A stretch of 64,000 nt of DNA from Dongia sedimenti (GTDB taxonomy: Bacteria > Pseudomonadota > Alphaproteobacteria > Dongiales > Dongiaceae). The position numbers and the translations under genes are program-made. Every line of letters starts with the position of its first letter. Positions within the stretch are counted from its first letter, which is position 1. The stretch is from positions 186,001 to 250,000 of the forward strand of contig JAUYVI010000006.1 in NCBI GenBank assembly GCA_030715195.1, in the 5' to 3' direction. This document shows positions 1 through 64,000 of this stretch, in pieces. The notes beneath the pieces are model-generated. The model did not search any database and was not told the DNA's origin. It saw only the letters and a list, made by a program, of their open reading frames with translations.

Positions 1-789
1 CTGGGAGGAGAGTCGATCGGCGATCCCATTCTCGAGTGGCTGGTCGCCAATTGGCCGGTCGTTCTTCTCGCAGGCTGTATCGTCGTCTCCGCCCTTACGA
101 TCACAGACTATTTCTTCACCGCGAAGGTTTTCGATCGCTTGGAGCCGGCCTATGCGCTAAAGGCGCTCGATTCGGCCGAATCGCTGCGAAACCAGGTCGA
201 GAGCAGCACGGATCCATCGGTCATCGAGGCAACGAGGAAGTCAATTGCGGAGCAAGGCAAGGCGCAGGTTGATCTGCTAAAGGCCGGACCCCGCCTGCAG
301 CCCGAAGAGATTCTGGCCCTGCCCCCCGCCGTCTACATCAAAGCGGTGCTGGACGCCGATCTTCAGAGAAGATGGAAGCTCTTGAATCCAACCGCGCACG
401 CGCTTAGTGCGCTGCAGCTTTTTGCAGCTCTGATGACCGCGTTCGCGGCGCTGTTCTCGATGCTGATAATCTATCTGGCGGTCAAAGATGGCCACAAGGA
501 CGCCGTTAATTCGACACTGAACGCTATAACGATCTCACTCGTGGCTTTTGCCGTTTACCCGATTTGCTATCGGTACTTCTTCGCCGAGATGCAGCTGATA
601 ACGAACTTCACATCCACAATACGCGGCGACTTCTTGTCGGCGTTTCTTATCTCAGGGGCGGCTGCAACGGTCATGTTCATAAACCCTGAGCGGCAAGACT
701 TGGCGGGTATTGCCTTCAAGGGTCTCCCATTCCTCCTGGTGATTGGGCCAAGCGTCTATTCCGCGGTGGCGGGGCCATTGGCTCTATGA
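1..789 (+). CDS. Hypothetical multi-pass membrane protein, 5' end outside window
   Basis: The frame is open from the first base, so the N-terminus lies outside the window; 262 residues are visible. A hydrophobic segment (about residues 19-37) is followed by a charged, probably coiled stretch (about 45-130) and then at least four hydrophobic segments (about 139-160, 170-190, 208-225, 232-255). I do not recognise a family. Third-position GC is visibly lower than in the genes to the right, which suggests accessory or transferred DNA. It ends at a TGA whose frame stays open for 49 further codons (separate entry). A TTG at 139 could start a shorter product, but that would discard the first membrane segment. 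Confidence 0.6.
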   Translation: MGGESIGDPILEWLVANWPVVLLAGCIVVSALTITDYFFTAKVFDRLEPAYALKALDSAESLRNQVESSTDPSVIEATRKSIAEQGKAQVDLLKAGPRLQPEEILALPPAVYIKAVLDADLQRRWKLLNPTAHALSALQLFAALMTAFAALFSMLIIYLAVKDGHKDAVNSTLNAITISLVAFAVYPICYRYFFAEMQLITNFTSTIRGDFLSAFLISGAAATVMFINPERQDLAGIAFKGLPFLLVIGPSVYSAVAGPLAL

Positions 790-939
790 GGGCTAATTGG
801 TATCGATGCCAATCCGGGAACTCGGCTGGCGCTGTTTATCGTGTCGGTATTGTTGGCAGTAGTTGTCGCCCTAGTCATTTGGCCTCGAGACAAAGGTGGG
901 CCAGCGGGTGACGCCTCTAGCCGGTCTGATCGGTCGTAA
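790..939 (+). other. In-frame open extension encoding one more membrane helix after a TGA
   Basis: Directly after the TGA at 787-789 the same frame is open for 49 codons, to a TAA at 937-939. It encodes a hydrophobic segment ending in a basic stop-transfer-like stretch (WPRDK) and a short polar tail. A GTG at 841 could start a 32-residue one-helix peptide. It may be a former C-terminus cut off by a nonsense mutation, a readthrough extension, a separate tiny gene, or chance. The remainder to 1008 holds nothing I recognise. Confidence 0.3.
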
Positions 940-1008
940 AGCAGCGTGGTGTCTCTAAGATAACTCGCGTCCCGACCGGCGCCATTCGCGTGGATCGCAA
1001 TGAAACCC

Positions 1009-1452
1009 TCAGCGCGGCGCGAGCTGGACCAGCTCGATCAGGATGCCGTTGGGATCGCGGATGTACCCGGCCTTGACGCCCGATACCGTGCCGCTGGTCA
1101 CCCGCGCGATCTGGCCCTGTGCCGTGGCGCCGGCGCGGAGCAGCGTCGCCCAGGTCGCTTCGATATCGTCGGTCTCGAGCGCCACATGAGCCGCGCCGAC
1201 CAGAGCCGGCGGCGGTGCCGCTCCTTCGATGGCGCCGCCCAGATACTGGATGAACTCGATGTGATGCCCGTGGCCGTAAAGATGCGCCACCAGCAGCGAC
1301 GCGCCGGCGATGCCGGTCACCTCTTCCTGCCACCGGCCCTGGCGCGGCGAGACCGAAGCCGCCTCGAAGCCGAGCTGCTCGGTCCAGAATTTCACCGACT
1401 TCTCCATGTCGGTGACCGTGAAACTCGTATGATTGAAACCGGTGATCGCCAT
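1009..1452 (-). CDS. VOC-family (glyoxalase/dioxygenase fold) protein
   Basis: A 147-residue protein with the paired beta-alpha-beta-beta-beta modules of the vicinal oxygen chelate superfamily. The N-terminus (GFNHTSFTVTDMEKSVKFW) gives the first metal-ligand-type His, followed by HHIEFIQY mid-protein, HVALETDDIEA at the start of the second module and DPNGILIELVQ near the C-terminus, where the last Glu is a usual metal ligand. The reaction cannot be assigned; VOC members include lyases, epimerases and extradiol dioxygenases. It starts 6 bp after the stop of the SDR gene on the same strand, so the two are probably cotranscribed and may act on one substrate. Confidence 0.85.
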   Translation of the reverse strand: MAITGFNHTSFTVTDMEKSVKFWTEQLGFEAASVSPRQGRWQEEVTGIAGASLLVAHLYGHGHHIEFIQYLGGAIEGAAPPPALVGAAHVALETDDIEATWATLLRAGATAQGQIARVTSGTVSGVKAGYIRDPNGILIELVQLAPR

Positions 1453-1458
1453 GCGTCC

Positions 1459-2214
1459 TCAGATAAAGCCGTAGGCGGTCCAGCCGCCGTTCACTTCCAG
1501 CGTATGGCCGGTGATATAGCCGGCGCTGCCGGGCGAGAGCAGGAAGGCGATGCCTTCGGCCACCTCGTCCTCGGTGCCCATGCGGCCCATCGGCGTCCGC
1601 TTGTGGATGGCGGAGGGATCGTAGCTGCCGCTCGCGGCGAGCTGCAGGGTCGTCGGGTTGGTGATGTAGCCGGGCGCGATCGCATTGACCCGGATGCCCA
1701 GCGCCGCCCATTCGATCGCCTGCATCTTGGTCAGGCTGATCAGCGCGCTCTTCGAGACGCAATAGGGCCCGCGGGTCGGCGCCGAGACCTGGCCCAGCAC
1801 CGAGGACACGTTGACGATGGCGCTGCCGGGCTTCATCCGCCGGGCGGCCGCGTTGGAGATCTCGATCGGCGCCAGCAGGTTGACGTCCAGCACCTTCTGC
1901 CAACGCGCCTTGGTGAGGTCGAGCAGCGGATCGTGGTCCCAGATGCCGGCATTGTTGATCAGGTCGTCGATGCCACCCCAGGCCTTCACCATGTCATCGA
2001 GCGCCGTCTCGACCGAGGCGATGTCGGTGACGTCGCCGGCATAGCCGCGCGCCCGGTCCGCGCCGATCGCGGCGGCGGTCTTCTCGGCCAGCGCGCCGTC
2101 GCGATCGAGCAGGGCCACGCGCCAGTCGCGTTGCGCCAGCAGTTTCCCGGTGACGGCGCCGATACCGCCGCCCCCGCCGGTGATGAAGACCCGGCGGCCG
2201 TTGGTCTTGCCCAT
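1459..2214 (-). CDS. SDR-family NAD(P)-dependent oxidoreductase
   Basis: A 251-residue classical short-chain dehydrogenase/reductase. It has the nucleotide-binding motif TGGGGGIG near the N-terminus, NNAGIW in the mid-region, a catalytic Ser in NVSSVLGQ, the YCVSK catalytic motif and a C-terminal VNGGW segment. The ATG at 2214 is chosen because a GGGGAG ribosome-binding site precedes it by about 7 bases; an in-frame upstream start at 2247 lacks one. It is first in a two-gene unit with the VOC protein. Similar SDRs oxidise sugars, aldonates or secondary alcohols, but the substrate cannot be read from sequence. Confidence 0.88.
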   Translation of the reverse strand: MGKTNGRRVFITGGGGGIGAVTGKLLAQRDWRVALLDRDGALAEKTAAAIGADRARGYAGDVTDIASVETALDDMVKAWGGIDDLINNAGIWDHDPLLDLTKARWQKVLDVNLLAPIEISNAAARRMKPGSAIVNVSSVLGQVSAPTRGPYCVSKSALISLTKMQAIEWAALGIRVNAIAPGYITNPTTLQLAASGSYDPSAIHKRTPMGRMGTEDEVAEGIAFLLSPGSAGYITGHTLEVNGGWTAYGFI

Positions 2215-2255
2215 GAATGCTCCCCCCGAAATTCCGGCGCGCAGCATGTCATAGG

Positions 2256-2283
2256 AAAAAGCCCCCGACGAGGCGGGGGCTTT
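2256..2283 (-). terminator. Intrinsic terminator
   Basis: The inverted repeat GCCCCCG...CGGGGGC (2261-2280, short loop) is flanked by an A run on the left and TTT on the right. Read on the minus strand it is a GC-rich hairpin followed by five T, placed after the DUF3606 gene and before the SDR/VOC unit. Confidence 0.8.
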
Positions 2284-2312
2284 GACTGGCTCTGCGAAAA
2301 GTACGGCGTGGA

Positions 2313-2501
2313 TCAGATGCGCGCGTTGCTTCCGAGCACGCGCGCCACGTCCTTGGCCATCGGGCCGACCTTGCGCACGGCGGCCTTCACTTCCCAGGAG
2401 GTGACGCCGAGCTTCGCCGACCAGTCGTGCAGCTCGTAGGCTTCATCGACGTTGATGCGCGCCCGGTCGATCCGGCCGACTTTGGTCTTATCATCCGCCA
2501 T
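2313..2501 (-). CDS. Small DUF3606-type protein
   Basis: A 62-residue protein starting MADDKTKVGRIDRARINV. The arrangement RxRI(N/D)V..xYE..W...LGV....L..AV..VG is that of DUF3606, small proteins of unknown function common in alphaproteobacteria. The ATG at 2501 is preceded by AAGGA at good spacing; a longer frame to 2663 would run through an AT-rich leader and the upstream terminator and is not supported. It is bounded by intrinsic terminators on both sides, so it is probably a single-gene transcript. Confidence 0.8.
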   Translation of the reverse strand: MADDKTKVGRIDRARINVDEAYELHDWSAKLGVTSWEVKAAVRKVGPMAKDVARVLGSNARI

Positions 2502-2650
2502 GGGTCCAACTCCTTGCTGACCAGAGATCAAGTGCGTTTGGCTCAAATTGTTCCCGCACTGCAGCATACGGAAAATGGGACAAGTCGTCTTTGATAACTC
2601 TTTATTAACCGCACACGATAGTGTATGGTAGTTGAGTGGAATCATAGAAA

Positions 2651-2677
2651 AGCCCCCGTCCAAGCGGGACGGGGGCT
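2651..2677 (-). terminator. Intrinsic terminator for the MFS gene
   Basis: A perfect 10-bp stem, AGCCCCCGTC / GACGGGGGCT, with a 7-base loop, followed on the minus strand by TTTTC. It lies about 50 bp after the stop of the transporter gene. Confidence 0.82.
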
Positions 2678-2725
2678 GGAGAACGCCGCAGCAAGCCGAG
2701 GGGGGAAGCCCCCGGCTGACCGGGC

Positions 2726-4390
2726 CTACCAGACGTCGATCTTGTGATCCTTGGTCTCGTGGATGAACAGCATGCCGATGATGAAGGTCGCGGCCGCCAC
2801 CACGATCGGATACCAGAGGCCGTAATAGATATCGCCCTTGGCCGCGACCATGGCGAAGGCCACCGTCGGCAGGAAGCCGCCGAACCAGCCGTTGCCGATG
2901 TGATAGGGCAGCGACATCGAGGTGTAGCGGATCTTGGTCGGGAACAGCTCGACCAGCATGGCCGCGATCGGGCCGTAGACCATGGTCACCAGGATCACCA
3001 GCAGGACCAGGAGCAGCAGCACCATCGGCTTGTTCATCTGCGCCGGATCCGCCTTCGCCGGATAGCCCGCCGTCGTGACGGCCTCGGTCATCGACTTGGT
3101 GAAGCCCTCGGTCTGCGCCTTGAGGTCTTCGGCGGCGAGGCCGTGGCCCTCGAAGCTGTTGACCACGGTGCCGCCGATCTTCACCTGCGCGACGGTGCCC
3201 GGAGGCGCCGCCTCGTTCTGGTAGTTGACCGAGCTCTTCGCCAGGAAGCTCTTGGCGATGTCGCAGGAGGTCAAGAACTTCGAGGTGCCCACCGGGTTGA
3301 ACTGGAACGAGCAGGTGTCCGGATCCGCCACCACCGTCACCGGGGCGGAGGTCTGTGCCGCCTCGAGCGCCGGATTGGCGTAGTGAGTGATGCCCTTGAA
3401 CAGCGGGAAGTAGCTGAGGGCGGCGATCAGGCAGCCCGCCATGATGATCCGCTTGCGGCCGATCTTGTCGGAGAGCGCGCCGAACACGACGAAGAACGGC
3501 GTGCCGATGAGCAGCGATCCTGCGATCAGCAGGTTCGCCGTCGTCGCATCGACCTTCAGGGTCTGGGTCAGGAAGAACAGGGCGTAGAACTGCCCCGTGT
3601 ACCAGACCACCGCCTGGCCCGCGGTCAGGCCGAGCAGCGCCAGGATCACGATGCGGAGGTTCGGCCAGCGCAGGAAGGATTCGGTCAGCGGTGCCTTCGA
3701 GCCTTTGCCCTCTTCCTTCATCCGCTTGTAGACCGGGCTCTCGTTCAGCTTGAGCCGGATCCAGACCGAGACGCCGAGCAGCAGGATCGACATCAGGAAC
3801 GGAATGCGCCAGCCCCAGGCGCCGAACGCCTCCTCGCCCAGGCTCAACCGGCAGGCCAGGATTACCAGCAGCGACATGAACAGGCCGAGCGTCGCCGTGG
3901 TCTGGATCCAGCTGGTCATCAGGCCGCGCTTGCCGGGAGGGGCGTGTTCCGCGACATAGGTCGCGGCGCCGCCGTATTCGCCGCCGAGCGCCAGGCCCTG
4001 CAGCAGGCGCAGCGCGATCAGGATCACCGGCGCGGTAATGCCGATCGACTCATAGCTGGGCAACAGGCCGACCACGAAGGTCGAGAGGCCCATGATGGTG
4101 ATGGTGATCAGGAAGGTATACTTGCGGCCGACCAGATCGCCGACCCGGCCGAACACCAGGGCGCCGAACGGCCGCACCGCGAAGCCTGCGGCGAACGCCA
4201 TCAGGGCGAAGATGAAGCCGGCGGTCGGGTTCACGCCCGAGAAGAACTGCTTGCTGATGATCGCGGCGAGCGATCCGTAGAGGTAGAAGTCATACCATTC
4301 GAACACCGTGCCCAGTGACGAGGCGAAGACCACGGTCTTCATTTCGCCTTTCTCGCGGCCGGCACCGGTGGAACTGGCGTAAGCGGTCAT
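2726..4390 (-). CDS. MFS transporter, metabolite:H+ symporter (MHS) type, with a large extramembrane insertion
   Basis: A 554-residue inner-membrane transporter. FEWYDFYLYGSLA in the first helix, RPFGALVFGRVGDLVGRK between helices 2 and 3, LALGGEYGGAATYVAEHAP and later DKIGRKR are characteristic of the MHS branch (ProP, KgtP, ShiA relatives), which take up compatible solutes or carboxylates with protons. About 115 residues (roughly 335-450) are inserted in the second half before the MNKPMVLLL helix. The insert is hydrophilic and contains two Cys 16 residues apart, consistent with a folded periplasmic loop. Usual family members are about 430-450 residues. The ATG at 4390 follows GGGGAGATT. It is divergent from the hybrid kinase gene, which may suggest carboxylate uptake under that system. 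Confidence 0.9.
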   Translation of the reverse strand: MTAYASSTGAGREKGEMKTVVFASSLGTVFEWYDFYLYGSLAAIISKQFFSGVNPTAGFIFALMAFAAGFAVRPFGALVFGRVGDLVGRKYTFLITITIMGLSTFVVGLLPSYESIGITAPVILIALRLLQGLALGGEYGGAATYVAEHAPPGKRGLMTSWIQTTATLGLFMSLLVILACRLSLGEEAFGAWGWRIPFLMSILLLGVSVWIRLKLNESPVYKRMKEEGKGSKAPLTESFLRWPNLRIVILALLGLTAGQAVVWYTGQFYALFFLTQTLKVDATTANLLIAGSLLIGTPFFVVFGALSDKIGRKRIIMAGCLIAALSYFPLFKGITHYANPALEAAQTSAPVTVVADPDTCSFQFNPVGTSKFLTSCDIAKSFLAKSSVNYQNEAAPPGTVAQVKIGGTVVNSFEGHGLAAEDLKAQTEGFTKSMTEAVTTAGYPAKADPAQMNKPMVLLLLVLLVILVTMVYGPIAAMLVELFPTKIRYTSMSLPYHIGNGWFGGFLPTVAFAMVAAKGDIYYGLWYPIVVAAATFIIGMLFIHETKDHKIDVW

Positions 4391-4586
4391 AGCCGAATCT
4401 CCCCAAAGTCTGTTTCATCCCGAGCGCGTCCCTCTTGTTCTTCTCCGGCGCGCAGCACGCGCGGACCGGGGGCGGACGCCGCATTTCCTGATAGTCCGGC
4501 CCCCCGGAAATAGAACCCCAGACTTTGGTCGTAGCCTTTTGACACCCGATGGACAGGCTCCTAAGCCTATGCGTTAATTTGCGGAA

Positions 4587-7500
4587 ATGGGCCTTAGCCA
4601 CGTCATACTTCTGCTCTCGCTGGCTTACCTCGGCCTGCTCTTCGCCGTGGCGCATTTCGGCGAGCGGCATGCCCTGCGCTGGTCTCGAGGGCGACTCGGC
4701 CCGGTCATCTATTCGCTCTCGCTGGCGATCTACTGCACCTCCTGGACCTTCTACGGATCGGTCGGCCGCGCAGTCACCAGCGGCCTCGATTTCGCGCTGA
4801 TCTATGTCGGCCCGGCCGTGGTGATGGTCGGCGCCCTGCCGCTGATGCGCCGCATCGTCGCCGTGGCGAAGCGCCAGAACGTGACCTCGATCGCCGACTT
4901 CCTCGGCGCCCGCTACGGCCGCAGCCGCGGCGTCGCGGTGCTGGCGACGCTGATCGCGGTGGTCGGCGCCATGCCCTATCTGGCGCTCCAGCTCCAGGCG
5001 GTCTCCTTCAGCTTCGCGGCGCTGTCGGGCAATGCCGACGGCACCGGCCCGATCGGGGCCGGCCTGCCGGCCTGGCTCGACACCGCCTTCATCATCGCGC
5101 TGCTGATGGCCGCCTTCACGATTCTCTTCGGCGTGCGCCACGTGCAGGCGAGCGAGCAGCATCGCGGCATGATGCTGGCGATCGGACTGGAATCCCTGGT
5201 GAAGCTGTTCGCCTTCCTTGCCGCCGGCATCTACATCGTCTGGCATATGTTCGATGGTCCGGCCGATCTCATCGCGCAATCGCAGGCGATCTCCGGCATC
5301 GCCAAGCTCGCGACCTCCGGCCCGAACGCCAACTGGCTGGCGATCACCTTGCTCTCCGGCTTCGCCTTCCTCTGCCTCGATCGGCAGTTCCATGCCGCGG
5401 TGGTGGAGCACGATCACCCCGCCAGCCTGTCGACCGCGCGCTGGCTGTTCCCGCTCTACCTGCTGCTGATCAACGCCTTCGTGGTGCCGATCGCCATGGC
5501 GGGGCAGGTGGTGTTCGGCGCCGGCGGCATTCCCGACACCTACGTGCTCTCGCTGCCGCTGGCGGCGGGCGCCGACTGGCTGACCACCTTGGTCTTCATC
5601 GGCGGCCTCTCCGCCGCGACCAGCATGGTGGCGGTCGCCTGCATGGCCCTCTCCGGCATGGTCGGCAACGAGCTCGTCATGCCGTTCCTGCTGCGCGGCC
5701 GGCACCAGGATGCCGATCTCGGCCGGCTCGCGCTGCTGGTGCGCCGCATCGCGGTCGTGGTGATCCTGCTCGCCGCCTATGCCTTCTACAAGACCATCGC
5801 CGGCCTGCTGCCGCTGGCGACCATCGGCTTGGTCTCCTTCTGCGCGGTCGCCAACCTGGCGCCGGCCTTGATCCTAGGCCTCTATTGGCGCCAGACCCAT
5901 CGCAGCGGCGTGGTCCTCGGCCTGTTCGGCGGCTTCGCGGTCTGGCTCTGGGCGATCCTCTGGCCGACCATGCAGCCGGGCGAGATGATGGAGCTGCCGC
6001 CCTGGGGTGTCCTCGGCTGGTTCGATCCGATGCCGCGCGGCTTCGTGGTCAGCCTCATCGTCAACGTGGCGCTGCTGATCCTGGGCTCGCTGCTGGCGCG
6101 TCAGACCGCCCGCGACAAGCAGCAGGCCGCCGCCTTCATCGACGAGGCGAGCCCGAAGACCCGCCCGCAATCCGCCACGCCGAAGGACGAGCTGCATCAA
6201 TTGCGCGAGCTCGCCGCCCGGTTCATCGGCCCGGAGCGCGCGGAGGAAGCCTTCCACGGCCTGCATCTTTCGGGCGCCGCCGCGGCGGAGTTCACCGAGC
6301 GCCTGCTCTCGGGCACGATCGGCGCCGCCTCGGCGCGCGTGGTCGTCACCATGTCACGGCGGAAGGGTGCCTGGCTGCCCGGCTGGCTGCCGGGTTCCGT
6401 GCGCGAGATGCTGAACGAGGCGACGGCGGCGATCCGCTACAACGCCGACGTGCTGCGCAAGACCCTCGATCATATGGGCCTCGGCATCGCGGTCTTCGAT
6501 CCGACCGGCAAGCTCGAGGTCTGGAACGAGCGCTTTGCCGCGCTGACCGGACTCGAGCGCGATGCGCTCTCCGCCGGCATCGACGTCGCGACCCTCACCC
6601 GCGCGGCGCCGGCGCTGGCCGCGCTGGCGCCGCCGGAACCCAGGCCGGTCAGCGAGTTCCGCCTCGGCAACGGCGCCGTCACCGAGCTGCGGGTCGATCC
6701 CCTGTCCGGCGGCGGCATCGTCGTCACCGCCAATGACGTCACCGAGCGTGTCCGCACCGCGGAAGCCCTGCGCGACAGCGAGCGGCGCATCCGCATCGTC
6801 ACCGACCACGTGCCGGTGCTGATCGCCTATGTCGATCGCGACCAGCGCTACCGCTTCACCAACCGTCCTTATCAGGCGGCGTTGCGGCTGCGCCCGCACG
6901 AGGCCGAGGGTCAGCGCGTCGCCGACGTGCTCGGCCCAATCCGCTACTCGCGGCTGAAGCCGCATATCGATCAGGTGTTGAGCGGCCGGCCGCAGAGCTT
7001 CGAGATCGACTTTCCGACCAACGACGCCAAGATCGAGGTGGCGCAGGGCAGCTACATCCCGCATTTCGACGAGCGCGGCCAGGTGCTCGGCTTCTTCCTG
7101 CTCTATGTCGACACCACCGAGCGCCGCCGCGCCGAGACGGTCTTGCGCACCCTGAACGAATCGCTCGAGAAGCGCGTGGTCGAGCGCACCCGGGAATTGG
7201 AGAGCGCCCGCGCCCGCGCCGAGGATCTGAACATCGGCAAGACCCGCTTCATCGCCGCCGCCAGCCACGACCTGCTGCAGCCGCTGCACGCGGTTCGCCT
7301 GTTCGTCGCTGCCCTGGCCGAGCGTTATCGCGACGAGGAGCTGGTGCGCAAGGTCGATCTGGGCCTGGGCGCCGTCGAGGCCCTGCTCGACGCGCTGCTC
7401 GACATCGCCAAGCTCGATGCCGGCGCGATCAAGCCGGAGCCGCGGCCGACCCCGATCGGCCCGCTGCTGCAATCCCTGACCGAGGCCTTCGCGCCGGTCG

Positions 7501-8351
7501 CCACGCGCAACGGGATCGAGCTCCGCCTGGTCAACAGCACGGCTTGGGTGGATACCGATGCGGCGCTGCTGCGGCGCGTGCTGCAGAACTATCTCTCGAA
7601 TGCGATCCGCTACGGCCGCGGCGCGGGCAAGCGGCCCCGTGTGCTGCTCGGCTGCCGGCGCCACGGCGGATCGCTGCTGATCGAGGTGCGCGACAACGGT
7701 CCGGGCATCCCGGAAGAACAGCAGGCGACGATCTTCCAGGAGTTCACCCGGCTGCGCCCGACCGACGATGCCGGCGAGCGCGGGCTGGGCCTGGGTCTTG
7801 CGATCGCGGATCGCATCGCGCGCATGCTCGATCATCCGCAGCACTTGCGCTCGACGCCGGGGCGGGGTGCCGCTTTCGGCATCGCGGTCCCGCTGGCCAG
7901 CTCCGAGACGCGCGCCCGCTTGGCGGCGCCGGCGGAAGAGGTGCGCAGCGACGCCCTGACCCGGACGCCCTTCGTCGCCTGTATCGACGATCGGCTGCAG
8001 GTCCTGGAAGGCATGACCGCTTTGCTCGAAAGCTGGGGCTGCACCACGGTGACGGCGCAGGATGCCGACCAGCTGCTGGCGAACATCGCGGCCGGCGGCC
8101 ATCCGGAGCGCCCCGACCTGCTGCTGATCGACCTTCATCTCGGCGACGACCGTCCCGACGGCATCCAGGAACTGACCAGGCTCCGCACCGCTTGGGGTCC
8201 GGGCGTGCCGGTCGCCCTGATCACCGCCGACCGCGATCCCGCCGTCGCCGCGCGGGCCCGCGCGCTCGGCCTCGACATCCTGCTCAAACCGGTGAAGCCG
8301 GCCAAGCTCCGCGCCTTGCTGGCACATCTGAACGTAAAGTCGGTGGCTTAG
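4587..8351 (+). CDS. CrbS/CbrA-like hybrid sensor histidine kinase with SLC5 (sodium/solute symporter) domain
   Basis: A 1254-residue membrane sensor. Residues about 1-520 form a sodium/solute symporter-like module with many helices; then comes a cytoplasmic linker resembling STAC (about 540-625), two PAS segments (about 640-850), a HisKA domain with the phospho-acceptor in ASHDLLQPLH (His894), a HATPase domain (N box NYLSNAIRYG, DNGPGI, GLGLGLAI) and a C-terminal receiver with phospho-acceptor Asp1182 in LLLIDLHLG. This architecture is that of CrbS, which in Vibrio and Pseudomonas controls acetate and carbon-source use with the LuxR-type regulator CrbR. A LuxR-type regulator gene lies tail-to-tail 12 bp away. 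The ligand is unknown. The 196-bp gap upstream, shared with the divergent transporter, must carry both promoters. Confidence 0.92.
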   Translation: MGLSHVILLLSLAYLGLLFAVAHFGERHALRWSRGRLGPVIYSLSLAIYCTSWTFYGSVGRAVTSGLDFALIYVGPAVVMVGALPLMRRIVAVAKRQNVTSIADFLGARYGRSRGVAVLATLIAVVGAMPYLALQLQAVSFSFAALSGNADGTGPIGAGLPAWLDTAFIIALLMAAFTILFGVRHVQASEQHRGMMLAIGLESLVKLFAFLAAGIYIVWHMFDGPADLIAQSQAISGIAKLATSGPNANWLAITLLSGFAFLCLDRQFHAAVVEHDHPASLSTARWLFPLYLLLINAFVVPIAMAGQVVFGAGGIPDTYVLSLPLAAGADWLTTLVFIGGLSAATSMVAVACMALSGMVGNELVMPFLLRGRHQDADLGRLALLVRRIAVVVILLAAYAFYKTIAGLLPLATIGLVSFCAVANLAPALILGLYWRQTHRSGVVLGLFGGFAVWLWAILWPTMQPGEMMELPPWGVLGWFDPMPRGFVVSLIVNVALLILGSLLARQTARDKQQAAAFIDEASPKTRPQSATPKDELHQLRELAARFIGPERAEEAFHGLHLSGAAAAEFTERLLSGTIGAASARVVVTMSRRKGAWLPGWLPGSVREMLNEATAAIRYNADVLRKTLDHMGLGIAVFDPTGKLEVWNERFAALTGLERDALSAGIDVATLTRAAPALAALAPPEPRPVSEFRLGNGAVTELRVDPLSGGGIVVTANDVTERVRTAEALRDSERRIRIVTDHVPVLIAYVDRDQRYRFTNRPYQAALRLRPHEAEGQRVADVLGPIRYSRLKPHIDQVLSGRPQSFEIDFPTNDAKIEVAQGSYIPHFDERGQVLGFFLLYVDTTERRRAETVLRTLNESLEKRVVERTRELESARARAEDLNIGKTRFIAAASHDLLQPLHAVRLFVAALAERYRDEELVRKVDLGLGAVEALLDALLDIAKLDAGAIKPEPRPTPIGPLLQSLTEAFAPVATRNGIELRLVNSTAWVDTDAALLRRVLQNYLSNAIRYGRGAGKRPRVLLGCRRHGGSLLIEVRDNGPGIPEEQQATIFQEFTRLRPTDDAGERGLGLGLAIADRIARMLDHPQHLRSTPGRGAAFGIAVPLASSETRARLAAPAEEVRSDALTRTPFVACIDDRLQVLEGMTALLESWGCTTVTAQDADQLLANIAAGGHPERPDLLLIDLHLGDDRPDGIQELTRLRTAWGPGVPVALITADRDPAVAARARALGLDILLKPVKPAKLRALLAHLNVKSVA

Positions 8352-8363
8352 GCGCGAGCGCGC

Positions 8364-9050
8364 TTACTCCTCCGCCGCCACCGCCACCTTCTGCACCGGA
8401 TCCAGCGACAGCCGTTGCGCGGCGATCACCGCCTGCGTGCGCGAGGTGGCGCCGAGCTTGCGGAGGATCTCGGTGACATGCGCCTTCACCGTGGGCTCGG
8501 TGATCTGCATCTCGTAGGCGATCAGCTTGTTCGGTTTGCCCTCGGCCATCAACAGCAGCACGCGGTGCTGCTGTGGTGTCAAGCGCGCGGCCTTGGCGGC
8601 GATGTCGCGGTCGTTGGCCGCGAGCGCCTGGTCGCGGGCTTCGGGGGGCAGCCAGATCACGCCGTCGAGGATGGCGCGGATCACTTCGAGGAAGCGCTCC
8701 GACGGGGCCAGCTTCGGAATGAAGCCGGCCGCGCCCATCTCGATGGTCTGGCGCATCGCGGCCGGATTGGTGGTGGCCGAGACGATGGCGATCGGGATGG
8801 TGGGAAAGGCGCCGCGCAGGGCGGCGAGGCCCGACAGCCCCTGCATCCCGGGCATGTCGAGGTCGAGGATCAGCAGGTCGGTCTCCGGTGCGGCGGCGAG
8901 CGCCGCCTGGGTCTCGGTGAAGCTGCCGGCGAAGCCGATGGCGGGCGCGTCGAAGGCGCTGCGCAACGCGGAGGCGAGCGCATCCCGCACCATCGGATGA
9001 TCGTCCGCGATCACGAATGACAGACCGGCACCGACGTTCGTCGGGTCCAC
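8364..9050 (-). CDS. LuxR/NarL-type response regulator, CrbR/ErcR-like
   Basis: A 228-residue response regulator. The receiver domain (about 9-130) begins with the acidic DDH cluster, has the phospho-acceptor Asp63 in LILDLDMPG and a conserved Lys in GFIPK. A LuxR-type helix-turn-helix follows (about 155-215: LTPQQHRVLLLMAEGKPNKLIA ... VKAHVTEIL). It is convergent with the CrbS-like kinase and is its most likely partner, transferring signal from the kinase's receiver through phosphorelay or directly from His894. In CrbS/R systems the regulator activates acetyl-CoA synthetase and related genes; no such target is visible in this window. Confidence 0.9.
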   Translation of the reverse strand: MDPTNVGAGLSFVIADDHPMVRDALASALRSAFDAPAIGFAGSFTETQAALAAAPETDLLILDLDMPGMQGLSGLAALRGAFPTIPIAIVSATTNPAAMRQTIEMGAAGFIPKLAPSERFLEVIRAILDGVIWLPPEARDQALAANDRDIAAKAARLTPQQHRVLLLMAEGKPNKLIAYEMQITEPTVKAHVTEILRKLGATSRTQAVIAAQRLSLDPVQKVAVAAEE

Positions 9051-9113
9051 GGGCGCTCCCCTCCCTTGTTGGCGCCAAGTTTACACATCCTGGCCGCAGC
9101 CGGAAACGAATAC

Positions 9114-9125
9114 CGCAATATTGCG
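9114..9125. promoter_or_regulatory. Perfect 12-bp palindrome CGCAATATTGCG
   Basis: It lies in the gap between the divergent response-regulator and phosphatase genes. Its CAATATTG core is shared with the two palindromes that flank the Crp/Fnr gene. Its position suggests an operator in the promoter region, which in turn favours a phosphatase start downstream of the TTG at 9121. Confidence 0.4.
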
Positions 9126-9213
9126 TTGCAGTGTGAACCGGTTACAGGTGGGATGCGACCCAGCCTCGGGCCTGATAAAGTCGGCCGAATCGCCACCACG
9201 AAGCGGCCAGAGC

Positions 9214-10932
9214 GTGCTCCAGAACAATGCCGGCGAAACCACGACGGAAGCCGACGAGCTGAGGCTCGCGGCGGAGCTTTCGCGCTCCTTCGCTTCCTCG
9301 GACAACGTGGATGCGACCGTCCGGATCGCGCTGGGCAACGTGATGCAGCTGCTCAAGGTCGAAGCGGGGAGCCTGTTCCTGGTGGACGAGGCGGCGGGCG
9401 ACCTGGTCTGCCGCGCCAGCCTCGGGCCGAACAGCATCGAGGGCCTGCGCGTGCCGGCCGGTCACGGCATCGTCGGGCGCTCGGTGTCGGAGGATCGGAT
9501 CGAGGCGGTCGAGGACGTCTCGCGCGATGCGGGCTTCTTCGCCAACGCCGACGCGACGTCCGGCTTTGTCACCCGATCGATCCTCTGCGCGCCGATGAAG
9601 GTCGGCAAGAAGGCGATCGGCGCGGTCGAGGTCCTGAACAAGCAGAACGGCCATCCGTTCGACCTGCGCGACCGCGACATGCTGCAGGTCATGGGCAATG
9701 CCGCGGCGCTCGCGATCGCCAATGCGCGCCTGGCCGACCAGCTGGTGGAGCAAGAGCGCATCAAGCGCGAGCTGGAGCTGGCTTCGGAGATTCAGAAGAG
9801 CCTGCTGCCGCCGGCCGATCCCGATCTGCCGATCCAGGGCATCAACCGGCCGATCCGCGAAGTCTCCGGCGATTTCTACGACTATTTCACTCTGCCCGAC
9901 GGTGTCATCGCCTTCTGCCTCGGCGACGTCTCGGGCAAGGGCATGAACGCGGCCTTGCTGATGGCGAAGACGGCGGCCCTGTTCCGCTGCCTCGGGAAAA
10001 CCATCCGCGCGCCCGCGCGCCTGCTCTCGATCCTGAACCGCGAGATCTGCGAGACCACCAGCCGGGGCATGTTCGTCACCATGCTGGCCGGTCTCTACGA
10101 TCCGGCGAGCGGGTTGCTGCGCTTCTCGAACGCGGGACATCTGCCGCCGATCGTGCGCAAGCCGTGCGCGGGCTTCCGCAGCTTCGAGGCCTCGGCGCCG
10201 CCGCTCGGAATCTTGCGTGACATCGCGTTCCCGGAAGAGACGGTGCGGCTCGAGAACGAGATGTTCCTGGTCTTCTCCGATGGCGTGACCGAGTACCGCT
10301 ACGGCGACAAGGAGGAGCTCGGCCCCGAAGGCATCGACATGCTGCTCAACCTGAGCGAAGGCAAGCCGCTCGGCGAGCGCCTGGAAGACATCCTGAAGGA
10401 GCTGAACAGCGGGGGCTGGCGCGCCAAGGACGACATCACCCTGCTGGCGATCGACGATTCGCTGGCCGGGCAGATCTGGCGCCGGGTGCCCTCGATCGCG
10501 AGCGCCGAGAGCCGCTCCGATTTCCTGTTCGGCCTGACCATCCCGGCGGAGGCCGATCGGCTCAAGCTGATGCGCCCGGTCCTCGCCGCGGCGGGCAAGG
10601 CGGCGGGTTTCTCCGACGTGGAAGTGGCCGATCTCGAGCTGGCCGCGACCGAGGCGGCGGAGAACATCATTCTACACGCCTATGGGCAGGGCCAGCGCGG
10701 CGATATCACACTGGCGGTGCACCGGCTCGAAGACGGCTTGATGTTGAGAATCAGGGATTTCGCACCCAAGGTCGATCAGGCTAAAATACATCCGCGGCCG
10801 CTGGACGAGGTCCGGCCGGGGGGCCTTGGCACGCATTTCATCCGCGCGGTGATGGACGACGCCAATTTCATTCCCCTGCCGGACGGCGAGGGGAATCTGT
10901 TGGAATTGGTCAAGCGCCGGAAGAAGGATTGA
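9214..10932 (+). CDS. GAF-PP2C (SpoIIE/RsbU-type) phosphatase fused to RsbW-type HATPase
   Basis: About 572 residues from the GTG at 9214; in-frame TTG 9121 and GTG 9133/9148 would be longer alternatives and no start has a strong ribosome site. Domains in order: GAF sensor (about 15-160), a coiled linker (about 165-185), a PP2C SpoIIE-type phosphatase (GDFYDYF, LGDVSGKGMNAAL, SNAGHLPP, FSDGVTEY, DDITLLAI) and a C-terminal HATPase resembling anti-sigma kinases (TEAAENIILHAYG, GGLGTHFI). It thus carries both the eraser and the writer of STAS-protein serine phosphorylation in one chain. The next gene, 1 bp away, is such a STAS protein, so the pair forms a compact partner-switching module. Confidence 0.9.
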   Translation: MLQNNAGETTTEADELRLAAELSRSFASSDNVDATVRIALGNVMQLLKVEAGSLFLVDEAAGDLVCRASLGPNSIEGLRVPAGHGIVGRSVSEDRIEAVEDVSRDAGFFANADATSGFVTRSILCAPMKVGKKAIGAVEVLNKQNGHPFDLRDRDMLQVMGNAAALAIANARLADQLVEQERIKRELELASEIQKSLLPPADPDLPIQGINRPIREVSGDFYDYFTLPDGVIAFCLGDVSGKGMNAALLMAKTAALFRCLGKTIRAPARLLSILNREICETTSRGMFVTMLAGLYDPASGLLRFSNAGHLPPIVRKPCAGFRSFEASAPPLGILRDIAFPEETVRLENEMFLVFSDGVTEYRYGDKEELGPEGIDMLLNLSEGKPLGERLEDILKELNSGGWRAKDDITLLAIDDSLAGQIWRRVPSIASAESRSDFLFGLTIPAEADRLKLMRPVLAAAGKAAGFSDVEVADLELAATEAAENIILHAYGQGQRGDITLAVHRLEDGLMLRIRDFAPKVDQAKIHPRPLDEVRPGGLGTHFIRAVMDDANFIPLPDGEGNLLELVKRRKKD

Positions 10933-10933
10933 G

Positions 10934-11284
10934 ATGGCAGTCGCCGGCATCACCGAGAGCGAAGGGCGCCTGATTCTGGCGTTGGAAGGCGAAATCGACC
11001 TGGAACAGGCCGGGGCGGTGCGCCGCGCCCTGCTGGACGCCCTGAAGAAGGGCCGCACCGTCCTGGTCGACCTCTCGCAGGTCACCTATATCGACTCCTC
11101 CGGCATCGCCAGCCTGGTCGAAGCCCTGCAGGTCGCGAAGAAGCAGAAGAGCGAGCTCGCCTTGGTGGCGGTCAGCCAGCGTGTCCGCCGGGTGCTCGAG
11201 CTCGCCCGGCTCGACAAGGTCTTTCAGATTCATCCCGACCTCGCCGCGGCGACCGCCGCGGGCGCAGGCTCGCCCGGCAACTGA
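10934..11284 (+). CDS. STAS-domain protein (anti-sigma antagonist or MlaB-like)
   Basis: A 116-residue single-domain STAS protein. It contains the conserved DSSG motif (Asp54-Ser55-Ser56-Gly57) where SpoIIAA/RsbV-type proteins are phosphorylated. The start lies 1 bp after the phosphatase stop, so the two are translationally coupled, and the mlaE-like gene follows after only 12 bp. Two roles are possible: an RsbV-type antagonist regulated by the upstream phosphatase/kinase, or the MlaB subunit that in E. coli binds MlaF in the MlaFEDB complex. Its position supports both and sequence alone does not decide. Confidence 0.88.
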   Translation: MAVAGITESEGRLILALEGEIDLEQAGAVRRALLDALKKGRTVLVDLSQVTYIDSSGIASLVEALQVAKKQKSELALVAVSQRVRRVLELARLDKVFQIHPDLAAATAAGAGSPGN

Positions 11285-11296
11285 CGCTGTAATGTC

Positions 11297-12094
11297 ATGA
11301 ACGCGGCGGTTCGGGGATTTGAAGCGATCGGCCGGCGCTCCGCCGGCTTTTTCGACCAGGTCGGCTACGGCTCGACCCTGCTCGCGGCGTCGATCTATTG
11401 GCTGCTCGTCGGCTGGCGCCGGCGCCAACCGGTGCGGATCCGGATGATCTTCCACGAGATGCAGCAGATCGGCGTCGCCGCCCTGCCGATCGCGACGTTG
11501 CTCTCGGGCACGATCGGATTGATGCTGGCGATCCAGTCGCTCTATTCGCTCGGCCTGTTCGGCGCCGAAGCCTATGCCTATATCGGCATCGCGCTCTCGG
11601 TCGCGCGCGAGTTCTCGCCGCTGATCATGGCGATCCTGGTCGCCGGCCGGTCGGGGTCGGCGATCGCCGCGCGGCTTGCCACCATGACCATCAACCAGGA
11701 GGTCGATGCGCTCCAGGTCATGGGCATCAATCCGGTGCGCTATCTGGTCTCGCCGGTGGTCGTGGCGCTGGCGCTCATGCTGCCTTGCCTCGCGATGTGG
11801 GCCAACCTGGTCTCGGAGTTCACCGCGGGCTTCTATGTCTCCGCGGCGCTCAATTCCTCGTTCGGCGCCTTCGTGAACGATTCCTTGACCGTGCTGAAGA
11901 CCGGCGACATCTGGCACGGCATCGGCAAGGCCACGCTGTTCGGTGTGCTGATCGCGCTGGTGGCCGTGGTCAACGGTTCCACCGTCTCCGGCGGCGCCGA
12001 GGGAGTCGGCAAAGTCACCACGCTGTCGGTCGTGCAGTCGATCTGCATGATCGTCGTCGCCGACATGCTGTTCGCCTATATCGCGACGCGGTGA
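11297..12094 (+). CDS. mlaE: MlaE-family ABC transporter permease
   Basis: A 265-residue inner-membrane permease of the MlaE/YrbE family, the membrane core of the phospholipid trafficking complex that maintains outer-membrane asymmetry. Visible hallmarks are the amphipathic N-terminal segment, several hydrophobic helices, and the conserved cytoplasmic region SVAREFSPLIMAILVAGRSG followed by EVDALQVMGINP. The length matches the family (about 260). It lies between the STAS gene and the ATPase gene in one directional run (9214-14647). Confidence 0.94.
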   Translation: MNAAVRGFEAIGRRSAGFFDQVGYGSTLLAASIYWLLVGWRRRQPVRIRMIFHEMQQIGVAALPIATLLSGTIGLMLAIQSLYSLGLFGAEAYAYIGIALSVAREFSPLIMAILVAGRSGSAIAARLATMTINQEVDALQVMGINPVRYLVSPVVVALALMLPCLAMWANLVSEFTAGFYVSAALNSSFGAFVNDSLTVLKTGDIWHGIGKATLFGVLIALVAVVNGSTVSGGAEGVGKVTTLSVVQSICMIVVADMLFAYIATR

Positions 12095-12098
12095 CGGC

Positions 12099-12995
12099 AT
12101 GGACCCCAGCATGACATCCGCCGAAAGCCAGCGCGAGGCGCTGCATCACATCGCCGCCTTGCGCGCGGAATCGACGGCACAGCGCCCGACCGAGACCGAG
12201 CTGATGGCACGGCCGAAGGTGGTCGAGGTCGACCACCTCGATTTCTCCTTCGGCTCGCGCCAGGTGCTGTACGATATCAATCTCGACGTCCGGGCCGGCG
12301 AGATCATGGTGATCATGGGCGGCTCCGGCTCCGGCAAGACCACGCTGCTGCGCCATCTGGTGGGCCTGATGCCGCCGCAGCCGGGCAAGGTCAAGCTGCT
12401 GAACAAGGACATGGGCTCGCTGAAGCCCAACGAGCTGCTCGATCTCAAGCGCAAGATCGGCGTCGCCTTCCAGTTCGGCGCACTGTTCAGCTCGATGACG
12501 GTCGCCGAGAACGTGAAGCTGCCGCTGCGCGAGCTGACCGATCTCGGCGAGAAGACCATGGACATCATGGCCAACCTGAAGCTCGAGGTGGTGAACCTTT
12601 CGGGCTTCGGCGGGCTGATGCCGGCGGCGCTTTCGGGCGGCATGGTGAAGCGCGCCTCGATCGCGCGGGCGATCGTCATGGATCCGAAGCTGCTGTTCCT
12701 GGACGAACCCTCGTCGGGCCTCGATCCGGTGGTGTCCTCGGCGCTCGACGATCTCATCCTCAAATTGCGCGAGGCGATGGACATTTCGGTCGTCGTGGTC
12801 AGCCACGACATCGACAGCGCCTTCAAGATCGCGGACCGCATCACCGTGCTCGACCAGGGCCATATCCTGGCGATCGAGCGGGTCGAGGCGATCCGCAACT
12901 CGACCAATGAGCGGGTGCAGAACCTGCTCAACCGGCGCTCGGTCGAGGCCGAGGTCGATCCGGCGGAATACCTGCGACGCCTGACGGGGGACTGA
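12099..12995 (+). CDS. mlaF: MlaF-family ABC transporter ATPase
   Basis: A 298-residue cytoplasmic ATPase: Walker A GGSGSGKTT, Q loop FQFGALFSSMTV (the MlaF-typical form), signature LSGGMVKRA, Walker B LLFLDEPSSGLDP and switch His in VVVSHDI. It energises the MlaE permease. An N-terminal extension of about 35 residues precedes the usual start; the ATG at 12099 follows the mlaE stop by 4 bp, and an internal ATG at 12204 (MARPKVVE) would give the standard length and could be the real start. Confidence 0.94.
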   Translation: MDPSMTSAESQREALHHIAALRAESTAQRPTETELMARPKVVEVDHLDFSFGSRQVLYDINLDVRAGEIMVIMGGSGSGKTTLLRHLVGLMPPQPGKVKLLNKDMGSLKPNELLDLKRKIGVAFQFGALFSSMTVAENVKLPLRELTDLGEKTMDIMANLKLEVVNLSGFGGLMPAALSGGMVKRASIARAIVMDPKLLFLDEPSSGLDPVVSSALDDLILKLREAMDISVVVVSHDIDSAFKIADRITVLDQGHILAIERVEAIRNSTNERVQNLLNRRSVEAEVDPAEYLRRLTGD

Positions 12996-13035
12996 GCCGG
13001 GCGCTAAACGGACTGATTAGGGGATTATCGGATCA

Positions 13036-14052
13036 ATGCGGAATTATTCCATCAGCTATGTGACGGTCGGCGTCTTCGTGACGGCGATGATCGTGGCATT
13101 GATCGTGACCTTGACCCTGATTGCCGGGCGCACCGGGCCGCGCGATGAGTATCGGGTGCTGTTCGACAACGTCACCGATCTCAAATACGGCACGGTCGTG
13201 CGCTATGAAGGCTTCCCGATCGGCACCGTGGACAAGATCGTGCCGGTCTATGAGAACGGCAAGTACCGGTTCGGCGTGATGATCAGCGTGCAGAAGGATT
13301 GGAAGTTTCCGGCGGATTCCAAGGCCGGTATCCGCGCCTCGAGCTTCCTGGCGGCGAAGACCATCGATATCGGCGGCGGCAAGTCGGCGGACCTGATCGC
13401 GGTCGGCGGCGACATTCCGGGCACCGGCGCCGGCGACATGTTCGCGCTGATGTCCGGCTTGGCGGGCCGGGTCGGCGCCTTGCTCGATACCGGCGTCGTT
13501 CCGCTGATCGAACAGTTGAAGACCTCGATCAAGCAGCTGACCGAAACCGCCAACAGCCAGATCGGCGGCGTCGGCGGCGATGTGCGGGGCCTGGTCGCCA
13601 ATGCCAGTGCGCATCTCGACACCATCTCGGCCAGCGTCACCGAGCTCACCGCCGGCATGCAGACCAATGTTGACCAGCTGCACAAGATCCTCTCCGACGG
13701 CAACGTCAAGGCGATTGACCAGATTCTCGCCAATCTCGACCGCGCGAGCCTGAATGCCGACAAGACCCTGGCCGAGCTGAACGCGCTCTCGATCGAGGTC
13801 AACGGCGTCGCGCAGTCGATCCAGGCGATGGTGAACCGCAATGCGAAGAACGTCGACAAGTCGACCGCGGATCTCGAATACATCCTGCGTGCGGTCTCGC
13901 AGAACATCGACGCGATCACCAACAATCTCGAAGGAACCACCCGGAACATGAACGAGTTCAGCCGCCTGATCCGGCAGAACCCCGGCCTGTTGCTCGGCGG
14001 CGGCAGCCCCGCGGCGGACAAGGGCCTGACTCCTGTCCCAGGAGGGCAGTGA
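13036..14052 (+). CDS. mlaD: MlaD-family MCE-domain lipid transport protein
   Basis: A 338-residue protein anchored by one N-terminal helix (about residues 8-30), then a single MCE domain (about 38-120: YRVLFDNVTDLKYGTVVRYEGFPIGTV), then a long helical C-terminal part with repeated heptad-like segments and TNNLEGTTRNMNEFSRLIRQ near the end. MlaD in E. coli is about 180 residues and forms a hexameric ring that carries phospholipids across the periplasm; longer forms with a helical tail are common in alphaproteobacteria and may form an extended channel. AGGGGATT precedes the start at 13036. Confidence 0.93.
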   Translation: MRNYSISYVTVGVFVTAMIVALIVTLTLIAGRTGPRDEYRVLFDNVTDLKYGTVVRYEGFPIGTVDKIVPVYENGKYRFGVMISVQKDWKFPADSKAGIRASSFLAAKTIDIGGGKSADLIAVGGDIPGTGAGDMFALMSGLAGRVGALLDTGVVPLIEQLKTSIKQLTETANSQIGGVGGDVRGLVANASAHLDTISASVTELTAGMQTNVDQLHKILSDGNVKAIDQILANLDRASLNADKTLAELNALSIEVNGVAQSIQAMVNRNAKNVDKSTADLEYILRAVSQNIDAITNNLEGTTRNMNEFSRLIRQNPGLLLGGGSPAADKGLTPVPGGQ

Positions 14053-14053
14053 G

Positions 14054-14647
14054 ATGAAGCGCGCATTCTCATTCCTTCCGGTCGTCGGCTTCGTCCTGGT
14101 CGCCGCCTGCATGGCGCCGAGCGTGCCGAAGGAGCAGTACTTCCGCCTGGTCGCCACGCCCGCGACCGAGAAGTTGGCGCATCCCCTGGTCGGCATCCTG
14201 GAAGCCTCGCCGCTCGGCGCCGACGGTGTCACCGGCGAACGTCCGCTGCTCTACACCGCGAATGGCGGCACCAAGCTGGAGCAGCGCAACTATGCCTATT
14301 GGACCGAGCTGCCGACCGCGATGATCCGCGACCAGCTGGTCACCTATCTGCGCTCCGCGGGGGCGGCCGAGCAGGTGGTGCCGAGCGAGCTCCGGATCGG
14401 CGCGGCCTATCGGATCCAGGGCGAGATCAAGCGCCTGGAGCAGTCGGCCGGCAAAAAGAGCGACGTCGGCATCCTCGAGCTCGAACTCTCGGTGATCGAC
14501 GAGAACACGGATCAGTTGATCCTGAGCAGGGTCTATCACACCGAGCAACCCGCGGCCGATCACTCGATCGACGCCGCGGTCGCCGCGCTGAATGCCGGGC
14601 TGCAGGACGTGCTGAAGCGTTTCGCCGCGGATATCGACGCGCGGTAG
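14054..14647 (+). CDS. ABC-type transport auxiliary lipoprotein (PqiC/DUF330-like)
   Basis: A 197-residue lipoprotein with a signal peptide ending in the lipobox LVAAC (Cys19). The body has the YFRL...P opening and the beta-rich pattern of the ABC_trans_aux (PqiC-like) family, outer-membrane lipoproteins that receive lipids from MCE proteins. It starts 1 bp after the mlaD stop, making it the last gene of the Mla operon. In this lineage such lipoproteins may stand in for MlaA/MlaC, which are not present here. Confidence 0.85.
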   Translation: MKRAFSFLPVVGFVLVAACMAPSVPKEQYFRLVATPATEKLAHPLVGILEASPLGADGVTGERPLLYTANGGTKLEQRNYAYWTELPTAMIRDQLVTYLRSAGAAEQVVPSELRIGAAYRIQGEIKRLEQSAGKKSDVGILELELSVIDENTDQLILSRVYHTEQPAADHSIDAAVAALNAGLQDVLKRFAADIDAR

Positions 14648-14717
14648 CCTGCCGGATCTTCGGGCACCTCGAGGCGCCCCGTCGAACCGGCCGGTAACCC
14701 CCTGGCGAATCGGCCGA

Positions 14718-14830
14718 ATGCCGGCGGGTCCCACCTATGTCAATGTTTTCTTTGCTTTTCCGCCGCTTGGCCGCTATCTGTTGGGCCGCCGCGCGCCGCC
14801 GGATTTTGAAGTCAGAGCTTATTTCAGACC
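14718..14830 (+). promoter_or_regulatory. Leader region of the aromatic operon, with an open frame rich in Phe/Tyr codons
   Basis: In the 183-bp gap before the chorismate mutase gene, an ATG at 14718 opens a frame whose first 40 codons contain four Phe-rich positions (FFAF at codons 11-14), Tyr at 7, 20 and 36, and a Trp near 40. The frame runs into the next gene in another phase, to 14909. The content is suggestive of an aromatic amino acid leader peptide, but I see no clear terminator/antiterminator pair, so attenuation is only a possibility. Confidence 0.2.
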
Positions 14831-15790
14831 ATGGCCGAACACGACGATCAGCTTGCCGCCCTTCGGCGTGAGATCGACAGCGTCGACACCCAGCTGCATG
14901 ACCTGTTGATGCAGCGGACCGAGCTCGCCGTCAGGGTGGGCGAGGTGAAGGCCAAGGCCCAGCCGATCGGCCGCACCCCCAGCGAGGGCGCCAAGTTCGT
15001 CCGTCCGGCCCGCGAGGCGAAGATCCTGCGCCGGCTGATCGGCCGGCATAAGGGCAAGCTGCCCAAGTCCGTCATGGTGCGGATGTGGCGCGAGATGATC
15101 TCCGCCCTGCTGCAGGTCGAGGGGCCGTTCGTGGTTGCGGTCTACACGCCGCCGGAGGAACCCGGCTACTGGGATATCGCCCGCGACCATTATGGCTGCC
15201 GCGTGCCGATCCTCGGCTTCGACCGGCTGAATCATGCGATCTCCGCCGTGCTGGAAGGGCAGGCCACCGTCGCGGTGCTGCCGATGCCGCACGAGGGCGA
15301 CCGCGACCCCTGGTGGCGGCGCATCGCGGTGAAGCAGCCCAAGGTGCCGCATGTGATCGCCCGCCTGCCATTCGGCAATCCCGGCAACCAGCGCGGCCGC
15401 GGCCTGCAGGCGCTGGTGATCGGCACCACCCCGAACGAGCCGACCGACCACGATCGTGGCCTGCTGGTCGCCGAGACCCGCGAGCCGGTCAGCCGCAGTG
15501 CCATGCGCGACGCGCTCAACGCCGCGAAGCTGAAGCCGGTCTTCATCCAGGCCTTCCAGGAGCTGGGCGGGCCGGATCAGCAGGTGGTCGAGGTCGAGGG
15601 CTTCCTGGCGCCCGACGATCCGCGCCTCGCGGCACTCGCCGAGGCTCTGGGCCCGAACTCCCGCGCGATCGCGATCGGCGGCTATGCCGTGCCGCTGACC
15701 GCCGAGGAACTGGCCGGCGAGAAGCCGGCGAAGGCGCCCGCGACGGACCCTGCGCCGACGCCGGAAGCGAGCTCTGGAGACGCCGCATGA
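14831..15790 (+). CDS. Chorismate mutase (AroQ) fused to a degenerate prephenate dehydratase-like region
   Basis: A 319-residue protein. Residues about 5-95 are an AroQ chorismate mutase helix bundle; aligning by eye to E. coli, the catalytic Arg11, Arg28, Lys39 and Arg51 equivalents are all present (LRREID, MQR, EVKAK, VRPAREAKI). Residues about 98-290 look like the substrate-binding-protein fold of P-protein prephenate dehydratases plus a possible regulatory tail, but the usual GPxGTfS and TRF motifs are not visible, so dehydratase activity is doubtful. A low-complexity tail rich in Ala and Pro follows. It opens an ATGA-coupled operon with hisC, tyrA and a second chorismate mutase, committing chorismate to prephenate for Tyr/Phe. 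Confidence 0.85.
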   Translation: MAEHDDQLAALRREIDSVDTQLHDLLMQRTELAVRVGEVKAKAQPIGRTPSEGAKFVRPAREAKILRRLIGRHKGKLPKSVMVRMWREMISALLQVEGPFVVAVYTPPEEPGYWDIARDHYGCRVPILGFDRLNHAISAVLEGQATVAVLPMPHEGDRDPWWRRIAVKQPKVPHVIARLPFGNPGNQRGRGLQALVIGTTPNEPTDHDRGLLVAETREPVSRSAMRDALNAAKLKPVFIQAFQELGGPDQQVVEVEGFLAPDDPRLAALAEALGPNSRAIAIGGYAVPLTAEELAGEKPAKAPATDPAPTPEASSGDAA

Positions 15791-16887
15791 GCCTCGCCGT
15801 CCGGCCCGGCATTCTCGACATCGCGGCCTATGTTCCCGGCGAGCACGCGCTCCCCGGCGAAGGCCCGGTCTACAAGATGTCGTCCAATGAAAGCCCGCTG
15901 GGTGCCAGCCCTGCGGCGATCGAAGCCTATCGCGCGCTGTGCGACGAGCTGCACCGCTATCCCGACGGCGGCGCCACCGCCCTGCGCACGGCGATCGCCG
16001 CGACGATCGATGCCGATCCCGGTCTGATCGTTTGCGGCGCCGGTTCGGACGAGTTGCTGCAGCTCCTGACCCGCGCCTATGCCGGCCCGGGCGATGAGGT
16101 GCTCTATTCGCAGCACGGCTTCCTGGTCTATCCGATCGCGGCGCAATCGGTCGGTGCGACGCCGGTCGCGGCGCCCGAGAAGAACCTGAAGACCGATGTC
16201 GATGCGCTGCTGGCCCATGTGACGCCGCGCACCAAGATCTGCTTCGTGGCCGAGCCGAACAACCCGACCGGGAGCTATATCGGCGCCGCGGAGCTGAAGC
16301 GCCTGCGCGACGGCCTGCCGGAGAGCGTGCTGCTGGTGGTCGATGCGGCCTATGCCGAATACGTCGATCGGCCCGACTACAGCGACGGCACCGACCTGGT
16401 GAAGGCCCATGACAACGTGGTGATGAGCCGCACCTTCTCGAAGATCCACGGCTTGGCGGCCTTGCGGCTGGGCTGGGCGTTTTGCCCGCCGGCGGTCGCC
16501 GACGTGCTCAATCGAATCCGCGGCCCGTTCAACACGCCGGGACCGGCCATGGCGGCGGGCATCGCCGCGATCGCCGACACGGCGCACGCCGCCAAGGCGA
16601 AGGCGCATAACGACCGCTGGCTGCCCTGGCTCAGCGCCCGGGTGAACGAGATCGGCTTGAAGGCGCATCCTTCGGTCTGCAACTTCCTGCTGGTGCAGTT
16701 CCCGAAGGACCCCAAGCTCTCGGCCGATGCCGCGAACGATTTCCTGAAGTCGCGCCGCATCCTGCCGCGCAAGATGGGCGCCTACGGCCTGCCGGATTGC
16801 CTGCGGATCACCATCGCCGAGGAGCCGGCGGTGAAGGCCTGCGCCCAGGCCCTGGCCGACTTCGTCAACCGGGCGGCCACGCAATGA
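15787..16887 (+). CDS. hisC: Histidinol-phosphate/aromatic aminotransferase
   Basis: A 366-residue class I/II PLP aminotransferase of the HisC2 type. Hallmarks are MSSNESPLGASPAA near the N-terminus, AEPNNPTGSYI, DAAYAEY, the PLP Lys219 in SRTFSKIHGLA and the conserved Arg in LRITI near the end. The ATG at 15787 overlaps the previous stop (ATGA). Within a Tyr/Phe operon it most likely transaminates phenylpyruvate, 4-hydroxyphenylpyruvate or prephenate, and may also serve histidine synthesis, as this enzyme class is often dual-function. Confidence 0.93.
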   Translation: MSLAVRPGILDIAAYVPGEHALPGEGPVYKMSSNESPLGASPAAIEAYRALCDELHRYPDGGATALRTAIAATIDADPGLIVCGAGSDELLQLLTRAYAGPGDEVLYSQHGFLVYPIAAQSVGATPVAAPEKNLKTDVDALLAHVTPRTKICFVAEPNNPTGSYIGAAELKRLRDGLPESVLLVVDAAYAEYVDRPDYSDGTDLVKAHDNVVMSRTFSKIHGLAALRLGWAFCPPAVADVLNRIRGPFNTPGPAMAAGIAAIADTAHAAKAKAHNDRWLPWLSARVNEIGLKAHPSVCNFLLVQFPKDPKLSADAANDFLKSRRILPRKMGAYGLPDCLRITIAEEPAVKACAQALADFVNRAATQ

Positions 16888-17783
16888 CGACGCCCTCGGG
16901 GAATGAGGTTCTCTTCGATCGGATCGCGATCATCGGCATCGGCTTGATCGGCTCCTCGCTGGCGCGCGGCCTGAAGGAGAAGGGCCTGGCGCGCGAGATC
17001 GCGATCCACGATGCCAGCGCCGAGGCAATGCGCGACGCCAAGGCGCTCGAGCTCGGCCATCACTACTGCGCCAGCGCCGGCGAGGCGGTCGCCAATGCCG
17101 ATCTGGTGGTGCTGGCGGTTCCGCTCGGCGCCTATGCGGACCTGGCGCCGATGGTGGCGCCGAACTTGAAGCAGGGTGCCATTCTCTCCGACGTCGGCTC
17201 GGTCAAGCAGGCGGTGATCCGCGATCTCGGGCCGAGCCTGCCCGAGGGCGTGCACTTCATCCCCGGCCATCCGATCGCCGGCACTGAGCATTCCGGACCG
17301 AAATCCGGTTTCGCCGCTTTGTTCCACGGCCGCTGGTGCGTTTTGACCCCGACGCCGGGCACCGACGAGGGCGCGGTCGCGCGGCTGAAGGCGCTGTGGA
17401 CCGCCTTGGGCAGCCAGGTCGAGATCATGACCGCGTCGCATCACGACCAGGTGCTGGCGATCACTTCGCATCTGCCGCATCTGATCGCCTATACGATCGT
17501 CGACACCGCGACCTTCCTCGAAGACGAGACCATGCAGGAAGTGATCAAGTTCTCGGCCTCGGGCTTCCGCGACTTCACCCGCATCGCTGCCTCCGATCCG
17601 ATCATGTGGCGCGACGTCTTCCTGAACAACCGCGAGGCGGTCCTGGAAATGCTCGGCCGCTTCACCGAGGACCTGACCGCCTTGCAGCGCGCGATCCGCT
17701 GGGGCGAGGGCGAGAAGCTGCAGGAAGTCTTCACCCGCACCCGCGCGATCCGCCGCGGCATCATCGACGCGAAGCAGGCGTGA
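16884..17783 (+). CDS. tyrA: Prephenate/arogenate (cyclohexadienyl) dehydrogenase
   Basis: A 299-residue NAD(P)-dependent enzyme of tyrosine synthesis. It has an N-terminal Rossmann motif GIGLIGSSLARGL, the conserved GHPIAGTEHSGP active-site segment and SHLPHLIAY with its catalytic-region His, followed by an all-helical dimerisation domain. There is no fused chorismate mutase or ACT domain, as in TyrC-type enzymes. The start at 16884 overlaps the hisC stop as ATGA, and its own stop overlaps the GTG of the next gene. Confidence 0.93.
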   Translation: MTTPSGNEVLFDRIAIIGIGLIGSSLARGLKEKGLAREIAIHDASAEAMRDAKALELGHHYCASAGEAVANADLVVLAVPLGAYADLAPMVAPNLKQGAILSDVGSVKQAVIRDLGPSLPEGVHFIPGHPIAGTEHSGPKSGFAALFHGRWCVLTPTPGTDEGAVARLKALWTALGSQVEIMTASHHDQVLAITSHLPHLIAYTIVDTATFLEDETMQEVIKFSASGFRDFTRIAASDPIMWRDVFLNNREAVLEMLGRFTEDLTALQRAIRWGEGEKLQEVFTRTRAIRRGIIDAKQA

Positions 17784-18100
17784 GCGCGGATTCCGAATTT
17801 CCCCGGCCGCGCTGCGCCGACATGGCCGAAGTCCGCGCCGCAATCGACGCCATCGACAAGCGCCTGGTCGCCCTGATCGCCGAGCGGCTGCACTACATCG
17901 ACGAAGCGGCGCGGATCAAGCCGCGCCGCGACCTGGTCCGGGACGAGCCGCGGATCGCCGACGTGCTGGCGAAGACCCGGGCCGAATCGCTCCGCCTAGG
18001 CTGCGACCCGGCCGTGGTCGAAGCGGCTTACAGGGCCCTGGTCGAGGCCTCGATCACGCACGAATATGTCGCGTTTGATTCTGAGAGAAGCAAGACCTAG
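17780..18100 (+). CDS. Second, stand-alone chorismate mutase (AroQ-type)
   Basis: A 106-residue all-helical protein starting with GTG overlapping the tyrA stop; an ATG at 17821 would give 92 residues, closer to the domain itself. By alignment to E. coli AroQ the catalytic positions are kept: Arg in VRAAIDAID, Arg in IAERLHY, Lys 11 residues later in ARIK, then VRDEPRI. The spacing also resembles PchB-type isochorismate pyruvate lyases, which are chorismate-mutase relatives, so a lyase is an alternative. The operon context with tyrA argues for chorismate mutase. Confidence 0.85.
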   Translation: MSADSEFPRPRCADMAEVRAAIDAIDKRLVALIAERLHYIDEAARIKPRRDLVRDEPRIADVLAKTRAESLRLGCDPAVVEAAYRALVEASITHEYVAFDSERSKT

Positions 18101-18144
18101 GAATTTTACCTTAATTTAACCGCTTCTGGATCAGGGTGCCGCAG

Positions 18145-18162
18145 GAAGCGCAATGGCGCTTC
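18145..18162. other. Hairpin GAAGCGC-N4-GCGCTTC after the aromatic operon
   Basis: A perfect 7-bp stem with a 4-base loop, 45 bp after the second chorismate mutase stop and just before the next gene's ribosome site. It has no T run, so it is at best a weak terminator. Confidence 0.3.
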
Positions 18163-18186
18163 ATGTCCCATGGGAGGGGAGCGCAC

Positions 18187-18771
18187 ATGATCCGATCCAT
18201 AATTTTCGCCGCGGCTTCGATCGTCGCCTTGTCCGGCATGGCTGCCGCCGACGACGCCGAGATCAAGGCCAAGGCCCAGGCTTTCGCCCAGACCGAGATC
18301 AAGAAATGGGCGGCCGATCCGGACATCGTCGCCGCGATCACCGCCGCGAACGCCGAGCGCGCCGCCTTCGACCAGGCCAAGATCGATGAGCTCGACAAGC
18401 AATGGAAGGCCGAAGTCGGTGCCGCCGCGCATCCGCTGATCGATGCGACCGCCGGCAATCCCGCCTCCGCCAAGCTGAAGGCCATTTGCGAAGGCCAGGG
18501 CGGCCTGGTCACCGAGGCCTTCGTGATGGATGCGAAGGGCATGAATGTCGGCATGTGCGATGCCACCAGCGACTATTGGCAGGGCGACGAGGCGAAGTGG
18601 CAGAAGACATTCTCAGCCGGTCCCGATGCCGTGTTCGTCGATGACGTCGAGCAGGATGAATCGACCCAGAAGTTCCAGGTCCAGACCAGCATCACCGTGG
18701 TCGATGCGAGCGGCAAGGCGATCGGCGCCATGACCGTCGGCCTCGATGCCGAATCGCTGATGTCGAAATAG
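18187..18771 (+). CDS. Secreted Cache/PDC-like sensory-domain protein
   Basis: A 194-residue exported protein. The ATG at 18187 follows GGGAGGGGAG, and the product begins with a signal peptide (cleavage likely after SGMAAA). The mature part has a helical N-terminus and then a beta-sheet region ([25 protein letters not shown], then [23 protein letters not shown]) typical of Cache sensor domains. No membrane anchor follows, so it is a free periplasmic sensory domain. It lies 70 bp before a chemoreceptor gene and may present a ligand to it or buffer the ligand. The family is inferred from fold-like sequence patterns. Confidence 0.75.
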
Positions 18772-18841
18772 ATCGAAAGGGTGCGGGCGGCGTCTCAGCC
18801 GCCCGCGATTCTTCTCCAGGAAGAGCAACAGGGCGGATGGC

Positions 18842-20539
18842 ATGACGGCAGACACCATGGCTTCGGCCTCTCGCACCGGCTTGCCGGCCCAGCGACGCCG
18901 GATGTGGAGCGTGGGCCGCAAGCTCGGCGCCATCATCCTGATGGGCCTGGTTGCGGGTTTCGCCGTCGTGCTGGTGCTGCAGACCGTCGCACAGCGCCAG
19001 GCGATCCTGGCGACCGCCGAGGTCAACCGCACCGCGATCGCCGAACTGGTCGGTGCGCAGGTGGTGGGTGGCGTCAAGTTCAAGAAGGCCGAGGCCATCG
19101 CAAACGGCTATCAGCGCTATCTGAGCAATCCGGATTCCGCGCTCGCTTCCATCGCCGTATTCGGCGCCGACGACGCCGTGCTGTCCAAGGCCGACGGCAA
19201 GGACCTGCAGCCGGTCGATCTTGGCGCGATGCTGGCCGAGGCGAAGCCGGGCATCGAGAAGGACGGGCGCTCCTTGATCACGGTCGGCGGCAATATGATC
19301 CTGTTCGCGCCGATCATGGACGGGCTGGGCGACAAGGCGCGCCGGGTCGGCACGCTCGCCATGGCCTGGAGCACCGCACCGATCGAAGCCGGCGTACGCC
19401 GACAGCTGATGACCACCGCCGGCATCGTGCTCGGCGTGTTGGTCGTGCAGCTGATCGCGATCCTGCTGGTGGTGCGCGGCGTGGTCAGCCGGCCGATCCT
19501 GCGGCTGGTGAAGCTGATGGAAGGCCAACAGACGGTCGATGCGTTGCAGGCGGAACTCGGTAACATTCCCCATCGCCAGGACGAGATCGGCGATATCGGC
19601 CGCGCGCTGGTCGGCTTCCGCCGCACCGGCGCCGAGGTCGAAGAGTTGCGCAGCGCCCAGAGCGAAGCGGCCACGCGCGCCGCAGCGGACCGCCGCGATA
19701 CCGCGCAGCGCCTCGCCGGCAGCTTCCAGCAGACGGTGGGCTCGGTCGCCGAGGCGCTCTCGGCTTCGATCGGCGAGATGCGCAAGGCTGCGGACCAGCT
19801 CTCGGCCGCAGCCGACGACACCGAGACCAAATGCGCCGCCGCCGTCTCCGGTGCCGAGCAGACCTCGCACAACGTCGATACGGTCGCAGCGGCGGCGGAG
19901 GAGCTCTCTGCATCGGTCAGCGAGATCACCCGCCAGGTCTCCAGCTCGGCGGAGTTCGCCAGCAACGCCGCGGCGGGGTCGGAGCGCTCCAACCGCCAGA
20001 TCGCGACCCTGAACGAGGCCGTGACCAAGATCAGCCAGGTGGCGCAGCTGATCAGCGAGATCGCCAGCCAGACCAATCTGCTCGCCCTCAATGCGACGAT
20101 CGAAGCGGCGCGCGCCGGCGACGCCGGCAAGGGTTTCGCGGTGGTCGCCTCGGAAGTGAAAAGCCTTGCCAACCAGACCGGCAAGGCGACCGAGGATATC
20201 TCGGAGCAAATCTCCGCGGTCCAGGACGCGACGTCGGGCACGGTCGAGGCGCTGCAGGAGATCATCGCCAAGATCCACGACATCCATGGGCTTTCCACCG
20301 CGATCTCAGCCGCGGTCGAGGAGCAGCTGGCGGCGACCAGCGAGATTGCGCGGAGCGCCCAGGATGCGGCCGGCAGCACCCAGCAGGTCTTCACCAGCGT
20401 GCGCGAGATCACCGGCGCGGCGGCCGTGACGCGCGATGTCGCAGCCAGCATCCAGCGCCAGTCCGGCCAGCTCCAGGCCGAGACCGACCGGTTCCGCAGC
20501 GAAGTCGCGAACTTCCTCTCCAATCTCGCGGTCGGCTAG
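18842..20539 (+). CDS. Methyl-accepting chemotaxis protein
   Basis: A 565-residue chemoreceptor: first transmembrane helix about residues 28-48, a periplasmic domain of about 145 residues (containing [13 protein letters not shown], Cache-like), a second helix about 193-217, a HAMP linker, and a cytoplasmic signalling domain with the highly conserved hairpin tip ([23 protein letters not shown] then [12 protein letters not shown]). It transmits ligand occupancy to CheA/CheW, which are not encoded here. It is probably cotranscribed with the upstream free Cache-like protein. Confidence 0.93.
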
Positions 20540-20623
20540 AGCCAGCCTTCGCCCAAAATTCTCTTGCGGGGCGGGGCGATTTCCCGTAACCGGACCGCTT
20601 CTCTTTCCTGGGGTGAGGTTGGG

Positions 20624-22048
20624 ATGAGCGCGAAATTCCCGTACAAGGGCCGCATTCTGATGATCGGCTACGGCTCGGTCGGCCGTTGCACCATGCCGCT
20701 GCTCGAGCGGCATTTCGACATGCCGATGAGCCGGATCACGGTGGTTGATGCCGTCGACAATTCCGCCGACGCGGCGCGCTTCATCGCCCAGGGCCTGAAC
20801 TACGTCGTCAATCCGCTGGTCGCGGGCAATCTCGCCAAGACGCTGTCGAAGTATGTCGGCAAGGGCGATCTCATCCTCAACCTCTCGGTCGAGGTCTCCT
20901 CGCTCGCAATCATCGAGTGGTGCGCCAAGAACGGCGTGCTCTATCTCGACACCTGCATCGAGCCCTGGGCCGGCTATTACGACAATGCCGAGATTCCCGA
21001 GGAGGAGCGCACCAACTATTTCCTGCGTCACTCCGCGCTGGAACTGGGCAAGAAGTTCAAGAAGGGCAGTCCCTCGGCGCTGGTGACGCATGGCGCCAAT
21101 CCGGGCCTGATTTCCCATTTCATCAAGCAGGCGGTGCTCGACATCGCCCGCTTCCGCGGCCTCGACGCCAAGAAGCCGACCACGCGCGAAGGCTGGGCCA
21201 AGCTGATGCGCGATTGCGGCGTGAAGGTGATCCATGTCGCAGAGCACGACCTGCAGGTGGCCGGCGTGCCGAAGCGGCCGAACGAGTTCGTCAACACCTG
21301 GTCGATCCCCGGCTTCGTCGGCGAGGGCTGCCAGCCGGCCGAGCTGGGTTGGGGGACGCACGAGAAGAAGCTCCCCGACAACGGCGTCGAGCATAAGGTC
21401 GGCTGCAAGGCGGGAATCTTCCTGCGCCAGCCTGGCTGCATCACCGAGGTCCGTTCCTGGACCCCGCATGGCGGACCGATGATCGCCTTTCTGATCACCC
21501 ATGGCGAGGCGATCAGCACGGCCGACTATTTCTCGGTCAGCGAGAAGGGCAAGCCGGTCTATCGTCCGACCGTGCATTACGCCTATCACCCCTGCAACGA
21601 CGCCGTCCTGTCGGTGCGCGAGTTCCAGATGAAGAACTACAAGATGCAGGACGACGTGCGCCTGCTGGGCGAGGAGATCGTCGAGGGCATCGACGAACTC
21701 GGCGCCCTGCTGATGGGCGATTTCGGCGCCTACTGGTTCGGCTCGCAGCTCTCGATCCACGAGGCGCGCCGCGTCATGGGCCCGGAGTTCAACGCGACCT
21801 CGCCGCAGATCGCGGCCCCGGTGCTGGCCGGCGCGATGTGGCTGATCGAGCATCCGGATCGCGGCGTGGTCGAGCCGGAAGATCTCGACCACGAATACAT
21901 CCTCGAGATCTGCCGGCCCTATCTCGGCCCGGTGGTCGGCTGCTGGTCGGACTGGTCGCCGCTGAAGGACCGGGATGTGCTGTTCCCGGAGCCCAACCTC
22001 GACCGCAAGGACCCCTGGCAGTTCGAGAATTTCCGCGTCCGGCGCTAG
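20624..22048 (+). CDS. hss: Homospermidine synthase
   Basis: A 474-residue cytoplasmic enzyme, the usual length for bacterial homospermidine synthase, which makes homospermidine from two putrescine molecules using NAD. It shows the N-terminal dinucleotide-binding motif IGYGSVGRCTMPLLERHF, then DTCIEPWAGYYDN, VTHGANPGLISHF and a C-terminal Trp-rich region. The ATG at 20624 follows GGTGAGGTTGGG; a 20-residue in-frame upstream extension lacks family similarity. Homospermidine replaces spermidine as the main triamine in many alphaproteobacteria. Confidence 0.93.
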   Translation: MSAKFPYKGRILMIGYGSVGRCTMPLLERHFDMPMSRITVVDAVDNSADAARFIAQGLNYVVNPLVAGNLAKTLSKYVGKGDLILNLSVEVSSLAIIEWCAKNGVLYLDTCIEPWAGYYDNAEIPEEERTNYFLRHSALELGKKFKKGSPSALVTHGANPGLISHFIKQAVLDIARFRGLDAKKPTTREGWAKLMRDCGVKVIHVAEHDLQVAGVPKRPNEFVNTWSIPGFVGEGCQPAELGWGTHEKKLPDNGVEHKVGCKAGIFLRQPGCITEVRSWTPHGGPMIAFLITHGEAISTADYFSVSEKGKPVYRPTVHYAYHPCNDAVLSVREFQMKNYKMQDDVRLLGEEIVEGIDELGALLMGDFGAYWFGSQLSIHEARRVMGPEFNATSPQIAAPVLAGAMWLIEHPDRGVVEPEDLDHEYILEICRPYLGPVVGCWSDWSPLKDRDVLFPEPNLDRKDPWQFENFRVRR

Positions 22049-22160
22049 ACTTAGCGGGATTTAACGGAGAGTTGCGGAGGGCCGGCCCTTTGACTATGGT
22101 GCCGCCCGCCGAACAGGCCTATGCCTGTTCGCGCCATCCCGACACCACCCATCGGGGCAT

Positions 22161-22234
22161 TGGGGCGTAGCCAAGCGGTAAGGCAGCGGGTTTTGGTCCC
22201 GCCATCCCAGGTTCGAATCCTGGCGCCCCAGCCA
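22161..22234 (+). tRNA. tRNA-Gln (anticodon TTG)
   Basis: A complete cloverleaf: acceptor TGGGGCG / CGCCCCA, D arm with GCC...GGC, anticodon stem GCGGG/CCCGC around a TTTTGGT loop (anticodon TTG), T arm CCAGG TTCGAAT CCTGG, and encoded GCCA at the 3' end. It lies 112 bp after the hss stop and 27 bp before the end of the convergent glucan synthase gene. Confidence 0.97.
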
Positions 22235-22261
22235 AGATCCTCTAAGGCGCGTGAAGCGTGC

Positions 22262-25200
22262 TTATCCGATCTCGATCGATAGACGATGGACCTTGCCGTC
22301 GAGTTGCAGCCGCGTCTTCCGCGCGACACAGGCGATCGGCGCGCCGTCGAGCGTGGCGCGCACGCCGTCGCCGGACCCGTTGACGACGCGGATCTCGAAG
22401 CGGCTCGATTCCAGTTGGATCGTCGCCTCGAAGCCCGGCCAGGCCGCGGGGATGCAGGGCTCGATGGTAATGAACGCGCCTTCGCGGCGGATGCCGAGGA
22501 TGCCTTCGATGCCGGCGCGGTACATCCAGGCGGCCGAGCCGGTGTACCAGGTCCAGCCGCCGCGCCCTTCATGCGGCGCCACCGAATAGACGTCGGCGGC
22601 GAGCACATAGGGCTCGACCTTGTAGCGATCGGCTGCCGCCGGTGTCCGCGCGTGGTTGATCGGGTTCAGCAAGGAGAACAGCGCATGCGCCTTGTCGCCG
22701 TCGCCGAGCTTGGCGAAGGCGAGGACGGCCCACATCGCGGCATGGCTGTACTGCCCGCCGTTCTCGCGGATGCCCGGCGGATAGGCCTTGATATAGCCGG
22801 GCTCGCGCACGGTCCGGTCGAACGGCGGCGTGAACAGCGGCGCGATGCCGATGTCCTTCCGGACCAGCAGCGTTTCCAGCGAGGCCATCGCCGTCGCCGC
22901 GCGCGCGGGATCGGCGGCCTCGGACAGCACGGCCCAGGACTGCGCGATGGAATCGATGCGGCATTCCTCGCTCCGCTTCGAGCCGAGCCAGGTGCCGTCG
23001 TCGAAGGTGGCGCGCCGATACCATTCGCCGTCCCAGGCTTCGCGCTCCAGGGCTTCGCGCATCGCGGCGGCCTGGACAAGCCAGGCTCGCGCCCGGTCTG
23101 GGTCGCGGGCCTCGGCCAAAGGCGCGAACAGCGCGATGGTCCGCAGCAGCAGCCAGCCCAGCCACACGCTTTCGCCCTGGCCGCCTTCGCCCACGCGGTT
23201 CATGCCGTCGTTCCAGTCGCCGGTTCCCATCAGCGGCAGGCCATGCTCGCCGATCAGGCCCAGCGACTGGTCGAGGCCGCGGGCGCAATGCTCGAACAGT
23301 GTCGCCGATTGGTCGGAGACCATCGGCTGGAAGAACGCGTCGTGCTGGCCCGGCGCCAAGGCCGGTCCTTCGAGAAACGGCACCATTTCGTCCAGCACCG
23401 TGCCATCGCCTGAAGTGGAGATGTAGCTCGCGGTCGCGAAGGCGAGCCAGGCGCGGTCGTCGGAGATCCGCGTCCGCACACCCATGCCGGATTGCGGCAG
23501 CCACCAATGCTGCACGTCGCCCTCGACGAATTGCCTTCCGGCGGCGCGCAGGAGATGCGCCCTGGTCTCGGCCGGCCGGGCGAAGGTCAGCGCCATGCCG
23601 TCCTGCAGCTGGTCGCGGAATCCGTAGGCGCCGCTCGCCTGGTAGAACGCCGAGCGCGCCCAGATGCGGCAGGCCACCGCCTGATAGAGCAGCCAGCCGT
23701 TCAGCATGATGTCGGTCGCGCGGTCGGGGGTCTTGACCTGGATGGTGCCCAGCAGCGACTCCCAATGGCCGGTCACCGTTTCGAACGCGGCGTCGAGGTC
23801 GATCTCGCGGTAACGGGCGATCAACGCGCGCGCCGCTTCGAGCGAGCCGCATTGGCCCATGAACCAGACAATCTCCACCGCCGCGCCGGCGCCGATCTCG
23901 ACCGCGCATTGCAGGGCCGCGCAAGGATCGAGGCCCGCCCCGGTCGCTCCGGACAGCGCCGCCTTGCCCATGAGCGCGGCAGGCGCCTCGGGTCCGCCGG
24001 AGCGGCCGAGGAACTCGGTGCGGTCGGCGGTCCAGGCCGTCTGCCGGCCGCGCAGATCGGCGAAGGCGACCCGGCCCGGAAACGCGATGCTCCAGGGGTT
24101 GCGCGCCAGCATTGCGCCGCTGACCGGATCGATCTCGGTCACGACGAAGGGGCCGGAGGCGGCGCGGGAGGTGCCCAAGACCCATTCGGCAAAGCCGGTG
24201 ACCGAGATCTTGCAGGCGCGGCCCGAGACGTTGCGCAGCGTGAGGCGCGAGATCTTGATCGGATCCGCCAGCGGCACGTATTGCAGCAGGTCCGCTTCAA
24301 TGCCGTGCGCCGCGTGCTCGAAGCGGCTGTAGCCGAAGCCGTGACGGGCGACATAGCGGCCGCCGTCGTTGATCGGCTTCGCGGTCGGACTCCAGACCGC
24401 GCCGCTCGCTTCGTCGCGCAGGTAGATCGCCTCGCCCGCCGGATCGGCCGTCGGATCGTTCGACCAGGGGGTGATCTGGTTTTCCCGGCTGTTCTCCGCC
24501 CAGGTGTAGCCGCCGCCATCCGCCGCCGTCTGGAAGCCGAAGCCGGGATTGGCGATCACGTTGATCCAGGGCGCCGGTGTCGCGGCGCCGGCTTCGAGGA
24601 TGGTGACATATTCCCGACCGTCCTTGGCGAAGCCGCCGCGCCCGTTGAAGAACTCGAGCTCGGCCGAAGGGGACGTCGCCGCCGGTGCTGCGGCATCCGA
24701 GGCCGGCGTTTTCCGCGTGACGGCGGACGGCTGTGGATTCCTCGGCTCCGGCAAGCGGGCCAGCTGTTCGGCGATCGTCCCGCGGCGTGCGACCAGGGCG
24801 ACCCGCGCCACCGATTGCAGCAGCGCCCGGGCCTCGACGCTCATCAGATCGGCCCGCAGCACCGTGACCCCGCCTTGCGCCAGCGCGTCGCCGGAGCGCG
24901 GCCGGGCCTGGCTGCTCCGCACCGCGGTCTCGATCGCGGATTGCAGGTCCTGCAGATAGGAGGATGCGCGTTCGTTGACGATGACGAGATCGACCGCCAG
25001 GCGCTTCATGCGCCAGTATTCATGGGCGCGCAGCAATTGCCGGACCTGCGGCATGTCCTCCACGTCGTCGATGCGCAGCAGCACGATCGGCAGATCGCCG
25101 GAAATCGCGTGCGGCCACAGGCCGGACTGCGGTCCGGCGCCCCGGATGATGGTCTCGGAGAGCGGCCTGAACCGGGGATCGGCATAGAGGATCGCCGCCG

Positions 25201-28200
25201 CCAGGGTTTGGAAATCCACCACCTCGTCCGACTTGATGTCGAGATGGCGCAGCTGAACCTGGGCCTGGGTCCAGGCGAGAGTCTTCGCCCGGTCGAAGGC
25301 ATTGCGATCGTAATGCTTGTCGATCAGGTCGATGAGTTCCGGGCTGGAGGGTGCGACCAGGGTCCAGAAGTCGATCCGGGCGGTGCCGCCGGGCGGAATG
25401 ACGACCTGCTGCCGCAGCGCGAACACCGGGTCGAGCACGACGCCGACCGTGTCGGACAGCTTCTGGTCGCCGGTCATCGCCGCGGGCATGGCGACGGTCC
25501 CGCCGCGGCCCAGGAAGCGCGCCCGATCGCTCTCGTATTGCGGATCGCCGAGCACCTTGCCCTCGACCACGGCGAAGTGCCCGGCCCAGACCTGCGGCTC
25601 GTCGGGCGAGCGCCGGCGGCGCGCCGCGATCAATGCGCCGTATTCGGGGAGGTACTCGGTCTCCATGAACAGCTTTGCGAAGGCGGGATGGGCGTTGTCG
25701 GTCGCGGGCGTGGTCAGCACCAGCTCGGAATAGGAGGTGAGCTCGATCTCGCGCGGGCGCCGTCCGCCGTTGGTCAGCGTGATGCGGCGCACCTCGCCGT
25801 CATCCTCGCCGGAGACGATGACCTCCATGCAGGTCGTCAGGGTCCCGTCGCGGCGAATGAAGGTCGCATGGTCCTCGCCGAAGGTGACTTCGCCGTGCTC
25901 GGTATCGCCGCCGATCGGCTGGGCGCCCGCAGACCAGATTGCGCCGCTCTGCACGTCCTTGAGGTAGAGGAAGGATCCCCAATCGTCGCGGGTCGAGTCC
26001 TCGCGCCAGCGGGTGACGGCGATGTCGCGCCAGCGGCTGTAGCCGGCGCCGGCGCTGGTCAGCATCACCGCATAGCGCCCGTTCGACAGCAGATGGGTCA
26101 TCGGCGCGCCGGGAGCGGGCATCGAGAAGCGGCGCTCGGCGCGCGTTTCCTGGCCGCCGCCCGCTGCCGCGGTCTTGACCTCTTCGGCCCGGGGATGCGC
26201 GATGGCGACGTCGCGCGGCAACCGCTCCTGCAGCAGCAGCTCGCTGGCCTGGATCATCGGCTCGCGGTGGAACCGGGCGCGCATCCGGCCGTCCTGCAGC
26301 CTGTTGGCGATGGCCACGATGGTCATGCCCTGATGGTGGGCCATGAAGCAATGCACGACCGCGCCGGCCTCGCCGTCGGGCAGGCGCGAGCGCGTGAAAT
26401 CGATCGCCTCGTAGAAGCCATAGCGGCCGCGGGCGCCGATTTCGGCGAGGCGCGCGTAGTTGAGCCGCGCCGCGCCCGGGTCCACCATCGTGGCGAGCCC
26501 GGTCGCATAGGGCGCGATCACGACGTTCTCCGAGAGGCCGCGCTTCAGGCCGAGCCCCGGCACGCCGAAATTGGAATACTGATAGGTGAACTCGATGTCC
26601 CGAGCGTTGTAGGCGGATTCCGAGACGCCCCAGGGAATTCCGAGGCCGCGACCATAGGCTTCCTGGCGCTTCACGATCAGCCGGTTGGTCTGCTCCAGCA
26701 GGCTGCCGACCGGTGCCCGCATCACCAGCGACGGCATCAGGTATTCGAACATCGATCCCGACCAGGAGATCAGGGCCGAGCCGCCGCCGATCGGCGTCGC
26801 CGAGCGCCCGAGCCGGAACCAGTGGCGGGTCGAGACGTCGCCCTTGGCGATCGCGAACAGGCTGGCGAGGCGCGCCTCCGAGGCCAGCAGGTCATAGCAG
26901 CTCGGGTCCAGCCGCCGCTCGGCGACCGAATAGCCGATCGACAGCAGCTTGCGCTCGGGGTCGAGCAGGAAGGCGAAATCCATCGCCATGGCCATCTCGC
27001 GCGCCGCCGCGGCGATCGCGTCCAGCCGGCGATCCAGCGCGTCTTGCTCCGCGCCGACCTGGGTCCGATCGCGATCGTGCTCGACCACGCTCCGGCGCAG
27101 GGCTTCGATCCACTGGACCAGGTCCGAAGGCGGATCCTCGCCGGCCGCGGGCGCGAAATCGCGCGCCGCCTTTGCGGCCAGGCGCATCAGCGTGGGCAGC
27201 AGGACGTCGTTCGCCTGGCCGCGCGCCAGCTGAATGTCGATCTCGTCGAGAATCGGTGTGAGCGCGTCGGCGGTTGAGCCGCGCGTGGCGGGCAGGGCGG
27301 CGAGGGCTTCGCGCACCAGCAGGACCGTGTCCGCGATGCCGCGCCGCGCCTCGGGCGCCTGGGCGGCGCCCCGCCACTCTTCGCAGGCATTGGCCACCGC
27401 GATCAGATGACCGGCGAGATTGCCGCTATCGACCGAGGAGACATAGGCCGGTGCCAGCGCCTGCAGATCGCGCGTGTCGTACCAGTTGAAGAAATGCCCC
27501 ATGAAGCGGGGCAGCTTTTGCAGCGTCCGGAACGTCGCCTCGATGCGCTCGACGGTCTCGACGGTTCCGGCCCAGCCGAAGTCGCGGGCGGCGATCGCGG
27601 AGAGCAGATAGAGGCCGATATTGGTCGGCGAGGTGCGGTGGGCGAGGACCGGCTTCGGATCCTCCTGGAAGTTGTCCGGCGGAAGCATGTTGTCTTCCGG
27701 CGTGACGAAGGTCTCGAAGAACCGCCAGGTGCGGCGCGCGATCAGGCGAAGCGCGTGCGCGTCCGCCTCCGACGCCGTGCGCTGCTGTCCATCGACGGGT
27801 GCGCGGCTGACCCAGAGCGCCACGGCCGGAGCGGCCAGCCAGGCACCGCCGAACAGCAGGCTGACCGGCCAGGAAGCCGGCGCGAACGCCACCGCGCCGA
27901 GGGCGATGAGCGGGCCCAGCAGGGTCCCGTTCGCCATGTCGCGATAGGAGGCGAGGAGATCGAGGCGCGGCTTCCGGGCGGCCTGCGCGGCCGTGGTCCA
28001 TTCGAGCAGGTGGCGACGGCTCGAATGGAGGCGGATCAGCGTGCGCAGCACCGCGTCGCCGGCCCGCCAGGCCTGATCCGCCAGGAAGACGGTCGAGAGC
28101 ACCGTCTGCCGTGCCGCGAGCCGCAGGTCCGAGGCGACGCTTTGGATATGGTTGCGAAACCGGACGTCGCTGCGCCGCGGCAGCAGCGAAAAGAGCAGCG

Positions 28201-30775
28201 GGATCATGGCCGGGATTGCGATGACGGCCAGCAGGAGCAGCGCGCCGGTCGCCGCCGTGTGCGGCGGAAACAACAGGCAGAGGCCGAAGGCGACCAGCAG
28301 GAGCGGCGCCGCGAGCGAGCGCAGCAGATTGTCCAGCATCTTCCAGCGGCCGACCCAGGGCACCGTCCGCCCGCCATGCCGGCGGCCGAGGATCCAGGGC
28401 AGCAGCTGCCAGTCGCCGCGCATCCATCGATGCTGGCGCCGGGCGACGACGTCATAGCGCGCCGGGAACTCCTCGATCACCTCGACGTCGCTCGCCAGCG
28501 CGGCGCGCGCGAAGATGCCTTCGAACAGGTCATGGCTGAGCAGGGTGTTCTCCGGGATGCGCCCGGCGAGCGCGGCCTCGAACGAATCGACGTGATAGAT
28601 GCCCTTGCCGGTGTAGGAGCCTTCCCCGAACAGGTCCTGGTAGACGTCGGACACCGCGCCGGCATAGGGATCGATGCCGCCCGGACCGGAGAAGACGCGC
28701 TGGTAGAGCGAGCCTTCCTTGCCGACCGGCAGCGACGGCGTCACGCGCGGCTGCAGGATGGCGTAGCCGTTGACCACGCGCTGCTCCTGCGCGTCGAAAG
28801 TCGGGCGGTTGAGCGGATGCGCCATCTTGCCGATCAGCCGCAACGCGGCGTCGCGCGGCAGCTTGGTGTCGCCGTCCAGGGTGATGACGTAGCGGACCTC
28901 GGGCGGCACCTGGGGCGGCTGGCCGTCGATCGGCATGAACGTCGTATCGGTGGCGCCGCGCAGCAGCCGGTTCAGCTCGTGCAGCTTGCCGCGCTTGCGC
29001 TCCCAGCCCATCCATTTGTTCTCACCCGGATTGAACACCCGCCGCCGGTGCAGCAGAAGGAAGCGGTTCCCGCCGCCTGGCCCCGGCAGATAGCGATGAT
29101 TGAGCGCGGCGATCGCCTGGGCAGCCGCATGGAGCAGGGCGGCGTCGCCGGCCACGACCTCTTGATCGGCGTCGAGCCCGTCCGACAGCAGGGCGAAGGT
29201 GAGGTCGCCGCCGGCGCCGGAAAGATGATGCACCTCCAGCCCTTCGATCTGCTCGAGCAGGGAGGCTTCGTCGGTCAGCAGCGTGGGAACGGCGATCAAG
29301 GTGCGCGATGATGACGGAACGCCGGAGACCAGCTCGAGGCCGGGCAGGGTCATCGCCCCGAAGCAGGACGTGACCGCGCGATTGACCAGCGCGGTGGCCG
29401 GTCCCAGCGCCGGAATGCCGGCGGCCAGAACGAATGCCAGGATCCATCCCAGGCCGAGACCGGACGCCGCCAGCGCCCAGCAGGCGAGGCCGAGCAGGGC
29501 CGCGGTCGTCAGCAGGATCGCGCCGACATAGCCGCCGAGGCCGAGCCGGATGTTGAAGCGGTTGATCCGCAACCGAAGCGGCGCGTGGAAGCCGATGCTG
29601 CGCTCGAGCGCGCGCCGGCCTTCGGCAATGAGGTGATAGCCGGGATCGCCTACCCGCTCCGCGCTCTCGGTTGCGGCCAGGCGCGACGCCTGCAGCGCCT
29701 GATCGGCGATCTCGATTTCCGACTTGGTCGAACCGCGCGCCAGCTGCTCGATGGCGCTCCGGTAGAGGTTCCGCGTCGCGAAATCCATCGCGGCGAAATC
29801 GCTGCCGGCGCGCAGCCGCGCATCCACCAGGCTGACATTCTCGAACAGGGTCGCCCAGTCGATATCGGTGATCAGCCGCATGCTGGTGATGATGTTGCGC
29901 ACGGTCAGATTGGATGCGCCCTGTCTCTGCAAGACGCGCTGCACGACGTCATCGACGCTGGTGCCCTGGAGCTGGAGGCGCTCCTCGAGCCAGCCGAGCG
30001 CGGGTGTGGTCCGCGGGTCCTGGTCCCGCAGGCGTTTCGCCAGCTGGACCGCGAATCGCTCGGAAAGCGGCTGGGAAGAGCGCGTCGCGAGATCGGAGTC
30101 GAGCGCGGATCGCGCATTGCCGGAGGCCAGCAGCCGGTCGGCGAGCGCGTCGGCTTCGGCGCGCGTGTCGCCGCCGGTTGCGATTTGCTCGGCGAGGCGC
30201 CGGAGATTCTCGATGAGGACGATGCGCAGAGTGATGGCGACCGCCCAGAGCTCGCCGATCGTCAACGGCTGGACCCGCTGATAGGCGGCGATGAAGCGCT
30301 GCAGGATCAGCGGATCGAAATGGCTGTCGGTGTGGGCGACAAAGGCCCAGGCGAGGCCGAAGACGCGCGGATAGCCGGCAAACGGTCCCTCGGCCAGCTT
30401 GGGCAGCTGGCGATAGTATCCCGGCGGCAGGTCGTCGCGGATTTCGCGGATATGTTCTTCGACCAGGTGATAGTTGTCGAGCAGCCACTCGGCGGCCGGC
30501 ACGACGTCGAGGCCGGCCTCGAGCTCGGCCGCGCTGCGGCGATAGACCGCCAGCAGCACCGCCGCATTGTCATTGAGCCGGGCGCTGAGCGAGAGAACTT
30601 TCGGCGGGTTTGCCGTGACCGGCTGAGCCGCGGCCAGGCTCTCCGCGTGCTGCTCGAGCCGCTCGACACCGAACAGCTCTTCGCGCACGGGGACCGACGT
30701 ATCCCATGGCGGCGGTGATGCCCGGCGGCGACGGGCGCCCGGGAGCAGCGTGCTCAGATGGGAGAGGGCACTCAA
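22262..30775 (-). CDS. ndvB: Cyclic beta-1,2-glucan synthase (NdvB/ChvB type)
   Basis: A very large inner-membrane enzyme of 2837 residues, the family's typical size. Order: N-terminal soluble part; hydrophobic segments about 400-470; glycosyltransferase (GT84) domain with LDGDT (Asp634) and QHRWMRGDW (Gln781-Arg783-Trp784); further membrane segments about 825-880 and 945-1000; a long central region; and C-terminal carbohydrate-binding and GH94-like domains with DWNDG (Asp2523), the motif that carries the acid in GH94 phosphorylases and here controls ring size. The product is periplasmic osmoregulated glucan, often needed for host interaction. The TTG at 30775 is the only plausible start before an upstream stop; its ribosome site is weak. 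Confidence 0.95.
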   Translation of the reverse strand: MSALSHLSTLLPGARRRRASPPPWDTSVPVREELFGVERLEQHAESLAAAQPVTANPPKVLSLSARLNDNAAVLLAVYRRSAAELEAGLDVVPAAEWLLDNYHLVEEHIREIRDDLPPGYYRQLPKLAEGPFAGYPRVFGLAWAFVAHTDSHFDPLILQRFIAAYQRVQPLTIGELWAVAITLRIVLIENLRRLAEQIATGGDTRAEADALADRLLASGNARSALDSDLATRSSQPLSERFAVQLAKRLRDQDPRTTPALGWLEERLQLQGTSVDDVVQRVLQRQGASNLTVRNIITSMRLITDIDWATLFENVSLVDARLRAGSDFAAMDFATRNLYRSAIEQLARGSTKSEIEIADQALQASRLAATESAERVGDPGYHLIAEGRRALERSIGFHAPLRLRINRFNIRLGLGGYVGAILLTTAALLGLACWALAASGLGLGWILAFVLAAGIPALGPATALVNRAVTSCFGAMTLPGLELVSGVPSSSRTLIAVPTLLTDEASLLEQIEGLEVHHLSGAGGDLTFALLSDGLDADQEVVAGDAALLHAAAQAIAALNHRYLPGPGGGNRFLLLHRRRVFNPGENKWMGWERKRGKLHELNRLLRGATDTTFMPIDGQPPQVPPEVRYVITLDGDTKLPRDAALRLIGKMAHPLNRPTFDAQEQRVVNGYAILQPRVTPSLPVGKEGSLYQRVFSGPGGIDPYAGAVSDVYQDLFGEGSYTGKGIYHVDSFEAALAGRIPENTLLSHDLFEGIFARAALASDVEVIEEFPARYDVVARRQHRWMRGDWQLLPWILGRRHGGRTVPWVGRWKMLDNLLRSLAAPLLLVAFGLCLLFPPHTAATGALLLLAVIAIPAMIPLLFSLLPRRSDVRFRNHIQSVASDLRLAARQTVLSTVFLADQAWRAGDAVLRTLIRLHSSRRHLLEWTTAAQAARKPRLDLLASYRDMANGTLLGPLIALGAVAFAPASWPVSLLFGGAWLAAPAVALWVSRAPVDGQQRTASEADAHALRLIARRTWRFFETFVTPEDNMLPPDNFQEDPKPVLAHRTSPTNIGLYLLSAIAARDFGWAGTVETVERIEATFRTLQKLPRFMGHFFNWYDTRDLQALAPAYVSSVDSGNLAGHLIAVANACEEWRGAAQAPEARRGIADTVLLVREALAALPATRGSTADALTPILDEIDIQLARGQANDVLLPTLMRLAAKAARDFAPAAGEDPPSDLVQWIEALRRSVVEHDRDRTQVGAEQDALDRRLDAIAAAAREMAMAMDFAFLLDPERKLLSIGYSVAERRLDPSCYDLLASEARLASLFAIAKGDVSTRHWFRLGRSATPIGGGSALISWSGSMFEYLMPSLVMRAPVGSLLEQTNRLIVKRQEAYGRGLGIPWGVSESAYNARDIEFTYQYSNFGVPGLGLKRGLSENVVIAPYATGLATMVDPGAARLNYARLAEIGARGRYGFYEAIDFTRSRLPDGEAGAVVHCFMAHHQGMTIVAIANRLQDGRMRARFHREPMIQASELLLQERLPRDVAIAHPRAEEVKTAAAGGGQETRAERRFSMPAPGAPMTHLLSNGRYAVMLTSAGAGYSRWRDIAVTRWREDSTRDDWGSFLYLKDVQSGAIWSAGAQPIGGDTEHGEVTFGEDHATFIRRDGTLTTCMEVIVSGEDDGEVRRITLTNGGRRPREIELTSYSELVLTTPATDNAHPAFAKLFMETEYLPEYGALIAARRRRSPDEPQVWAGHFAVVEGKVLGDPQYESDRARFLGRGGTVAMPAAMTGDQKLSDTVGVVLDPVFALRQQVVIPPGGTARIDFWTLVAPSSPELIDLIDKHYDRNAFDRAKTLAWTQAQVQLRHLDIKSDEVVDFQTLAAAILYADPRFRPLSETIIRGAGPQSGLWPHAISGDLPIVLLRIDDVEDMPQVRQLLRAHEYWRMKRLAVDLVIVNERASSYLQDLQSAIETAVRSSQARPRSGDALAQGGVTVLRADLMSVEARALLQSVARVALVARRGTIAEQLARLPEPRNPQPSAVTRKTPASDAAAPAATSPSAELEFFNGRGGFAKDGREYVTILEAGAATPAPWINVIANPGFGFQTAADGGGYTWAENSRENQITPWSNDPTADPAGEAIYLRDEASGAVWSPTAKPINDGGRYVARHGFGYSRFEHAAHGIEADLLQYVPLADPIKISRLTLRNVSGRACKISVTGFAEWVLGTSRAASGPFVVTEIDPVSGAMLARNPWSIAFPGRVAFADLRGRQTAWTADRTEFLGRSGGPEAPAALMGKAALSGATGAGLDPCAALQCAVEIGAGAAVEIVWFMGQCGSLEAARALIARYREIDLDAAFETVTGHWESLLGTIQVKTPDRATDIMLNGWLLYQAVACRIWARSAFYQASGAYGFRDQLQDGMALTFARPAETRAHLLRAAGRQFVEGDVQHWWLPQSGMGVRTRISDDRAWLAFATASYISTSGDGTVLDEMVPFLEGPALAPGQHDAFFQPMVSDQSATLFEHCARGLDQSLGLIGEHGLPLMGTGDWNDGMNRVGEGGQGESVWLGWLLLRTIALFAPLAEARDPDRARAWLVQAAAMREALEREAWDGEWYRRATFDDGTWLGSKRSEECRIDSIAQSWAVLSEAADPARAATAMASLETLLVRKDIGIAPLFTPPFDRTVREPGYIKAYPPGIRENGGQYSHAAMWAVLAFAKLGDGDKAHALFSLLNPINHARTPAAADRYKVEPYVLAADVYSVAPHEGRGGWTWYTGSAAWMYRAGIEGILGIRREGAFITIEPCIPAAWPGFEATIQLESSRFEIRVVNGSGDGVRATLDGAPIACVARKTRLQLDGKVHRLSIEIG

Positions 30776-30905
30776 GTCCGGCTGGAGCGCATCGGCAGAA
30801 CGCGCTCATCCGCCGGCGGGGCGATGGTCTCGATGGTGCGCTCGGGCATGGGCTGCCTCCTGTTGCCGGGATCGATCCGCTGGTTTGCGATCCGCCGAAA
30901 CGAAA

Positions 30906-30935
30906 GGCCCCGCGACTCTTGCGAGGCGCGGGGCC
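30906..30935 (-). terminator. Probable terminator of the cold-shock gene
   Basis: A 9-bp perfect stem GGCCCCGCG / CGCGGGGCC with a 12-base loop, followed on the minus strand by TTTCGTTTCG. It lies 105 bp after the cold-shock stop and 130 bp before the glucan synthase start. The short T run makes it moderate at best. Confidence 0.5.
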
Positions 30936-31039
30936 AATTCGGCGTCATGCGCCATACTGAGATCGTGTCGCCGCACCATCCTGCCCGAGCCGCCAGTACA
31001 TCCGTGGTCGATTCGAAAGGCTTGGTGCGGTTGTCACAT

Positions 31040-31252
31040 TCAGTCGACGAGGGCCAGGCTTTCCGCGGCCATCTTGCCGCTCTTCTGGTCCGAGACCAGT
31101 TCGAAGCGCAGCTTCTGTCCCTCGCGGAGATCGCTGATCCCGGCGCGCTCCATCGCGCTGATATGGACGAAGGCATCCTTGCCGCCGTCATCCGGCGCAA
31201 TGAAACCAAAACCCTTTTGGAGATTAAACCACTTAACGGTTCCCGTCGTCAT
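31040..31252 (-). CDS. cspA: CspA-family cold-shock protein
   Basis: A 70-residue single cold-shock domain with both RNA-binding motifs: GTVKWFN followed by KGFGFI, and DAFVHIS. It acts as an RNA chaperone or antiterminator. An AAAGGG ribosome site lies upstream of the ATG at 31252. It sits alone between the glucan synthase gene (same strand) and the Crp/Fnr gene (divergent). Whether it is cold-inducible cannot be seen; no long structured leader is obvious. Confidence 0.96.
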
Positions 31253-31473
31253 GAGGAAACCCTTTCTTAAAATAGAGGATGCTGGCCCGCCGCGTGGCGA
31301 ACCGTCGAAATCGCATTTTCAGGAGAGAGGAGTATCAGCTTGGCGCGAATTGCTTCTGCGCAAGGCCAAGTCTTCTGGCCGTCCATCGACACCGGGTATA
31401 TGGCCCTCATCCTGCCCGATTGCAAGGCTTTGATCGTGGCCCCAACGCGTCCGGCCCGCCGGGAGCCGCCGGT

Positions 31474-31487
31474 GTTCAATATTGAAC
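31474..31487. promoter_or_regulatory. Perfect 14-bp palindrome GTTCAATATTGAAC
   Basis: It lies 121 bp upstream of the Crp/Fnr-family gene in a 355-bp intergenic region that otherwise shows no gene. A copy differing by one base lies just after that gene. It probably binds a dimeric regulator, possibly the Crp/Fnr protein itself, although the sequence is not a canonical Crp (TGTGA-N6-TCACA) or Fnr (TTGAT-N4-ATCAA) box. Confidence 0.5.
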
Positions 31488-31607
31488 GGTGCATCCGCGC
31501 CACCCGCGCTATGGGTTTATTAACCGCGGGAGTACCGCCCCGCTGCATCCTTCCGTTGCGCTTGACCCGGATGGACCGCCTGAGGAAAATCCCAAGAGGA
31601 AGTATCA

Positions 31608-32291
31608 TTGAGAACCCCTCGGAAATCTGGAACGCGCGCCTTGGCAAAGAAAGTCAAGACCTTCGACCCAGGAGCCTTCCTGGCTTCGATTGGAATCGGA
31701 CGGAAGAGCGAAAAATTCAAGCGCGGCAAGGCGATCTTCCGCCAGGGTGACGAGGCCGACGCGGTCTACTACATCGACAAGGGCAAGGTGAACATCACCG
31801 TCGCCTCGAAACAGGGCAAGGAAGGCGTCATCGCCATCCTCGAGCCGGGGGAGTTCTTCGGCGAGGGATGCCTGGCCGGGCAGCCCGTGCACATGGCGAC
31901 CGCGGCGGCCCTGTCGGATGCGGTCGTGCTCCGGATCGAGAAGGAGACCATGATACGCCTGCTCCGCGACCAGCCGGACTTCTCCCAGCTGTTCATGGGA
32001 TTCCTGCTGTCGCGTAACGTGCAGATCGAAGCCGATCTGGTGGATCAGCTGTTCAACTCCAGCGAAAAGCGCCTGGCCCGGGTCCTGCTGCTGCTGGCCC
32101 ATTTCGGCAAGGAGGGCAAGATGGAGCCGGTGATCCCCAAGATCAGCCAGGACCTCCTGGCGGCACGGGTCGGCACCACGCGGTCGCGGATCAACTATTT
32201 CATGAACAAGTTCCGCAAGCTCGGCTTCATCGAGTACAACGGCACCCTGAAGGTCAATTCGGCGCTGCTCAACGTGATCGTGCACGATTAG
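31608..32291 (+). CDS. Crp/Fnr-family transcriptional regulator
   Basis: A 227-residue regulator: cyclic-nucleotide-binding-like beta-barrel (about 30-135; FKRGKAIFRQGDEAD, then EPGEFFGEGCLAG), a long dimerisation helix, and a C-terminal winged helix-turn-helix (KISQDLLAARVGTTRSRINYFMNKFRKLGFI). There is no N-terminal Cys cluster, so it is not an oxygen-sensing FNR; ligand unknown. The start is the TTG at 31608, preceded by AGAGGAAG; a TTG about 11 codons later is an alternative. Palindromes on both sides hint at autoregulation. Confidence 0.9.
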   Translation: MRTPRKSGTRALAKKVKTFDPGAFLASIGIGRKSEKFKRGKAIFRQGDEADAVYYIDKGKVNITVASKQGKEGVIAILEPGEFFGEGCLAGQPVHMATAAALSDAVVLRIEKETMIRLLRDQPDFSQLFMGFLLSRNVQIEADLVDQLFNSSEKRLARVLLLLAHFGKEGKMEPVIPKISQDLLAARVGTTRSRINYFMNKFRKLGFIEYNGTLKVNSALLNVIVHD

Positions 32292-32314
32292 CCGTCGAAT
32301 ATTAGTTGTATACT

Positions 32315-32328
32315 GTGCAATATTGAAC
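32315..32328. promoter_or_regulatory. 14-bp near-palindrome GTGCAATATTGAAC
   Basis: It differs by one base from the perfect palindrome upstream of the Crp/Fnr gene and begins 23 bp after that gene's stop, ahead of the two small downstream genes. It is a candidate operator for them. Confidence 0.45.
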
Positions 32329-32465
32329 TGCGGGCGGTTGCCTGGTCCGCTACGGATAGGCAGGGTTCAAGTGCTCCGCGGTCGGACGACCCGACTTGAT
32401 CAACCAGATTTTCGGCGGAGGGAATGACCCCAGGAGGTTGACCCGATGCCGTATCCCCAATGCCG

Positions 32466-32475
32466 CCCCCCCCCC
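32466..32475. repeat. Run of ten C
   Basis: A 10-base poly-C tract 59 bp upstream of the 58-codon gene at 32534, inside an in-frame upstream extension of it that starts at 32396. Such tracts are slippage-prone and could vary in length. Confidence 0.6.
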
Positions 32476-32533
32476 GCCCAACCATATCCGCGCCGTTTTC
32501 CGGACCAGTGCCGCCTTCTTCGAGCTGCCCAGG

Positions 32534-32710
32534 ATGGCGACATTCGAAGATCTCGCCGACCGTCTCTGCCGGCTTTCCGAGCGTCGTGACGAGCCGCTGA
32601 CCAGGATCGAAATCGATACCGAACTTACGCGGGGGCTCCGGGGCGCCCGGGTGGCGGCGATGCGCCAGCTGATCGGCATGGGCGACGGACCGACCGGAGC
32701 GCAACGATGA
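32534..32710 (+). CDS. Small hypothetical protein (58 aa)
   Basis: Begins MATFEDLADRLCRLSERRDEP; short, helical, charged and Arg-rich, with no family I recognise. The ATG at 32534 follows CCCAGG. The frame stays open upstream to 32396, but that part crosses the poly-C tract and is Pro-rich. The stop overlaps the start of the next small gene as ATGA, which supports translation of both. Confidence 0.55.
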   Translation: MATFEDLADRLCRLSERRDEPLTRIEIDTELTRGLRGARVAAMRQLIGMGDGPTGAQR

Positions 32711-32874
32711 CGCAAGGCGACCCGACAAGGCGTGGCTATGTCAGTCCGTATCTGCAGACGACCCCCCGCAGCTTGGCGGAGGCCGAGCGCGATCGAAGAG
32801 AGAGCGAGTCGCCCGCGCGGACGGAATCGGACTCCGAGAACCGAGCTTCGACCGATAAGGCCGGCAAGCGGTAA
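32707..32874 (+). CDS. Small hypothetical protein (55 aa)
   Basis: A 55-codon frame beginning MTQGDPTRRGYVSPYL, with GGAGCG before the ATG, which overlaps the preceding stop. The protein is highly charged, probably disordered, with an acidic/Arg-rich middle (AEAERDRRESES). I do not recognise a family. The 265 bp that follow contain an AT-rich stretch (32910-32975) unlike the surroundings, probably a promoter region for the sigma-factor unit. Confidence 0.5.
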   Translation: MTQGDPTRRGYVSPYLQTTPRSLAEAERDRRESESPARTESDSENRASTDKAGKR

Positions 32875-33139
32875 TTCCACCGCACCGGGCGTCCATTCCG
32901 GAATACTTGGTAAATAATATAAATTACTGAGTTCTATTGTAATTTCTAAATAATACCCAATATATAGAATTCACTCACCACCCCGGGCCTTCGCAGGCCG
33001 CTCGCGCCATCGCCGAAGGCGCGACGAAGCATTCGACCTGAGCTGGCGGCGGTCGTGCGACCGCGGACCGGCCGATAGCCGCCCGATCCCTGGCGGTAGA
33101 TCGCGTCGGGAACTCAAACCGGAAAAGGATGACGCCACC

Positions 33140-33226
33140 ATGATCAAATACTTCTCGCCGCCCATCGTCGTGCCGATCGCGATTCTTCTTCTCGTGATCG
33201 CCGCGGCCTATCTCAGGATGCATTGA
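33140..33226 (+). CDS. 28-residue single-helix membrane miniprotein coupled to the sigma factor
   Basis: Begins MIKYFSPPIVVPIAILLLV and ends YLRMH: a short positive N-terminus and one membrane-spanning helix. AAAGGA lies upstream of the ATG. Its TGA (33224-33226) abuts the sigma-factor GTG at 33227, so translation of the two is probably coupled. Function unknown; the position before an ECF sigma gene is where anti-sigma or regulator genes often sit, but 28 residues is far shorter than NepR or known anti-sigma factors. Confidence 0.55.
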   Translation: MIKYFSPPIVVPIAILLLVIAAAYLRMH

Positions 33227-33868
33227 GTGATGCTTACTCATGCGGCCGCGCCCACGGAAACCGCTTTCGTCTACAATGATCTTACGGTCCAAGCGCTGAC
33301 CGAGCGCGATGTTGCGGAGCGCCACGCGGCGGTCTGCGCCGGAGCCGTGATGTACTTGCGCGACCTCCGGGCCTTCGCCAACGGACTGGCCGCGAACCGC
33401 CATCAAGCTGACGATCTGGTGCAGAGCGCCATTCTGCGCGCGCTCGACGCGTCGCATCAGTTCATCCCGGGCACCAATTTCAAGGCGTGGAGCTTCACCA
33501 TTCTGCGCAACGTCTTCTACAACCAGTGGCGCTCGCCGGCATCGCGCCAGGTGGCGCTTGACGATTGCGTCGGTTACGCGCCGAAGACCGAACCGAGCCA
33601 GGACAAGACCCTGGAGTTCTGCGATCTCCGTCGCGCTTTCGCCCAGCTGGGGCCGGATCAGAGAGAAGCCCTGCTGCTGGTTGGCGTCTCGGGCCTCGAC
33701 TACGAAGCCGCGGCCGAGGTTTGCGGCGTTGCCAAAGGCACGATGAAAAGCCGGGTTTCACGGGCGCGCGCCACGTTGAGGATCCTGATGGATGGCGGCG
33801 CATTGAAGCTCAGCCGGCATCAGGTTTCGCCGCTCTCGACGGATCTCGTGTCCGCTTTGAGGACTTGA
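33227..33868 (+). CDS. ECF sigma factor, EcfG-like
   Basis: A 213-residue sigma-70-family protein (ATG at 33230 is an alternative to the GTG). The sigma2 region (about 40-110) has LRAFANGLAANRHQADDLVQ and GTNFKAWSFTILRNVFYNQW, close to the EcfG general-stress class. The sigma4 region (about 130-190) has LGPDQREALLLVGVSGLDYEAAAEVCGVAKGTMKSRVSRAR. It would direct RNA polymerase to stress promoters (GGAAC-N16/17-CGTT in EcfG systems). The phyR and nepR partners are not adjacent, so it may be a secondary EcfG paralogue. It is followed 4 bp later by a zinc-ribbon gene. Confidence 0.88.
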   Translation: MMLTHAAAPTETAFVYNDLTVQALTERDVAERHAAVCAGAVMYLRDLRAFANGLAANRHQADDLVQSAILRALDASHQFIPGTNFKAWSFTILRNVFYNQWRSPASRQVALDDCVGYAPKTEPSQDKTLEFCDLRRAFAQLGPDQREALLLVGVSGLDYEAAAEVCGVAKGTMKSRVSRARATLRILMDGGALKLSRHQVSPLSTDLVSALRT

Positions 33869-33872
33869 GCCG

Positions 33873-34115
33873 ATGACGGAGAGCGCTCCGCGTCCGCTTT
33901 CAACGCCTGGATATCAAACCAAGCCGAGCAGTGATACGATGGTCCGGCTGCCGCGCGTATGCCTCTGCTGCAAGTCGCTGTTCGACAGCGCCTGGGCCGG
34001 CGAGCGGGTCTGCCTGCGTTGCAAAGGGACGACGGCCTGGCGCAACGGCGGCTCGGTCGCGGCGAGCAACTTCGGCCAATCGGCTTCGCGATCCGGTCGC
34101 AAGGGCAGCTCCTGA
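33873..34115 (+). CDS. Small zinc-ribbon-like protein
   Basis: An 80-residue protein with CLCC (Cys-x-x-Cys) and CLRC (Cys-x-x-Cys) pairs 17-18 residues apart around KSLFDSAWAGER, a four-Cys zinc-binding pattern. The tails are polar and Ser-rich. Similar small proteins of unknown function occur near stress genes in alphaproteobacteria; this is from general recollection, not a search. It begins 4 bp after the sigma stop, so probably belongs to the same transcript. Confidence 0.72.
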   Translation: MTESAPRPLSTPGYQTKPSSDTMVRLPRVCLCCKSLFDSAWAGERVCLRCKGTTAWRNGGSVAASNFGQSASRSGRKGSS

Positions 34116-34155
34116 GGCTGGTTCCGGCGACCATGAACCAGCAAGGATGACGGCA

Positions 34156-34422
34156 ATGGCCCTGAATTTCCCGAACCCGTCCCGAAGCTACGATTCCAAG
34201 AAGCACTGCGTCCGGTTCTGGGCGCACGACGCCTCCTTCGAGGTCCCGTTCTTCGTCGAGGCGGCTGCGTTGCGCCGCATCGATCCCCAGGCGGCCGGCG
34301 ACGAGCCCGGCCTGCTGAACGCCTTCGACCTCAACCGCGACCGCATCCGCGCCGCCGCCGACCGCGCCTACCGGCGCGATCGCCGCGGCTCCTACACGCT
34401 GTCGGCGGCGGATGTGACCTGA
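34156..34422 (+). CDS. DUF1488-family protein
   Basis: An 88-residue protein starting MALNFPNPSRSYDSKKHCVRF; FPNPSRSYD, VRFWAHD and EVPFFVEAAALRRI are the conserved blocks of DUF1488, a small family of unknown function. The ATG at 34156 follows AAGGA; an ATG 9 bases upstream is in frame but overlaps that site. It is the last of the small-gene cluster, and the candidate IclR operators begin 7 bp after its stop. Confidence 0.8.
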   Translation: MALNFPNPSRSYDSKKHCVRFWAHDASFEVPFFVEAAALRRIDPQAAGDEPGLLNAFDLNRDRIRAAADRAYRRDRRGSYTLSAADVT

Positions 34423-34428
34423 GGGCTT

Positions 34429-34462
34429 TCCGAAATACCGGAATAGAAACCGAAATACTGGA
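34429..34462. promoter_or_regulatory. Candidate IclR operator pair (20 bp between centres)
   Basis: Two imperfect palindromes, TCCGAAATACCGGA (34429-34442) and ACCGAAATACTGGA (34449-34462), upstream of the SDR/enolase-superfamily unit. They match the elements beside iclR, at 44.0 kb and at 56.6 kb. The 20-bp centre spacing equals that of the pair upstream of iclR. Confidence 0.55.
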
Positions 34463-34516
34463 CGACGCGCCGGATTGCGGATAAGACGAGTCTCCTCAAG
34501 GTTTGGGGAGGCTGGC

Positions 34517-35266
34517 TTGCTGAATTATTTCGACGACCCCGCCTACACGGTCGCGGTGATCGGGGCGGGACGCGGCATCGGTCGCGCCGCGGCGCTGGAA
34601 ATGGCGCGACAGGGTGTCGCCGTCGCCTGTCTGGACAGCGACGGGGCCACGGCGGAGGATACCGCCAAGACCATCGCCGCTGCCGGAGGCCGGGCCAGCG
34701 CCGCCGCGGTGGACGTCGTCGATGGAAAGTCGATCGCCGCCGCCCTCAAGAAAACCGATCGGATCGACGCGCTGGTGAACTGCGCCGGCATCACCGGCAA
34801 AACCAACGTGCCCGGCCATCAGGTCGAGCTGGCGGATTTCGACCGGGTCTATCAGGTGAACCTGCGCGGCGCGCTGCTGGTGTCCCAGGCCGTGCTGCCG
34901 CATATGATCGAGCGCAAATACGGGCGGCTGCTGCATGTCGCCTCGATCGCCGGCAAGGAGGGCAATGCCGGGATGACCGCCTATTCCGCCACCAAGGCCG
35001 GCCTGATCGGCATGGTGAAGAGCCTCGCCAAGGACTACGTGGAGCAGGGGATCACCATCAACGCGCTGGCGCCGGCCGTCATCCGCACCGCGATGGTCGA
35101 TGCGCTGCCGCAGGCGACGGTCGATTACATGACCGCGAAAATCCCGATGAAGCGCTGCGGCGAGTTGGACGAGGCAGCGAAGCTGATCGCCTGGATCGTC
35201 TCGCCGGCCTGCAGCTTCACCACCGGCTTCACCTTCGATCTCTCGGGCGGGCGCGCGACGTACTAG
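34517..35266 (+). CDS. SDR-family oxidoreductase
   Basis: A 249-residue short-chain dehydrogenase: GAGRGIG coenzyme motif, NCAGITG, VASIAG with the catalytic Ser, YSATK catalytic pair, and the C-terminal DLSGGRATY. The TTG at 34517 is preceded by GGGGAGG at 6 bp, better than the TTG at 34475. The enolase-superfamily gene follows 12 bp later, so this unit resembles sugar (fucose/arabinose/rhamnose-type) dehydrogenase plus aldonate dehydratase pairs in oxidative sugar pathways. The substrate is not determinable. Confidence 0.88.
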   Translation: MLNYFDDPAYTVAVIGAGRGIGRAAALEMARQGVAVACLDSDGATAEDTAKTIAAAGGRASAAAVDVVDGKSIAAALKKTDRIDALVNCAGITGKTNVPGHQVELADFDRVYQVNLRGALLVSQAVLPHMIERKYGRLLHVASIAGKEGNAGMTAYSATKAGLIGMVKSLAKDYVEQGITINALAPAVIRTAMVDALPQATVDYMTAKIPMKRCGELDEAAKLIAWIVSPACSFTTGFTFDLSGGRATY

Positions 35267-35278
35267 CAGGGGGCAGTC

Positions 35279-36445
35279 ATGGGGAAGATCGCATCCATCG
35301 AAGTCATTCCATTGGCGGCGCCGGACGCGGTCGCCGATGACCTCGACGGCACCACGGACACGGTCATCGTCAGGCTGACCGGCGATGACGGCCAGACCGG
35401 CATCGGCGAATGCGACGCGCCGCCCCATGTGGTGAAGGCCTTCCTGGAGATGCCGACCGCGCATCTCTGGAGCCGCAACGTGAATGAGATCCTGATCGGC
35501 GCCGATCCGATCGAGGCGGCCGGCCTCTGGCAGAAGCTCTATGACGGCACCTTCTGGCCGGGGCGGCGCGGCCTCGGCATCCACGCGATCTCGGCGATCG
35601 ACATCGCGCTCTACGATCTGGCCGGCAAGCAGCACGGCGTGCCCGCCTACAAGCTGATGGGCGGCGCCCGGCGCGACCGCATCCGGCCCTATTGCACCAT
35701 CTTCCCCGGCATGCCGCATGGCCGCGGCATCGAGGTCCTGATGAAGGAGATCGGCCGGCAATTCGATTGCGCGGTCGATCTCGGCTTCCGCGCCGTCAAG
35801 ATGGAAGTGCTGTTCGACGACCTGGTGACCGACCGCGAGCTGGTCGAGCTGATCCGGCGCGGGCGGAAGATGCTGGGCGACGGCATCCAGATGGCCGTCG
35901 ACTTCGGCTATCGCTGGCACAATTGGCATGACGCCTTCTGGGTGCTGGATCGCATCAAGGATTGCGACATCCTGTTCGCCGAAGCCACGTTGCAGCATGA
36001 CGATCTCGACGGGCATGCGGAGCTGGCGGCGCGGAGCGGAATTCGGATCGGCGGTGCCGAGGCGGCGGCGACGCGCTTCGAGATCCGCGAGTGGCTCACC
36101 CGCGGCAAGGTCGGCGTGGTGCAGCCGAACATCGGCCGGGGCGGCGGCCTGACCGAGATCCGCCGCATCGCCGATCTCTGCGAGCTGATGGGCGCCGAGG
36201 TCGTGCCGCATGGCTGGAAGACCGGGATCACCTCGGCGGCGGGGCGACATTTCCACGCCGCCTGCGCGCCGTCGCCGGTCTTCGAATACGTCTCGCCGAA
36301 GGTCTTCGACTCCCTGCTGCGCCGCGAGCTGGTCTCGCCCGAGCCGGAAGTGAAGGACGGGTTCATGGCCTTGCCCGATCAACCGGGGCTCGGGATTGAG
36401 CTGAATGAGGACCTGGTCGCGAAGTTGCGAACCACGAGCCGCTAG
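35279..36445 (+). CDS. Enolase-superfamily (mandelate racemase-like) protein with Asn in place of the dyad Asp
   Basis: A 388-residue protein with an N-terminal capping domain and a C-terminal (beta/alpha)7-beta barrel. Metal ligands are visible as AVDFGYRW (Asp), FAEATL (Glu) and GGAEA (Glu). The catalytic His is His311 in VPHGWKTG. The dyad partner at the usual 27 residues before it (QPD in the other three paralogues here) is Asn284 in VVQPNIG. The second strand carries KME rather than KxK. Relatives dehydrate or epimerise acid sugars. The Asn may change the chemistry or reduce activity. CAGGGGGCAG precedes the ATG. The 3' end of this gene is echoed in a decayed copy at 39930-40077. Confidence 0.88.
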   Translation: MGKIASIEVIPLAAPDAVADDLDGTTDTVIVRLTGDDGQTGIGECDAPPHVVKAFLEMPTAHLWSRNVNEILIGADPIEAAGLWQKLYDGTFWPGRRGLGIHAISAIDIALYDLAGKQHGVPAYKLMGGARRDRIRPYCTIFPGMPHGRGIEVLMKEIGRQFDCAVDLGFRAVKMEVLFDDLVTDRELVELIRRGRKMLGDGIQMAVDFGYRWHNWHDAFWVLDRIKDCDILFAEATLQHDDLDGHAELAARSGIRIGGAEAAATRFEIREWLTRGKVGVVQPNIGRGGGLTEIRRIADLCELMGAEVVPHGWKTGITSAAGRHFHAACAPSPVFEYVSPKVFDSLLRRELVSPEPEVKDGFMALPDQPGLGIELNEDLVAKLRTTSR

Positions 36446-36472
36446 ACCCCGGAGTTGCGATAGCAATCCGTC

Positions 36473-37285
36473 TCAGCGCACCCGGCTTTTCTTCTTCTTC
36501 TTCTTCGTCTCCAGCAACCGGAGCGCAATACCGTCGAGCACACAATCCAATCCGTGATCGAACACGGCGTCGGCGGGCGGATGCGAGGCGTCGCGAACCA
36601 CCTTGGCGAGGGTGGGAAAACGGCCGGTGGCGATCACGCGCTGCATGTAGTGCCAGTTGGCTGATTGCCATGCCGCCTTGTCCATGCCGCTTTCGCGCTC
36701 GGCGATAATCTCGCTGACCTCGCTCCGGACGACTCCGATGACATAGGCATTGATCGTCTTGGCGGCCTGCACCGCGGCGTCGATGCTTTCGAAGCCTGGA
36801 GCCGCATGCAGCGCGGCGAGCAGTCGCTCCATATGGGCAAGCGTATTCGGACCCAGGCGCGGGCGTCCCCCCAGCAGATCGACGAACCAGGGGTGTTGGT
36901 GCGCGATTCGGCGCGTCTCCCGCGCGAATACCCGCAGCGCGTCGCGCCAATCCCGAGTCGCCGCTTCGTCCGGAACCATCTCGGCGTAAACCGCATCCGC
37001 CATCAGATCGAGCAGTTCATCCTTGGTCGACATGAATCCATAGAGGCGCATCGGTCCGGCATCGAGCGCGGCGGCAACCTTGCGCAGCGACACGGCCGCG
37101 AGGTCTTCGGCATCGGCGATTGCGATTGCGGCGCGGACGATGCCGTCCCGGCTGAGCGGCACGGGTGCTGGACGAGGTGCCGGCTCCGCGCGTTCCCAGA
37201 CAGTCCTTATCTCCGGCTGGAGGTGCTCGGTCCGGAGATCCGGAGGCTGGAGGTCGTCGGCGCGGGATTTTGGCGGCTTGGTCAT
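36473..37285 (-). CDS. TetR-family repressor
   Basis: A 270-residue regulator with a polar N-terminal extension (about 45 residues), a TetR helix-turn-helix (SRDGIVRAAIAIADAE ... SLRKVAAALDAGPMRLYGFM) and a C-terminal ligand domain of the tetracycline-repressor-like class. The C-terminus ends in six consecutive Lys encoded by an AAG repeat. The start at 37285 is the first ATG of the helix-turn-helix frame downstream of the operator region. It is divergent from a flavin monooxygenase across a 64-bp gap containing a nested palindrome, the usual arrangement in which a substrate of the enzyme relieves repression. Confidence 0.88.
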   Translation of the reverse strand: MTKPPKSRADDLQPPDLRTEHLQPEIRTVWERAEPAPRPAPVPLSRDGIVRAAIAIADAEDLAAVSLRKVAAALDAGPMRLYGFMSTKDELLDLMADAVYAEMVPDEAATRDWRDALRVFARETRRIAHQHPWFVDLLGGRPRLGPNTLAHMERLLAALHAAPGFESIDAAVQAAKTINAYVIGVVRSEVSEIIAERESGMDKAAWQSANWHYMQRVIATGRFPTLAKVVRDASHPPADAVFDHGLDCVLDGIALRLLETKKKKKKSRVR

Positions 37286-37316
37286 CCATCCATCCTGCAC
37301 AGAGCAGGGTGATTGA

Positions 37317-37365
37317 CAATACAATCGAAGTGTCGATACACTGTATCGTATGAGACAATGTATTG
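37317..37365. promoter_or_regulatory. Nested palindromic operator for the TetR regulator
   Basis: The inner palindrome CGATACA-C-TGTATCG (37334-37348) and outer arms CAATACA (37317-37323) and TGTATTG (37359-37365) share one centre at 37341. The inner part touches the monooxygenase ATG at 37350 and the right outer arm lies inside its coding region. This geometry would block transcription of both divergent genes when bound. Confidence 0.75.
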
Positions 37366-38969
37366 ATGACGACCACGTGCTCTCTCGCGGGGATAACGCA
37401 ACCTCGGTTCTCGTCGTCGGAGGCGGCTTGGCCGGCCTGTCCGCGGCGATGTTCCTGGCGTGGCAGGGTGTGCCGACCGTGCTGGTCGAGCGCCGCATGG
37501 AAAGCTCGCCGCATCCCCGTGCGATCGGTTTCACGCCGAGGACGATGGAGCTGTTCCGTGCCGTCGGGCTCGGCACGCGGATCCCGCAGGTGCCGGCCGG
37601 CTTCCGCCTGCGGCGGGCACGGGTCGAGAGCCTCGCCGGAGAGTGGTTCGAGGAAGCACCATCCTGGAATCCGGCGGAGGCCGAGAGTCCGAAACCGGAA
37701 TGCTCGCCTTGCACCGGTGGCGCCCTCGCACAGGATCGGCTTGAACCGATCCTGCAGGAAAGGGCGATGGCGTGCGGCGCCGACATCCGTCGTGGCACCG
37801 AGCTCGTCAGCTTCATCCAGGACGAAACGGGTGTAACCGCCTGTCTGCGTGCGCAGGACGGTCGCGAATATACGCTGCACGCCGCCTACATGATTGCGGC
37901 CGATGGACACCGCAGTCCGATCCGCGAGTCCTTGAGGATCGCCCGGAAGGGACGCGGCCACTTGCGGACCATGCGGAGCGTGCTGTTCCGGGCTCCGCTG
38001 GACGCCTATCTCGAAAAAGGCGTCATGCAATTCGAGATCGACCAGCCCGACCTGAAGGCGTTTCTCACCACCTATGCCGACGGACGCTGGGTGCTGATGT
38101 TTTCCGACGATGTGGTGCGTGACGAAGCGATGCTCCGAACCCTGATCGCCCAGGCGATCGGCCGATCGGATCTCGACATCGAGATCATCACCGCCGGGCG
38201 GTGGGAGCTGAGTGCGCTCATCGCCGACCGTTTCGCATCCGGCAGGATCTTTCTCGCCGGCGACGCCGCACACACCCTGCCGCCCTCTCGTGGCGGCTAT
38301 GGCGCGAATACCGGCATCCAGGATACCCATAATCTCGCCTGGAAGCTGGCAGCGGTGCTCTCCGGCCAGTCAGCATCGCGGCTGCTCGACAGCTACGACG
38401 CCGAACGGCGCCCGACTGCCTGGCTGCGGCACGACCAGATCTTCGCCCGCCCCGATTACAAGGCGCAGGCCGGACCAACCGCGGCAGAGACTCCGATTAT
38501 CGACGACGACGCCATGGAGTTCGGTCAGCTCTATCGGTCGAATGCGGTGATCGGCGCCGATGCAACGCTCCCGCCTGCGCTCAGGCCGGAGGCCTGGGCC
38601 GGCCAGCCCGGCACACGCGCACCGCATCTCTGGGTGACCATCGCCGGAAAGCCGGTCTCGACCCTCGATCTGCTCCGGTCGCGCTGGACGCTGCTCGCCG
38701 CGGACGACCGGTGGCGGGCCGCAGCGAGCGCCGCGGGGGAAGCGCTCGGCATCGCCGTCGCGTGTGTCCAGCTCGGCGTCGAACCGCTCCCGGGCGATGC
38801 GGTCGCTGTCCTTGTCGCCTTCGGCCTGGGGCGCACGGGCGCCGCCCTGATCCGGCCCGACGGCGTCATCGCCTGGCGCTCCACCGATTCGGAAGCTCAC
38901 CCATCCGAAGCGCTGATTCGAGCACTCGGCATCGTATCGGCCGCGACCCGAAGCAAGGCCGCGGCCTGA
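37350..38969 (+). CDS. FAD-dependent aromatic/polyketide-type monooxygenase
   Basis: A 539-residue class A flavoprotein hydroxylase. It has the N-terminal Rossmann motif VVGGGLAGLSAAMFLAWQG, the R-x-G-F segment after it (HPRAIGFTPRTMELFR), the central DG motif (AADGHRSPIR), the second FAD motif GRIFLAGDAAHTLPPSRGGYGANTGIQD and a C-terminal thioredoxin-like extension. The length fits phenol- or polyketide-hydroxylases (RdmE/PgaE/MhpA-like) rather than salicylate hydroxylases. Under TetR control it may inactivate or detoxify an aromatic compound, possibly an antibiotic; this is inference. Confidence 0.9.
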   Translation: MRQCIDDDHVLSRGDNATSVLVVGGGLAGLSAAMFLAWQGVPTVLVERRMESSPHPRAIGFTPRTMELFRAVGLGTRIPQVPAGFRLRRARVESLAGEWFEEAPSWNPAEAESPKPECSPCTGGALAQDRLEPILQERAMACGADIRRGTELVSFIQDETGVTACLRAQDGREYTLHAAYMIAADGHRSPIRESLRIARKGRGHLRTMRSVLFRAPLDAYLEKGVMQFEIDQPDLKAFLTTYADGRWVLMFSDDVVRDEAMLRTLIAQAIGRSDLDIEIITAGRWELSALIADRFASGRIFLAGDAAHTLPPSRGGYGANTGIQDTHNLAWKLAAVLSGQSASRLLDSYDAERRPTAWLRHDQIFARPDYKAQAGPTAAETPIIDDDAMEFGQLYRSNAVIGADATLPPALRPEAWAGQPGTRAPHLWVTIAGKPVSTLDLLRSRWTLLAADDRWRAAASAAGEALGIAVACVQLGVEPLPGDAVAVLVAFGLGRTGAALIRPDGVIAWRSTDSEAHPSEALIRALGIVSAATRSKAAA

Positions 38970-39034
38970 CTGCGCATCACCGGCTGCACCGCGACGCAGC
39001 ACATCGCCACTGCAAACATCACCTTGGAGGATCT

Positions 39035-39907
39035 ATGACCGAGCGCCGGGCGACGACAGTAATCTTGGCCCAGATTCTATGCATATCGGCCGGCTTCGCC
39101 GTCTTGTGCGCCGTGAGCGATCCGGCGGCGGCGCAGGAGGCCGTACCCAAGGCCGGTGCCGAGGCTGTTCCCCAGGACAATCCGGAGGCGGGCGCATTTG
39201 GCGGATATCTCCTGCTGGGTGCCGCTGCGCTGCCGGACTACGAGGGTTCGGAGGATTACACGGTCGGACCTCTCATCGCGGGCAAGCTCAGCTACCAAAG
39301 CTATTATCTCGAGGTCATGGGCACCCAAGCGAGACTGAACGTGTCGCCCTTCCGCGGCTTCGAGTTCGGTCCATCGGTCGGATACGTGCCGGGGCGCGGC
39401 AATGTCGAGAACAACCGTGTCGATGCCATGCGCAACATCGACGGCACAGTCAACGGCGGCGCCTTCTTCACGGTATATACCGATCGGCTGCTGACAGAGA
39501 GCGACCAACTGGCCTTTAAAGTCGAAGCCCTGACCGACCTCGGCGATGTCAACAATGGAACGACCGTTTCGTTCGGCCCGTCCTATCGATTTTCGCCGAT
39601 GGAGCGGCTCAGCCTGGGTGTCGAAGTCTCGGCCACCTATGCCAGTGCAAACTACACGGATACCTATTTCGGCGTCGATGCCCGAGACGCCGGACGCAGC
39701 GGTCTCTCGCGTTACAAGGCGAATGGCGGCATCAAAGATGTCGGTGTCATGCTCAACGTTGCGTACCAGTTCACCGACCACTGGGGCATCAGCGGTTTCG
39801 CCGGCTATACGCGGCTGGTTGGGGATGCCGCGGATAGCCCGATCGTCGCGCGCGAAGGCAGCGCCGGGCAGGGCATCGTCGGGACCGGCGTCATCTTCAG
39901 CTACTGA
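39035..39907 (+). CDS. MipA/OmpV-family outer-membrane protein
   Basis: A 290-residue exported beta-barrel protein: signal peptide with cleavage after DPAAA, then YLLLGAAALPDYEGSEDY, the opening of MipA/OmpV proteins, alternating beta-strand sequence and a terminal aromatic residue (GVIFSY) for Bam insertion. TTGGAGGA lies 3 bp before the ATG at 39035, 65 bp after the monooxygenase stop, so the two are probably one transcript. MipA proteins scaffold murein enzymes or act as outer-membrane channels; here it may admit the monooxygenase substrate. Confidence 0.88.
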   Translation: MTERRATTVILAQILCISAGFAVLCAVSDPAAAQEAVPKAGAEAVPQDNPEAGAFGGYLLLGAAALPDYEGSEDYTVGPLIAGKLSYQSYYLEVMGTQARLNVSPFRGFEFGPSVGYVPGRGNVENNRVDAMRNIDGTVNGGAFFTVYTDRLLTESDQLAFKVEALTDLGDVNNGTTVSFGPSYRFSPMERLSLGVEVSATYASANYTDTYFGVDARDAGRSGLSRYKANGGIKDVGVMLNVAYQFTDHWGISGFAGYTRLVGDAADSPIVAREGSAGQGIVGTGVIFSY

Positions 39908-39929
39908 TATGTGCCGCAAGGCGGGAAGA

Positions 39930-40077
39930 CGGATCACCTCGGCGGCGGGAACTCGTGTCGCCGGAGCGCGGTGAAGGACGGGTTCATGGCATTGCCCGAT
40001 TAACCGGCGCTCGATATCGCGCTCAACGAAGTCCCGGTCAAACGCCTCCGCACCGACCGGCAATGTCGTCGCCTGAA
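39930..40077 (+). pseudogene. Decayed 3' fragment of an enolase-superfamily gene
   Basis: Two blocks match the end of the intact gene at 35279-36445. The first, GGATCACCTCGGCGGCGGG (39930 on), corresponds to 36226 on. The second, GTGAAGGACGGGTTCATGGC (39971 on), corresponds to 36350 on. About 85 bp between them is missing, CAA has become TAA, and the tail still reads PALDIALNEVPVKRLRT in frame, paralogous to PGLGIELNEDLVAKLRT. It is a truncated remnant of a second, related gene, immediately after the TetR/monooxygenase/MipA cassette. Confidence 0.85.
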
Positions 40078-40134
40078 TTCTAGCCTCGGTTGAAATATTT
40101 GACCGGTGGAGCTGGCCAGCCCTATCCTTTACGG

Positions 40135-40323
40135 ATGAGGTCCCCGCTCATCCTGCTCGCGCTCGGAATCGTCTTTATGGTTGCTTTGGCCTGGGCGTGT
40201 CTCGACCAGGCACTGCGCTGCATACAGTCCGAACGTGATACGGGACTTTGTTTAATAACCCGCCCTGGTGTCGCTCTCCCGATGACGGGAAATCTTGATT
40301 TTCTGCCCCTTTTGATGGTATAA
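40135..40323 (+). CDS. Possible small membrane-anchored protein (62 aa)
   Basis: An ATG frame with one hydrophobic N-terminal segment (SPLILLALGIVFMVALAWA) followed by a short polar part. There is no convincing ribosome site or recognisable family. It lies in the 916-bp stretch between the MipA gene and the next enolase-superfamily gene, which also holds the pseudogene fragment, an inverted repeat and the 75-bp repeats. Confidence 0.25.
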   Translation: MRSPLILLALGIVFMVALAWACLDQALRCIQSERDTGLCLITRPGVALPMTGNLDFLPLLMV

Positions 40324-40330
40324 GATTTCC
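40288..40330. repeat. 9-bp inverted repeat GGAAATCTT / AAGATTTCC
   Basis: Perfect arms at 40288-40296 and 40322-40330 with 25 bp between them. It overlaps the end of the weak small frame. Function unknown. Confidence 0.45.
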
Positions 40331-40429
40331 ATGGATGCGGTGGACGCATTCGCCTCTCGGAGCCAACTTCATTGGCCGATCCGCGAGAGATGGCCGGTCA
40401 AGTCCGGCGATGAAATTCACCGTTCAACG

Positions 40430-40504
40430 TTGACCGGGCGTTTACAGAACGAGAAAGCCGTTTGCCCATCGGCTGTGATGAATGGGTTCATCGTCAAAGG
40501 CTTG
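40430..40504. repeat. 75-bp intergenic repeat, copy A
   Basis: Contains TTTACAGAACGAGAAAGCCG and ends GGTTCATCGTCAAAGGCTTG. Within it are two small stems: AGCCG...CGGCT and GATGAA-TGGG-TTCATC. It is followed after 9 bp by copy B. Confidence 0.75.
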
Positions 40505-40506
40505 GC

Positions 40507-40637
40507 GATTACCTTTACCCAGCCTTTACAGAACGAGAAAACCGTTTCAGCCGTTTCGATACGATGAATGGCTTTGTCGTCAAAGGCTTGTCGAGCCTTT
40601 CGCCCTTCAAAAAATGGGGGAGGGCGTAAAGGTAATC
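40507..40637. repeat. 131-bp MITE-like unit with 12-bp terminal inverted repeats
   Basis: GATTACCTTTAC (40507-40518) and GTAAAGGTAATC (40626-40637) are exact reverse complements and bracket repeat copy B. No coding capacity is convincing inside. This could be a miniature mobile element or a structured RNA stem. Confidence 0.5.
40514..40590. repeat. 75-bp intergenic repeat, copy B (77 bp)
   Basis: Begins TTTACCCAGCCTTTACAGAA and ends TTTGTCGTCAAAGGCTTG. It aligns along its length with copies A and C and with the distant copy at 55.5 kb. Confidence 0.75.
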
Positions 40638-40698
40638 TGCCGCTCTCCTCGTCCGCGTGGGAGATGTTGCCGGCGCCGAGGTTCGTATACGTCAACCC

Positions 40699-40773
40699 CG
40701 ACCGGACCCATACGGAACGAGGAATCGCTTCACCCATCCGAGTGTGAGAAATGGGTTCATCGTCAGAGGTTTG
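40699..40773. repeat. 75-bp intergenic repeat, copy C
   Basis: A more diverged copy (ACGGAACGAGGAATCGC ... AATGGGTTCATCGTCAGAGG). It shares the CCCATC and GGGTTCATCGTC blocks with copy A. Confidence 0.65.
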
Positions 40774-40823
40774 CCGGACGTTGCGCACTTCAAATCGCCG
40801 GGTGGCCGTCTGGGTAAGTCAGG

Positions 40824-41954
40824 TCACCCGACACGATACTTGTCGATCGTTTGCTGGTTCAGGCTGACGCCGAGGCCCGGCGTCGTCGGCACCGCGATGC
40901 GTCCGTCCGGCCCGAGGTCGAAGCGCTCGTTGGTCAGTTCCCAGCGCAACGGCGACTCGCTGGTCGAATATTCCGCCGGCTCGTCGTCCCAGTGCTGCGA
41001 CAGGAAGGCGAGGTTCGCCGCAATCGTGATGTTGGACTTATAGCCATGGGTGACCACGCGCTTGCCGCGCGTCTTGGCCGAGGCCGCGATCCGCATCAGC
41101 TCGGTCAAGCCGCCGGCCATGGTCACGTCCGGCTGGGCGATGTCGATCCTGCCGACATCGAAGGCGGCCTCGTATTCGTAATGGGTGGTGAGGCCGAGAT
41201 CGCCGCCGCCGATCGGGACACCCTGGCCGGCGAAGCGCGCATGGCCGGCGAGATCGTCGATCGGCAGCGGCGCCTCCAGCCAGAGGAAGCCGTTGTCGCG
41301 GAAGATCGGCACCAGCGGCAGGCCCTGCTCGGCCTCGGTCCAGGCCGTGGCGGCGTCGCACATCAGTTTGATGTCCGGACCGACATGCTCGCGCGCGGTG
41401 CGGATCAGGCGTTCGGTCTTGTTCAGGTCATGACGCCAATGCGGGTCGGCCACGATCTTGATCGCCTTCAAGCCGCGCTTCAGCCCGCGGTCGATGTTGA
41501 AGCGGACCTCCTCGGGCGTCTCGCCCAAGGGATAGACCGTGCCATAGGCCAGCAGACGGTCGCGTTTCTTGATGCCGAGCAGTTCGGAGACCGGCTTGCC
41601 CTCGACCTTGCCCTTGAGGTCCCAGAGCGCGATGTCGATGGCGCTGATCGCATGGATGACCACGCCGCGCCGGCCGTAATAGGAGGTCAGGTCGTACATC
41701 CGGTCCCACAGCGCGGAGATATTGAGAGGATCCTGACCGACCACCGCATCCTTCAAGCCATAGGCATGGGAATGAGAGCGGGGTGCGTCGATGATGGCGC
41801 GGATGACCGAAGGAACGCTGTCCACCTCGGCGATGCCGGTGATGCCTTGGTCGGTGTGGACGAGCACCAAGCAATTGTCGTATGACCCGTCGAACGTCTC
41901 CCCGGTCCACCCGGGGTAGCGCAGCTCGATCACCTCGACATCGGTTATTTTCAT
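40824..41954 (-). CDS. Enolase-superfamily (mandelate racemase-like) protein
   Basis: A 376-residue protein. The capping domain has the conserved SAIDIALWDLKGK; the barrel shows ligand-type residues in LMCDAATAW (Asp), LWLEAPLP (Glu) and GGGDLG, where Asp replaces the usual third Glu. The catalytic dyad is present: Asp in AQPDVT and His 27 residues later in THGYKSNI. The second strand reads KIVAD rather than KxK. It is likely a dehydratase or epimerase for an acid sugar. It is divergent from iclR, with an operator pair in the gap; the first operator lies 36 bp upstream of its ATG. Confidence 0.88.
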   Translation of the reverse strand: MKITDVEVIELRYPGWTGETFDGSYDNCLVLVHTDQGITGIAEVDSVPSVIRAIIDAPRSHSHAYGLKDAVVGQDPLNISALWDRMYDLTSYYGRRGVVIHAISAIDIALWDLKGKVEGKPVSELLGIKKRDRLLAYGTVYPLGETPEEVRFNIDRGLKRGLKAIKIVADPHWRHDLNKTERLIRTAREHVGPDIKLMCDAATAWTEAEQGLPLVPIFRDNGFLWLEAPLPIDDLAGHARFAGQGVPIGGGDLGLTTHYEYEAAFDVGRIDIAQPDVTMAGGLTELMRIAASAKTRGKRVVTHGYKSNITIAANLAFLSQHWDDEPAEYSTSESPLRWELTNERFDLGPDGRIAVPTTPGLGVSLNQQTIDKYRVG

Positions 41955-41989
41955 TGCCCCACCACGCTTTGGCGGCCATTGCCGGGCCG

Positions 41990-42023
41990 TCCGGAATATT
42001 GGATACTAATCCAGAATGCTGGA
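41990..42023. promoter_or_regulatory. Candidate IclR operator pair beside iclR (20 bp between centres)
   Basis: TCCGGAATATTGGA (41990-42003) and TCCAGAATGCTGGA (42010-42023) lie between the divergent enolase-superfamily gene and iclR; the second is 9 bp before the iclR ATG. IclR proteins commonly bind paired palindromes and repress themselves. Confidence 0.65.
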
Positions 42024-42032
42024 ATTGACGGA

Positions 42033-42857
42033 ATGAGACAAGACGTAAAGACGCGCGCGAAGCGCGCCGCCACGGCTGCCCCGGCCGTCGCTGCGGAAGA
42101 TGCCGGCGGATCGCGCAGCGTGCGCCGCGCCCTGGAGATCTTCGAGTTCCTGCTGCAGCTCGACGCCCCGACGACGATCGGCGAGATCGTCAGCGCCCTG
42201 CAGATCCCGAAATCCACTGCCTATGAATTGGTCCGCACACTGTCCGATTCCGGCTATCTCGAGCCCGGGCGGCGCGGCGGCGGCATCTATCTCGGCCGCA
42301 AGCTGTTCGAGCTCGGCATGGCCTATCGCGCCCAGGTCGATCTGCTGCGCGACGGCAGCCAGATCGTCGAGGAGCTCAGGAACGATTGCGGCGAGACCGT
42401 GCAGCTCTCGGTGCTCGAGAACGACATGATGCTGGTGCTCCTCAAGGAGGAGGGCTCGCATCCGGTCCGCATCATCAGCCGGGTCGGCTCGCGCGTGCCG
42501 GTCAACTGGGCCGCCTCCGGCCGGCTGCTGGTCTCCGACCTCGACGACAACGAGCTCACCAGCCTGCTCAGCAAGTCGGTGCGGCAATCGCCGACCGGCC
42601 GGGCCACGGTCGAGATCGACAAGTTCATCCAGCAGGTGCGCAAGGCGCGCAAGCAGGGCTTCTTCTCCGAGCTGAACGAAACCAACGAGCATGCCGGCTG
42701 CGTTGCCGCACCGGTGATCGACGGCAGCGGCCGCTGCGTCGCCGCGATCAGCATCGTGGCGCCGGAGCATCGCCTGACCAAGGCCAACCGCGAGGCCCTG
42801 ACCAAGAAGGCCTGCGCCGCGGCGGCGGAATTGTCGAAGCGCCTGGGCGCGCATTAG
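42033..42857 (+). CDS. IclR-family transcriptional regulator
   Basis: A 274-residue regulator with an N-terminal winged helix-turn-helix (SVRRALEIFEFLLQL ... TTIGEIVSALQIPKSTAYELVRTL) and a C-terminal GAF-like effector domain (about 95-270; ETVQLSVLENDMMLVL, HAGCVAAPVID). The ATG at 42033 is chosen because the upstream in-frame start would place the operator inside the gene. IclR proteins of sugar-acid clusters respond to 2-keto-3-deoxy-sugar acids or related metabolites. The palindrome pair in its own promoter recurs before three other operons in this window, so it is probably the local master regulator. Its stop overlaps the end of the convergent next gene. Confidence 0.93.
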   Translation: MRQDVKTRAKRAATAAPAVAAEDAGGSRSVRRALEIFEFLLQLDAPTTIGEIVSALQIPKSTAYELVRTLSDSGYLEPGRRGGGIYLGRKLFELGMAYRAQVDLLRDGSQIVEELRNDCGETVQLSVLENDMMLVLLKEEGSHPVRIISRVGSRVPVNWAASGRLLVSDLDDNELTSLLSKSVRQSPTGRATVEIDKFIQQVRKARKQGFFSELNETNEHAGCVAAPVIDGSGRCVAAISIVAPEHRLTKANREALTKKACAAAAELSKRLGAH

Positions 42858-43996
42858 CGCTTGCCCGACGCCTCGAACGCGATCTGCAGCCGGTCCAGCA
42901 GCGCCGCCTCATCCACCGCGCCACGGAGATGCTGCTCGATGAGGTCGCCGGCCTTCGCCTGGAAGCCGAGATAGCCCGGGAAGCGCGGGCGGGTCCAGCA
43001 CGCTTCCATGGTCTTGAGCGTGGCCGAGTAACAACGACCGAAGCGGGCGTCGATCGCGGGGTCGGTCCAGGTTTCGCGGCGCGCCGGCTGGCCGTGATGC
43101 GCGGCAAACAGGCGCTGCACCTCCGGCGAGGCGGCGAACCGGGCATAGGCGAGGGCGGCTTCGCCGGCGCCGCGCAGCGCGGAAAGACCAAGGCCGGTGC
43201 CGCCGATGGTCGAGCCTTTCGGGCCGTTCGGTCCGGGCAGGTCGTGAAAGCGGAGCGGTTTGCGCTGATCGTTCTCGGCATAGGTGGCGTAGCAATAGAC
43301 CGCGGGGCAGGTGACCAGGTCGTCGCGCGCGACCATCACGTCATGGAGCTCGATGCTGTTCCAGTCGAGGGATTCGCCGGGACAATAGGCGAGCAGCGCG
43401 CGGATATGGTCGAGCGCCGCGCGCGCGGTGTCGCGATCGACCAGCGGCTGCTCGGGATCGGTGGCGCAGGGCCGGCCGAGATTGGCGCAGAGCGTGAAGA
43501 AGGTCATGAGGCTGTGCACGCCCTTGAGGCCGATCGCCAGTTTCAGGCCGTTGCCGGAAGCCTTCCGGCCGAGTGCCAGGAGTTCGCGCCAATCGATCGG
43601 CGGCATCGCGTCCAAGGCGTGCAGCAGATCGGGGCGAGAGACGGCGACCTGGCAGGCGGCGTCGATCGGCACCGCCCAGCAGGCGCCGGCATAGGTGTAG
43701 CTGCCGAGCGACGGGCCGACATAGCGATCGCCGCCGGACGCGGCGATCACCTCATCGACGGGGATGAGGCAGCGGGTCGCCGCGATCTCGCCGCAGAACG
43801 GGTGATCGAGCACGATCAGGTCGTATTCCCGGGCGAGGTCCGGGACCGGGGTGAACTCGAAGCCGTGCAGCGGCCGCGACGACCATTCGATTTCGATCTC
43901 CGGATGTTGTTGTTCGAACAGGCTCTTGGTCGCCAGCAGGGGATCGATGGCGCGCCGATGGCCCCAGGTCATCCCCCGCAACTTGATCCGCGCCAT
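42854..43996 (-). CDS. Solute-binding-protein-like protein without signal peptide
   Basis: A 380-residue protein of the extracellular solute-binding protein fold (family 1-like): hinge-type segments YDLIVLDHPFCGEIAA, VPIDAACQVAVSRPDLL, GGTGLGLSA and a final helical lobe ending FPGYLGFQAKAG. It begins MARIKLRGMTWGHRRAIDP, with no hydrophobic export signal and no upstream in-frame signal, so it is presumably cytoplasmic. The candidate operator pair at 44041-44082 lies just upstream, shared with the divergent Dpp-type transporter operon. It may act as an intracellular ligand sensor or be a domesticated binding protein. Confidence 0.75.
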   Translation of the reverse strand: MARIKLRGMTWGHRRAIDPLLATKSLFEQQHPEIEIEWSSRPLHGFEFTPVPDLAREYDLIVLDHPFCGEIAATRCLIPVDEVIAASGGDRYVGPSLGSYTYAGACWAVPIDAACQVAVSRPDLLHALDAMPPIDWRELLALGRKASGNGLKLAIGLKGVHSLMTFFTLCANLGRPCATDPEQPLVDRDTARAALDHIRALLAYCPGESLDWNSIELHDVMVARDDLVTCPAVYCYATYAENDQRKPLRFHDLPGPNGPKGSTIGGTGLGLSALRGAGEAALAYARFAASPEVQRLFAAHHGQPARRETWTDPAIDARFGRCYSATLKTMEACWTRPRFPGYLGFQAKAGDLIEQHLRGAVDEAALLDRLQIAFEASGKR

Positions 43997-44040
43997 CCGT
44001 CTCTCTCGCCCCTCTCTCGTTGACTCCTGATTCGGGCTAC

Positions 44041-44082
44041 CCTAGCATTCTGGAAATACGTACAACAGTCCGGTATTCTGGA
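44041..44082. promoter_or_regulatory. Candidate IclR operator pair (28 bp between centres)
   Basis: CCTAGCATTCTGGA (44041-44054; its reverse complement TCCAGAATGCTAGG nearly equals the iclR-proximal site) and TCCGGTATTCTGGA (44069-44082). They lie between the divergent signal-less binding protein and the ABC transporter operon. Confidence 0.6.
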
Positions 44083-44139
44083 ATCGTGGAGAACGCGATC
44101 CGGCCAACGGACGCGGGGCAGGCAACAGGGAGAGGCACG

Positions 44140-45669
44140 ATGAGAATCTTGAAACTGATGTCCGGCGCGGCGGCATTCGCCATCGCCATATCCGGCGCGG
44201 CGACTCTGGCCATGGCGGCCGCGGGCGACGAATGCGTGAAGGTGCTGGGCTACGAGTGGAGCGGCGAGAAGCAGTCGATGGATCCGGCCGATATGGAATC
44301 CGGCGACGATGCCTATCATATCTTCACCGTCTACAACCGCCTGGTCGATGTCGACGACAACTTCAAGGTTCTGCCGGAGCTGGCGACCGAATGGTCGGTC
44401 TCGGCCGACGGGCTGACCTGGACCTTCAAGCTGCGCGAAGGCGTGAAATTCCACAGCGGCAAGGACTTCACCTCGGCCGACGTGGTCTACACCTTCAAGC
44501 GCATGCTGGACGAGAAGCTGGGCTCCGGCGCCCGCGCGGTGCTGGAGTTCCTCGACGCCGACGGCATCAAGGCGCCGGACCCGCACACGGTCACCTTCAC
44601 CACCAAGAAGCCGGTGGTCGAGCTGCCGGTGCTGATCACCAACAAGTTCACCAACATCGTGCCGGACGGCGCGAAGCACGAGGACCTGCGCCTGCATGAG
44701 GACGGCACCGGGCCGTTCATGCAGGAAGCGTTCACGCCGAATGCGCCGGTCCGCATCTTCAAGAAGAACCCGAACTACTGGGATGCCGGCAAGCCGAAGG
44801 CGGATTGCATCCGGGTCACCGTGGCCCAGGAAGCGGTCGCGGCGGTCTCGGCGCTGAAGGCCGGCCAGGTCGACCTGATGCTGAACGTCGACCCGTCGGT
44901 GATCTCGACCCTGAAGGACGATCCCTCGGTCAAGCTGCTGGAGACCGCGGCCTCCAACTCGATGACCATCTCGTTCTGGGTCGATACCAAGCCGTTCGAC
45001 AACGTCAAGGTGCGCGAGGCGCTGAAGCTGGTGGTCGATCGCCAGGCGATGATCGACACCGTGCTGCTCGGCTTCGGCGAGCCCGGCGCCGACAACCCGG
45101 TGCCGGTCGGCAATCCGAACTCCTACACCAAGGAAGCGCCGAAGCAGGACATCGAGAAGGCCAAGGCGCTGCTGGCGGAAGCCGGCTACAAGGACGGGCT
45201 GAAGTTCGACCTCTACACCGCGGAAGGCGTGCCCGGCATGGTGCGCATGGCCCAGGTCTATGCCGAGCAGGCGAAGGCGGCGGGGATCGACATCAACGTG
45301 ATCGTGACGCCGGCCGAAAGCTTCTGGGACGACGTCTGGCTGAAGCAGCCGGCGGTGACCTCGGCCTGGTCGATGCGGCCGCCGGGAGAGGGCCTCGCCG
45401 TCGCCTATACCCAGAGCGCCAAGTGGAAGGAGACCCATTGGGAGCGGCCGGATTACGACGCGCTGCTGCTGAAGGCGAACACGACGGTCGATGACGCGGA
45501 GCGGCGGAAGCTGTTCCAGCAGACCGGCGAGCTGCTGGCCAAGGAAGGCGGCCTGGTCCTGCCGATGTTCGTGCACCAGGTGCTGGCCTTGCGCAAAGGC
45601 TGCGAGGGCTACACGCCGCGGGCGCAGAACTTCAACCTGAGCTTTGAAGACCTGAGCTGCAGCAAGTAA
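44140..45669 (+). CDS. ABC transporter substrate-binding protein, family 5 (DppA/OppA type)
   Basis: A 509-residue exported protein: signal peptide with cleavage near LAMAAA, then the family-5 pattern YNRLVDVDDNFKVLPELATEW, LREGVKFHSGKDFTSADVVYT and RIFKKNPNYWDAGKPK. The family binds peptides, nickel or oligosaccharides and sugar acids; the cluster context favours a sugar-derived ligand. The ATG at 44140 follows GGGAGAGGC. A strong terminator directly after it separates it from the permease genes, which would yield more binding protein than membrane components. Confidence 0.9.
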   Translation: MRILKLMSGAAAFAIAISGAATLAMAAAGDECVKVLGYEWSGEKQSMDPADMESGDDAYHIFTVYNRLVDVDDNFKVLPELATEWSVSADGLTWTFKLREGVKFHSGKDFTSADVVYTFKRMLDEKLGSGARAVLEFLDADGIKAPDPHTVTFTTKKPVVELPVLITNKFTNIVPDGAKHEDLRLHEDGTGPFMQEAFTPNAPVRIFKKNPNYWDAGKPKADCIRVTVAQEAVAAVSALKAGQVDLMLNVDPSVISTLKDDPSVKLLETAASNSMTISFWVDTKPFDNVKVREALKLVVDRQAMIDTVLLGFGEPGADNPVPVGNPNSYTKEAPKQDIEKAKALLAEAGYKDGLKFDLYTAEGVPGMVRMAQVYAEQAKAAGIDINVIVTPAESFWDDVWLKQPAVTSAWSMRPPGEGLAVAYTQSAKWKETHWERPDYDALLLKANTTVDDAERRKLFQQTGELLAKEGGLVLPMFVHQVLALRKGCEGYTPRAQNFNLSFEDLSCSK

Positions 45670-45681
45670 GCTGAAGCCAAC

Positions 45682-45725
45682 CGCCCGGATGCCGGAACGG
45701 GAACCGGCATCCGGGCGCTTTTTTT
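45682..45725 (+). terminator. Strong intrinsic terminator within the ABC operon
   Basis: A perfect 14-bp stem, CGCCCGGATGCCGG / CCGGCATCCGGGCG, with an 8-base loop, followed by C and seven T. It lies between the binding-protein and permease genes, so the downstream genes are probably read through partial termination. Confidence 0.9.
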
Positions 45726-45752
45726 GGGTGCAGGCCGAGACCGAGGTTGCCC

Positions 45753-46703
45753 TTGTCGATCCTGAAGCTGGTCGCAACGCGAATCCTGTTGTCGCTGCTG
45801 ACGCTGCTGCTCGTCTCGCTGATCATCTTCTTCGTGCTGGAAATCCTGCCGGGGGATGTCGCCAGCCGCATCCTCGGCCGCGACGCGACCCCGGAGACAC
45901 TGAATACGCTGCGAGAAAAGCTCGGGCTCTACGATCCGGCGGTGCTGCGCTACTGGCACTGGCTCTCGCATTTCGTCACCGGCAATTTCGGACAGTCCCT
46001 GGTCTCGAGCCGGGCGGTGACCGAGATTCTGGCGCCGCGGGTCTTCAACACCGTGCTGCTGTCGCTCTATGCCTTCCTGCTCTATCTGCCGCTGACCGTC
46101 CTCCCCGCGGTGATCCAGGCGATCCGCCGCGACCGTCCGGCCGATCACGCGCTCTCGGTGGTGACCCTGGTCCTGCTCTCGATGCCGGACTTCCTGCTCG
46201 CCACCATCCTGCTCTTTCTGTTCGTCGTGGTGTTCCGGTGGTTCCCGGCGATCTCGCTGGTCGATCCGACCTCGACGGCGCTCGACTATCTCTGGGCGAT
46301 GACGTTGCCCGCGCTCACGCTCGCCATCGTCATGGCGGTCTATGCCGTGCGCATGCTGCGCGACAATCTGATCGAGGTGCTGGATTCCGACTATATCCGC
46401 ATGGCGGAACTGAAGGGGCTTTCGGCGCGGCGCGTGCTGTTCCGCCATGCCCTGCCGAATGCGCTGGTCCCGACCCTCAACGTCACCGCGCTCAACCTCG
46501 CCTATCTGGTCGGCGGCGTGGTGGTGGTCGAGAAGGTGTTTTCCTATCCCGGTTTCGGCAGCCTGCTCGTGGATTCGCTCCAGCTCCGCGATCTGCCGGT
46601 GATCGAGGCGACGGTAATGATCGCCGCCTTGGTCTATGTCGGGGCGAACCTGCTGGCGGATATCGCCTCGGTCCTGCTCAACCCGCGCCTCAGGACCGCC
46701 TGA
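45753..46703 (+). CDS. ABC transporter permease, DppB type
   Basis: A 316-residue permease with the family N-terminal helix, EILPGDVA, LGLYDP, GNFGQSL and the EAA-type loop (AELKGLSARRVLFRHALPNAL) that contacts the ATPase. The TTG at 45753 has GAGG 6 bp upstream; the in-frame TTG at 45747 is too close to it. It follows the intra-operon terminator and is coupled to the next permease (1-bp gap). Confidence 0.9.
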   Translation: MSILKLVATRILLSLLTLLLVSLIIFFVLEILPGDVASRILGRDATPETLNTLREKLGLYDPAVLRYWHWLSHFVTGNFGQSLVSSRAVTEILAPRVFNTVLLSLYAFLLYLPLTVLPAVIQAIRRDRPADHALSVVTLVLLSMPDFLLATILLFLFVVVFRWFPAISLVDPTSTALDYLWAMTLPALTLAIVMAVYAVRMLRDNLIEVLDSDYIRMAELKGLSARRVLFRHALPNALVPTLNVTALNLAYLVGGVVVVEKVFSYPGFGSLLVDSLQLRDLPVIEATVMIAALVYVGANLLADIASVLLNPRLRTA

Positions 46704-46704
46704 G

Positions 46705-47592
46705 ATGGTGGCGATCGACCGCGCCCCCGCCAAGCCGAGACGCCGGTATCGCAACCTGTGGCGCCAGACGCCGCAGAGCTTCCGCATCGGCCTCATCATC
46801 CTGCTGCTGCATCTGATCCTGGCGGTGACCGGGCCGTTCTGGGCGCCCTATGGCTTCTCGCAGATGGGCACCGGCATTCCGCTCTCCGGCATGACGTGGA
46901 AGCATCCGTTCGGCGTCGATCAGCTCGGGCGCGACGTGTTCAGCCGCGTGGTGCATGGCGCGCATATCGTGATCCTGCTCTCGCTCTCCGGCACGGCCCT
47001 GGGGCTGGTGGTCGGCGCTATCCTCGGTCTGCTCTCCGGCTATATCGGCGGCTGGTTCGACAACGCATTGCAAAGACTGCTGGAAGCGCTGATCAGCATT
47101 CCGTTCCTGGTGCTGGCGCTCATCGCCATCGCCTCGGCCGGACCGCAGCTTTCCGGCAATCCGATCCTGGTCGTGGCCGTGGTCGCGCTGGTCTATGCGC
47201 CGCGCATTGCCCGGATGGCGCGGGCGGCGGCGATCGACATCGCGACCCGCGACTACGTCACCATGGCCCGGCTGCGCGGCGAAAGCGCCTGGTCGGTCAT
47301 GCGCCGCGAGCTGCTGCCGAACGCGACCAGCGTGCTGCTGGTGGAGTTCGCCCTGCGCGCCGGTTATGCGCCGGTGCTGATCGGCTCGCTCGGCTTCCTC
47401 GGTTTCGGGTTGCGGCCGCCCACCCCGGAATGGGGATTGATGATCAGCGAGAACCGGGCGCTCATCATCATCACGCCGATCACCGTGCTGGGGCCGGGCC
47501 TGGCGCTGGCCTCGCTGGTGGTCGGGCTCAATCTCTTCACCGAGGGCCTGGCGCGGATCCTCGGGCGCACCGTGCGGCTGGGCAACCAATGA
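46705..47592 (+). CDS. ABC transporter permease, DppC type
   Basis: A 295-residue permease with the DppC signature segment HPFGVDQLGRDVFSRVVHGA and the ATPase-contact loop MARLRGESAWSVMRRELLPNA. It starts 1 bp after the DppB-type stop and its own stop overlaps the start of the fused ATPase gene (ATGA). It pairs with the DppB-type protein to form the membrane channel. Confidence 0.92.
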   Translation: MVAIDRAPAKPRRRYRNLWRQTPQSFRIGLIILLLHLILAVTGPFWAPYGFSQMGTGIPLSGMTWKHPFGVDQLGRDVFSRVVHGAHIVILLSLSGTALGLVVGAILGLLSGYIGGWFDNALQRLLEALISIPFLVLALIAIASAGPQLSGNPILVVAVVALVYAPRIARMARAAAIDIATRDYVTMARLRGESAWSVMRRELLPNATSVLLVEFALRAGYAPVLIGSLGFLGFGLRPPTPEWGLMISENRALIIITPITVLGPGLALASLVVGLNLFTEGLARILGRTVRLGNQ

Positions 47593-49640
47593 CCCCGGAC
47601 ACCGTCCTCGAAGTCCGCAGCCTGAGCGTCGCCTATCGGCAGGGCGCCGGCTGGTCGCGCGCGGTCGATGATGTCAGTTTTGCGCTGAAGAAGGGCGAGG
47701 TGTTCGGTCTGGTCGGCGAGTCCGGCTGCGGCAAGTCCACGGTCTCGCTGCAGCTGCTCGGCTATCGCCACCCGTCGCTGCGCGCCGAAGGCGGCGCAGT
47801 CCTGTTCAAGGACCAGAATCTGCTCAAGCTCGCACGGCCGGAGCTCGACAAGCTGCGCGGCGAGAAGATTGCCTTCGTGCCGCAGAATCCGACCACCGCG
47901 CTCAATCCCGGCATCCGCATCGGCCGGCAGGTCGCCGAGACCATGGTCGCGCACGGCCGCGCGAAGGATTTGGGCGGCGCCGATGCGGTGGTCGGCAAAT
48001 ACCTGAAGCTGGTCGGCCTGCCGGTCGATCCCGCTTTCCTGCGGCGCTATCCGCATCAGCTCTCCGGCGGACAGCAGCAGCGTGTCTGCATCGCCATGGC
48101 GCTGTGCTGCGATCCTGACCTGCTGGTGCTGGACGAACCGACCACCGGGCTCGACGTGACGACCCAGGAGCAGATCGTCTCGCTGCTGATAGCGCTCAGG
48201 GCGCGGATCGGCCTCGCCATGCTCTACGTGACCCACGACCTGGCGCTGCTCTCGCAGATCGCCGACCGCATCGGCGTGATGTATGCGGGCAAGATGGTCG
48301 AGGTGGCGGAGACCGAGGTCATCTTCAACGCGCCGAAGCATCCCTATACCCGCGGGCTGATCGGCTCGATTCCGCGCATCGATTTCGACTCTGCCGAACG
48401 GGAGCGGCCGCTGCGCGGCCTGCTGCGGCGCCAGGAACTGCCGCCCGGCTGCCCGTTCAGTCCGCGCTGCGACTTTGCGCTGGAACGCTGCTTTACCGAA
48501 CCGCAGAAGGCCGAGCCGACCGGACCGGAGAGCAGCGTCGCCTGCTGGCGCTGGCGCGAGATCGTTCCGCTGCCGCCGGAGCCGATCGTGATCCCGCCGT
48601 TGCCCGAGGCGAAGGGTGAACTTCCGCTGCTGACGGTGGACAAGCTCGACATCCACTACGGCAGTGCCGGCAAGGTGTTCCGCGCGGTCAACGACGTTTC
48701 CTTCGCGATCCGCCAGGGCGAAGTCTTTGCCCTGGTCGGCGAATCCGGGAGCGGCAAGTCGACAATCGCCCGGGCGATCAGCGGCTTGGTGCCGCCGGCT
48801 GCCGGCACGGTGACGCTCGAGGGCAAGGCGCTGGCGCCGCGGGTCAACCGCCGCAGCGCCGCGCAGAGGCGGCTGATCCAATACATCTTCCAGAACCCGG
48901 ACGCCTCGCTCAATCCGCGGGCGCGGGTCGGCGAAACCATCGCCCGGCCGCTGCACTATTTCTTCCGTCTCGACCGGTCGAAGGCGGCGGAGAGGGTCGC
49001 GGCGGCCCTGGCCGACGTCCAGCTCGACGGCAGCTACGCGGCGCGCTTCCCGGACCAGCTCTCCGGCGGCGAGCGCCAGCGGGTGGCGATCGCCCGGGCG
49101 CTGGCGGCCGAGCCGGCGCTGCTGCTCTGCGACGAGATCCTGTCGGCGCTCGACGTCTCGGTGCAGGCCAACATCCTGAAGCTCCTGCAGGCGCTGAAGG
49201 CCGAGCATGCGATCGCCATGCTGTTCATCTCGCACGATCTCGCCGTGGTGCGGATGCTGGCCGACCATGTCTGCGTGCTCTATGGCGGCGAGGTCATGGA
49301 GATCGGGCCGGTTGACCGGATCTTCGCCGCGCCCTTCCATCCGTATACCCACACGTTGCTCCAGGCCGTCCCGGTGCCCTTGCAGCCGCCGCCGGCGAGC
49401 GACGGGCTGAATGCCGGCGAGCCGCAGCGCGGCGGGCAGGGTTGCGTCTTCGCCGGGCGCTGCCCCTGGCAGATCGGCGACATCTGCGAGACCACGCGGC
49501 CGCCCTGGCGCGCGGGCGAAGGCGGTTTGCGGCTGCGCTGCCACCACACCATCGAGGCACTCAACGAACTGGCCGACTGGCCACCTCTCACTGAAACTTC
49601 GCGTGCAACAAGGACGAGACATGAAAATCGAGTCGATTGA
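47589..49640 (+). CDS. Fused DppD-DppF-type ABC transporter ATPase
   Basis: A 683-residue protein with two complete nucleotide-binding domains. First half: Walker [10 protein letters not shown], signature LSGGQQQR, Walker [13 protein letters not shown] and the Cys cluster [14 protein letters not shown] of oligopeptide-type ATPases. Second half: [29 protein letters not shown], with [15 protein letters not shown]. The Cys-rich tails can hold an iron-sulfur cluster in this family. Fusion of the two ATPases is common in alphaproteobacteria. The end overlaps the next gene by 20 bp. Confidence 0.93.
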
Positions 49641-50799
49641 TTTCTTCTACATCTCCATGCCGGTCGTCACCGATGCCGGCGACGGCAGCCAGGATGCGCT
49701 GCTGGTGCGGGTCCGCTCGGGGAATATCGAGGCCTGGGGCGAGTGCGAGGCCTCGCCGCTGACCTCCATCGCGTCATCCATCGCGCCGATGTCGCATGGC
49801 GCCTGCCGCCCGGTCTCGGCGCAGGTGCTGGGCGAGGATGTTTCCTCGCCGAAGGACATCGCGCGGCTGGCGGCCACCATCCAGTGGAACTGCATGGATC
49901 TCCTCCAGGCGGCGCACACCTGGTCGGGGATCGAGATCGCGCTCTGGGACCTGCTCGGCAAGAAGGAGAGCGTGCCGGTCTACAAGCTGCTCGGCTACGA
50001 CAAGGCCTATCCGAAGGTGCCTTATGCCTCGCAGCTGTTCGGCGACACGGCGCAGGAGACTCTGACGCTCTGCAAGGCGGCGCGCGATGCCGGCTATCGC
50101 GCGGTCAAATGCGGCTGGGGGCCGTTCGGCCGCGGCACATTGAAAGACGATGCCGACCATCTGCAGGCGGCGCGCGAGGGAATCGGCAAGGACGGCACCC
50201 TGCTGATCGATGCCGGGCAGATCTTCGGCGAGGACGTCGATGCGGCGGCGGCGCGGCTGCCGGCTTTGGAAGGCGTCAATGCCACCTGGTTCGAGGAGCC
50301 GTTCAACGGCAGTGCCTATGAGGCCTATGGCGCGCTGGCGAAGCGGTCCCGGACGGTGCGGTTGGCGGGCGGGGAGGCGGCGCACAACACCTTCATGGCG
50401 CGGCACACCATCGATTACGGCGGCGTCGGCTTCATCCAGATCGATTGCGGCCGGATCGGCGGCATCGGTCCGGCCAAGCAGGTCGCGGATTACGCGGTCG
50501 GCAAGGGCATCACCTATGTGAACCACACCTTCACCACCCATCTCGCGCTCTGTGCCTCGATCCAGCCTTTCGCGGGGTTGAAGGATCACAAGATCTGCGA
50601 ATACCCGGTGCGGCCGCAGCCGATGGCCTGGGAGATGTGCAAGACCCACATCGCCCCCAATGCGCAGGGCGAAATCGTGGTGCCGGAGGCGCCGGGCCTT
50701 GGCATCGAGATCGATCTCGCGGCGGTGAAGAAGTACCTGATCGACGCCGAGATCAAGGTCGGCGGCAAGGTGCTGTACAAGACACCGAGCCTCGCCTAG
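49621..50799 (+). CDS. Enolase-superfamily (mandelate racemase-like) protein
   Basis: A 392-residue protein; the start lies inside the last codons of the ATPase gene and is preceded by AAGGACGAG, so it belongs to the transporter operon. Barrel ligands: LLIDAGQIFG (Asp), TWFEEPF (Glu), LAGGEAAHN (Glu). Dyad: Asp in IQIDCGRIGG and His 27 residues later in VNHTFTTHLA. The second strand has KCGWG, without a second Lys. This combination differs from the other three paralogues, so it probably acts on a different substrate or step, most likely on whatever the transporter imports. Confidence 0.9.
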   Translation: MKIESIDFFYISMPVVTDAGDGSQDALLVRVRSGNIEAWGECEASPLTSIASSIAPMSHGACRPVSAQVLGEDVSSPKDIARLAATIQWNCMDLLQAAHTWSGIEIALWDLLGKKESVPVYKLLGYDKAYPKVPYASQLFGDTAQETLTLCKAARDAGYRAVKCGWGPFGRGTLKDDADHLQAAREGIGKDGTLLIDAGQIFGEDVDAAAARLPALEGVNATWFEEPFNGSAYEAYGALAKRSRTVRLAGGEAAHNTFMARHTIDYGGVGFIQIDCGRIGGIGPAKQVADYAVGKGITYVNHTFTTHLALCASIQPFAGLKDHKICEYPVRPQPMAWEMCKTHIAPNAQGEIVVPEAPGLGIEIDLAAVKKYLIDAEIKVGGKVLYKTPSLA

Positions 50800-51528
50800 C
50801 TAGCGGACGTTCCGTCCCTTGCGCCGCTGCAGGCGGAGGATGTGCTGGTCGAGCTCCTCGTCCAGCGCCTCCGCCTTGCCGGCGGCGAGGATGTCCCGCA
50901 GACGTCGGTGCTGCCCCACGATCGCCTTGGCGTCGCGCTCGCTGCGGATCTCCTTGCCGAACACGATGAGCACATGGCGGGCGAGGGCGTCCCACAGCTT
51001 CTGCACGATCGCATTGCCGGAAGCGCGGCAGATCTCGCGGTGAAAATCGAGATCGGCCTTGCTGATCTCGATCCACTCCATGTGCGCCGCGGCGCGTTCC
51101 ATGGCCGTGAGGATCTTATCCAGCCTCAGGAGCAGCGCCGGCTCGCGGCGATAGGCTTCCATGGCGCCGCGCATCGCGATCTTCTCCAGGGCGAGGCGCG
51201 CCTCGCAGATCTCATCGATCCGCGCCTCGTCGAACGTGGCGAGGCGGGTGCCGCGATGCGGCGCGCTCTCGACGATGCCCTGCGCTTCCAGGATCTTCAG
51301 CGCCTCGCGCAGCGGCACCCGGCTCATCTGCAGGAGCCGCGCCAGCTCGACCTCGAGCAGCCGCTGGCCCGGCTGCAGGGCGCCCGAGGCGACGCCGAGC
51401 ACAATCGCTTCGGCCGCGCGTTCGGCAAGGCCCGGATTGGGCGCCAGCGTCAGCCCTTCGGCCGCGGTCATCGGGCTGATCGGTTCGGGGGTCAGGATCT
51501 CGCTGGCGGTCAGGCGGCGGCGCGGCAT
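50800..51528 (-). CDS. GntR-family (FCD domain) transcriptional regulator
   Basis: A 242-residue regulator with a winged helix-turn-helix (LLEVELARLLQMSRVPLREALKILEAQGIVE) and a C-terminal all-helical FCD ligand domain (metal-binding type: DLDFHREICRASGN, HRRLRDIL). The ATG at 51528 is the first that leaves room for the N-terminal arm; a longer frame reaches 51666 but crosses the operator region. It is divergent from the SDR-SDR-enolase-SDR operon and probably represses it. FCD regulators typically respond to sugar acids or small carboxylates. Confidence 0.9.
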   Translation of the reverse strand: MPRRRLTASEILTPEPISPMTAAEGLTLAPNPGLAERAAEAIVLGVASGALQPGQRLLEVELARLLQMSRVPLREALKILEAQGIVESAPHRGTRLATFDEARIDEICEARLALEKIAMRGAMEAYRREPALLLRLDKILTAMERAAAHMEWIEISKADLDFHREICRASGNAIVQKLWDALARHVLIVFGKEIRSERDAKAIVGQHRRLRDILAAGKAEALDEELDQHILRLQRRKGRNVR

Positions 51529-51550
51529 GATTCGATCATCTCTGTAAGAT

Positions 51551-51574
51551 TGTATACATTTATTATGTCGACAT
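51551..51574. promoter_or_regulatory. Candidate GntR operator: TGTATACA and ATGTCGACAT
   Basis: Two palindromes of the form TGTnnACA, TGTATACA (51551-51558) and ATGTCGACAT (51565-51574), with centres 15 bp apart in the gap between gntR and the divergent SDR operon. The pattern fits FadR-type GntR boxes (GT...AC). CATTCT at 51572 resembles half of the IclR element. Confidence 0.55.
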
Positions 51575-51646
51575 TCTAGCGCGGTACTGCCAAGCTTCCC
51601 AGAACAAAGCGGCGGAAATCGGCCGCGGAAGACAACAGGGACCGGT

Positions 51647-52408
51647 GTGGCGAGACTAGAGGGCAAGCGGGCGCTGATCTATGGCGGCGGGACCGGCATC
51701 GGCTTCGCCTGCGCCGAGGCGATGATTCGCGAGGGCGCCGCGGTCTTTCTATCCGGACGCCGGGAAGGCGTGCTCAACGAAGCGCATGCCAGGCTGCAAA
51801 CACTCGGCAAGGTCGGCTTTGCCGCGGGCGACGCGACCATGGAAGAGGACGTGCAGCGGGTGACCGCAATTGCGGCCGATTTCATGGACGGGCTCGACAC
51901 GATCGTGGTCAGCGCGGGGGCCGCGGGCAAGACCCCGATCTTCGACACCCCGGTCGCGGAGTTCAAGCGCATCGCCGACCATTCCCTGCTGCCGCCCTTC
52001 CTCGCCATGCGCTTCGGGGCCGAGCATCTCCTGAAGGCGGGCCAGGGTTCGGTGATCGTGATCTCCTCGATGTTCGGCCTGACCGGGCAGAAGGAGCGGG
52101 TCGGCTATTGCTCGGGCAAGTGGGGCGTGATCGGCCTCGTCAAGGCGGCGGCGATGGATTTCGCCGAGCGCGGCGTGCGGGTCAATGCGATCTGCCCCGG
52201 CTTCATCGAGACGCCGCTCTCGATCGAGACCGCGAAGCTGGAACCGAACTGGGAAGAAATCATCGCGTTCAAGCGCCGCATGCATCCGATCCCGCGCCCG
52301 GGCAAGCTCGAGGAGGTGGGCGAGCTCGCGGTCTATCTCGCCTGCGATCTCGCCGCCTTCATGACCGGCCAGGCGATCGCGATCGATGGCGGCTTCACCA
52401 CGCGCTGA
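51647..52408 (+). CDS. SDR-family oxidoreductase
   Basis: A 253-residue short-chain dehydrogenase starting with GTG (CAGGGA upstream): GGGTGIG coenzyme motif, SAGAAG in place of the usual NNAG, ISSMFG with the catalytic Ser, then YCSGKWG, which keeps the catalytic Tyr and Lys, and the C-terminal AIDGGFTTR. It is first in the GntR-controlled operon with a second SDR, an enolase-superfamily enzyme and a third SDR. Confidence 0.9.
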   Translation: MARLEGKRALIYGGGTGIGFACAEAMIREGAAVFLSGRREGVLNEAHARLQTLGKVGFAAGDATMEEDVQRVTAIAADFMDGLDTIVVSAGAAGKTPIFDTPVAEFKRIADHSLLPPFLAMRFGAEHLLKAGQGSVIVISSMFGLTGQKERVGYCSGKWGVIGLVKAAAMDFAERGVRVNAICPGFIETPLSIETAKLEPNWEEIIAFKRRMHPIPRPGKLEEVGELAVYLACDLAAFMTGQAIAIDGGFTTR

Positions 52409-52424
52409 TCAGGGGGATGGTGCC

Positions 52425-53201
52425 ATGACGGGATTGATTTCCGGCAAGCGGGCCTATGTGACCGGGGGATCGAGCGGTATCGGCGCGGCGATCGTGAAGA
52501 CCTTTGCCGAGGAGGGCGCGCGGGTCGCGATCGGTGCCTCCGCGCATGCGCGCGAGGCGGAAGCCCTGGCGAGATCGCTGCCCGCGAATGGCGGGCATCT
52601 GGTGGTGAAGGCCGATCTCACCGACCGCCGGCAGATCGCGAAGGCGGCCGAGGATGTGGTCGCCGGCTTGGGCGGGCTCGACATTTTCGTGCATTCGGCC
52701 GGAATCGACGTCACCCAGACGGCGGTGACGCACGAGACCTCGGAAGCGCTCTGGGACAAGATGCTGGACCTGCATCTGAACGCGGCGTTCTTCCTCTCCA
52801 AGGCGCTGATCCCGGCCATGCTGAAGGGCAACAAGCCCGCCATGGTGTTCATCGGCTCGGTCTGCGGATTGGTCGCCTGGGAGGGCGATGTCGCCTACAA
52901 CGTCGCCAAGGCCGGGCTGCAGCATCTCGCGCGCTGCATCGCCTCGGACTATGCGAAGCAGGGGCTGCGCGCCAATGTGATCGCGCCGGGCGTCATCGAT
53001 ACGCCGCTCACCCGCAACTACGCCTCCGGCATGCCCGGCGGCGAGGCCGAAGGCCTGAAGACCCTGGCGGCGATGCATCCGCTCGGCCGCATCGCGGTGC
53101 CGACGGAGATCGCGAGCGCCGCCGCCTTTCTTGCCTCCGACAAGGCCTCCTTCATCACCGGAACCGTGCTGCCGATCGACGGCGGCCTCGTGAACGTTTG
53201 A
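52425..53201 (+). CDS. SDR-family oxidoreductase
   Basis: A 258-residue short-chain dehydrogenase: TGGSSGIG, HSAGID, IGSVCG, YNVAK and IDGGLVNV are the standard SDR landmarks. The ATG at 52425 follows AGGGGGATGG and lies 16 bp after the previous SDR stop. Having two SDRs side by side ahead of an enolase-superfamily enzyme suggests oxidation of a sugar and of a later intermediate, or two epimers. Confidence 0.9.
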   Translation: MTGLISGKRAYVTGGSSGIGAAIVKTFAEEGARVAIGASAHAREAEALARSLPANGGHLVVKADLTDRRQIAKAAEDVVAGLGGLDIFVHSAGIDVTQTAVTHETSEALWDKMLDLHLNAAFFLSKALIPAMLKGNKPAMVFIGSVCGLVAWEGDVAYNVAKAGLQHLARCIASDYAKQGLRANVIAPGVIDTPLTRNYASGMPGGEAEGLKTLAAMHPLGRIAVPTEIASAAAFLASDKASFITGTVLPIDGGLVNV

Positions 53202-53223
53202 CCGTCAACGTCTGAACACAGGA

Positions 53224-54450
53224 ATGCATATGCCGTTTCAAACCGTATCGCCCAAGCTCGAAGGCGAAGCACCCAAGCTCAAGATCACCGATGTCGAATG
53301 CCATGTGCTGCTGGCGCCGGATTACGATGCCAGCTTCACCTCCTCGGCGCAGGACAGCTTCATCGTCGTCATCCACACCGATGGCGGGGTCAGCGGGGTC
53401 GGCGAATGCGACGCCAATCCCTGGATGGCCAAGGCCTGCATCGAGGCGCCGGGCACCCACACGATGGGCCTCTGCATCAAGGAGATGCTGATCGGCCAGG
53501 ATCCGTTCCAGATCGGCGATCTCTGGAAGAAGATGTATCTCGGCACGGCGATGAACGGCCGCCGCGGCATGGTGATCCATGCGATGAGCGCGGTCGACAT
53601 GGCGCTGTGGGACCTCTGCGGCAAGGCCGTGGGCAAGCCGGTGCATGCGCTGCTGGGCGGCGCCACCCGGGAGTTCATCACGCCCTACGCCTCGCTGCAG
53701 CCGGCCGGGCATCGCTTCGAGGAATACCGCGACGCCCTCTGCGCCTCGGCGGAAAAGGCGAAGGCGCTGGGCTTCAAGGCGATGAAGACCGAGATCACCA
53801 TGAACGGCCCCTATGCCCATGGCGGCATGCGCGAGAGCTACGCGCGGCACACCGAGGTGCTGAAAGCCGTGCGCAAGACCATCGGCAACGAGATCACGCT
53901 GATGGTCGATGTGCAGTACCTCTGGGAGGATGCCGAGACCTGCCTGAAGACGGTGCAGGATTGGGGCGAGTACGACATCTATTTCCTGGAGACGCCGCTC
54001 TGGTCCGACAATGTCCATGAGATGGCCAAGCTGGTCGCCAAGGCGCCGATGAAGATCGCCTTCGGCGAATGGCTGGCGACGCGATTCGAGTTCGAGGAGC
54101 TCATGGACATCGGCAAGGTCCAGGTGGCGCAGCCCGATGTCGGCCGGGTCGGCGGCATCGGCGAGGCGACCATCGTCTGCGACATGGCGAAGGCGCGCGG
54201 CCGGACCATCGTGCCGCATTGCTGGAAGACCGGCATCTCGATCTCCGGCACGGCGCACATGGCCTTCGTCACCAACCATTGTGCCTTCATCGAATACCTG
54301 CCGCCGCAGCTCTGCCACGAGCGGCTGCGCCGCGAGCTGGCGCATGAGGAACTGGTGCTGCGTCCCGACGGCACGATCCCGCTGCCGACCAAGCCCGGTC
54401 TCGGCGTCGAGGTCGATTGGGACGTGGTGAAGAAGTATCGCGTCGCCTGA
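53224..54450 (+). CDS. Enolase-superfamily (mandelate racemase-like) protein
   Basis: A 408-residue protein (an ATG at 53230 is also possible). The capping domain has SAVDMALWDLCGK; barrel ligands are LMVDVQYLW (Asp), YFLETPLW (Glu) and FGEWLATR (Glu). The dyad is Asp305 in AQPDVG and His332 in VPHCWKTGIS, spaced as in mandelate racemase. The second strand has KTE. VPHCWKTG resembles the VPHGWKTG of the 35279 gene, so the two are the closest pair in the window. It is the third gene of the GntR-flanked operon and probably an acid-sugar dehydratase. Confidence 0.9.
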   Translation: MHMPFQTVSPKLEGEAPKLKITDVECHVLLAPDYDASFTSSAQDSFIVVIHTDGGVSGVGECDANPWMAKACIEAPGTHTMGLCIKEMLIGQDPFQIGDLWKKMYLGTAMNGRRGMVIHAMSAVDMALWDLCGKAVGKPVHALLGGATREFITPYASLQPAGHRFEEYRDALCASAEKAKALGFKAMKTEITMNGPYAHGGMRESYARHTEVLKAVRKTIGNEITLMVDVQYLWEDAETCLKTVQDWGEYDIYFLETPLWSDNVHEMAKLVAKAPMKIAFGEWLATRFEFEELMDIGKVQVAQPDVGRVGGIGEATIVCDMAKARGRTIVPHCWKTGISISGTAHMAFVTNHCAFIEYLPPQLCHERLRRELAHEELVLRPDGTIPLPTKPGLGVEVDWDVVKKYRVA

Positions 54451-54464
54451 CGCAAGGAGGGAGC

Positions 54465-55259
54465 ATGACGGAGCGCCCCGCCAAGAGAATGGACGGCCGC
54501 GTCGCGGTGGTGACCGGCGGCGCCCAGGGCATCGGCTTCGGCATCGCCCGGCGCTTCGCCGAAGAGGGCGCCCATGTCGTGATCGCCGATATCAAGGAGG
54601 CGGTCGCCAAGGGTGCGGCGGCTAAGATCAACGCCGCCGGCGGCACCGCCTGCGGCGCCATGGTCGATATCGGCGACGATGCCAGCGTCGCCGTTCTGGC
54701 GGCGAAGATCGAGCAGAAACACGGGCGCTGCGAGATCCTGGTCAACAATGCGGCGATCTCCGACGGCACCGGGATCGAGACGCTGACCATGCAGCGCTAT
54801 CACCAAGTGACGCGTGTCAACCAGGACGGCGCCATCCGGATGAGCCTCGCCTTCGTGCCGCTCTTGAAGAAGGGCGGCGAGGGGCGGCGCATTCTCAATA
54901 TCGCTTCGATCCTGGGGGTGCGCGGCTGGCCCGACGCCATCCCCTATGCAACCGCCAAAGGCGCCATCGTCAATTTCACCCGAGCGCTCGCCTGCGATCT
55001 GGCGCCGCACGGGATCATGGTCAACGCTTTGGCGCCGGGCTTCGTCGATACGCCGATGTCGATCCAGCCGGATGGATCGCATGAATACGATTCCGACTGG
55101 TTCCGCGACATCTACGTGAAGTACGGACGGATCCCGCTCAGGCGCTACGGCAATCCCGACGACATGGCGGGCCCCGCCTTCTTCCTCTGCTCGGATGACG
55201 CGCGTTATGTCACCGGCCAGGTGCTGATGGTGGATGGCGGCGCCTCGGCGACGTTTTGA
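54465..55259 (+). CDS. SDR-family oxidoreductase
   Basis: A 264-residue short-chain dehydrogenase: TGGAQGIG, NNAAI, IASILG, YATAK and MVDGGASATF. AAGGAGGGAGC precedes the ATG at 54465, 14 bp after the enolase-superfamily stop. It is similar in pattern to the SDR at 56606 (both have NNAA and end VDGG..TF), suggesting related substrates. It is the last gene of the operon; the next 360 bp hold no gene. Confidence 0.9.
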   Translation: MTERPAKRMDGRVAVVTGGAQGIGFGIARRFAEEGAHVVIADIKEAVAKGAAAKINAAGGTACGAMVDIGDDASVAVLAAKIEQKHGRCEILVNNAAISDGTGIETLTMQRYHQVTRVNQDGAIRMSLAFVPLLKKGGEGRRILNIASILGVRGWPDAIPYATAKGAIVNFTRALACDLAPHGIMVNALAPGFVDTPMSIQPDGSHEYDSDWFRDIYVKYGRIPLRRYGNPDDMAGPAFFLCSDDARYVTGQVLMVDGGASATF

Positions 55260-55619
55260 CGTGCGAAGATGGAAAGTGACGGTCGTCGCCGTGCTGCGCA
55301 AATTCCTGAATTCACGCGGCGCTGCAGGGACGCGGGGCGCCGATTGTGATATGATTAGTGTGCTGTTTGACATCGTGAACTCCGTCTCGAAATTCGCGCC
55401 GTCGTGACAGTACCCGTGATTGCTGCGCTGCATCGCAGACCGGACGCAGACAGAATCGACACCGCGTCGTTCGATGCTCAACCGCGAAAAGGTTTACCCA
55501 GGGTTTACCAAACGCCGATTCAATCGGCCTCTCGATCGAGAGAAAGGCCATCATCGTCAACAGCTTGGTCCGGATTTGCGGCGCCGCGCAGAGCAACCTC
55601 CGCCACGGTATGTCCCGCT
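55260..55619. other. Gene-free convergent intergenic region
   Basis: 360 bp between the converging SDR and SMP-30 genes. I see no gene or clear terminator with a T run. It holds the distant copy of the 75-bp repeat at 55493-55567; the rest shows nothing I recognise. Confidence 0.6.
55493..55567. repeat. 75-bp intergenic repeat, copy D
   Basis: Begins TTTACCCAGGGTTTACCAAA, ends CATCGTCAACAGCTTG, and aligns end to end with copy B at 40514-40590. It contains two abutting perfect palindromes, GCCGATT-C-AATCGGC (55514-55528) and CTCTCGATCGAGAG (55529-55542). Confidence 0.7.
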
Positions 55620-56480
55620 TCAGGCGATCTTCGGATACCGCAGCCTCAATCCGGCGACCGGCATCGGTGCGGTGTGCACCGACCAGCCGCAGAGGCTGGC
55701 GATGATCAGGGTCTTCATGTCCGGGCCGCCGAAGGCGATGTTGGTGGGCGCCACCAGCATGAGCTGTTCCCAATCATCGTAGAGGGTGATGAGCTCGCCC
55801 TGCGCCGTGTAGCGATAGATGATGTTGGGATTGTAGAGCGAGATGTAGAGATCGCCCTTTTCGTCGAGGGCGACGCCGTCGGGGACGGTGCGCGGCAGCT
55901 CGACCACGACGCTGCGCTTGCCGGCGGAGCCGTCCGCCTTGATCTCGATCTTGGCGATCAGCGGCGGCGAGGATTCGACGACGTACAGCGCCTTGCCGTC
56001 GGCCGAGAGGCACATGCCGTTGCTGAAGCCGTTGGCGCTCTGGTCCCAGATCTCCGCCTTGGTCCCGCCGGGTGCCACCTTCCAGATCCAGCCGTTACGC
56101 TTGCCCCATTCGCCGGAATCCGAGACATAGAGATTGCCGGCGTCGTCGAAGACCGGATAGTTCGGCACCCGCATGCGCTGTTCGGCATTGCCGTTGCAGT
56201 AGACCGAGACCGTGCCTTGCGGCGTGATGCGGTGGACGCAGGTATTGCGGTCATCGCAGGCATAGGTATTCCCGTCCGCGTCGTGGGCGAGGCCCAGCAG
56301 GAACCCGCCCTCGACCTTGGCGACCTGCTCGCAGATCGAATCCGCGAGGCTCATGCGATAGAGTTGCCCGGCCTCGCCGCCGGCATAGACGCGGCTGTCG
56401 GGGCCCCAGGCGACCGCTTCCGGGTGATCCAGGGCGTGGCCGAGGTTGGTGAGTGTCAGAAGGTTCTGCTGCGCCGCCAC
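55620..56480 (-). CDS. SMP-30/gluconolactonase-like beta-propeller protein
   Basis: A 286-residue protein with the six-bladed propeller pattern of SMP-30/LRE enzymes: HPEAVAWGPD at the start, then PNYPVFDDAGNLYVSDSG, NGFSNGMCLSADGKALYVVES, VPDGVALDEKGDLYISLYNP and PTNIAFGGPDMKTLI, each supplying candidate metal ligands (Glu, Asn, Asp). Such enzymes hydrolyse sugar lactones to aldonates. The GTG at 56480 follows GGGAGATAGGA; the longer frame to 56612 would overlap the divergent SDR gene. It fits between an SDR (making a lactone) and a dehydratase (using the acid). Confidence 0.88.
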   Translation of the reverse strand: MAAQQNLLTLTNLGHALDHPEAVAWGPDSRVYAGGEAGQLYRMSLADSICEQVAKVEGGFLLGLAHDADGNTYACDDRNTCVHRITPQGTVSVYCNGNAEQRMRVPNYPVFDDAGNLYVSDSGEWGKRNGWIWKVAPGGTKAEIWDQSANGFSNGMCLSADGKALYVVESSPPLIAKIEIKADGSAGKRSVVVELPRTVPDGVALDEKGDLYISLYNPNIIYRYTAQGELITLYDDWEQLMLVAPTNIAFGGPDMKTLIIASLCGWSVHTAPMPVAGLRLRYPKIA

Positions 56481-56560
56481 GGTTCCTATCTCCCTGTTCC
56501 GTCTCGACTTGACCGTCGATTCCAGCGGCAGCATAGTATTGTCCATCATCTCAGAACAAG

Positions 56561-56576
56561 TTCCAGAATGCCGGAA
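56561..56576. promoter_or_regulatory. Candidate IclR operator, best palindrome (TTCCAGAATGCCGGAA)
   Basis: A single 16-bp near-perfect palindrome in the gap between the divergent SMP-30 and SDR/CUT1-transporter genes, 29 bp before the SDR ATG. It matches the iclR-proximal site TCCAGAATGCTGGA at all but one of 14 positions. Confidence 0.6.
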
Positions 56577-56605
56577 AACGGCATCATCGAACAGGTCGAG
56601 GCGTA

Positions 56606-57382
56606 ATGGCATTGCTGCGGGATCAGGTGTGCATCGTGACCGGCGCGGGACAGGGTCTCGGCCGTTCGATCGCGCTCGAGATGGCGCAGGAAGGTGCCGT
56701 CGTCGCGCTGCTCGAGCGCAATGCCGACACGCTGGAGAAGGCCAGCGCCGAGATCAAGGCCGCCGGCGGCAAGGCGATGCCGTATCAACTCGACATCACC
56801 GATTACGAAGTCTACGGCAAGGTGGTGGCGGACCTCGTCGCCAAGCAGGGCAGGATCGACGTCCTGGTGAACAACGCGGCGATCAATCCGCCTTCGCTGA
56901 CCATTCTCAACGACACGCTGGAGAACTGGCGCCGCACGATCACCATCAATCTCGAATCCGTGTTCATGGGTTCGAAGCTGGTGGCGCCGCATATGGTGGC
57001 GAAGAAGCAAGGCCGGATCATCAGCGTCGCCTCGATCCAGGGTTTCGCCTCCTCGGGCGAGGTCGGCTCCTACAACGCCGCCAAGGGCGCCATCATCGCC
57101 TACACCCAGTCGATGGCGGTCGAGCTCGGGCCCTACAACATCCTGGTCAACGCGGTCGCGCCGGGCTTCATGCGGACGCCGATGTCCTTCGTGAACGGAG
57201 TCGATGAGACCGAAACCCCCGACTTCATCGAATGGTATGTGAAGCGCGGCAAGATCCCGCTGCGCCGCACCGGCTTTCCGGAGGATGTGTCCGGGACGGT
57301 GATCTTTCTCGCCTCTTCGTATTGCCGCTACATGACCGGCCAGCTGCTGGTGGTCGATGGCGGCTTGATGACCACGTTTTGA
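56606..57382 (+). CDS. SDR-family oxidoreductase
   Basis: A 258-residue short-chain dehydrogenase: TGAGQGLG, NNAAI, VASIQG, YNAAK and VVDGGLMTTF. GAGGCG lies before the ATG. It opens the operon with the CUT1-type transporter (27 bp to the binding-protein gene) and is divergent from the lactonase-like gene, so it probably oxidises the imported sugar or polyol to the lactone or ketone. Confidence 0.9.
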   Translation: MALLRDQVCIVTGAGQGLGRSIALEMAQEGAVVALLERNADTLEKASAEIKAAGGKAMPYQLDITDYEVYGKVVADLVAKQGRIDVLVNNAAINPPSLTILNDTLENWRRTITINLESVFMGSKLVAPHMVAKKQGRIISVASIQGFASSGEVGSYNAAKGAIIAYTQSMAVELGPYNILVNAVAPGFMRTPMSFVNGVDETETPDFIEWYVKRGKIPLRRTGFPEDVSGTVIFLASSYCRYMTGQLLVVDGGLMTTF

Positions 57383-57409
57383 ACAATAACCAACAGGAAG
57401 GCTGAACCC

Positions 57410-58741
57410 ATGACCAAGACGACGGATCTTTCGCGCCGCAGGCTGATGCAGGCTTCGGCGGCCCTCGGCGCCGGCGCCCTCGCCGGCAGCGCATTCCCGG
57501 CCTGGCGCGCCCGCGCCGCCGAAGAGATGACCATGTGGTGGTGGGGCGAGCAGGAACTGCCCGGGCTGCAGGGCTATGTCGATGAGGTGGTGAAGAAGTA
57601 CGGCGCGGCGACCGTCAAGCCGATGCTGCAGGACACCGCGGTGGTCATCTCGCAGTTCCAGACCGCGGCCGCCGCCGGCAACGCGCCGGACATCCAGTTC
57701 CTCTGGAACGGCATCTATCACATGGAAAGCGTCTGGCTGGGCTATGTCCAGGCGCTGGACGGGCTGGTGAAGGACGATGTGCTGAAGGCGTCGCAGCCGA
57801 CCCTGCTCAGCAACTACGACGGCCATACCTACCGCATGGGCTGGTATCCGCTGCCCATGATCTGGATCTACAACAAGGACATGTTCGAGAAGGCCGGCCT
57901 CGATCCCGAGAAGGCGCCGGAGACTTGGGACGCCTTCCTGGCCGCCTGCGAGAAGCTGAAGTCGGCGGGCATGTCCCCGGTCGGCGGCGGCATCCAGGAC
58001 GGCTATTGGGGCGAGTGGTTCTTCGGCCATGGCCTGGCGCAATGCGTGGATTCGCCCGGCCAGGCGGTCGAGCTGTTCACCGGCGAGCGCAGCTTCGAGG
58101 ACCCGGCCTATCATGCGCCTTGGGTGAAGCTCGAAGAGCTGAAGAAGGCCGGCTTCCTCAATCCGGAAATGTCCTCGACCGAGCTCTATCCGGGCATCGA
58201 TCTCATCGTGGCCGGCAAGGTCGCGATGGGCGAATCGATCGGCTCGCGCATGCCGGCCGACAGCAAGAAGACCAACGGCAAGATCGGCGCCATGGTCATG
58301 CCGGTGTTCGGCAAGAGCAAGCTTGCCGGCAAGCCGATCTTCGATACCCAGGGCATCGGCATCTCCAAGGATGCCAAGGACCCGAAGGCGGCGGCGGCCT
58401 TCCTCGAGTTCCTGCAGGCGCCGGAGCAACTCAAACTGCTGCACGAGAAGACCGGCTGGCTGCCCTCCAACAACACCTTCGACACTTCGGTCATCCAGGA
58501 TGCGGCCGTCGTCTCGATGTGGAAGCGCTGGGGCCAGGGCGAGAACATCCCCTATGTCGCCAACGTGGTGCCGGGCCAGTGGTACGAGCAGGCGCTGCTG
58601 CCGGCCGGCCAGCAGGTGGTTGCCGGCAAGATCACCGGCGCCGAAGCCGGCGCGCTGGCGGCGAAGGTCGCCAAGGAGTGGCGTGACTTCAATCCGGACA
58701 TGGTCGACCACTACAAGAAGTGGGCGAAGGATCTCGGCTGA
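57410..58741 (+). CDS. ABC transporter sugar-binding protein, family 1, Tat-exported
   Basis: A 443-residue exported protein with a twin-arginine signal (SRRRLMQASAALG) and cleavage near ARA-AEE. The mature part has the family-1 pattern: TMWWWGEQE start, PDIQFLWNGIY, WYPLPMIWIYNKDMFEKAGL, ETWDAFLAACEKLK, IGISKDAKDPKAAAAFLEFL. It is a carbohydrate- or polyol-binding component of a CUT1-type importer. AGGAAGG precedes the ATG. A terminator hairpin follows the gene, as after the other binding-protein gene. Confidence 0.9.
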   Translation: MTKTTDLSRRRLMQASAALGAGALAGSAFPAWRARAAEEMTMWWWGEQELPGLQGYVDEVVKKYGAATVKPMLQDTAVVISQFQTAAAAGNAPDIQFLWNGIYHMESVWLGYVQALDGLVKDDVLKASQPTLLSNYDGHTYRMGWYPLPMIWIYNKDMFEKAGLDPEKAPETWDAFLAACEKLKSAGMSPVGGGIQDGYWGEWFFGHGLAQCVDSPGQAVELFTGERSFEDPAYHAPWVKLEELKKAGFLNPEMSSTELYPGIDLIVAGKVAMGESIGSRMPADSKKTNGKIGAMVMPVFGKSKLAGKPIFDTQGIGISKDAKDPKAAAAFLEFLQAPEQLKLLHEKTGWLPSNNTFDTSVIQDAAVVSMWKRWGQGENIPYVANVVPGQWYEQALLPAGQQVVAGKITGAEAGALAAKVAKEWRDFNPDMVDHYKKWAKDLG

Positions 58742-58751
58742 TCTGACGATG

Positions 58752-58794
58752 CACGGGGCCCGGACGGGACACGTCCGGGCCCCGTGTCCTTTTA
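58752..58794 (+). terminator. Intra-operon hairpin terminator/attenuator
   Basis: A perfect 15-bp stem (CACGGGGCCCGGACG / CGTCCGGGCCCCGTG) with a 5-base loop, then TCCTTTTAATG. It lies between binding-protein and permease genes; the T run is short, so partial termination is likely. Confidence 0.75.
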
Positions 58795-59700
58795 ATGACG
58801 CGACCCAACAGTTTCCGGATGGACCAGACCTCACGCCTGAAGCCCTATCTCTACGTTGCGCCTTTGGTGGCGCTGCTGCTCTTTGTCTTCGGCTATCCGC
58901 TGGTGCAGATCTTCGAATATTCGTTCAAGCAGATCCGCGGCATCGACGGTCCCTGGATCGGCTTCCGGAACTATGAGCTCATCTTCGGCCAGGATCTGTT
59001 CTGGGAGGCGGTGCGGCATAACCTGATGCTGCTGATCGCGATCCCGATCATGATCGCCTGGTCGCTGCTGGTCGCGATCCTGCTCTATGACCGGCTGAAA
59101 GGCTGGAAGGTCTACCGGATCGTGATCTTCGTGCCCTATATCCTGGCGGTGCCGATCATCGCCGCGATCATGAAGAAGATGTTCCAGTTCAACGGACCGG
59201 TGAACGAGGCCTTGCGCTGGCTGGGCGCCGATTTCCTGGCGCTGGACTGGATCGGCTCGTCCGACTACGCGCTCTGGACGGTGATGCTGCTGATCATCTG
59301 GCGCGAGGCGGCGCTGGGCATCGTTCTCTTCCTGGCGCGGCTGCTCAATCTCGACGAATCGCTGACCGAGGCGGCGAAGCTCGACGGCGCCAATTGGTGG
59401 CAGCGCGTGTGGTACGTCATCCTGCCGCAGATGCGCGTGGTGATCGAGTTCTATGCCGTGATCAGCGTGATCACCATGCTCTCCTCGGTCTTCGCCTATG
59501 TCTACATCATGGGCGGCGGGCGCGGCGGGCCCGGCACCTCGACCATGGTGGTTGAGCTCTACATCTTCGGGGCGATCGTGCGGCAGAGCCTGCCGGGCAT
59601 CGCCTCCGCGGTCTCGGTGCTGCTGTTCCTGGTCTCGCTGCTGCTGATCGTGCCGCTGTTCGCGATGCGCCGCCGCGCCAACGAGGAGGAAACGGCATGA
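58795..59700 (+). CDS. CUT1-type ABC transporter permease (MalF-like)
   Basis: A 301-residue permease with about six helices and the ATPase-contact EAA loop EAAKLDGANWWQRVWYVILP. The first helix is YLYVAPLVALLLFVFGYPLV. The ATG at 58795 abuts the hairpin tail and the ATG at 58819 is an alternative; neither has a strong ribosome site. Its stop overlaps the next permease's start (ATGA). Confidence 0.9.
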   Translation: MTRPNSFRMDQTSRLKPYLYVAPLVALLLFVFGYPLVQIFEYSFKQIRGIDGPWIGFRNYELIFGQDLFWEAVRHNLMLLIAIPIMIAWSLLVAILLYDRLKGWKVYRIVIFVPYILAVPIIAAIMKKMFQFNGPVNEALRWLGADFLALDWIGSSDYALWTVMLLIIWREAALGIVLFLARLLNLDESLTEAAKLDGANWWQRVWYVILPQMRVVIEFYAVISVITMLSSVFAYVYIMGGGRGGPGTSTMVVELYIFGAIVRQSLPGIASAVSVLLFLVSLLLIVPLFAMRRRANEEETA

Positions 59701-60569
59701 GCACCGCACCGCAAGCCGCCGCGAAGGCGACCCTGCCGCCGCCGCCCGCCTTGGTCGGCATCGATACGGTGCTGAAGCAGATCGTGCTGCTGGTCGCCGT
59801 GTTCATCGCTTTGGTGCCGACCATCTTCATGATCATGACGGCGCTGAAGAGCGACGACGAGTACACCTTCAACAAGGTCGGTTTCCCGCACGCTTTGGTG
59901 TTCGACCATTTCGACGTCGTGCTGTTCGAGAGCCCGTTCTTCGCCTGGATGCTGAACAGCGCGATTTTGGCCGGCGGTGCGGTGGTGCTGAGCTCGGCGG
60001 TGTCCTGCCTCGGCGCCTATGCGATCGCGCGGATGCAGTTCAAGGGGCGGCATTTCCTGTTCTCCGCCTCGGTCGCCTTGATGGCGATTCCGCCGGTGGT
60101 CATGATCGTGCCGCTGTTCGTGCTCTATTCCCGGATCGGCCTGATCAGCACCTATGAAGGCGCGATCCTGATCTATGCCGGGCTGATCACGCCCTTTTCG
60201 GTCTACCTGCTGACCACCTTCTTCCGCACCCTGCCGAAGGAGCTGTTCGAGGCGGCGCGGATGGACGGGGCGGGGGATTTCCTGATCCTGTGGCGGATCG
60301 TCCTGCCGCTGTCGCTGCCGGCCTTGCTGACCCTGGTGGTGGTCAACGCGCTCTATGTGTGGAACGACCTGCTGATCGCCATCATCTTCCTGCAGGACGA
60401 TGCCAAGCGCACCCTGATGGCCGGGATCAGCGTGTTCCAGGGCCGCTACGAGAACCAGATCCCGCTGGTGATGGCGGGCATGGTGATCGCCAGCGCGCCG
60501 ATGATCATCCTCTACATCGCCTTCCAGAAGTACTTCATCCGCGGGCTGATGGCCGGCGCGATCAAGTAG
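59697..60569 (+). CDS. CUT1-type ABC transporter permease (MalG-like)
   Basis: A 290-residue permease: MalG-type sequence with ALKSDDEY after the first helix, MAIPPVVMIVPLF and the EAA loop EAARMDGAGDFLILWRIVLP. It ends in the usual FIRGLMAGAIK. It is the last gene of the operon. No ATPase follows, as the next three genes are on the opposite strand, so the importer must borrow an ATPase encoded elsewhere. Confidence 0.92.
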   Translation: MSTAPQAAAKATLPPPPALVGIDTVLKQIVLLVAVFIALVPTIFMIMTALKSDDEYTFNKVGFPHALVFDHFDVVLFESPFFAWMLNSAILAGGAVVLSSAVSCLGAYAIARMQFKGRHFLFSASVALMAIPPVVMIVPLFVLYSRIGLISTYEGAILIYAGLITPFSVYLLTTFFRTLPKELFEAARMDGAGDFLILWRIVLPLSLPALLTLVVVNALYVWNDLLIAIIFLQDDAKRTLMAGISVFQGRYENQIPLVMAGMVIASAPMIILYIAFQKYFIRGLMAGAIK

Positions 60570-60593
60570 GGCCGCCGGCTGCGGATTTCGCGG

Positions 60594-61274
60594 TCATCTT
60601 GAACCGATCTTGCAATCCGCCTGGACCGCGGCGAGTTGCGACAGGATCGAACCTTTGTCGGGCGCATAAGATCCGTCGAACACCGCGGAACCGATGGTGA
60701 AGGCGTCGGCGCCGGCTTCCGCCAGTGCCTGGATCTGCGCGCGCGTCGAGACGCTGCCCGCGACGACGAGATGGCCGTTGCCGAGGCCGCGCCGCGCCGC
60801 GCGGACAAGATCGAGCGGCTCCGCCTCGGTCGCGCGATAAGCGAGCAGGTCGGCGCCCTCGCAGCCCTGCTCCATGAACGCGCGGCAATGCGCCTCGACA
60901 TCCTTCGGCTGGCCGGCGAGCTTGGTCGGATGGCCGCGCGGGAAACCCGGGAAAGGCAGATACGCGGTCTTGGTTCCCTTAATGGCCGCCTGCACGCCGG
61001 TGACATCGGTTCCGCCCAGCAACCGGTCGACCTTGAGTTCGGCGGCAACCCGGGCGGAGTTGAGGCAGGCTTCCGGCGTGGTCGAGACCACCTCCATGTA
61101 CACCATGGCGCCGGAATCGCGGATCGCCCCGGCCAGCTTGGAGAGGGTTTCGGGCGGAACGCCGATGTCCTTGAACCCCACATGGCCGAGCTTCAACGGG
61201 CGGATCAGCTCGAACAGCTCCAGGCAGTCGGCGATCGTGCGGTCCTGCCGCGTCAGCATGAAGATGAAATCCAC
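60594..61274 (-). CDS. TIM-barrel protein, possible sugar-phosphate isomerase/epimerase/aldolase
   Basis: A 226-residue protein that looks like one (beta/alpha)8 barrel. The strands MDFIFMLT, LGHVGFKDIG, MVYMEVVST, RLLGGTDV, GADLLAYRA, HLVVAGSVST and AFTIGSAVF can be followed. The C-terminal pair GSVST and IGSAVFDG forms the phosphate-binding site seen in HisA/TrpC/NanE-like barrels. I do not recognise the exact family. It is the last gene of a minus-strand unit with a glycerol-1-phosphate dehydrogenase-like enzyme and an FGGY kinase, so a phosphorylated sugar substrate is likely. Confidence 0.7.
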   Translation of the reverse strand: MDFIFMLTRQDRTIADCLELFELIRPLKLGHVGFKDIGVPPETLSKLAGAIRDSGAMVYMEVVSTTPEACLNSARVAAELKVDRLLGGTDVTGVQAAIKGTKTAYLPFPGFPRGHPTKLAGQPKDVEAHCRAFMEQGCEGADLLAYRATEAEPLDLVRAARRGLGNGHLVVAGSVSTRAQIQALAEAGADAFTIGSAVFDGSYAPDKGSILSQLAAVQADCKIGSR

Positions 61275-61306
61275 TGTGCCTCCTTGTTACGACTTCTTGG
61301 ATTGAT

Positions 61307-62611
61307 TCAGATGATGGCCGGAAGCAATCGATCGAGCGCCCCGGCGTTGGCTGCGAGATCCAGAAACGTGTAGCGGTTGCGAATCAGCCGTGCCCCGCGG
61401 ACGGCCGCCTCGTAGAAGCTGCGGGTCCAGCTGAGCTCGCGCGGCGCCCTCGGCGCGCCGGCGCGCGCCAGCACGGCGTCGAGTTCGCCGGCGGGAACGA
61501 CGATCTTCGAGATCCGCTCGACGACGTGCGGCCAGCGCGTTGCGATCCGATGGTTCGCCGCGTCGAGCTTTTCGCCGGCCAGGCGCTTCTGGGCGAACTC
61601 TTTCCAGCAGGAAGGCCCAAGCTCCGGCCCGAAAGTGCGGATCACATCCGCCTCGTCGCTTGTCTCGGCGGAGAGAACCGGCGTGGGCGCGGACAGCATT
61701 GCTTCCTGCAGGCGCGCGGTGGTGAGGGTCGTGACGCCGATTTGCTCGCCATGGAAGGAGAGCGGGACATCGTGCCCGCCCATCATGTCGGCGTAATGGC
61801 TGATCAGGTGCTCGCCCTGGCTCGCCGGCTGGCTGCTGCCGCAGATCGCCGTGCCGAAGCCGGAGAGCAGCAGCGTTCGCACCAATCCCTCCATCGCCGC
61901 GTGATCCCCGGCCATCAAGGCGTCGGATTGCGCGAAGAGATCGCCCTCGTCCTCGGCGAGGAGTGTGAACGGCATTTCGCGATAGGGCTGGTCGAACAGC
62001 AGATGCGCCAGCAGCCAGTCGGCCTGGGCGGTCGGCCGGCAGAGGCTGTCGCCGAGGCCGGAGCGGATCATCCGCGGCGGCGCCGCGGCGAGCACGCCGA
62101 TGTCCAGGAACACGCCGACCGGCGCATGGGCGGTCAGCGACTTCTTCAACCCGCCGACGGTGATCGCCGCATTGACCGAGACATAGCCGTTCATCGAAGG
62201 CGCCGTGCCGAACACGACGTAAGGCTTCTTGTCGAGCGCGCTCGCATACTTGCAGAGGTCGTTGATCGTGCCCGAACCGACGGCAATCAGTGCATCTGCG
62301 GATTCCGTTGCTGCGCGCAGCCGCTCGACCGTCGCATAGTCGGGATGCGGCCGCGCCGGCAGGACGATGCTGATGAGCTTGTCGCGGCCGGTCAGCGCGC
62401 GCTCGACGCGGTCGCCGAGCACGGCATGGGTGGTCTCGTCGCTGACCAAGGCGAGTGTCCGGCCGAGTCCGAGTGCGCGCACAAGCTCGCCCTCGCTTCC
62501 CGCCAACGATCGCGCGATCACCACGGACTTGGTATCGACCTGGAGCGGCGGGCCGCCATCCGGATCCGGGAGGGTCCCGGCGAGCAGTCGATCGAGAATG
62601 CGGGCGGCCAT
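61307..62611 (-). CDS. sn-glycerol-1-phosphate dehydrogenase-like (AraM/EgsA family) enzyme
   Basis: A 434-residue iron/zinc-type dehydrogenase: NAD site SGTINDLCKYAS, GTAPSMNGYVS and metal ligands Asp (SGLGDSLCRPTAQ), His (GEHLISHYADMM) and His (LSFHGEQIGV). The family reduces dihydroxyacetone phosphate to glycerol-1-phosphate in archaea; in bacteria AraM-like members also act on other phosphorylated polyols. The gap to the kinase gene is 14 bp, so the kinase product is its likely substrate: a polyol phosphate oxidised to a ketose phosphate. Confidence 0.85.
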   Translation of the reverse strand: MAARILDRLLAGTLPDPDGGPPLQVDTKSVVIARSLAGSEGELVRALGLGRTLALVSDETTHAVLGDRVERALTGRDKLISIVLPARPHPDYATVERLRAATESADALIAVGSGTINDLCKYASALDKKPYVVFGTAPSMNGYVSVNAAITVGGLKKSLTAHAPVGVFLDIGVLAAAPPRMIRSGLGDSLCRPTAQADWLLAHLLFDQPYREMPFTLLAEDEGDLFAQSDALMAGDHAAMEGLVRTLLLSGFGTAICGSSQPASQGEHLISHYADMMGGHDVPLSFHGEQIGVTTLTTARLQEAMLSAPTPVLSAETSDEADVIRTFGPELGPSCWKEFAQKRLAGEKLDAANHRIATRWPHVVERISKIVVPAGELDAVLARAGAPRAPRELSWTRSFYEAAVRGARLIRNRYTFLDLAANAGALDRLLPAII

Positions 62612-62625
62612 GGACGAAGCTCCGG

Positions 62626-64000
62626 TCAGGAATGATGGGCGGATGCAAAGAGCGGCGTCAGGTGCCGGAACAGGTCCCGATACCGCGCATAGGCCGCGTC
62701 ATAGGCCGCCGCCGTCTCCGCGCGCGGCTGCAGGCGCCGCAGCTTGCCATCGAGCGCCTGTGCCGCCGCAGGCAGGCTGTCGAAGGCGCGGATCGCCACG
62801 GCAGCCAGCATCGCGGCGCCGATCGGCGCGCAATCGACGTTGGCCGGGATTTCGGCGCCCCGCCCGACGATGTCCGCCCGCATCTGGGTCCAGAGCGCGC
62901 TCCGCGCACCGCCGCCCAGCAGCAACAGCGAGTCCGTCGCGACACCCAGCTCGGCGAGATGGTCGATGACGTCACGCATCGCAAAGGCACAGCCTTCGAG
63001 CACGGCGCGGATCATATGGCCGCGATCATGTGCCGGTGTGAGGCCATAGAAACAGCCCCGCGCATCGGGCTGCCATTGCGGCGCCATGGCGCCGCTCAAG
63101 GCCGGAATGAAGGTGAGGCCGTCGCAGCCGGGCGCCGCTTCGGCGGCCAGCGCGTCCATCGCCTCGAAGTCGCTCATCGCCAGGATGGATGCCAGCCAGA
63201 CCATCGATCCGCCGCCGAGCCAGCCCGGATTTTCGATGAAATAGGTGCCGCCCGGATAGGCATGCGTCTCGACCAGGGCGCCATGATCGCGCAGCGGCGT
63301 CGCATGCAGCGCGCCGACGACCTCGCCGGTCCCGATCGAGACCGCGACGCGCCCCGGTGTCACCAGGCCGCCGCCCAAAGGTGTCGCAAAATCGTCGCCG
63401 GTGCCGACCGCGACCGGAATGCCGCGCGGCAATCCCGACATCGAGGCACCGCGGCCGGTCAGTCTTCCCGCCACACTCTCCGAAGAGGCGATCCGCGGGA
63501 GCTCGCCGCTGTAAAGTTCGAAGCGGTTGAGCAACGCCGAATCGTAAGCCTTCCGATCCAGGCAGTAGACCATGCTGGTCGAAGCCAGTGAGGGATCGAT
63601 CACCGCCTCGCCAGTCAGCCGTTCCACCATGTAGGATACCGGCTGATGGAAGCGCGCGATCGGACGTGCCGGTCTGGCATGCCGCTTCAGCCAGCGGGCC
63701 TTGGCCGCAAGGTGGCCCGGATCGAGCACCAGTCCGCCGGTCTCGCGGACCGCGGCGGCGGGTACATCGGCAATCTCGGCCGTTGCCCGACGATCGATCC
63801 AGGTGATGCAGGCGGTGAGCGGTTCGCCGGCATCGTCGACGGCGACGCAACCGTCGAGCTGGCCGCAAAAGCCGAGCGCAGTCACATCGCCCGGCGTCGC
63901 GTTGGCGCGCGCCAGGCTCTCGGCGATGGTCGGCGCCAGTGCGAGCTCCCAGAGCCGCGGGTCCTGTTCGACCCAGCCGGGCCGCGGATAGTTGAGGGGA
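62626..64000 (-). CDS. FGGY-family carbohydrate kinase, 5' end outside window
   Basis: The frame is open to the right edge, so the N-terminus is missing; the visible part (458 codons including the stop) starts within the YPRPGWVEQDPRLWE segment of FGGY kinases. Further landmarks are GFCGQLDG (substrate loop), TWIDRRA, VAVGTGDDFATPLGGG (with the candidate catalytic Asp), VSIGTGEVVG and the ATP-binding LLLGGGARSALW. The class includes xylulose, glycerol, ribulose and erythritol kinases. It is first of the three minus-strand genes. About 50-60 N-terminal residues are probably missing. Confidence 0.92.
   Translation of the reverse strand, partial: PLNYPRPGWVEQDPRLWELALAPTIAESLARANATPGDVTALGFCGQLDGCVAVDDAGEPLTACITWIDRRATAEIADVPAAAVRETGGLVLDPGHLAAKARWLKRHARPARPIARFHQPVSYMVERLTGEAVIDPSLASTSMVYCLDRKAYDSALLNRFELYSGELPRIASSESVAGRLTGRGASMSGLPRGIPVAVGTGDDFATPLGGGLVTPGRVAVSIGTGEVVGALHATPLRDHGALVETHAYPGGTYFIENPGWLGGGSMVWLASILAMSDFEAMDALAAEAAPGCDGLTFIPALSGAMAPQWQPDARGCFYGLTPAHDRGHMIRAVLEGCAFAMRDVIDHLAELGVATDSLLLLGGGARSALWTQMRADIVGRGAEIPANVDCAPIGAAMLAAVAIRAFDSLPAAAQALDGKLRRLQPRAETAAAYDAAYARYRDLFRHLTPLFASAHHS

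Follow-up and report, generated by a model that had tools for sequence, protein, structure and literature searches.

The closest named relatives among NCBIfam models of the IclR-family regulator considered here are KdgR (NF011671) and BhcR (NF045644), which it matches with 111.3 and 138.0 bits; the cut-offs are 275 and 350, and the protein is neither of the two. TtgV (chains 2xrn and 2xro) also belongs to the IclR family by sequence (48 bits) and is distant in sequence. Its target is an efflux pump, unlike the genes present here. The TtgV DNA complex was made use of by Suvorova and Gelfand (2021), and that study (PMC8222616) reports tandem sites with 18-22 nt between centres for 94 IclR-family groups, site centres located mostly 20-80 nt before the start, and a palindromic group-1 motif with TYC...GRA half-sites, whose even-length subgroup NGT-12-ACN (NGTYCRAW4TYGRACN) has regulons in which sugar-acid COGs are frequent and COG1028 is overrepresented. 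SL1344_3500 of Salmonella is presented in PMC12445098 as an IclR-like repressor of neighbouring sugar-acid operons, its case being xylonate, and is likened to the present protein by that description.

The locus and its IclR-family regulator

The candidate regulon is a typical local one of known kind and is newly mapped here, in a stretch of 64,000 nucleotides of Dongia sedimenti (the window); no description of it was found in the literature searched, which lay mostly outside the subscription journals. COG1028 is the short-chain dehydrogenase (SDR) family. The features are the following.

34429..34462, +, operator O1 ahead of the SDR/enolase pair, a tandem of sites 34429-34442 and 34449-34462 with 20-bp spacing (motif match, paired model E 0.31, conservation)
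34517..35266, +, SDR1, short-chain dehydrogenase, TTG start after GGGGAGG
35279..36445, +, ENO1, an enzyme of the enolase superfamily (MR_MLE) whose closest solved chain is 3mqt
40824..41954, -, ENO2, an enzyme of the enolase superfamily, gene divergent from iclR, closest solved chain 3sjn
41979..42007, +, predicted iclR promoter TTGCCG, 17 bp, GATACT (42002-42007), with the -10 box at the spacer between operator sites
41990..42023, +, operator O2 between iclR and ENO2, a tandem of sites 41990-42003 and 42010-42023 with 20-bp spacing (paired model E 6.9e-6, conservation)
42033..42857, +, iclR, IclR-family regulator (HTH_IclR and IclR_C), 274 aa
42854..43996, -, SBP_bac_8-like protein, gene convergent with iclR, inspection by eye showing no signal peptide
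44020..44048, +, predicted SBP5 promoter TTGACT, 17 bp, TAGCAT
44041..44082, -, operator O3 of the SBP8-like/SBP5 divergon, in which 44069-44082 is strong and conserved and 44041-44054, at 28-bp spacing, is weak (paired model E 4.5 and 8.2)
44140..45669, +, SBP5, family-5 (Dpp/Opp-type) solute-binding protein
45747..49640 (outer frame limits), +, importer permease and ATPase genes of the DppB, DppC and DppD/F types
49621..50799, +, ENO3, enolase-superfamily enzyme after the importer, nearest solved chain 2hzg
55620..56480, -, SMP-30/gluconolactonase-like gene, GTG start, divergent from SDR5, regulon membership unproven
56509..56537, +, predicted SDR5 promoter TTGACC, 17 bp, CATAGT
56542..56575, +, operator O4, a tandem with 20-bp spacing in which 56542-56555 is the weak and 56562-56575 the strong site (paired model E 0.002, conservation)
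56606..60569, +, SDR5, SBP1, MalF-type and MalG-type CUT1 importer operon

The regulator belongs to the IclR family (PF09339, 44.5 bits, and PF01614, 115.8 bits, with cut-offs of 22 and 24), and its HTH block IPKSTAYEL is identical in 9/9 orthologues, versus 123 of 274 residues overall (a low count, four of the orthologue sequences lacking the first 13-26 residues). The genome contains 16 HTH_IclR matches, the weaker of which may be other HTH families. Mechanically called open reading frames overrun sites at iclR (TTG 41979), SBP5 (TTG 44020) and SMP-30 (ATG 56612); orthologue ends and ribosome-site-like sequences place these starts at 42033, 44140 and 56480. With the corrected start codons 7/7 sites of the window are intergenic, in agreement with the preliminary description of this DNA; according to the gene list made here, intergenic DNA makes up about 10% of the stretch concerned (31.6-63.9 kb).

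A paired 14-bp element between genes

The element is 14 bp long and near-palindromic (TCCRRAATRYYGGA). All seven sites proposed earlier were recovered, with no mismatch to the consensus TCCRGAATRCYGGA at 42010, 44069 and 56562, one at 34429 and 41990, and two at 34449 and 44041, and the 20-bp spacing given for 34429/34449 and 41990/42010 is correct. The pair 44041/44069, with centres 28 bp apart, is also present, but 44041 is weak and the spacing is not conserved; 56562, previously listed as a single site, is paired with a weak one at 56542 (8.8 bits). A second operator class with 28-bp spacing was considered and rejected, the far site scoring 17.3 in this genome, 6.9 in three Dongia-type genomes and at most 5.5 in the other four.

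The IclR-family sites described in PMC8222616 share with those found here the TYC...GRA half-sites, the 18-22-nt tandem arrangement and the distance from site to start, and the NGT-12-ACN form also the even length. NGT-12-ACN differs in having A and T at positions 5 and 10, where the present sites have R and mostly C, and in its flanks, where T and A predominate here and G and C are in the minority. Among 46 sites of at least 16 bits (window matrix, duplicates kept), the half-sites TCCR and YGGA agree with NGTYCRAW4TYGRACN, C occupies position 10 in 37, and the motif's outer G and C are found in only a minority (14/46 and 12/46).

With a weight matrix built from 19 site sequences of relatives, six of the seven window sites score 18.8-23.5 bits and 44041 only 11.7 bits, the next-best places of the window reaching 13.4 bits (44077, which overlaps 44069) and 13.1 bits (32897). 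Sites of at least 16 bits thus number six, versus a mean of 0.22 and a maximum of 2 in 100 first-order Markov sequences of 64 kb. The loose motif is enriched only mildly, since at up to three mismatches it occurs 52 times in the whole window and 29.5 ± 5.9 times in shuffles; further two-mismatch places lie at 15805, 29409, 32897 and 57269. Because the relatives' sites were located with the window's own matrix, neither the relatives' matrix nor the paired model is fully independent of the window.

When up to two mismatches are allowed, the genome has 212 places on the forward and 203 on the reverse strand, and the reversed pattern gives 43 and 44; 0-1 mismatch is found at 38 places, five in the window and 33 outside. 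Of the latter, 24 were read (nine were not fetched): 19 lie under a coding-like open frame, and none of the 24 is accompanied by a second site above 2.3 bits at a distance of ±20 or ±28 bp. Applied to the window, this automatic frame test marks four of the five places as covered (over-long 5' ends), so that the partner site discriminates and the frame test does not. Single sites do occur inside genes. The sole perfect match beyond the window, C22:186303, falls within a frame of 686 aa, has no partner and was judged to be chance.

The single-site scan being too loose as a test, a paired model (34 bp, two sites 20 bp apart) was used instead, which was built only from relatives' sequences. Over the 6.13 Mb of the genome, six places match it at E<=10 (150 first-look candidates scored per genome, here and in the relatives scanned alongside), all in the four named intergenic regions, with E 6.9e-6 at O2, 0.002 at O4, 0.31 at O1, and 4.5 and 8.2 at O3; only two of the six fall below 0.01. 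Three of 189 other genomes of the class also gave a match (37 first-look candidates scored in each), the best at E 0.0098, so values like that of O4 alone are not extreme. By E-value alone, O1 and O3 do not stand out.

Conservation in related genomes

IclR orthologues are present in eight other genomes (up to six protein candidates were scored per genome). Among the other genomes examined, a strong site is found at the orthologous promoters of iclR in 7/8, of the SDR/enolase pair in 6/7 (in G008 a site is lacking upstream of SDR1, at 3.5 bits), of the family-5 importer in 7/7 and of SDR/CUT1 in 6/6; with the own genome included, it precedes iclR in 8/9 genomes with the orthologue. A partner exactly 20 bp away is the rule, the importer promoter excepted (0/8 SBP5 promoters have a partner of at least 8.6 bits at 20 bp). 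At the iclR promoter this partner reaches at least 10 bits in 7/9 genomes; G016 has a degenerate promoter (8.6 and 7.4 bits, the partner being the 7.4-bit site) and G086 has no partner. Among 42 sites of at least 15 bits, window included, a partner above 8 bits lies at -20 in 17, at +20 in nine and at +28 and -28 in one each, both members of a pair being counted and the related genomes not being independent.

The units had been described as not otherwise linked, which does not hold: in three close relatives (L032, L034 and L035) they are contiguous and form one cluster, split in the own genome by the TetR and GntR blocks. These two blocks were rightly set outside the regulon, as they contain no site of at least 12 bits and do not lie between the cluster units of the three relatives. 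The SDR5-CUT1 operon of G010 and G014 is separated from iclR by about 1.9 Mb or more and keeps its tandem operator at E 3.4e-4, although these operators were not among the training sequences; at the sequence level, the same operator precedes all units and is kept when they move apart. By contrast, none of the four genus-mates scanned that lack the orthologue (G004 was left out) has a paired-model match below E 1.2, despite 7-14 HTH_IclR matches. The proposed link of the motif to the local IclR protein and four units is thus upheld by co-conservation with the orthologue, by the own-genome scan, which returns these regions only, and by these genus-mates. In the fragmented genus-mate G002, a contig of 7.3 kb carries genes for the importer and ENO3 and has no site of at least 12 bits, and no IclR relative above 24% identity was found in this genome at E<=1e-10; G002 decides nothing, because SDR5 was not found on that contig. 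A plasmid origin was discarded, no IclR match at E<=1e-50 being found in 72,556 plasmid records.

The divergon at 56.5 kb had been included as a whole. Its SDR-CUT1 side stands, with the site in 6/6 other genomes, and its SMP-30 side is unproven, since an SMP-30 orthologue was found at E<=1e-40 in 0/16 other genomes searched and the recognisable promoter there faces the SDR.

Proposed mode of regulation

Boxes resembling -35 and -10 elements, with the operator overlapping or following the -10, were found for SDR5 in 7/7 scanned sequences, for SBP5 in 3/5 and for iclR in 6/8 (counts made with no background control); a consistent SDR1 promoter was not found in six scanned. The predicted -10 box is inside or just before the operator at three of the four promoters, which makes repression the most likely mode of action of the IclR protein (42033-42857). 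We give a probability of roughly 0.88 to the reading that the element is the operator of this protein, a tandem-bound repressor of four units. Two near-palindromic sites, two helical turns apart, would be held on one DNA face by two dimers, presumably as a tetramer, and repression of iclR with ENO2, of SDR1-ENO1, of the family-5 importer with the following enolase and the SBP-like gene, and of the SDR5-CUT1 operon would be exerted through covering of the -10 box or the start point. Release may be brought about by an intermediate of the pathway, probably a sugar-acid one.

The IclR family includes activators, and the O1 sites are found 55-88 bp upstream of the SDR1 start codon, with no promoter fixed there, so the same protein could act as an activator or dual regulator; this is unlikely, since the operators of SDR5, SBP5 and iclR coincide in part with the predicted -10 box or come after it, and a protein bound there would block the polymerase. 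It is improbable that the SBP-like protein, apparently without a signal peptide, is a cytoplasmic partner that binds either an intermediate or the substrate brought in by the importer and so modulates how the repressor is released, which would make a two-protein rather than a one-protein sensor; its gene overlaps the convergent iclR by 4 bp and lies downstream of the shared operator O3, and a structure prediction from four sequences was unusable (mean pLDDT 36.5).

The 16 HTH_IclR matches might include a paralogue able in principle to read the same site, and in G008 the gene of a 49%-identical IclR is itself preceded by a site of 16.8 bits; a paralogue of this kind would leave the neighbouring iclR as a bystander; such a reading, or one invoking some other regulator, is quite improbable given the strong site before iclR in nearly all genomes with the orthologue and the lack of a paired-model match below E 1.2 in the four scanned genus-mates without the orthologue, which do have HTH_IclR matches. 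Chance, or a repeat family with no regulatory role, would account for the single 14-mers elsewhere in the genome, mostly under coding-like frames, and for the paired matches in three class genomes, and is hardly credible in view of the excess of strong sites over the Markov expectation, the exact 20-bp pairing and the conservation at orthologous promoters in other genera, which already speaks against it.

On this reading, 22 kb of dehydrogenase, enolase-superfamily and importer genes of generic kinds become a single defined candidate regulon, and its regulator can be tested. Two gene blocks without the operator (TetR and GntR) stand inside it, and in a sister genus its parts retain the operator although megabases separate them. 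The closest solved relatives of ENO1-ENO3 carry generic names only, and the inducer of the IclR protein would reveal the substrate class of these three enolase-superfamily enzymes.

Putative operator sites and their specificity

The preliminary description placed seven copies of a 14-bp partly palindromic element in the window, and all were found where claimed. They belong to four putative operators:

34429/34449: O1, before SDR1 and the enolase-superfamily gene ENO1
41990/42010: O2, between iclR, the local regulator gene, and ENO2
44041/44069: O3, between a solute-binding-protein-like (SBP-like) gene and SBP5 (family-5, Dpp-type solute-binding protein)
56542/56562: O4, before SDR5-CUT1

With starts at 42033 (iclR), 44140 (SBP5), 56480 (SMP-30 gene) and 34517 (SDR1), placed by orthologue ends and ribosome-site-like sequences, all seven copies are intergenic, as proposed. 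Six score 18.8-23.5 bits with a weight matrix from 19 relatives' sites and 44041, the weakest, 11.7 bits; after the six, the next-best window places reach 13.4 (overlapping 44069) and 13.1 bits, and simulated sequence yields a mean of 0.22 sites of at least 16 bits. Site 56562 is confirmed but is not alone, having a weak partner (8.8 bits) 20 bp upstream, at 56542.

Single sites are non-specific; the pair is specific. Places with 0-1 mismatches number 38 genome-wide, five of them in the window. Of the 33 outside it, 24 were read: 19 lie under coding-like frames, by a test that over-calls and also marks 4 of 5 window places as covered, and at ±20 or ±28 bp from the 24 no partner exceeds 2.3 bits. 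Single copies do therefore fall within genes elsewhere in the genome. A fixed two-site pattern allowing 3 mismatches recovers only 34429 and 41990. A 34-bp profile of 15 relatives' operators, none from this genome (the operators themselves being located with the window's matrix), was scored on 150 of 1137 first-look candidates, the best ones, and matched six times at E≤10: O2 (6.9e-6; other strand 0.39), O4 (0.002), O1 (0.31) and O3 (4.5 and 8.2). Two of the six reach E<0.01; the result draws its strength from the fact that nowhere else in 6.13 Mb scores better, no match at E≤10 falling outside O1-O4 among those 150 candidates. The best paired-profile E in four genus-mates lacking an IclR orthologue was 1.2, and under stricter filters three of 189 other class genomes, taken irrespective of orthologue presence, gave a match at E≤0.05 (best 0.0098).

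Conservation and predicted mode of action

IclR orthologues occur in 7 other genomes of 61 searched (65-77% identity) and in one more, G086 (62%), among 385 class genomes; Dongia deserti is among the carriers, and six genus-mates have none at E≤1e-50. Scored with the window matrix, for which own-genome values are training values, and excluding promoters off the fetched DNA, the best site reaches at least 14.4 bits before iclR in 8/9 genomes (8.6 in G016), 17.6 before SDR1 in 7/8 (3.5 in G008), 16.8 before SBP5 in 8/8 and 18.4 before SDR5 in 7/7. A partner of at least 8.6 bits at exactly 20 bp accompanies it at iclR (7/9), SDR1 (7/8) and SDR5 (7/7), and at SBP5 in 0/8. Among 42 strong sites, partners above 8 bits lie at -20 in 17 and at +20 in 9; the one each at ±28 is the window's own 44-kb pair.

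Promoter boxes were predicted by scan and alignments, without background control. All seven SDR5 promoters read TTGAC(C/G), 17-18 bp, CATAGT/TAGAGT/CAGAGT, the operator beginning a few bases past the -10 box; three of five scanned SBP5 promoters read TTGACT, 16-17 bp, TAGCAT/TAACCT; for iclR the best reading sets GATACT or GATAGT at the intersite spacer in 6/8. No consistent boxes precede SDR1 in six scanned. The operators thus cover the predicted -10 box or start point at 3/4 promoters, a placement as for a repressor; a protein bound there would block polymerase. The block IPKSTAYEL, presumably at the recognition-helix position, is identical in 9/9 orthologues. PMC8222616 reports that in 94 orthologous groups of the IclR family palindromes stand in tandem at 18-22 nt, which it explains by tetramer binding.

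Gene order across relatives

The members had been described as not otherwise linked, which does not hold: in three relatives' loci (L032, L034, L035) the units are contiguous, in the order SDR1-ENO1, ENO2 divergent from iclR, SBP-like divergent from SBP5-Dpp, an extra enolase, ENO3 and SDR5, and in L051 the order runs on to the CUT1 genes. Two window blocks lie inside this order:

36473-40823: TetR/FAD-monooxygenase/MipA block
50800-55259: GntR/SDR2/SDR3/ENO4/SDR4 block

Their exclusion from the regulon stands, neither containing a site of at least 12 bits. Because its genes adjoin the cluster in L052 and partly in L034, the GntR block is a rearranged neighbour, not foreign. Order is looser in G008, G010, G014 and G086, with units separated by other genes or gaps.

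42854-43996 (-): SBP_bac_8-like protein, no signal peptide by eye

This protein has no NCBIfam match and an unusable AlphaFold model (pLDDT 36.5); it is 58-73% identical in 7 other genomes, each time within ~1.3 kb of iclR. G016 lacks it there, ENO3 following iclR instead. Elsewhere, 22262-30775 (-) holds a very long open frame (2837 aa) of coding-like composition.

Distant units, putative pathway and extent of the predicted regulon

In G010 and G014, ENO3 and SDR5-CUT1 share iclR's single contig but lie ~2.0 and 1.9 Mb or more from iclR, even if that contig is circular, and the distant SDR5-CUT1 keeps its tandem operator (L102:5691/5711 and L099:5745/5765, respectively). G010 has further pairs before a MalK-type ATPase gene (L102:12381/12401) and adjoining an SBP_bac_8 gene (L100:11103/11123, E 1.2). 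There too, a strong site (L100:5423; as a pair, E 0.25) falls in the gap separating an SMP-30 gene from one for an ABC ATPase. A similar pair (L032:1081/1101, L035:1052/1072) precedes an ABC-ATPase-domain gene beside the cluster, 30-33% identical to the window's Dpp ATPases. G008 encodes a second IclR protein (L049:9679-10523, 49% identity) with a related 16.8-bit site before its own gene, possibly a duplication with specificity kept.

The gene set, with its two importers, SDRs and three enolase-superfamily enzymes, suggests that sugar acids are taken up and dehydrated. Neither ENO1 nor ENO2 reaches a curated NCBIfam cut-off of a named dehydratase, the nearest solved chains (3mqt, 3sjn and 2hzg for ENO1, ENO2 and ENO3) carry generic names, and SDR5 exceeds the cut-off of a broad NCBIfam subfamily named glucose 1-dehydrogenase (224.9 vs 215). 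A 2-keto-3-deoxy acid is a plausible, hypothetical inducer.

As far as comparative genomics goes, the single IclR-linked regulon first proposed, a predicted one of four units, is real, with the corrections given. Its kind is already well described; this instance is new. Given the extra G010 sites, sister genera may have a larger regulon, one that could include SMP-30 genes.
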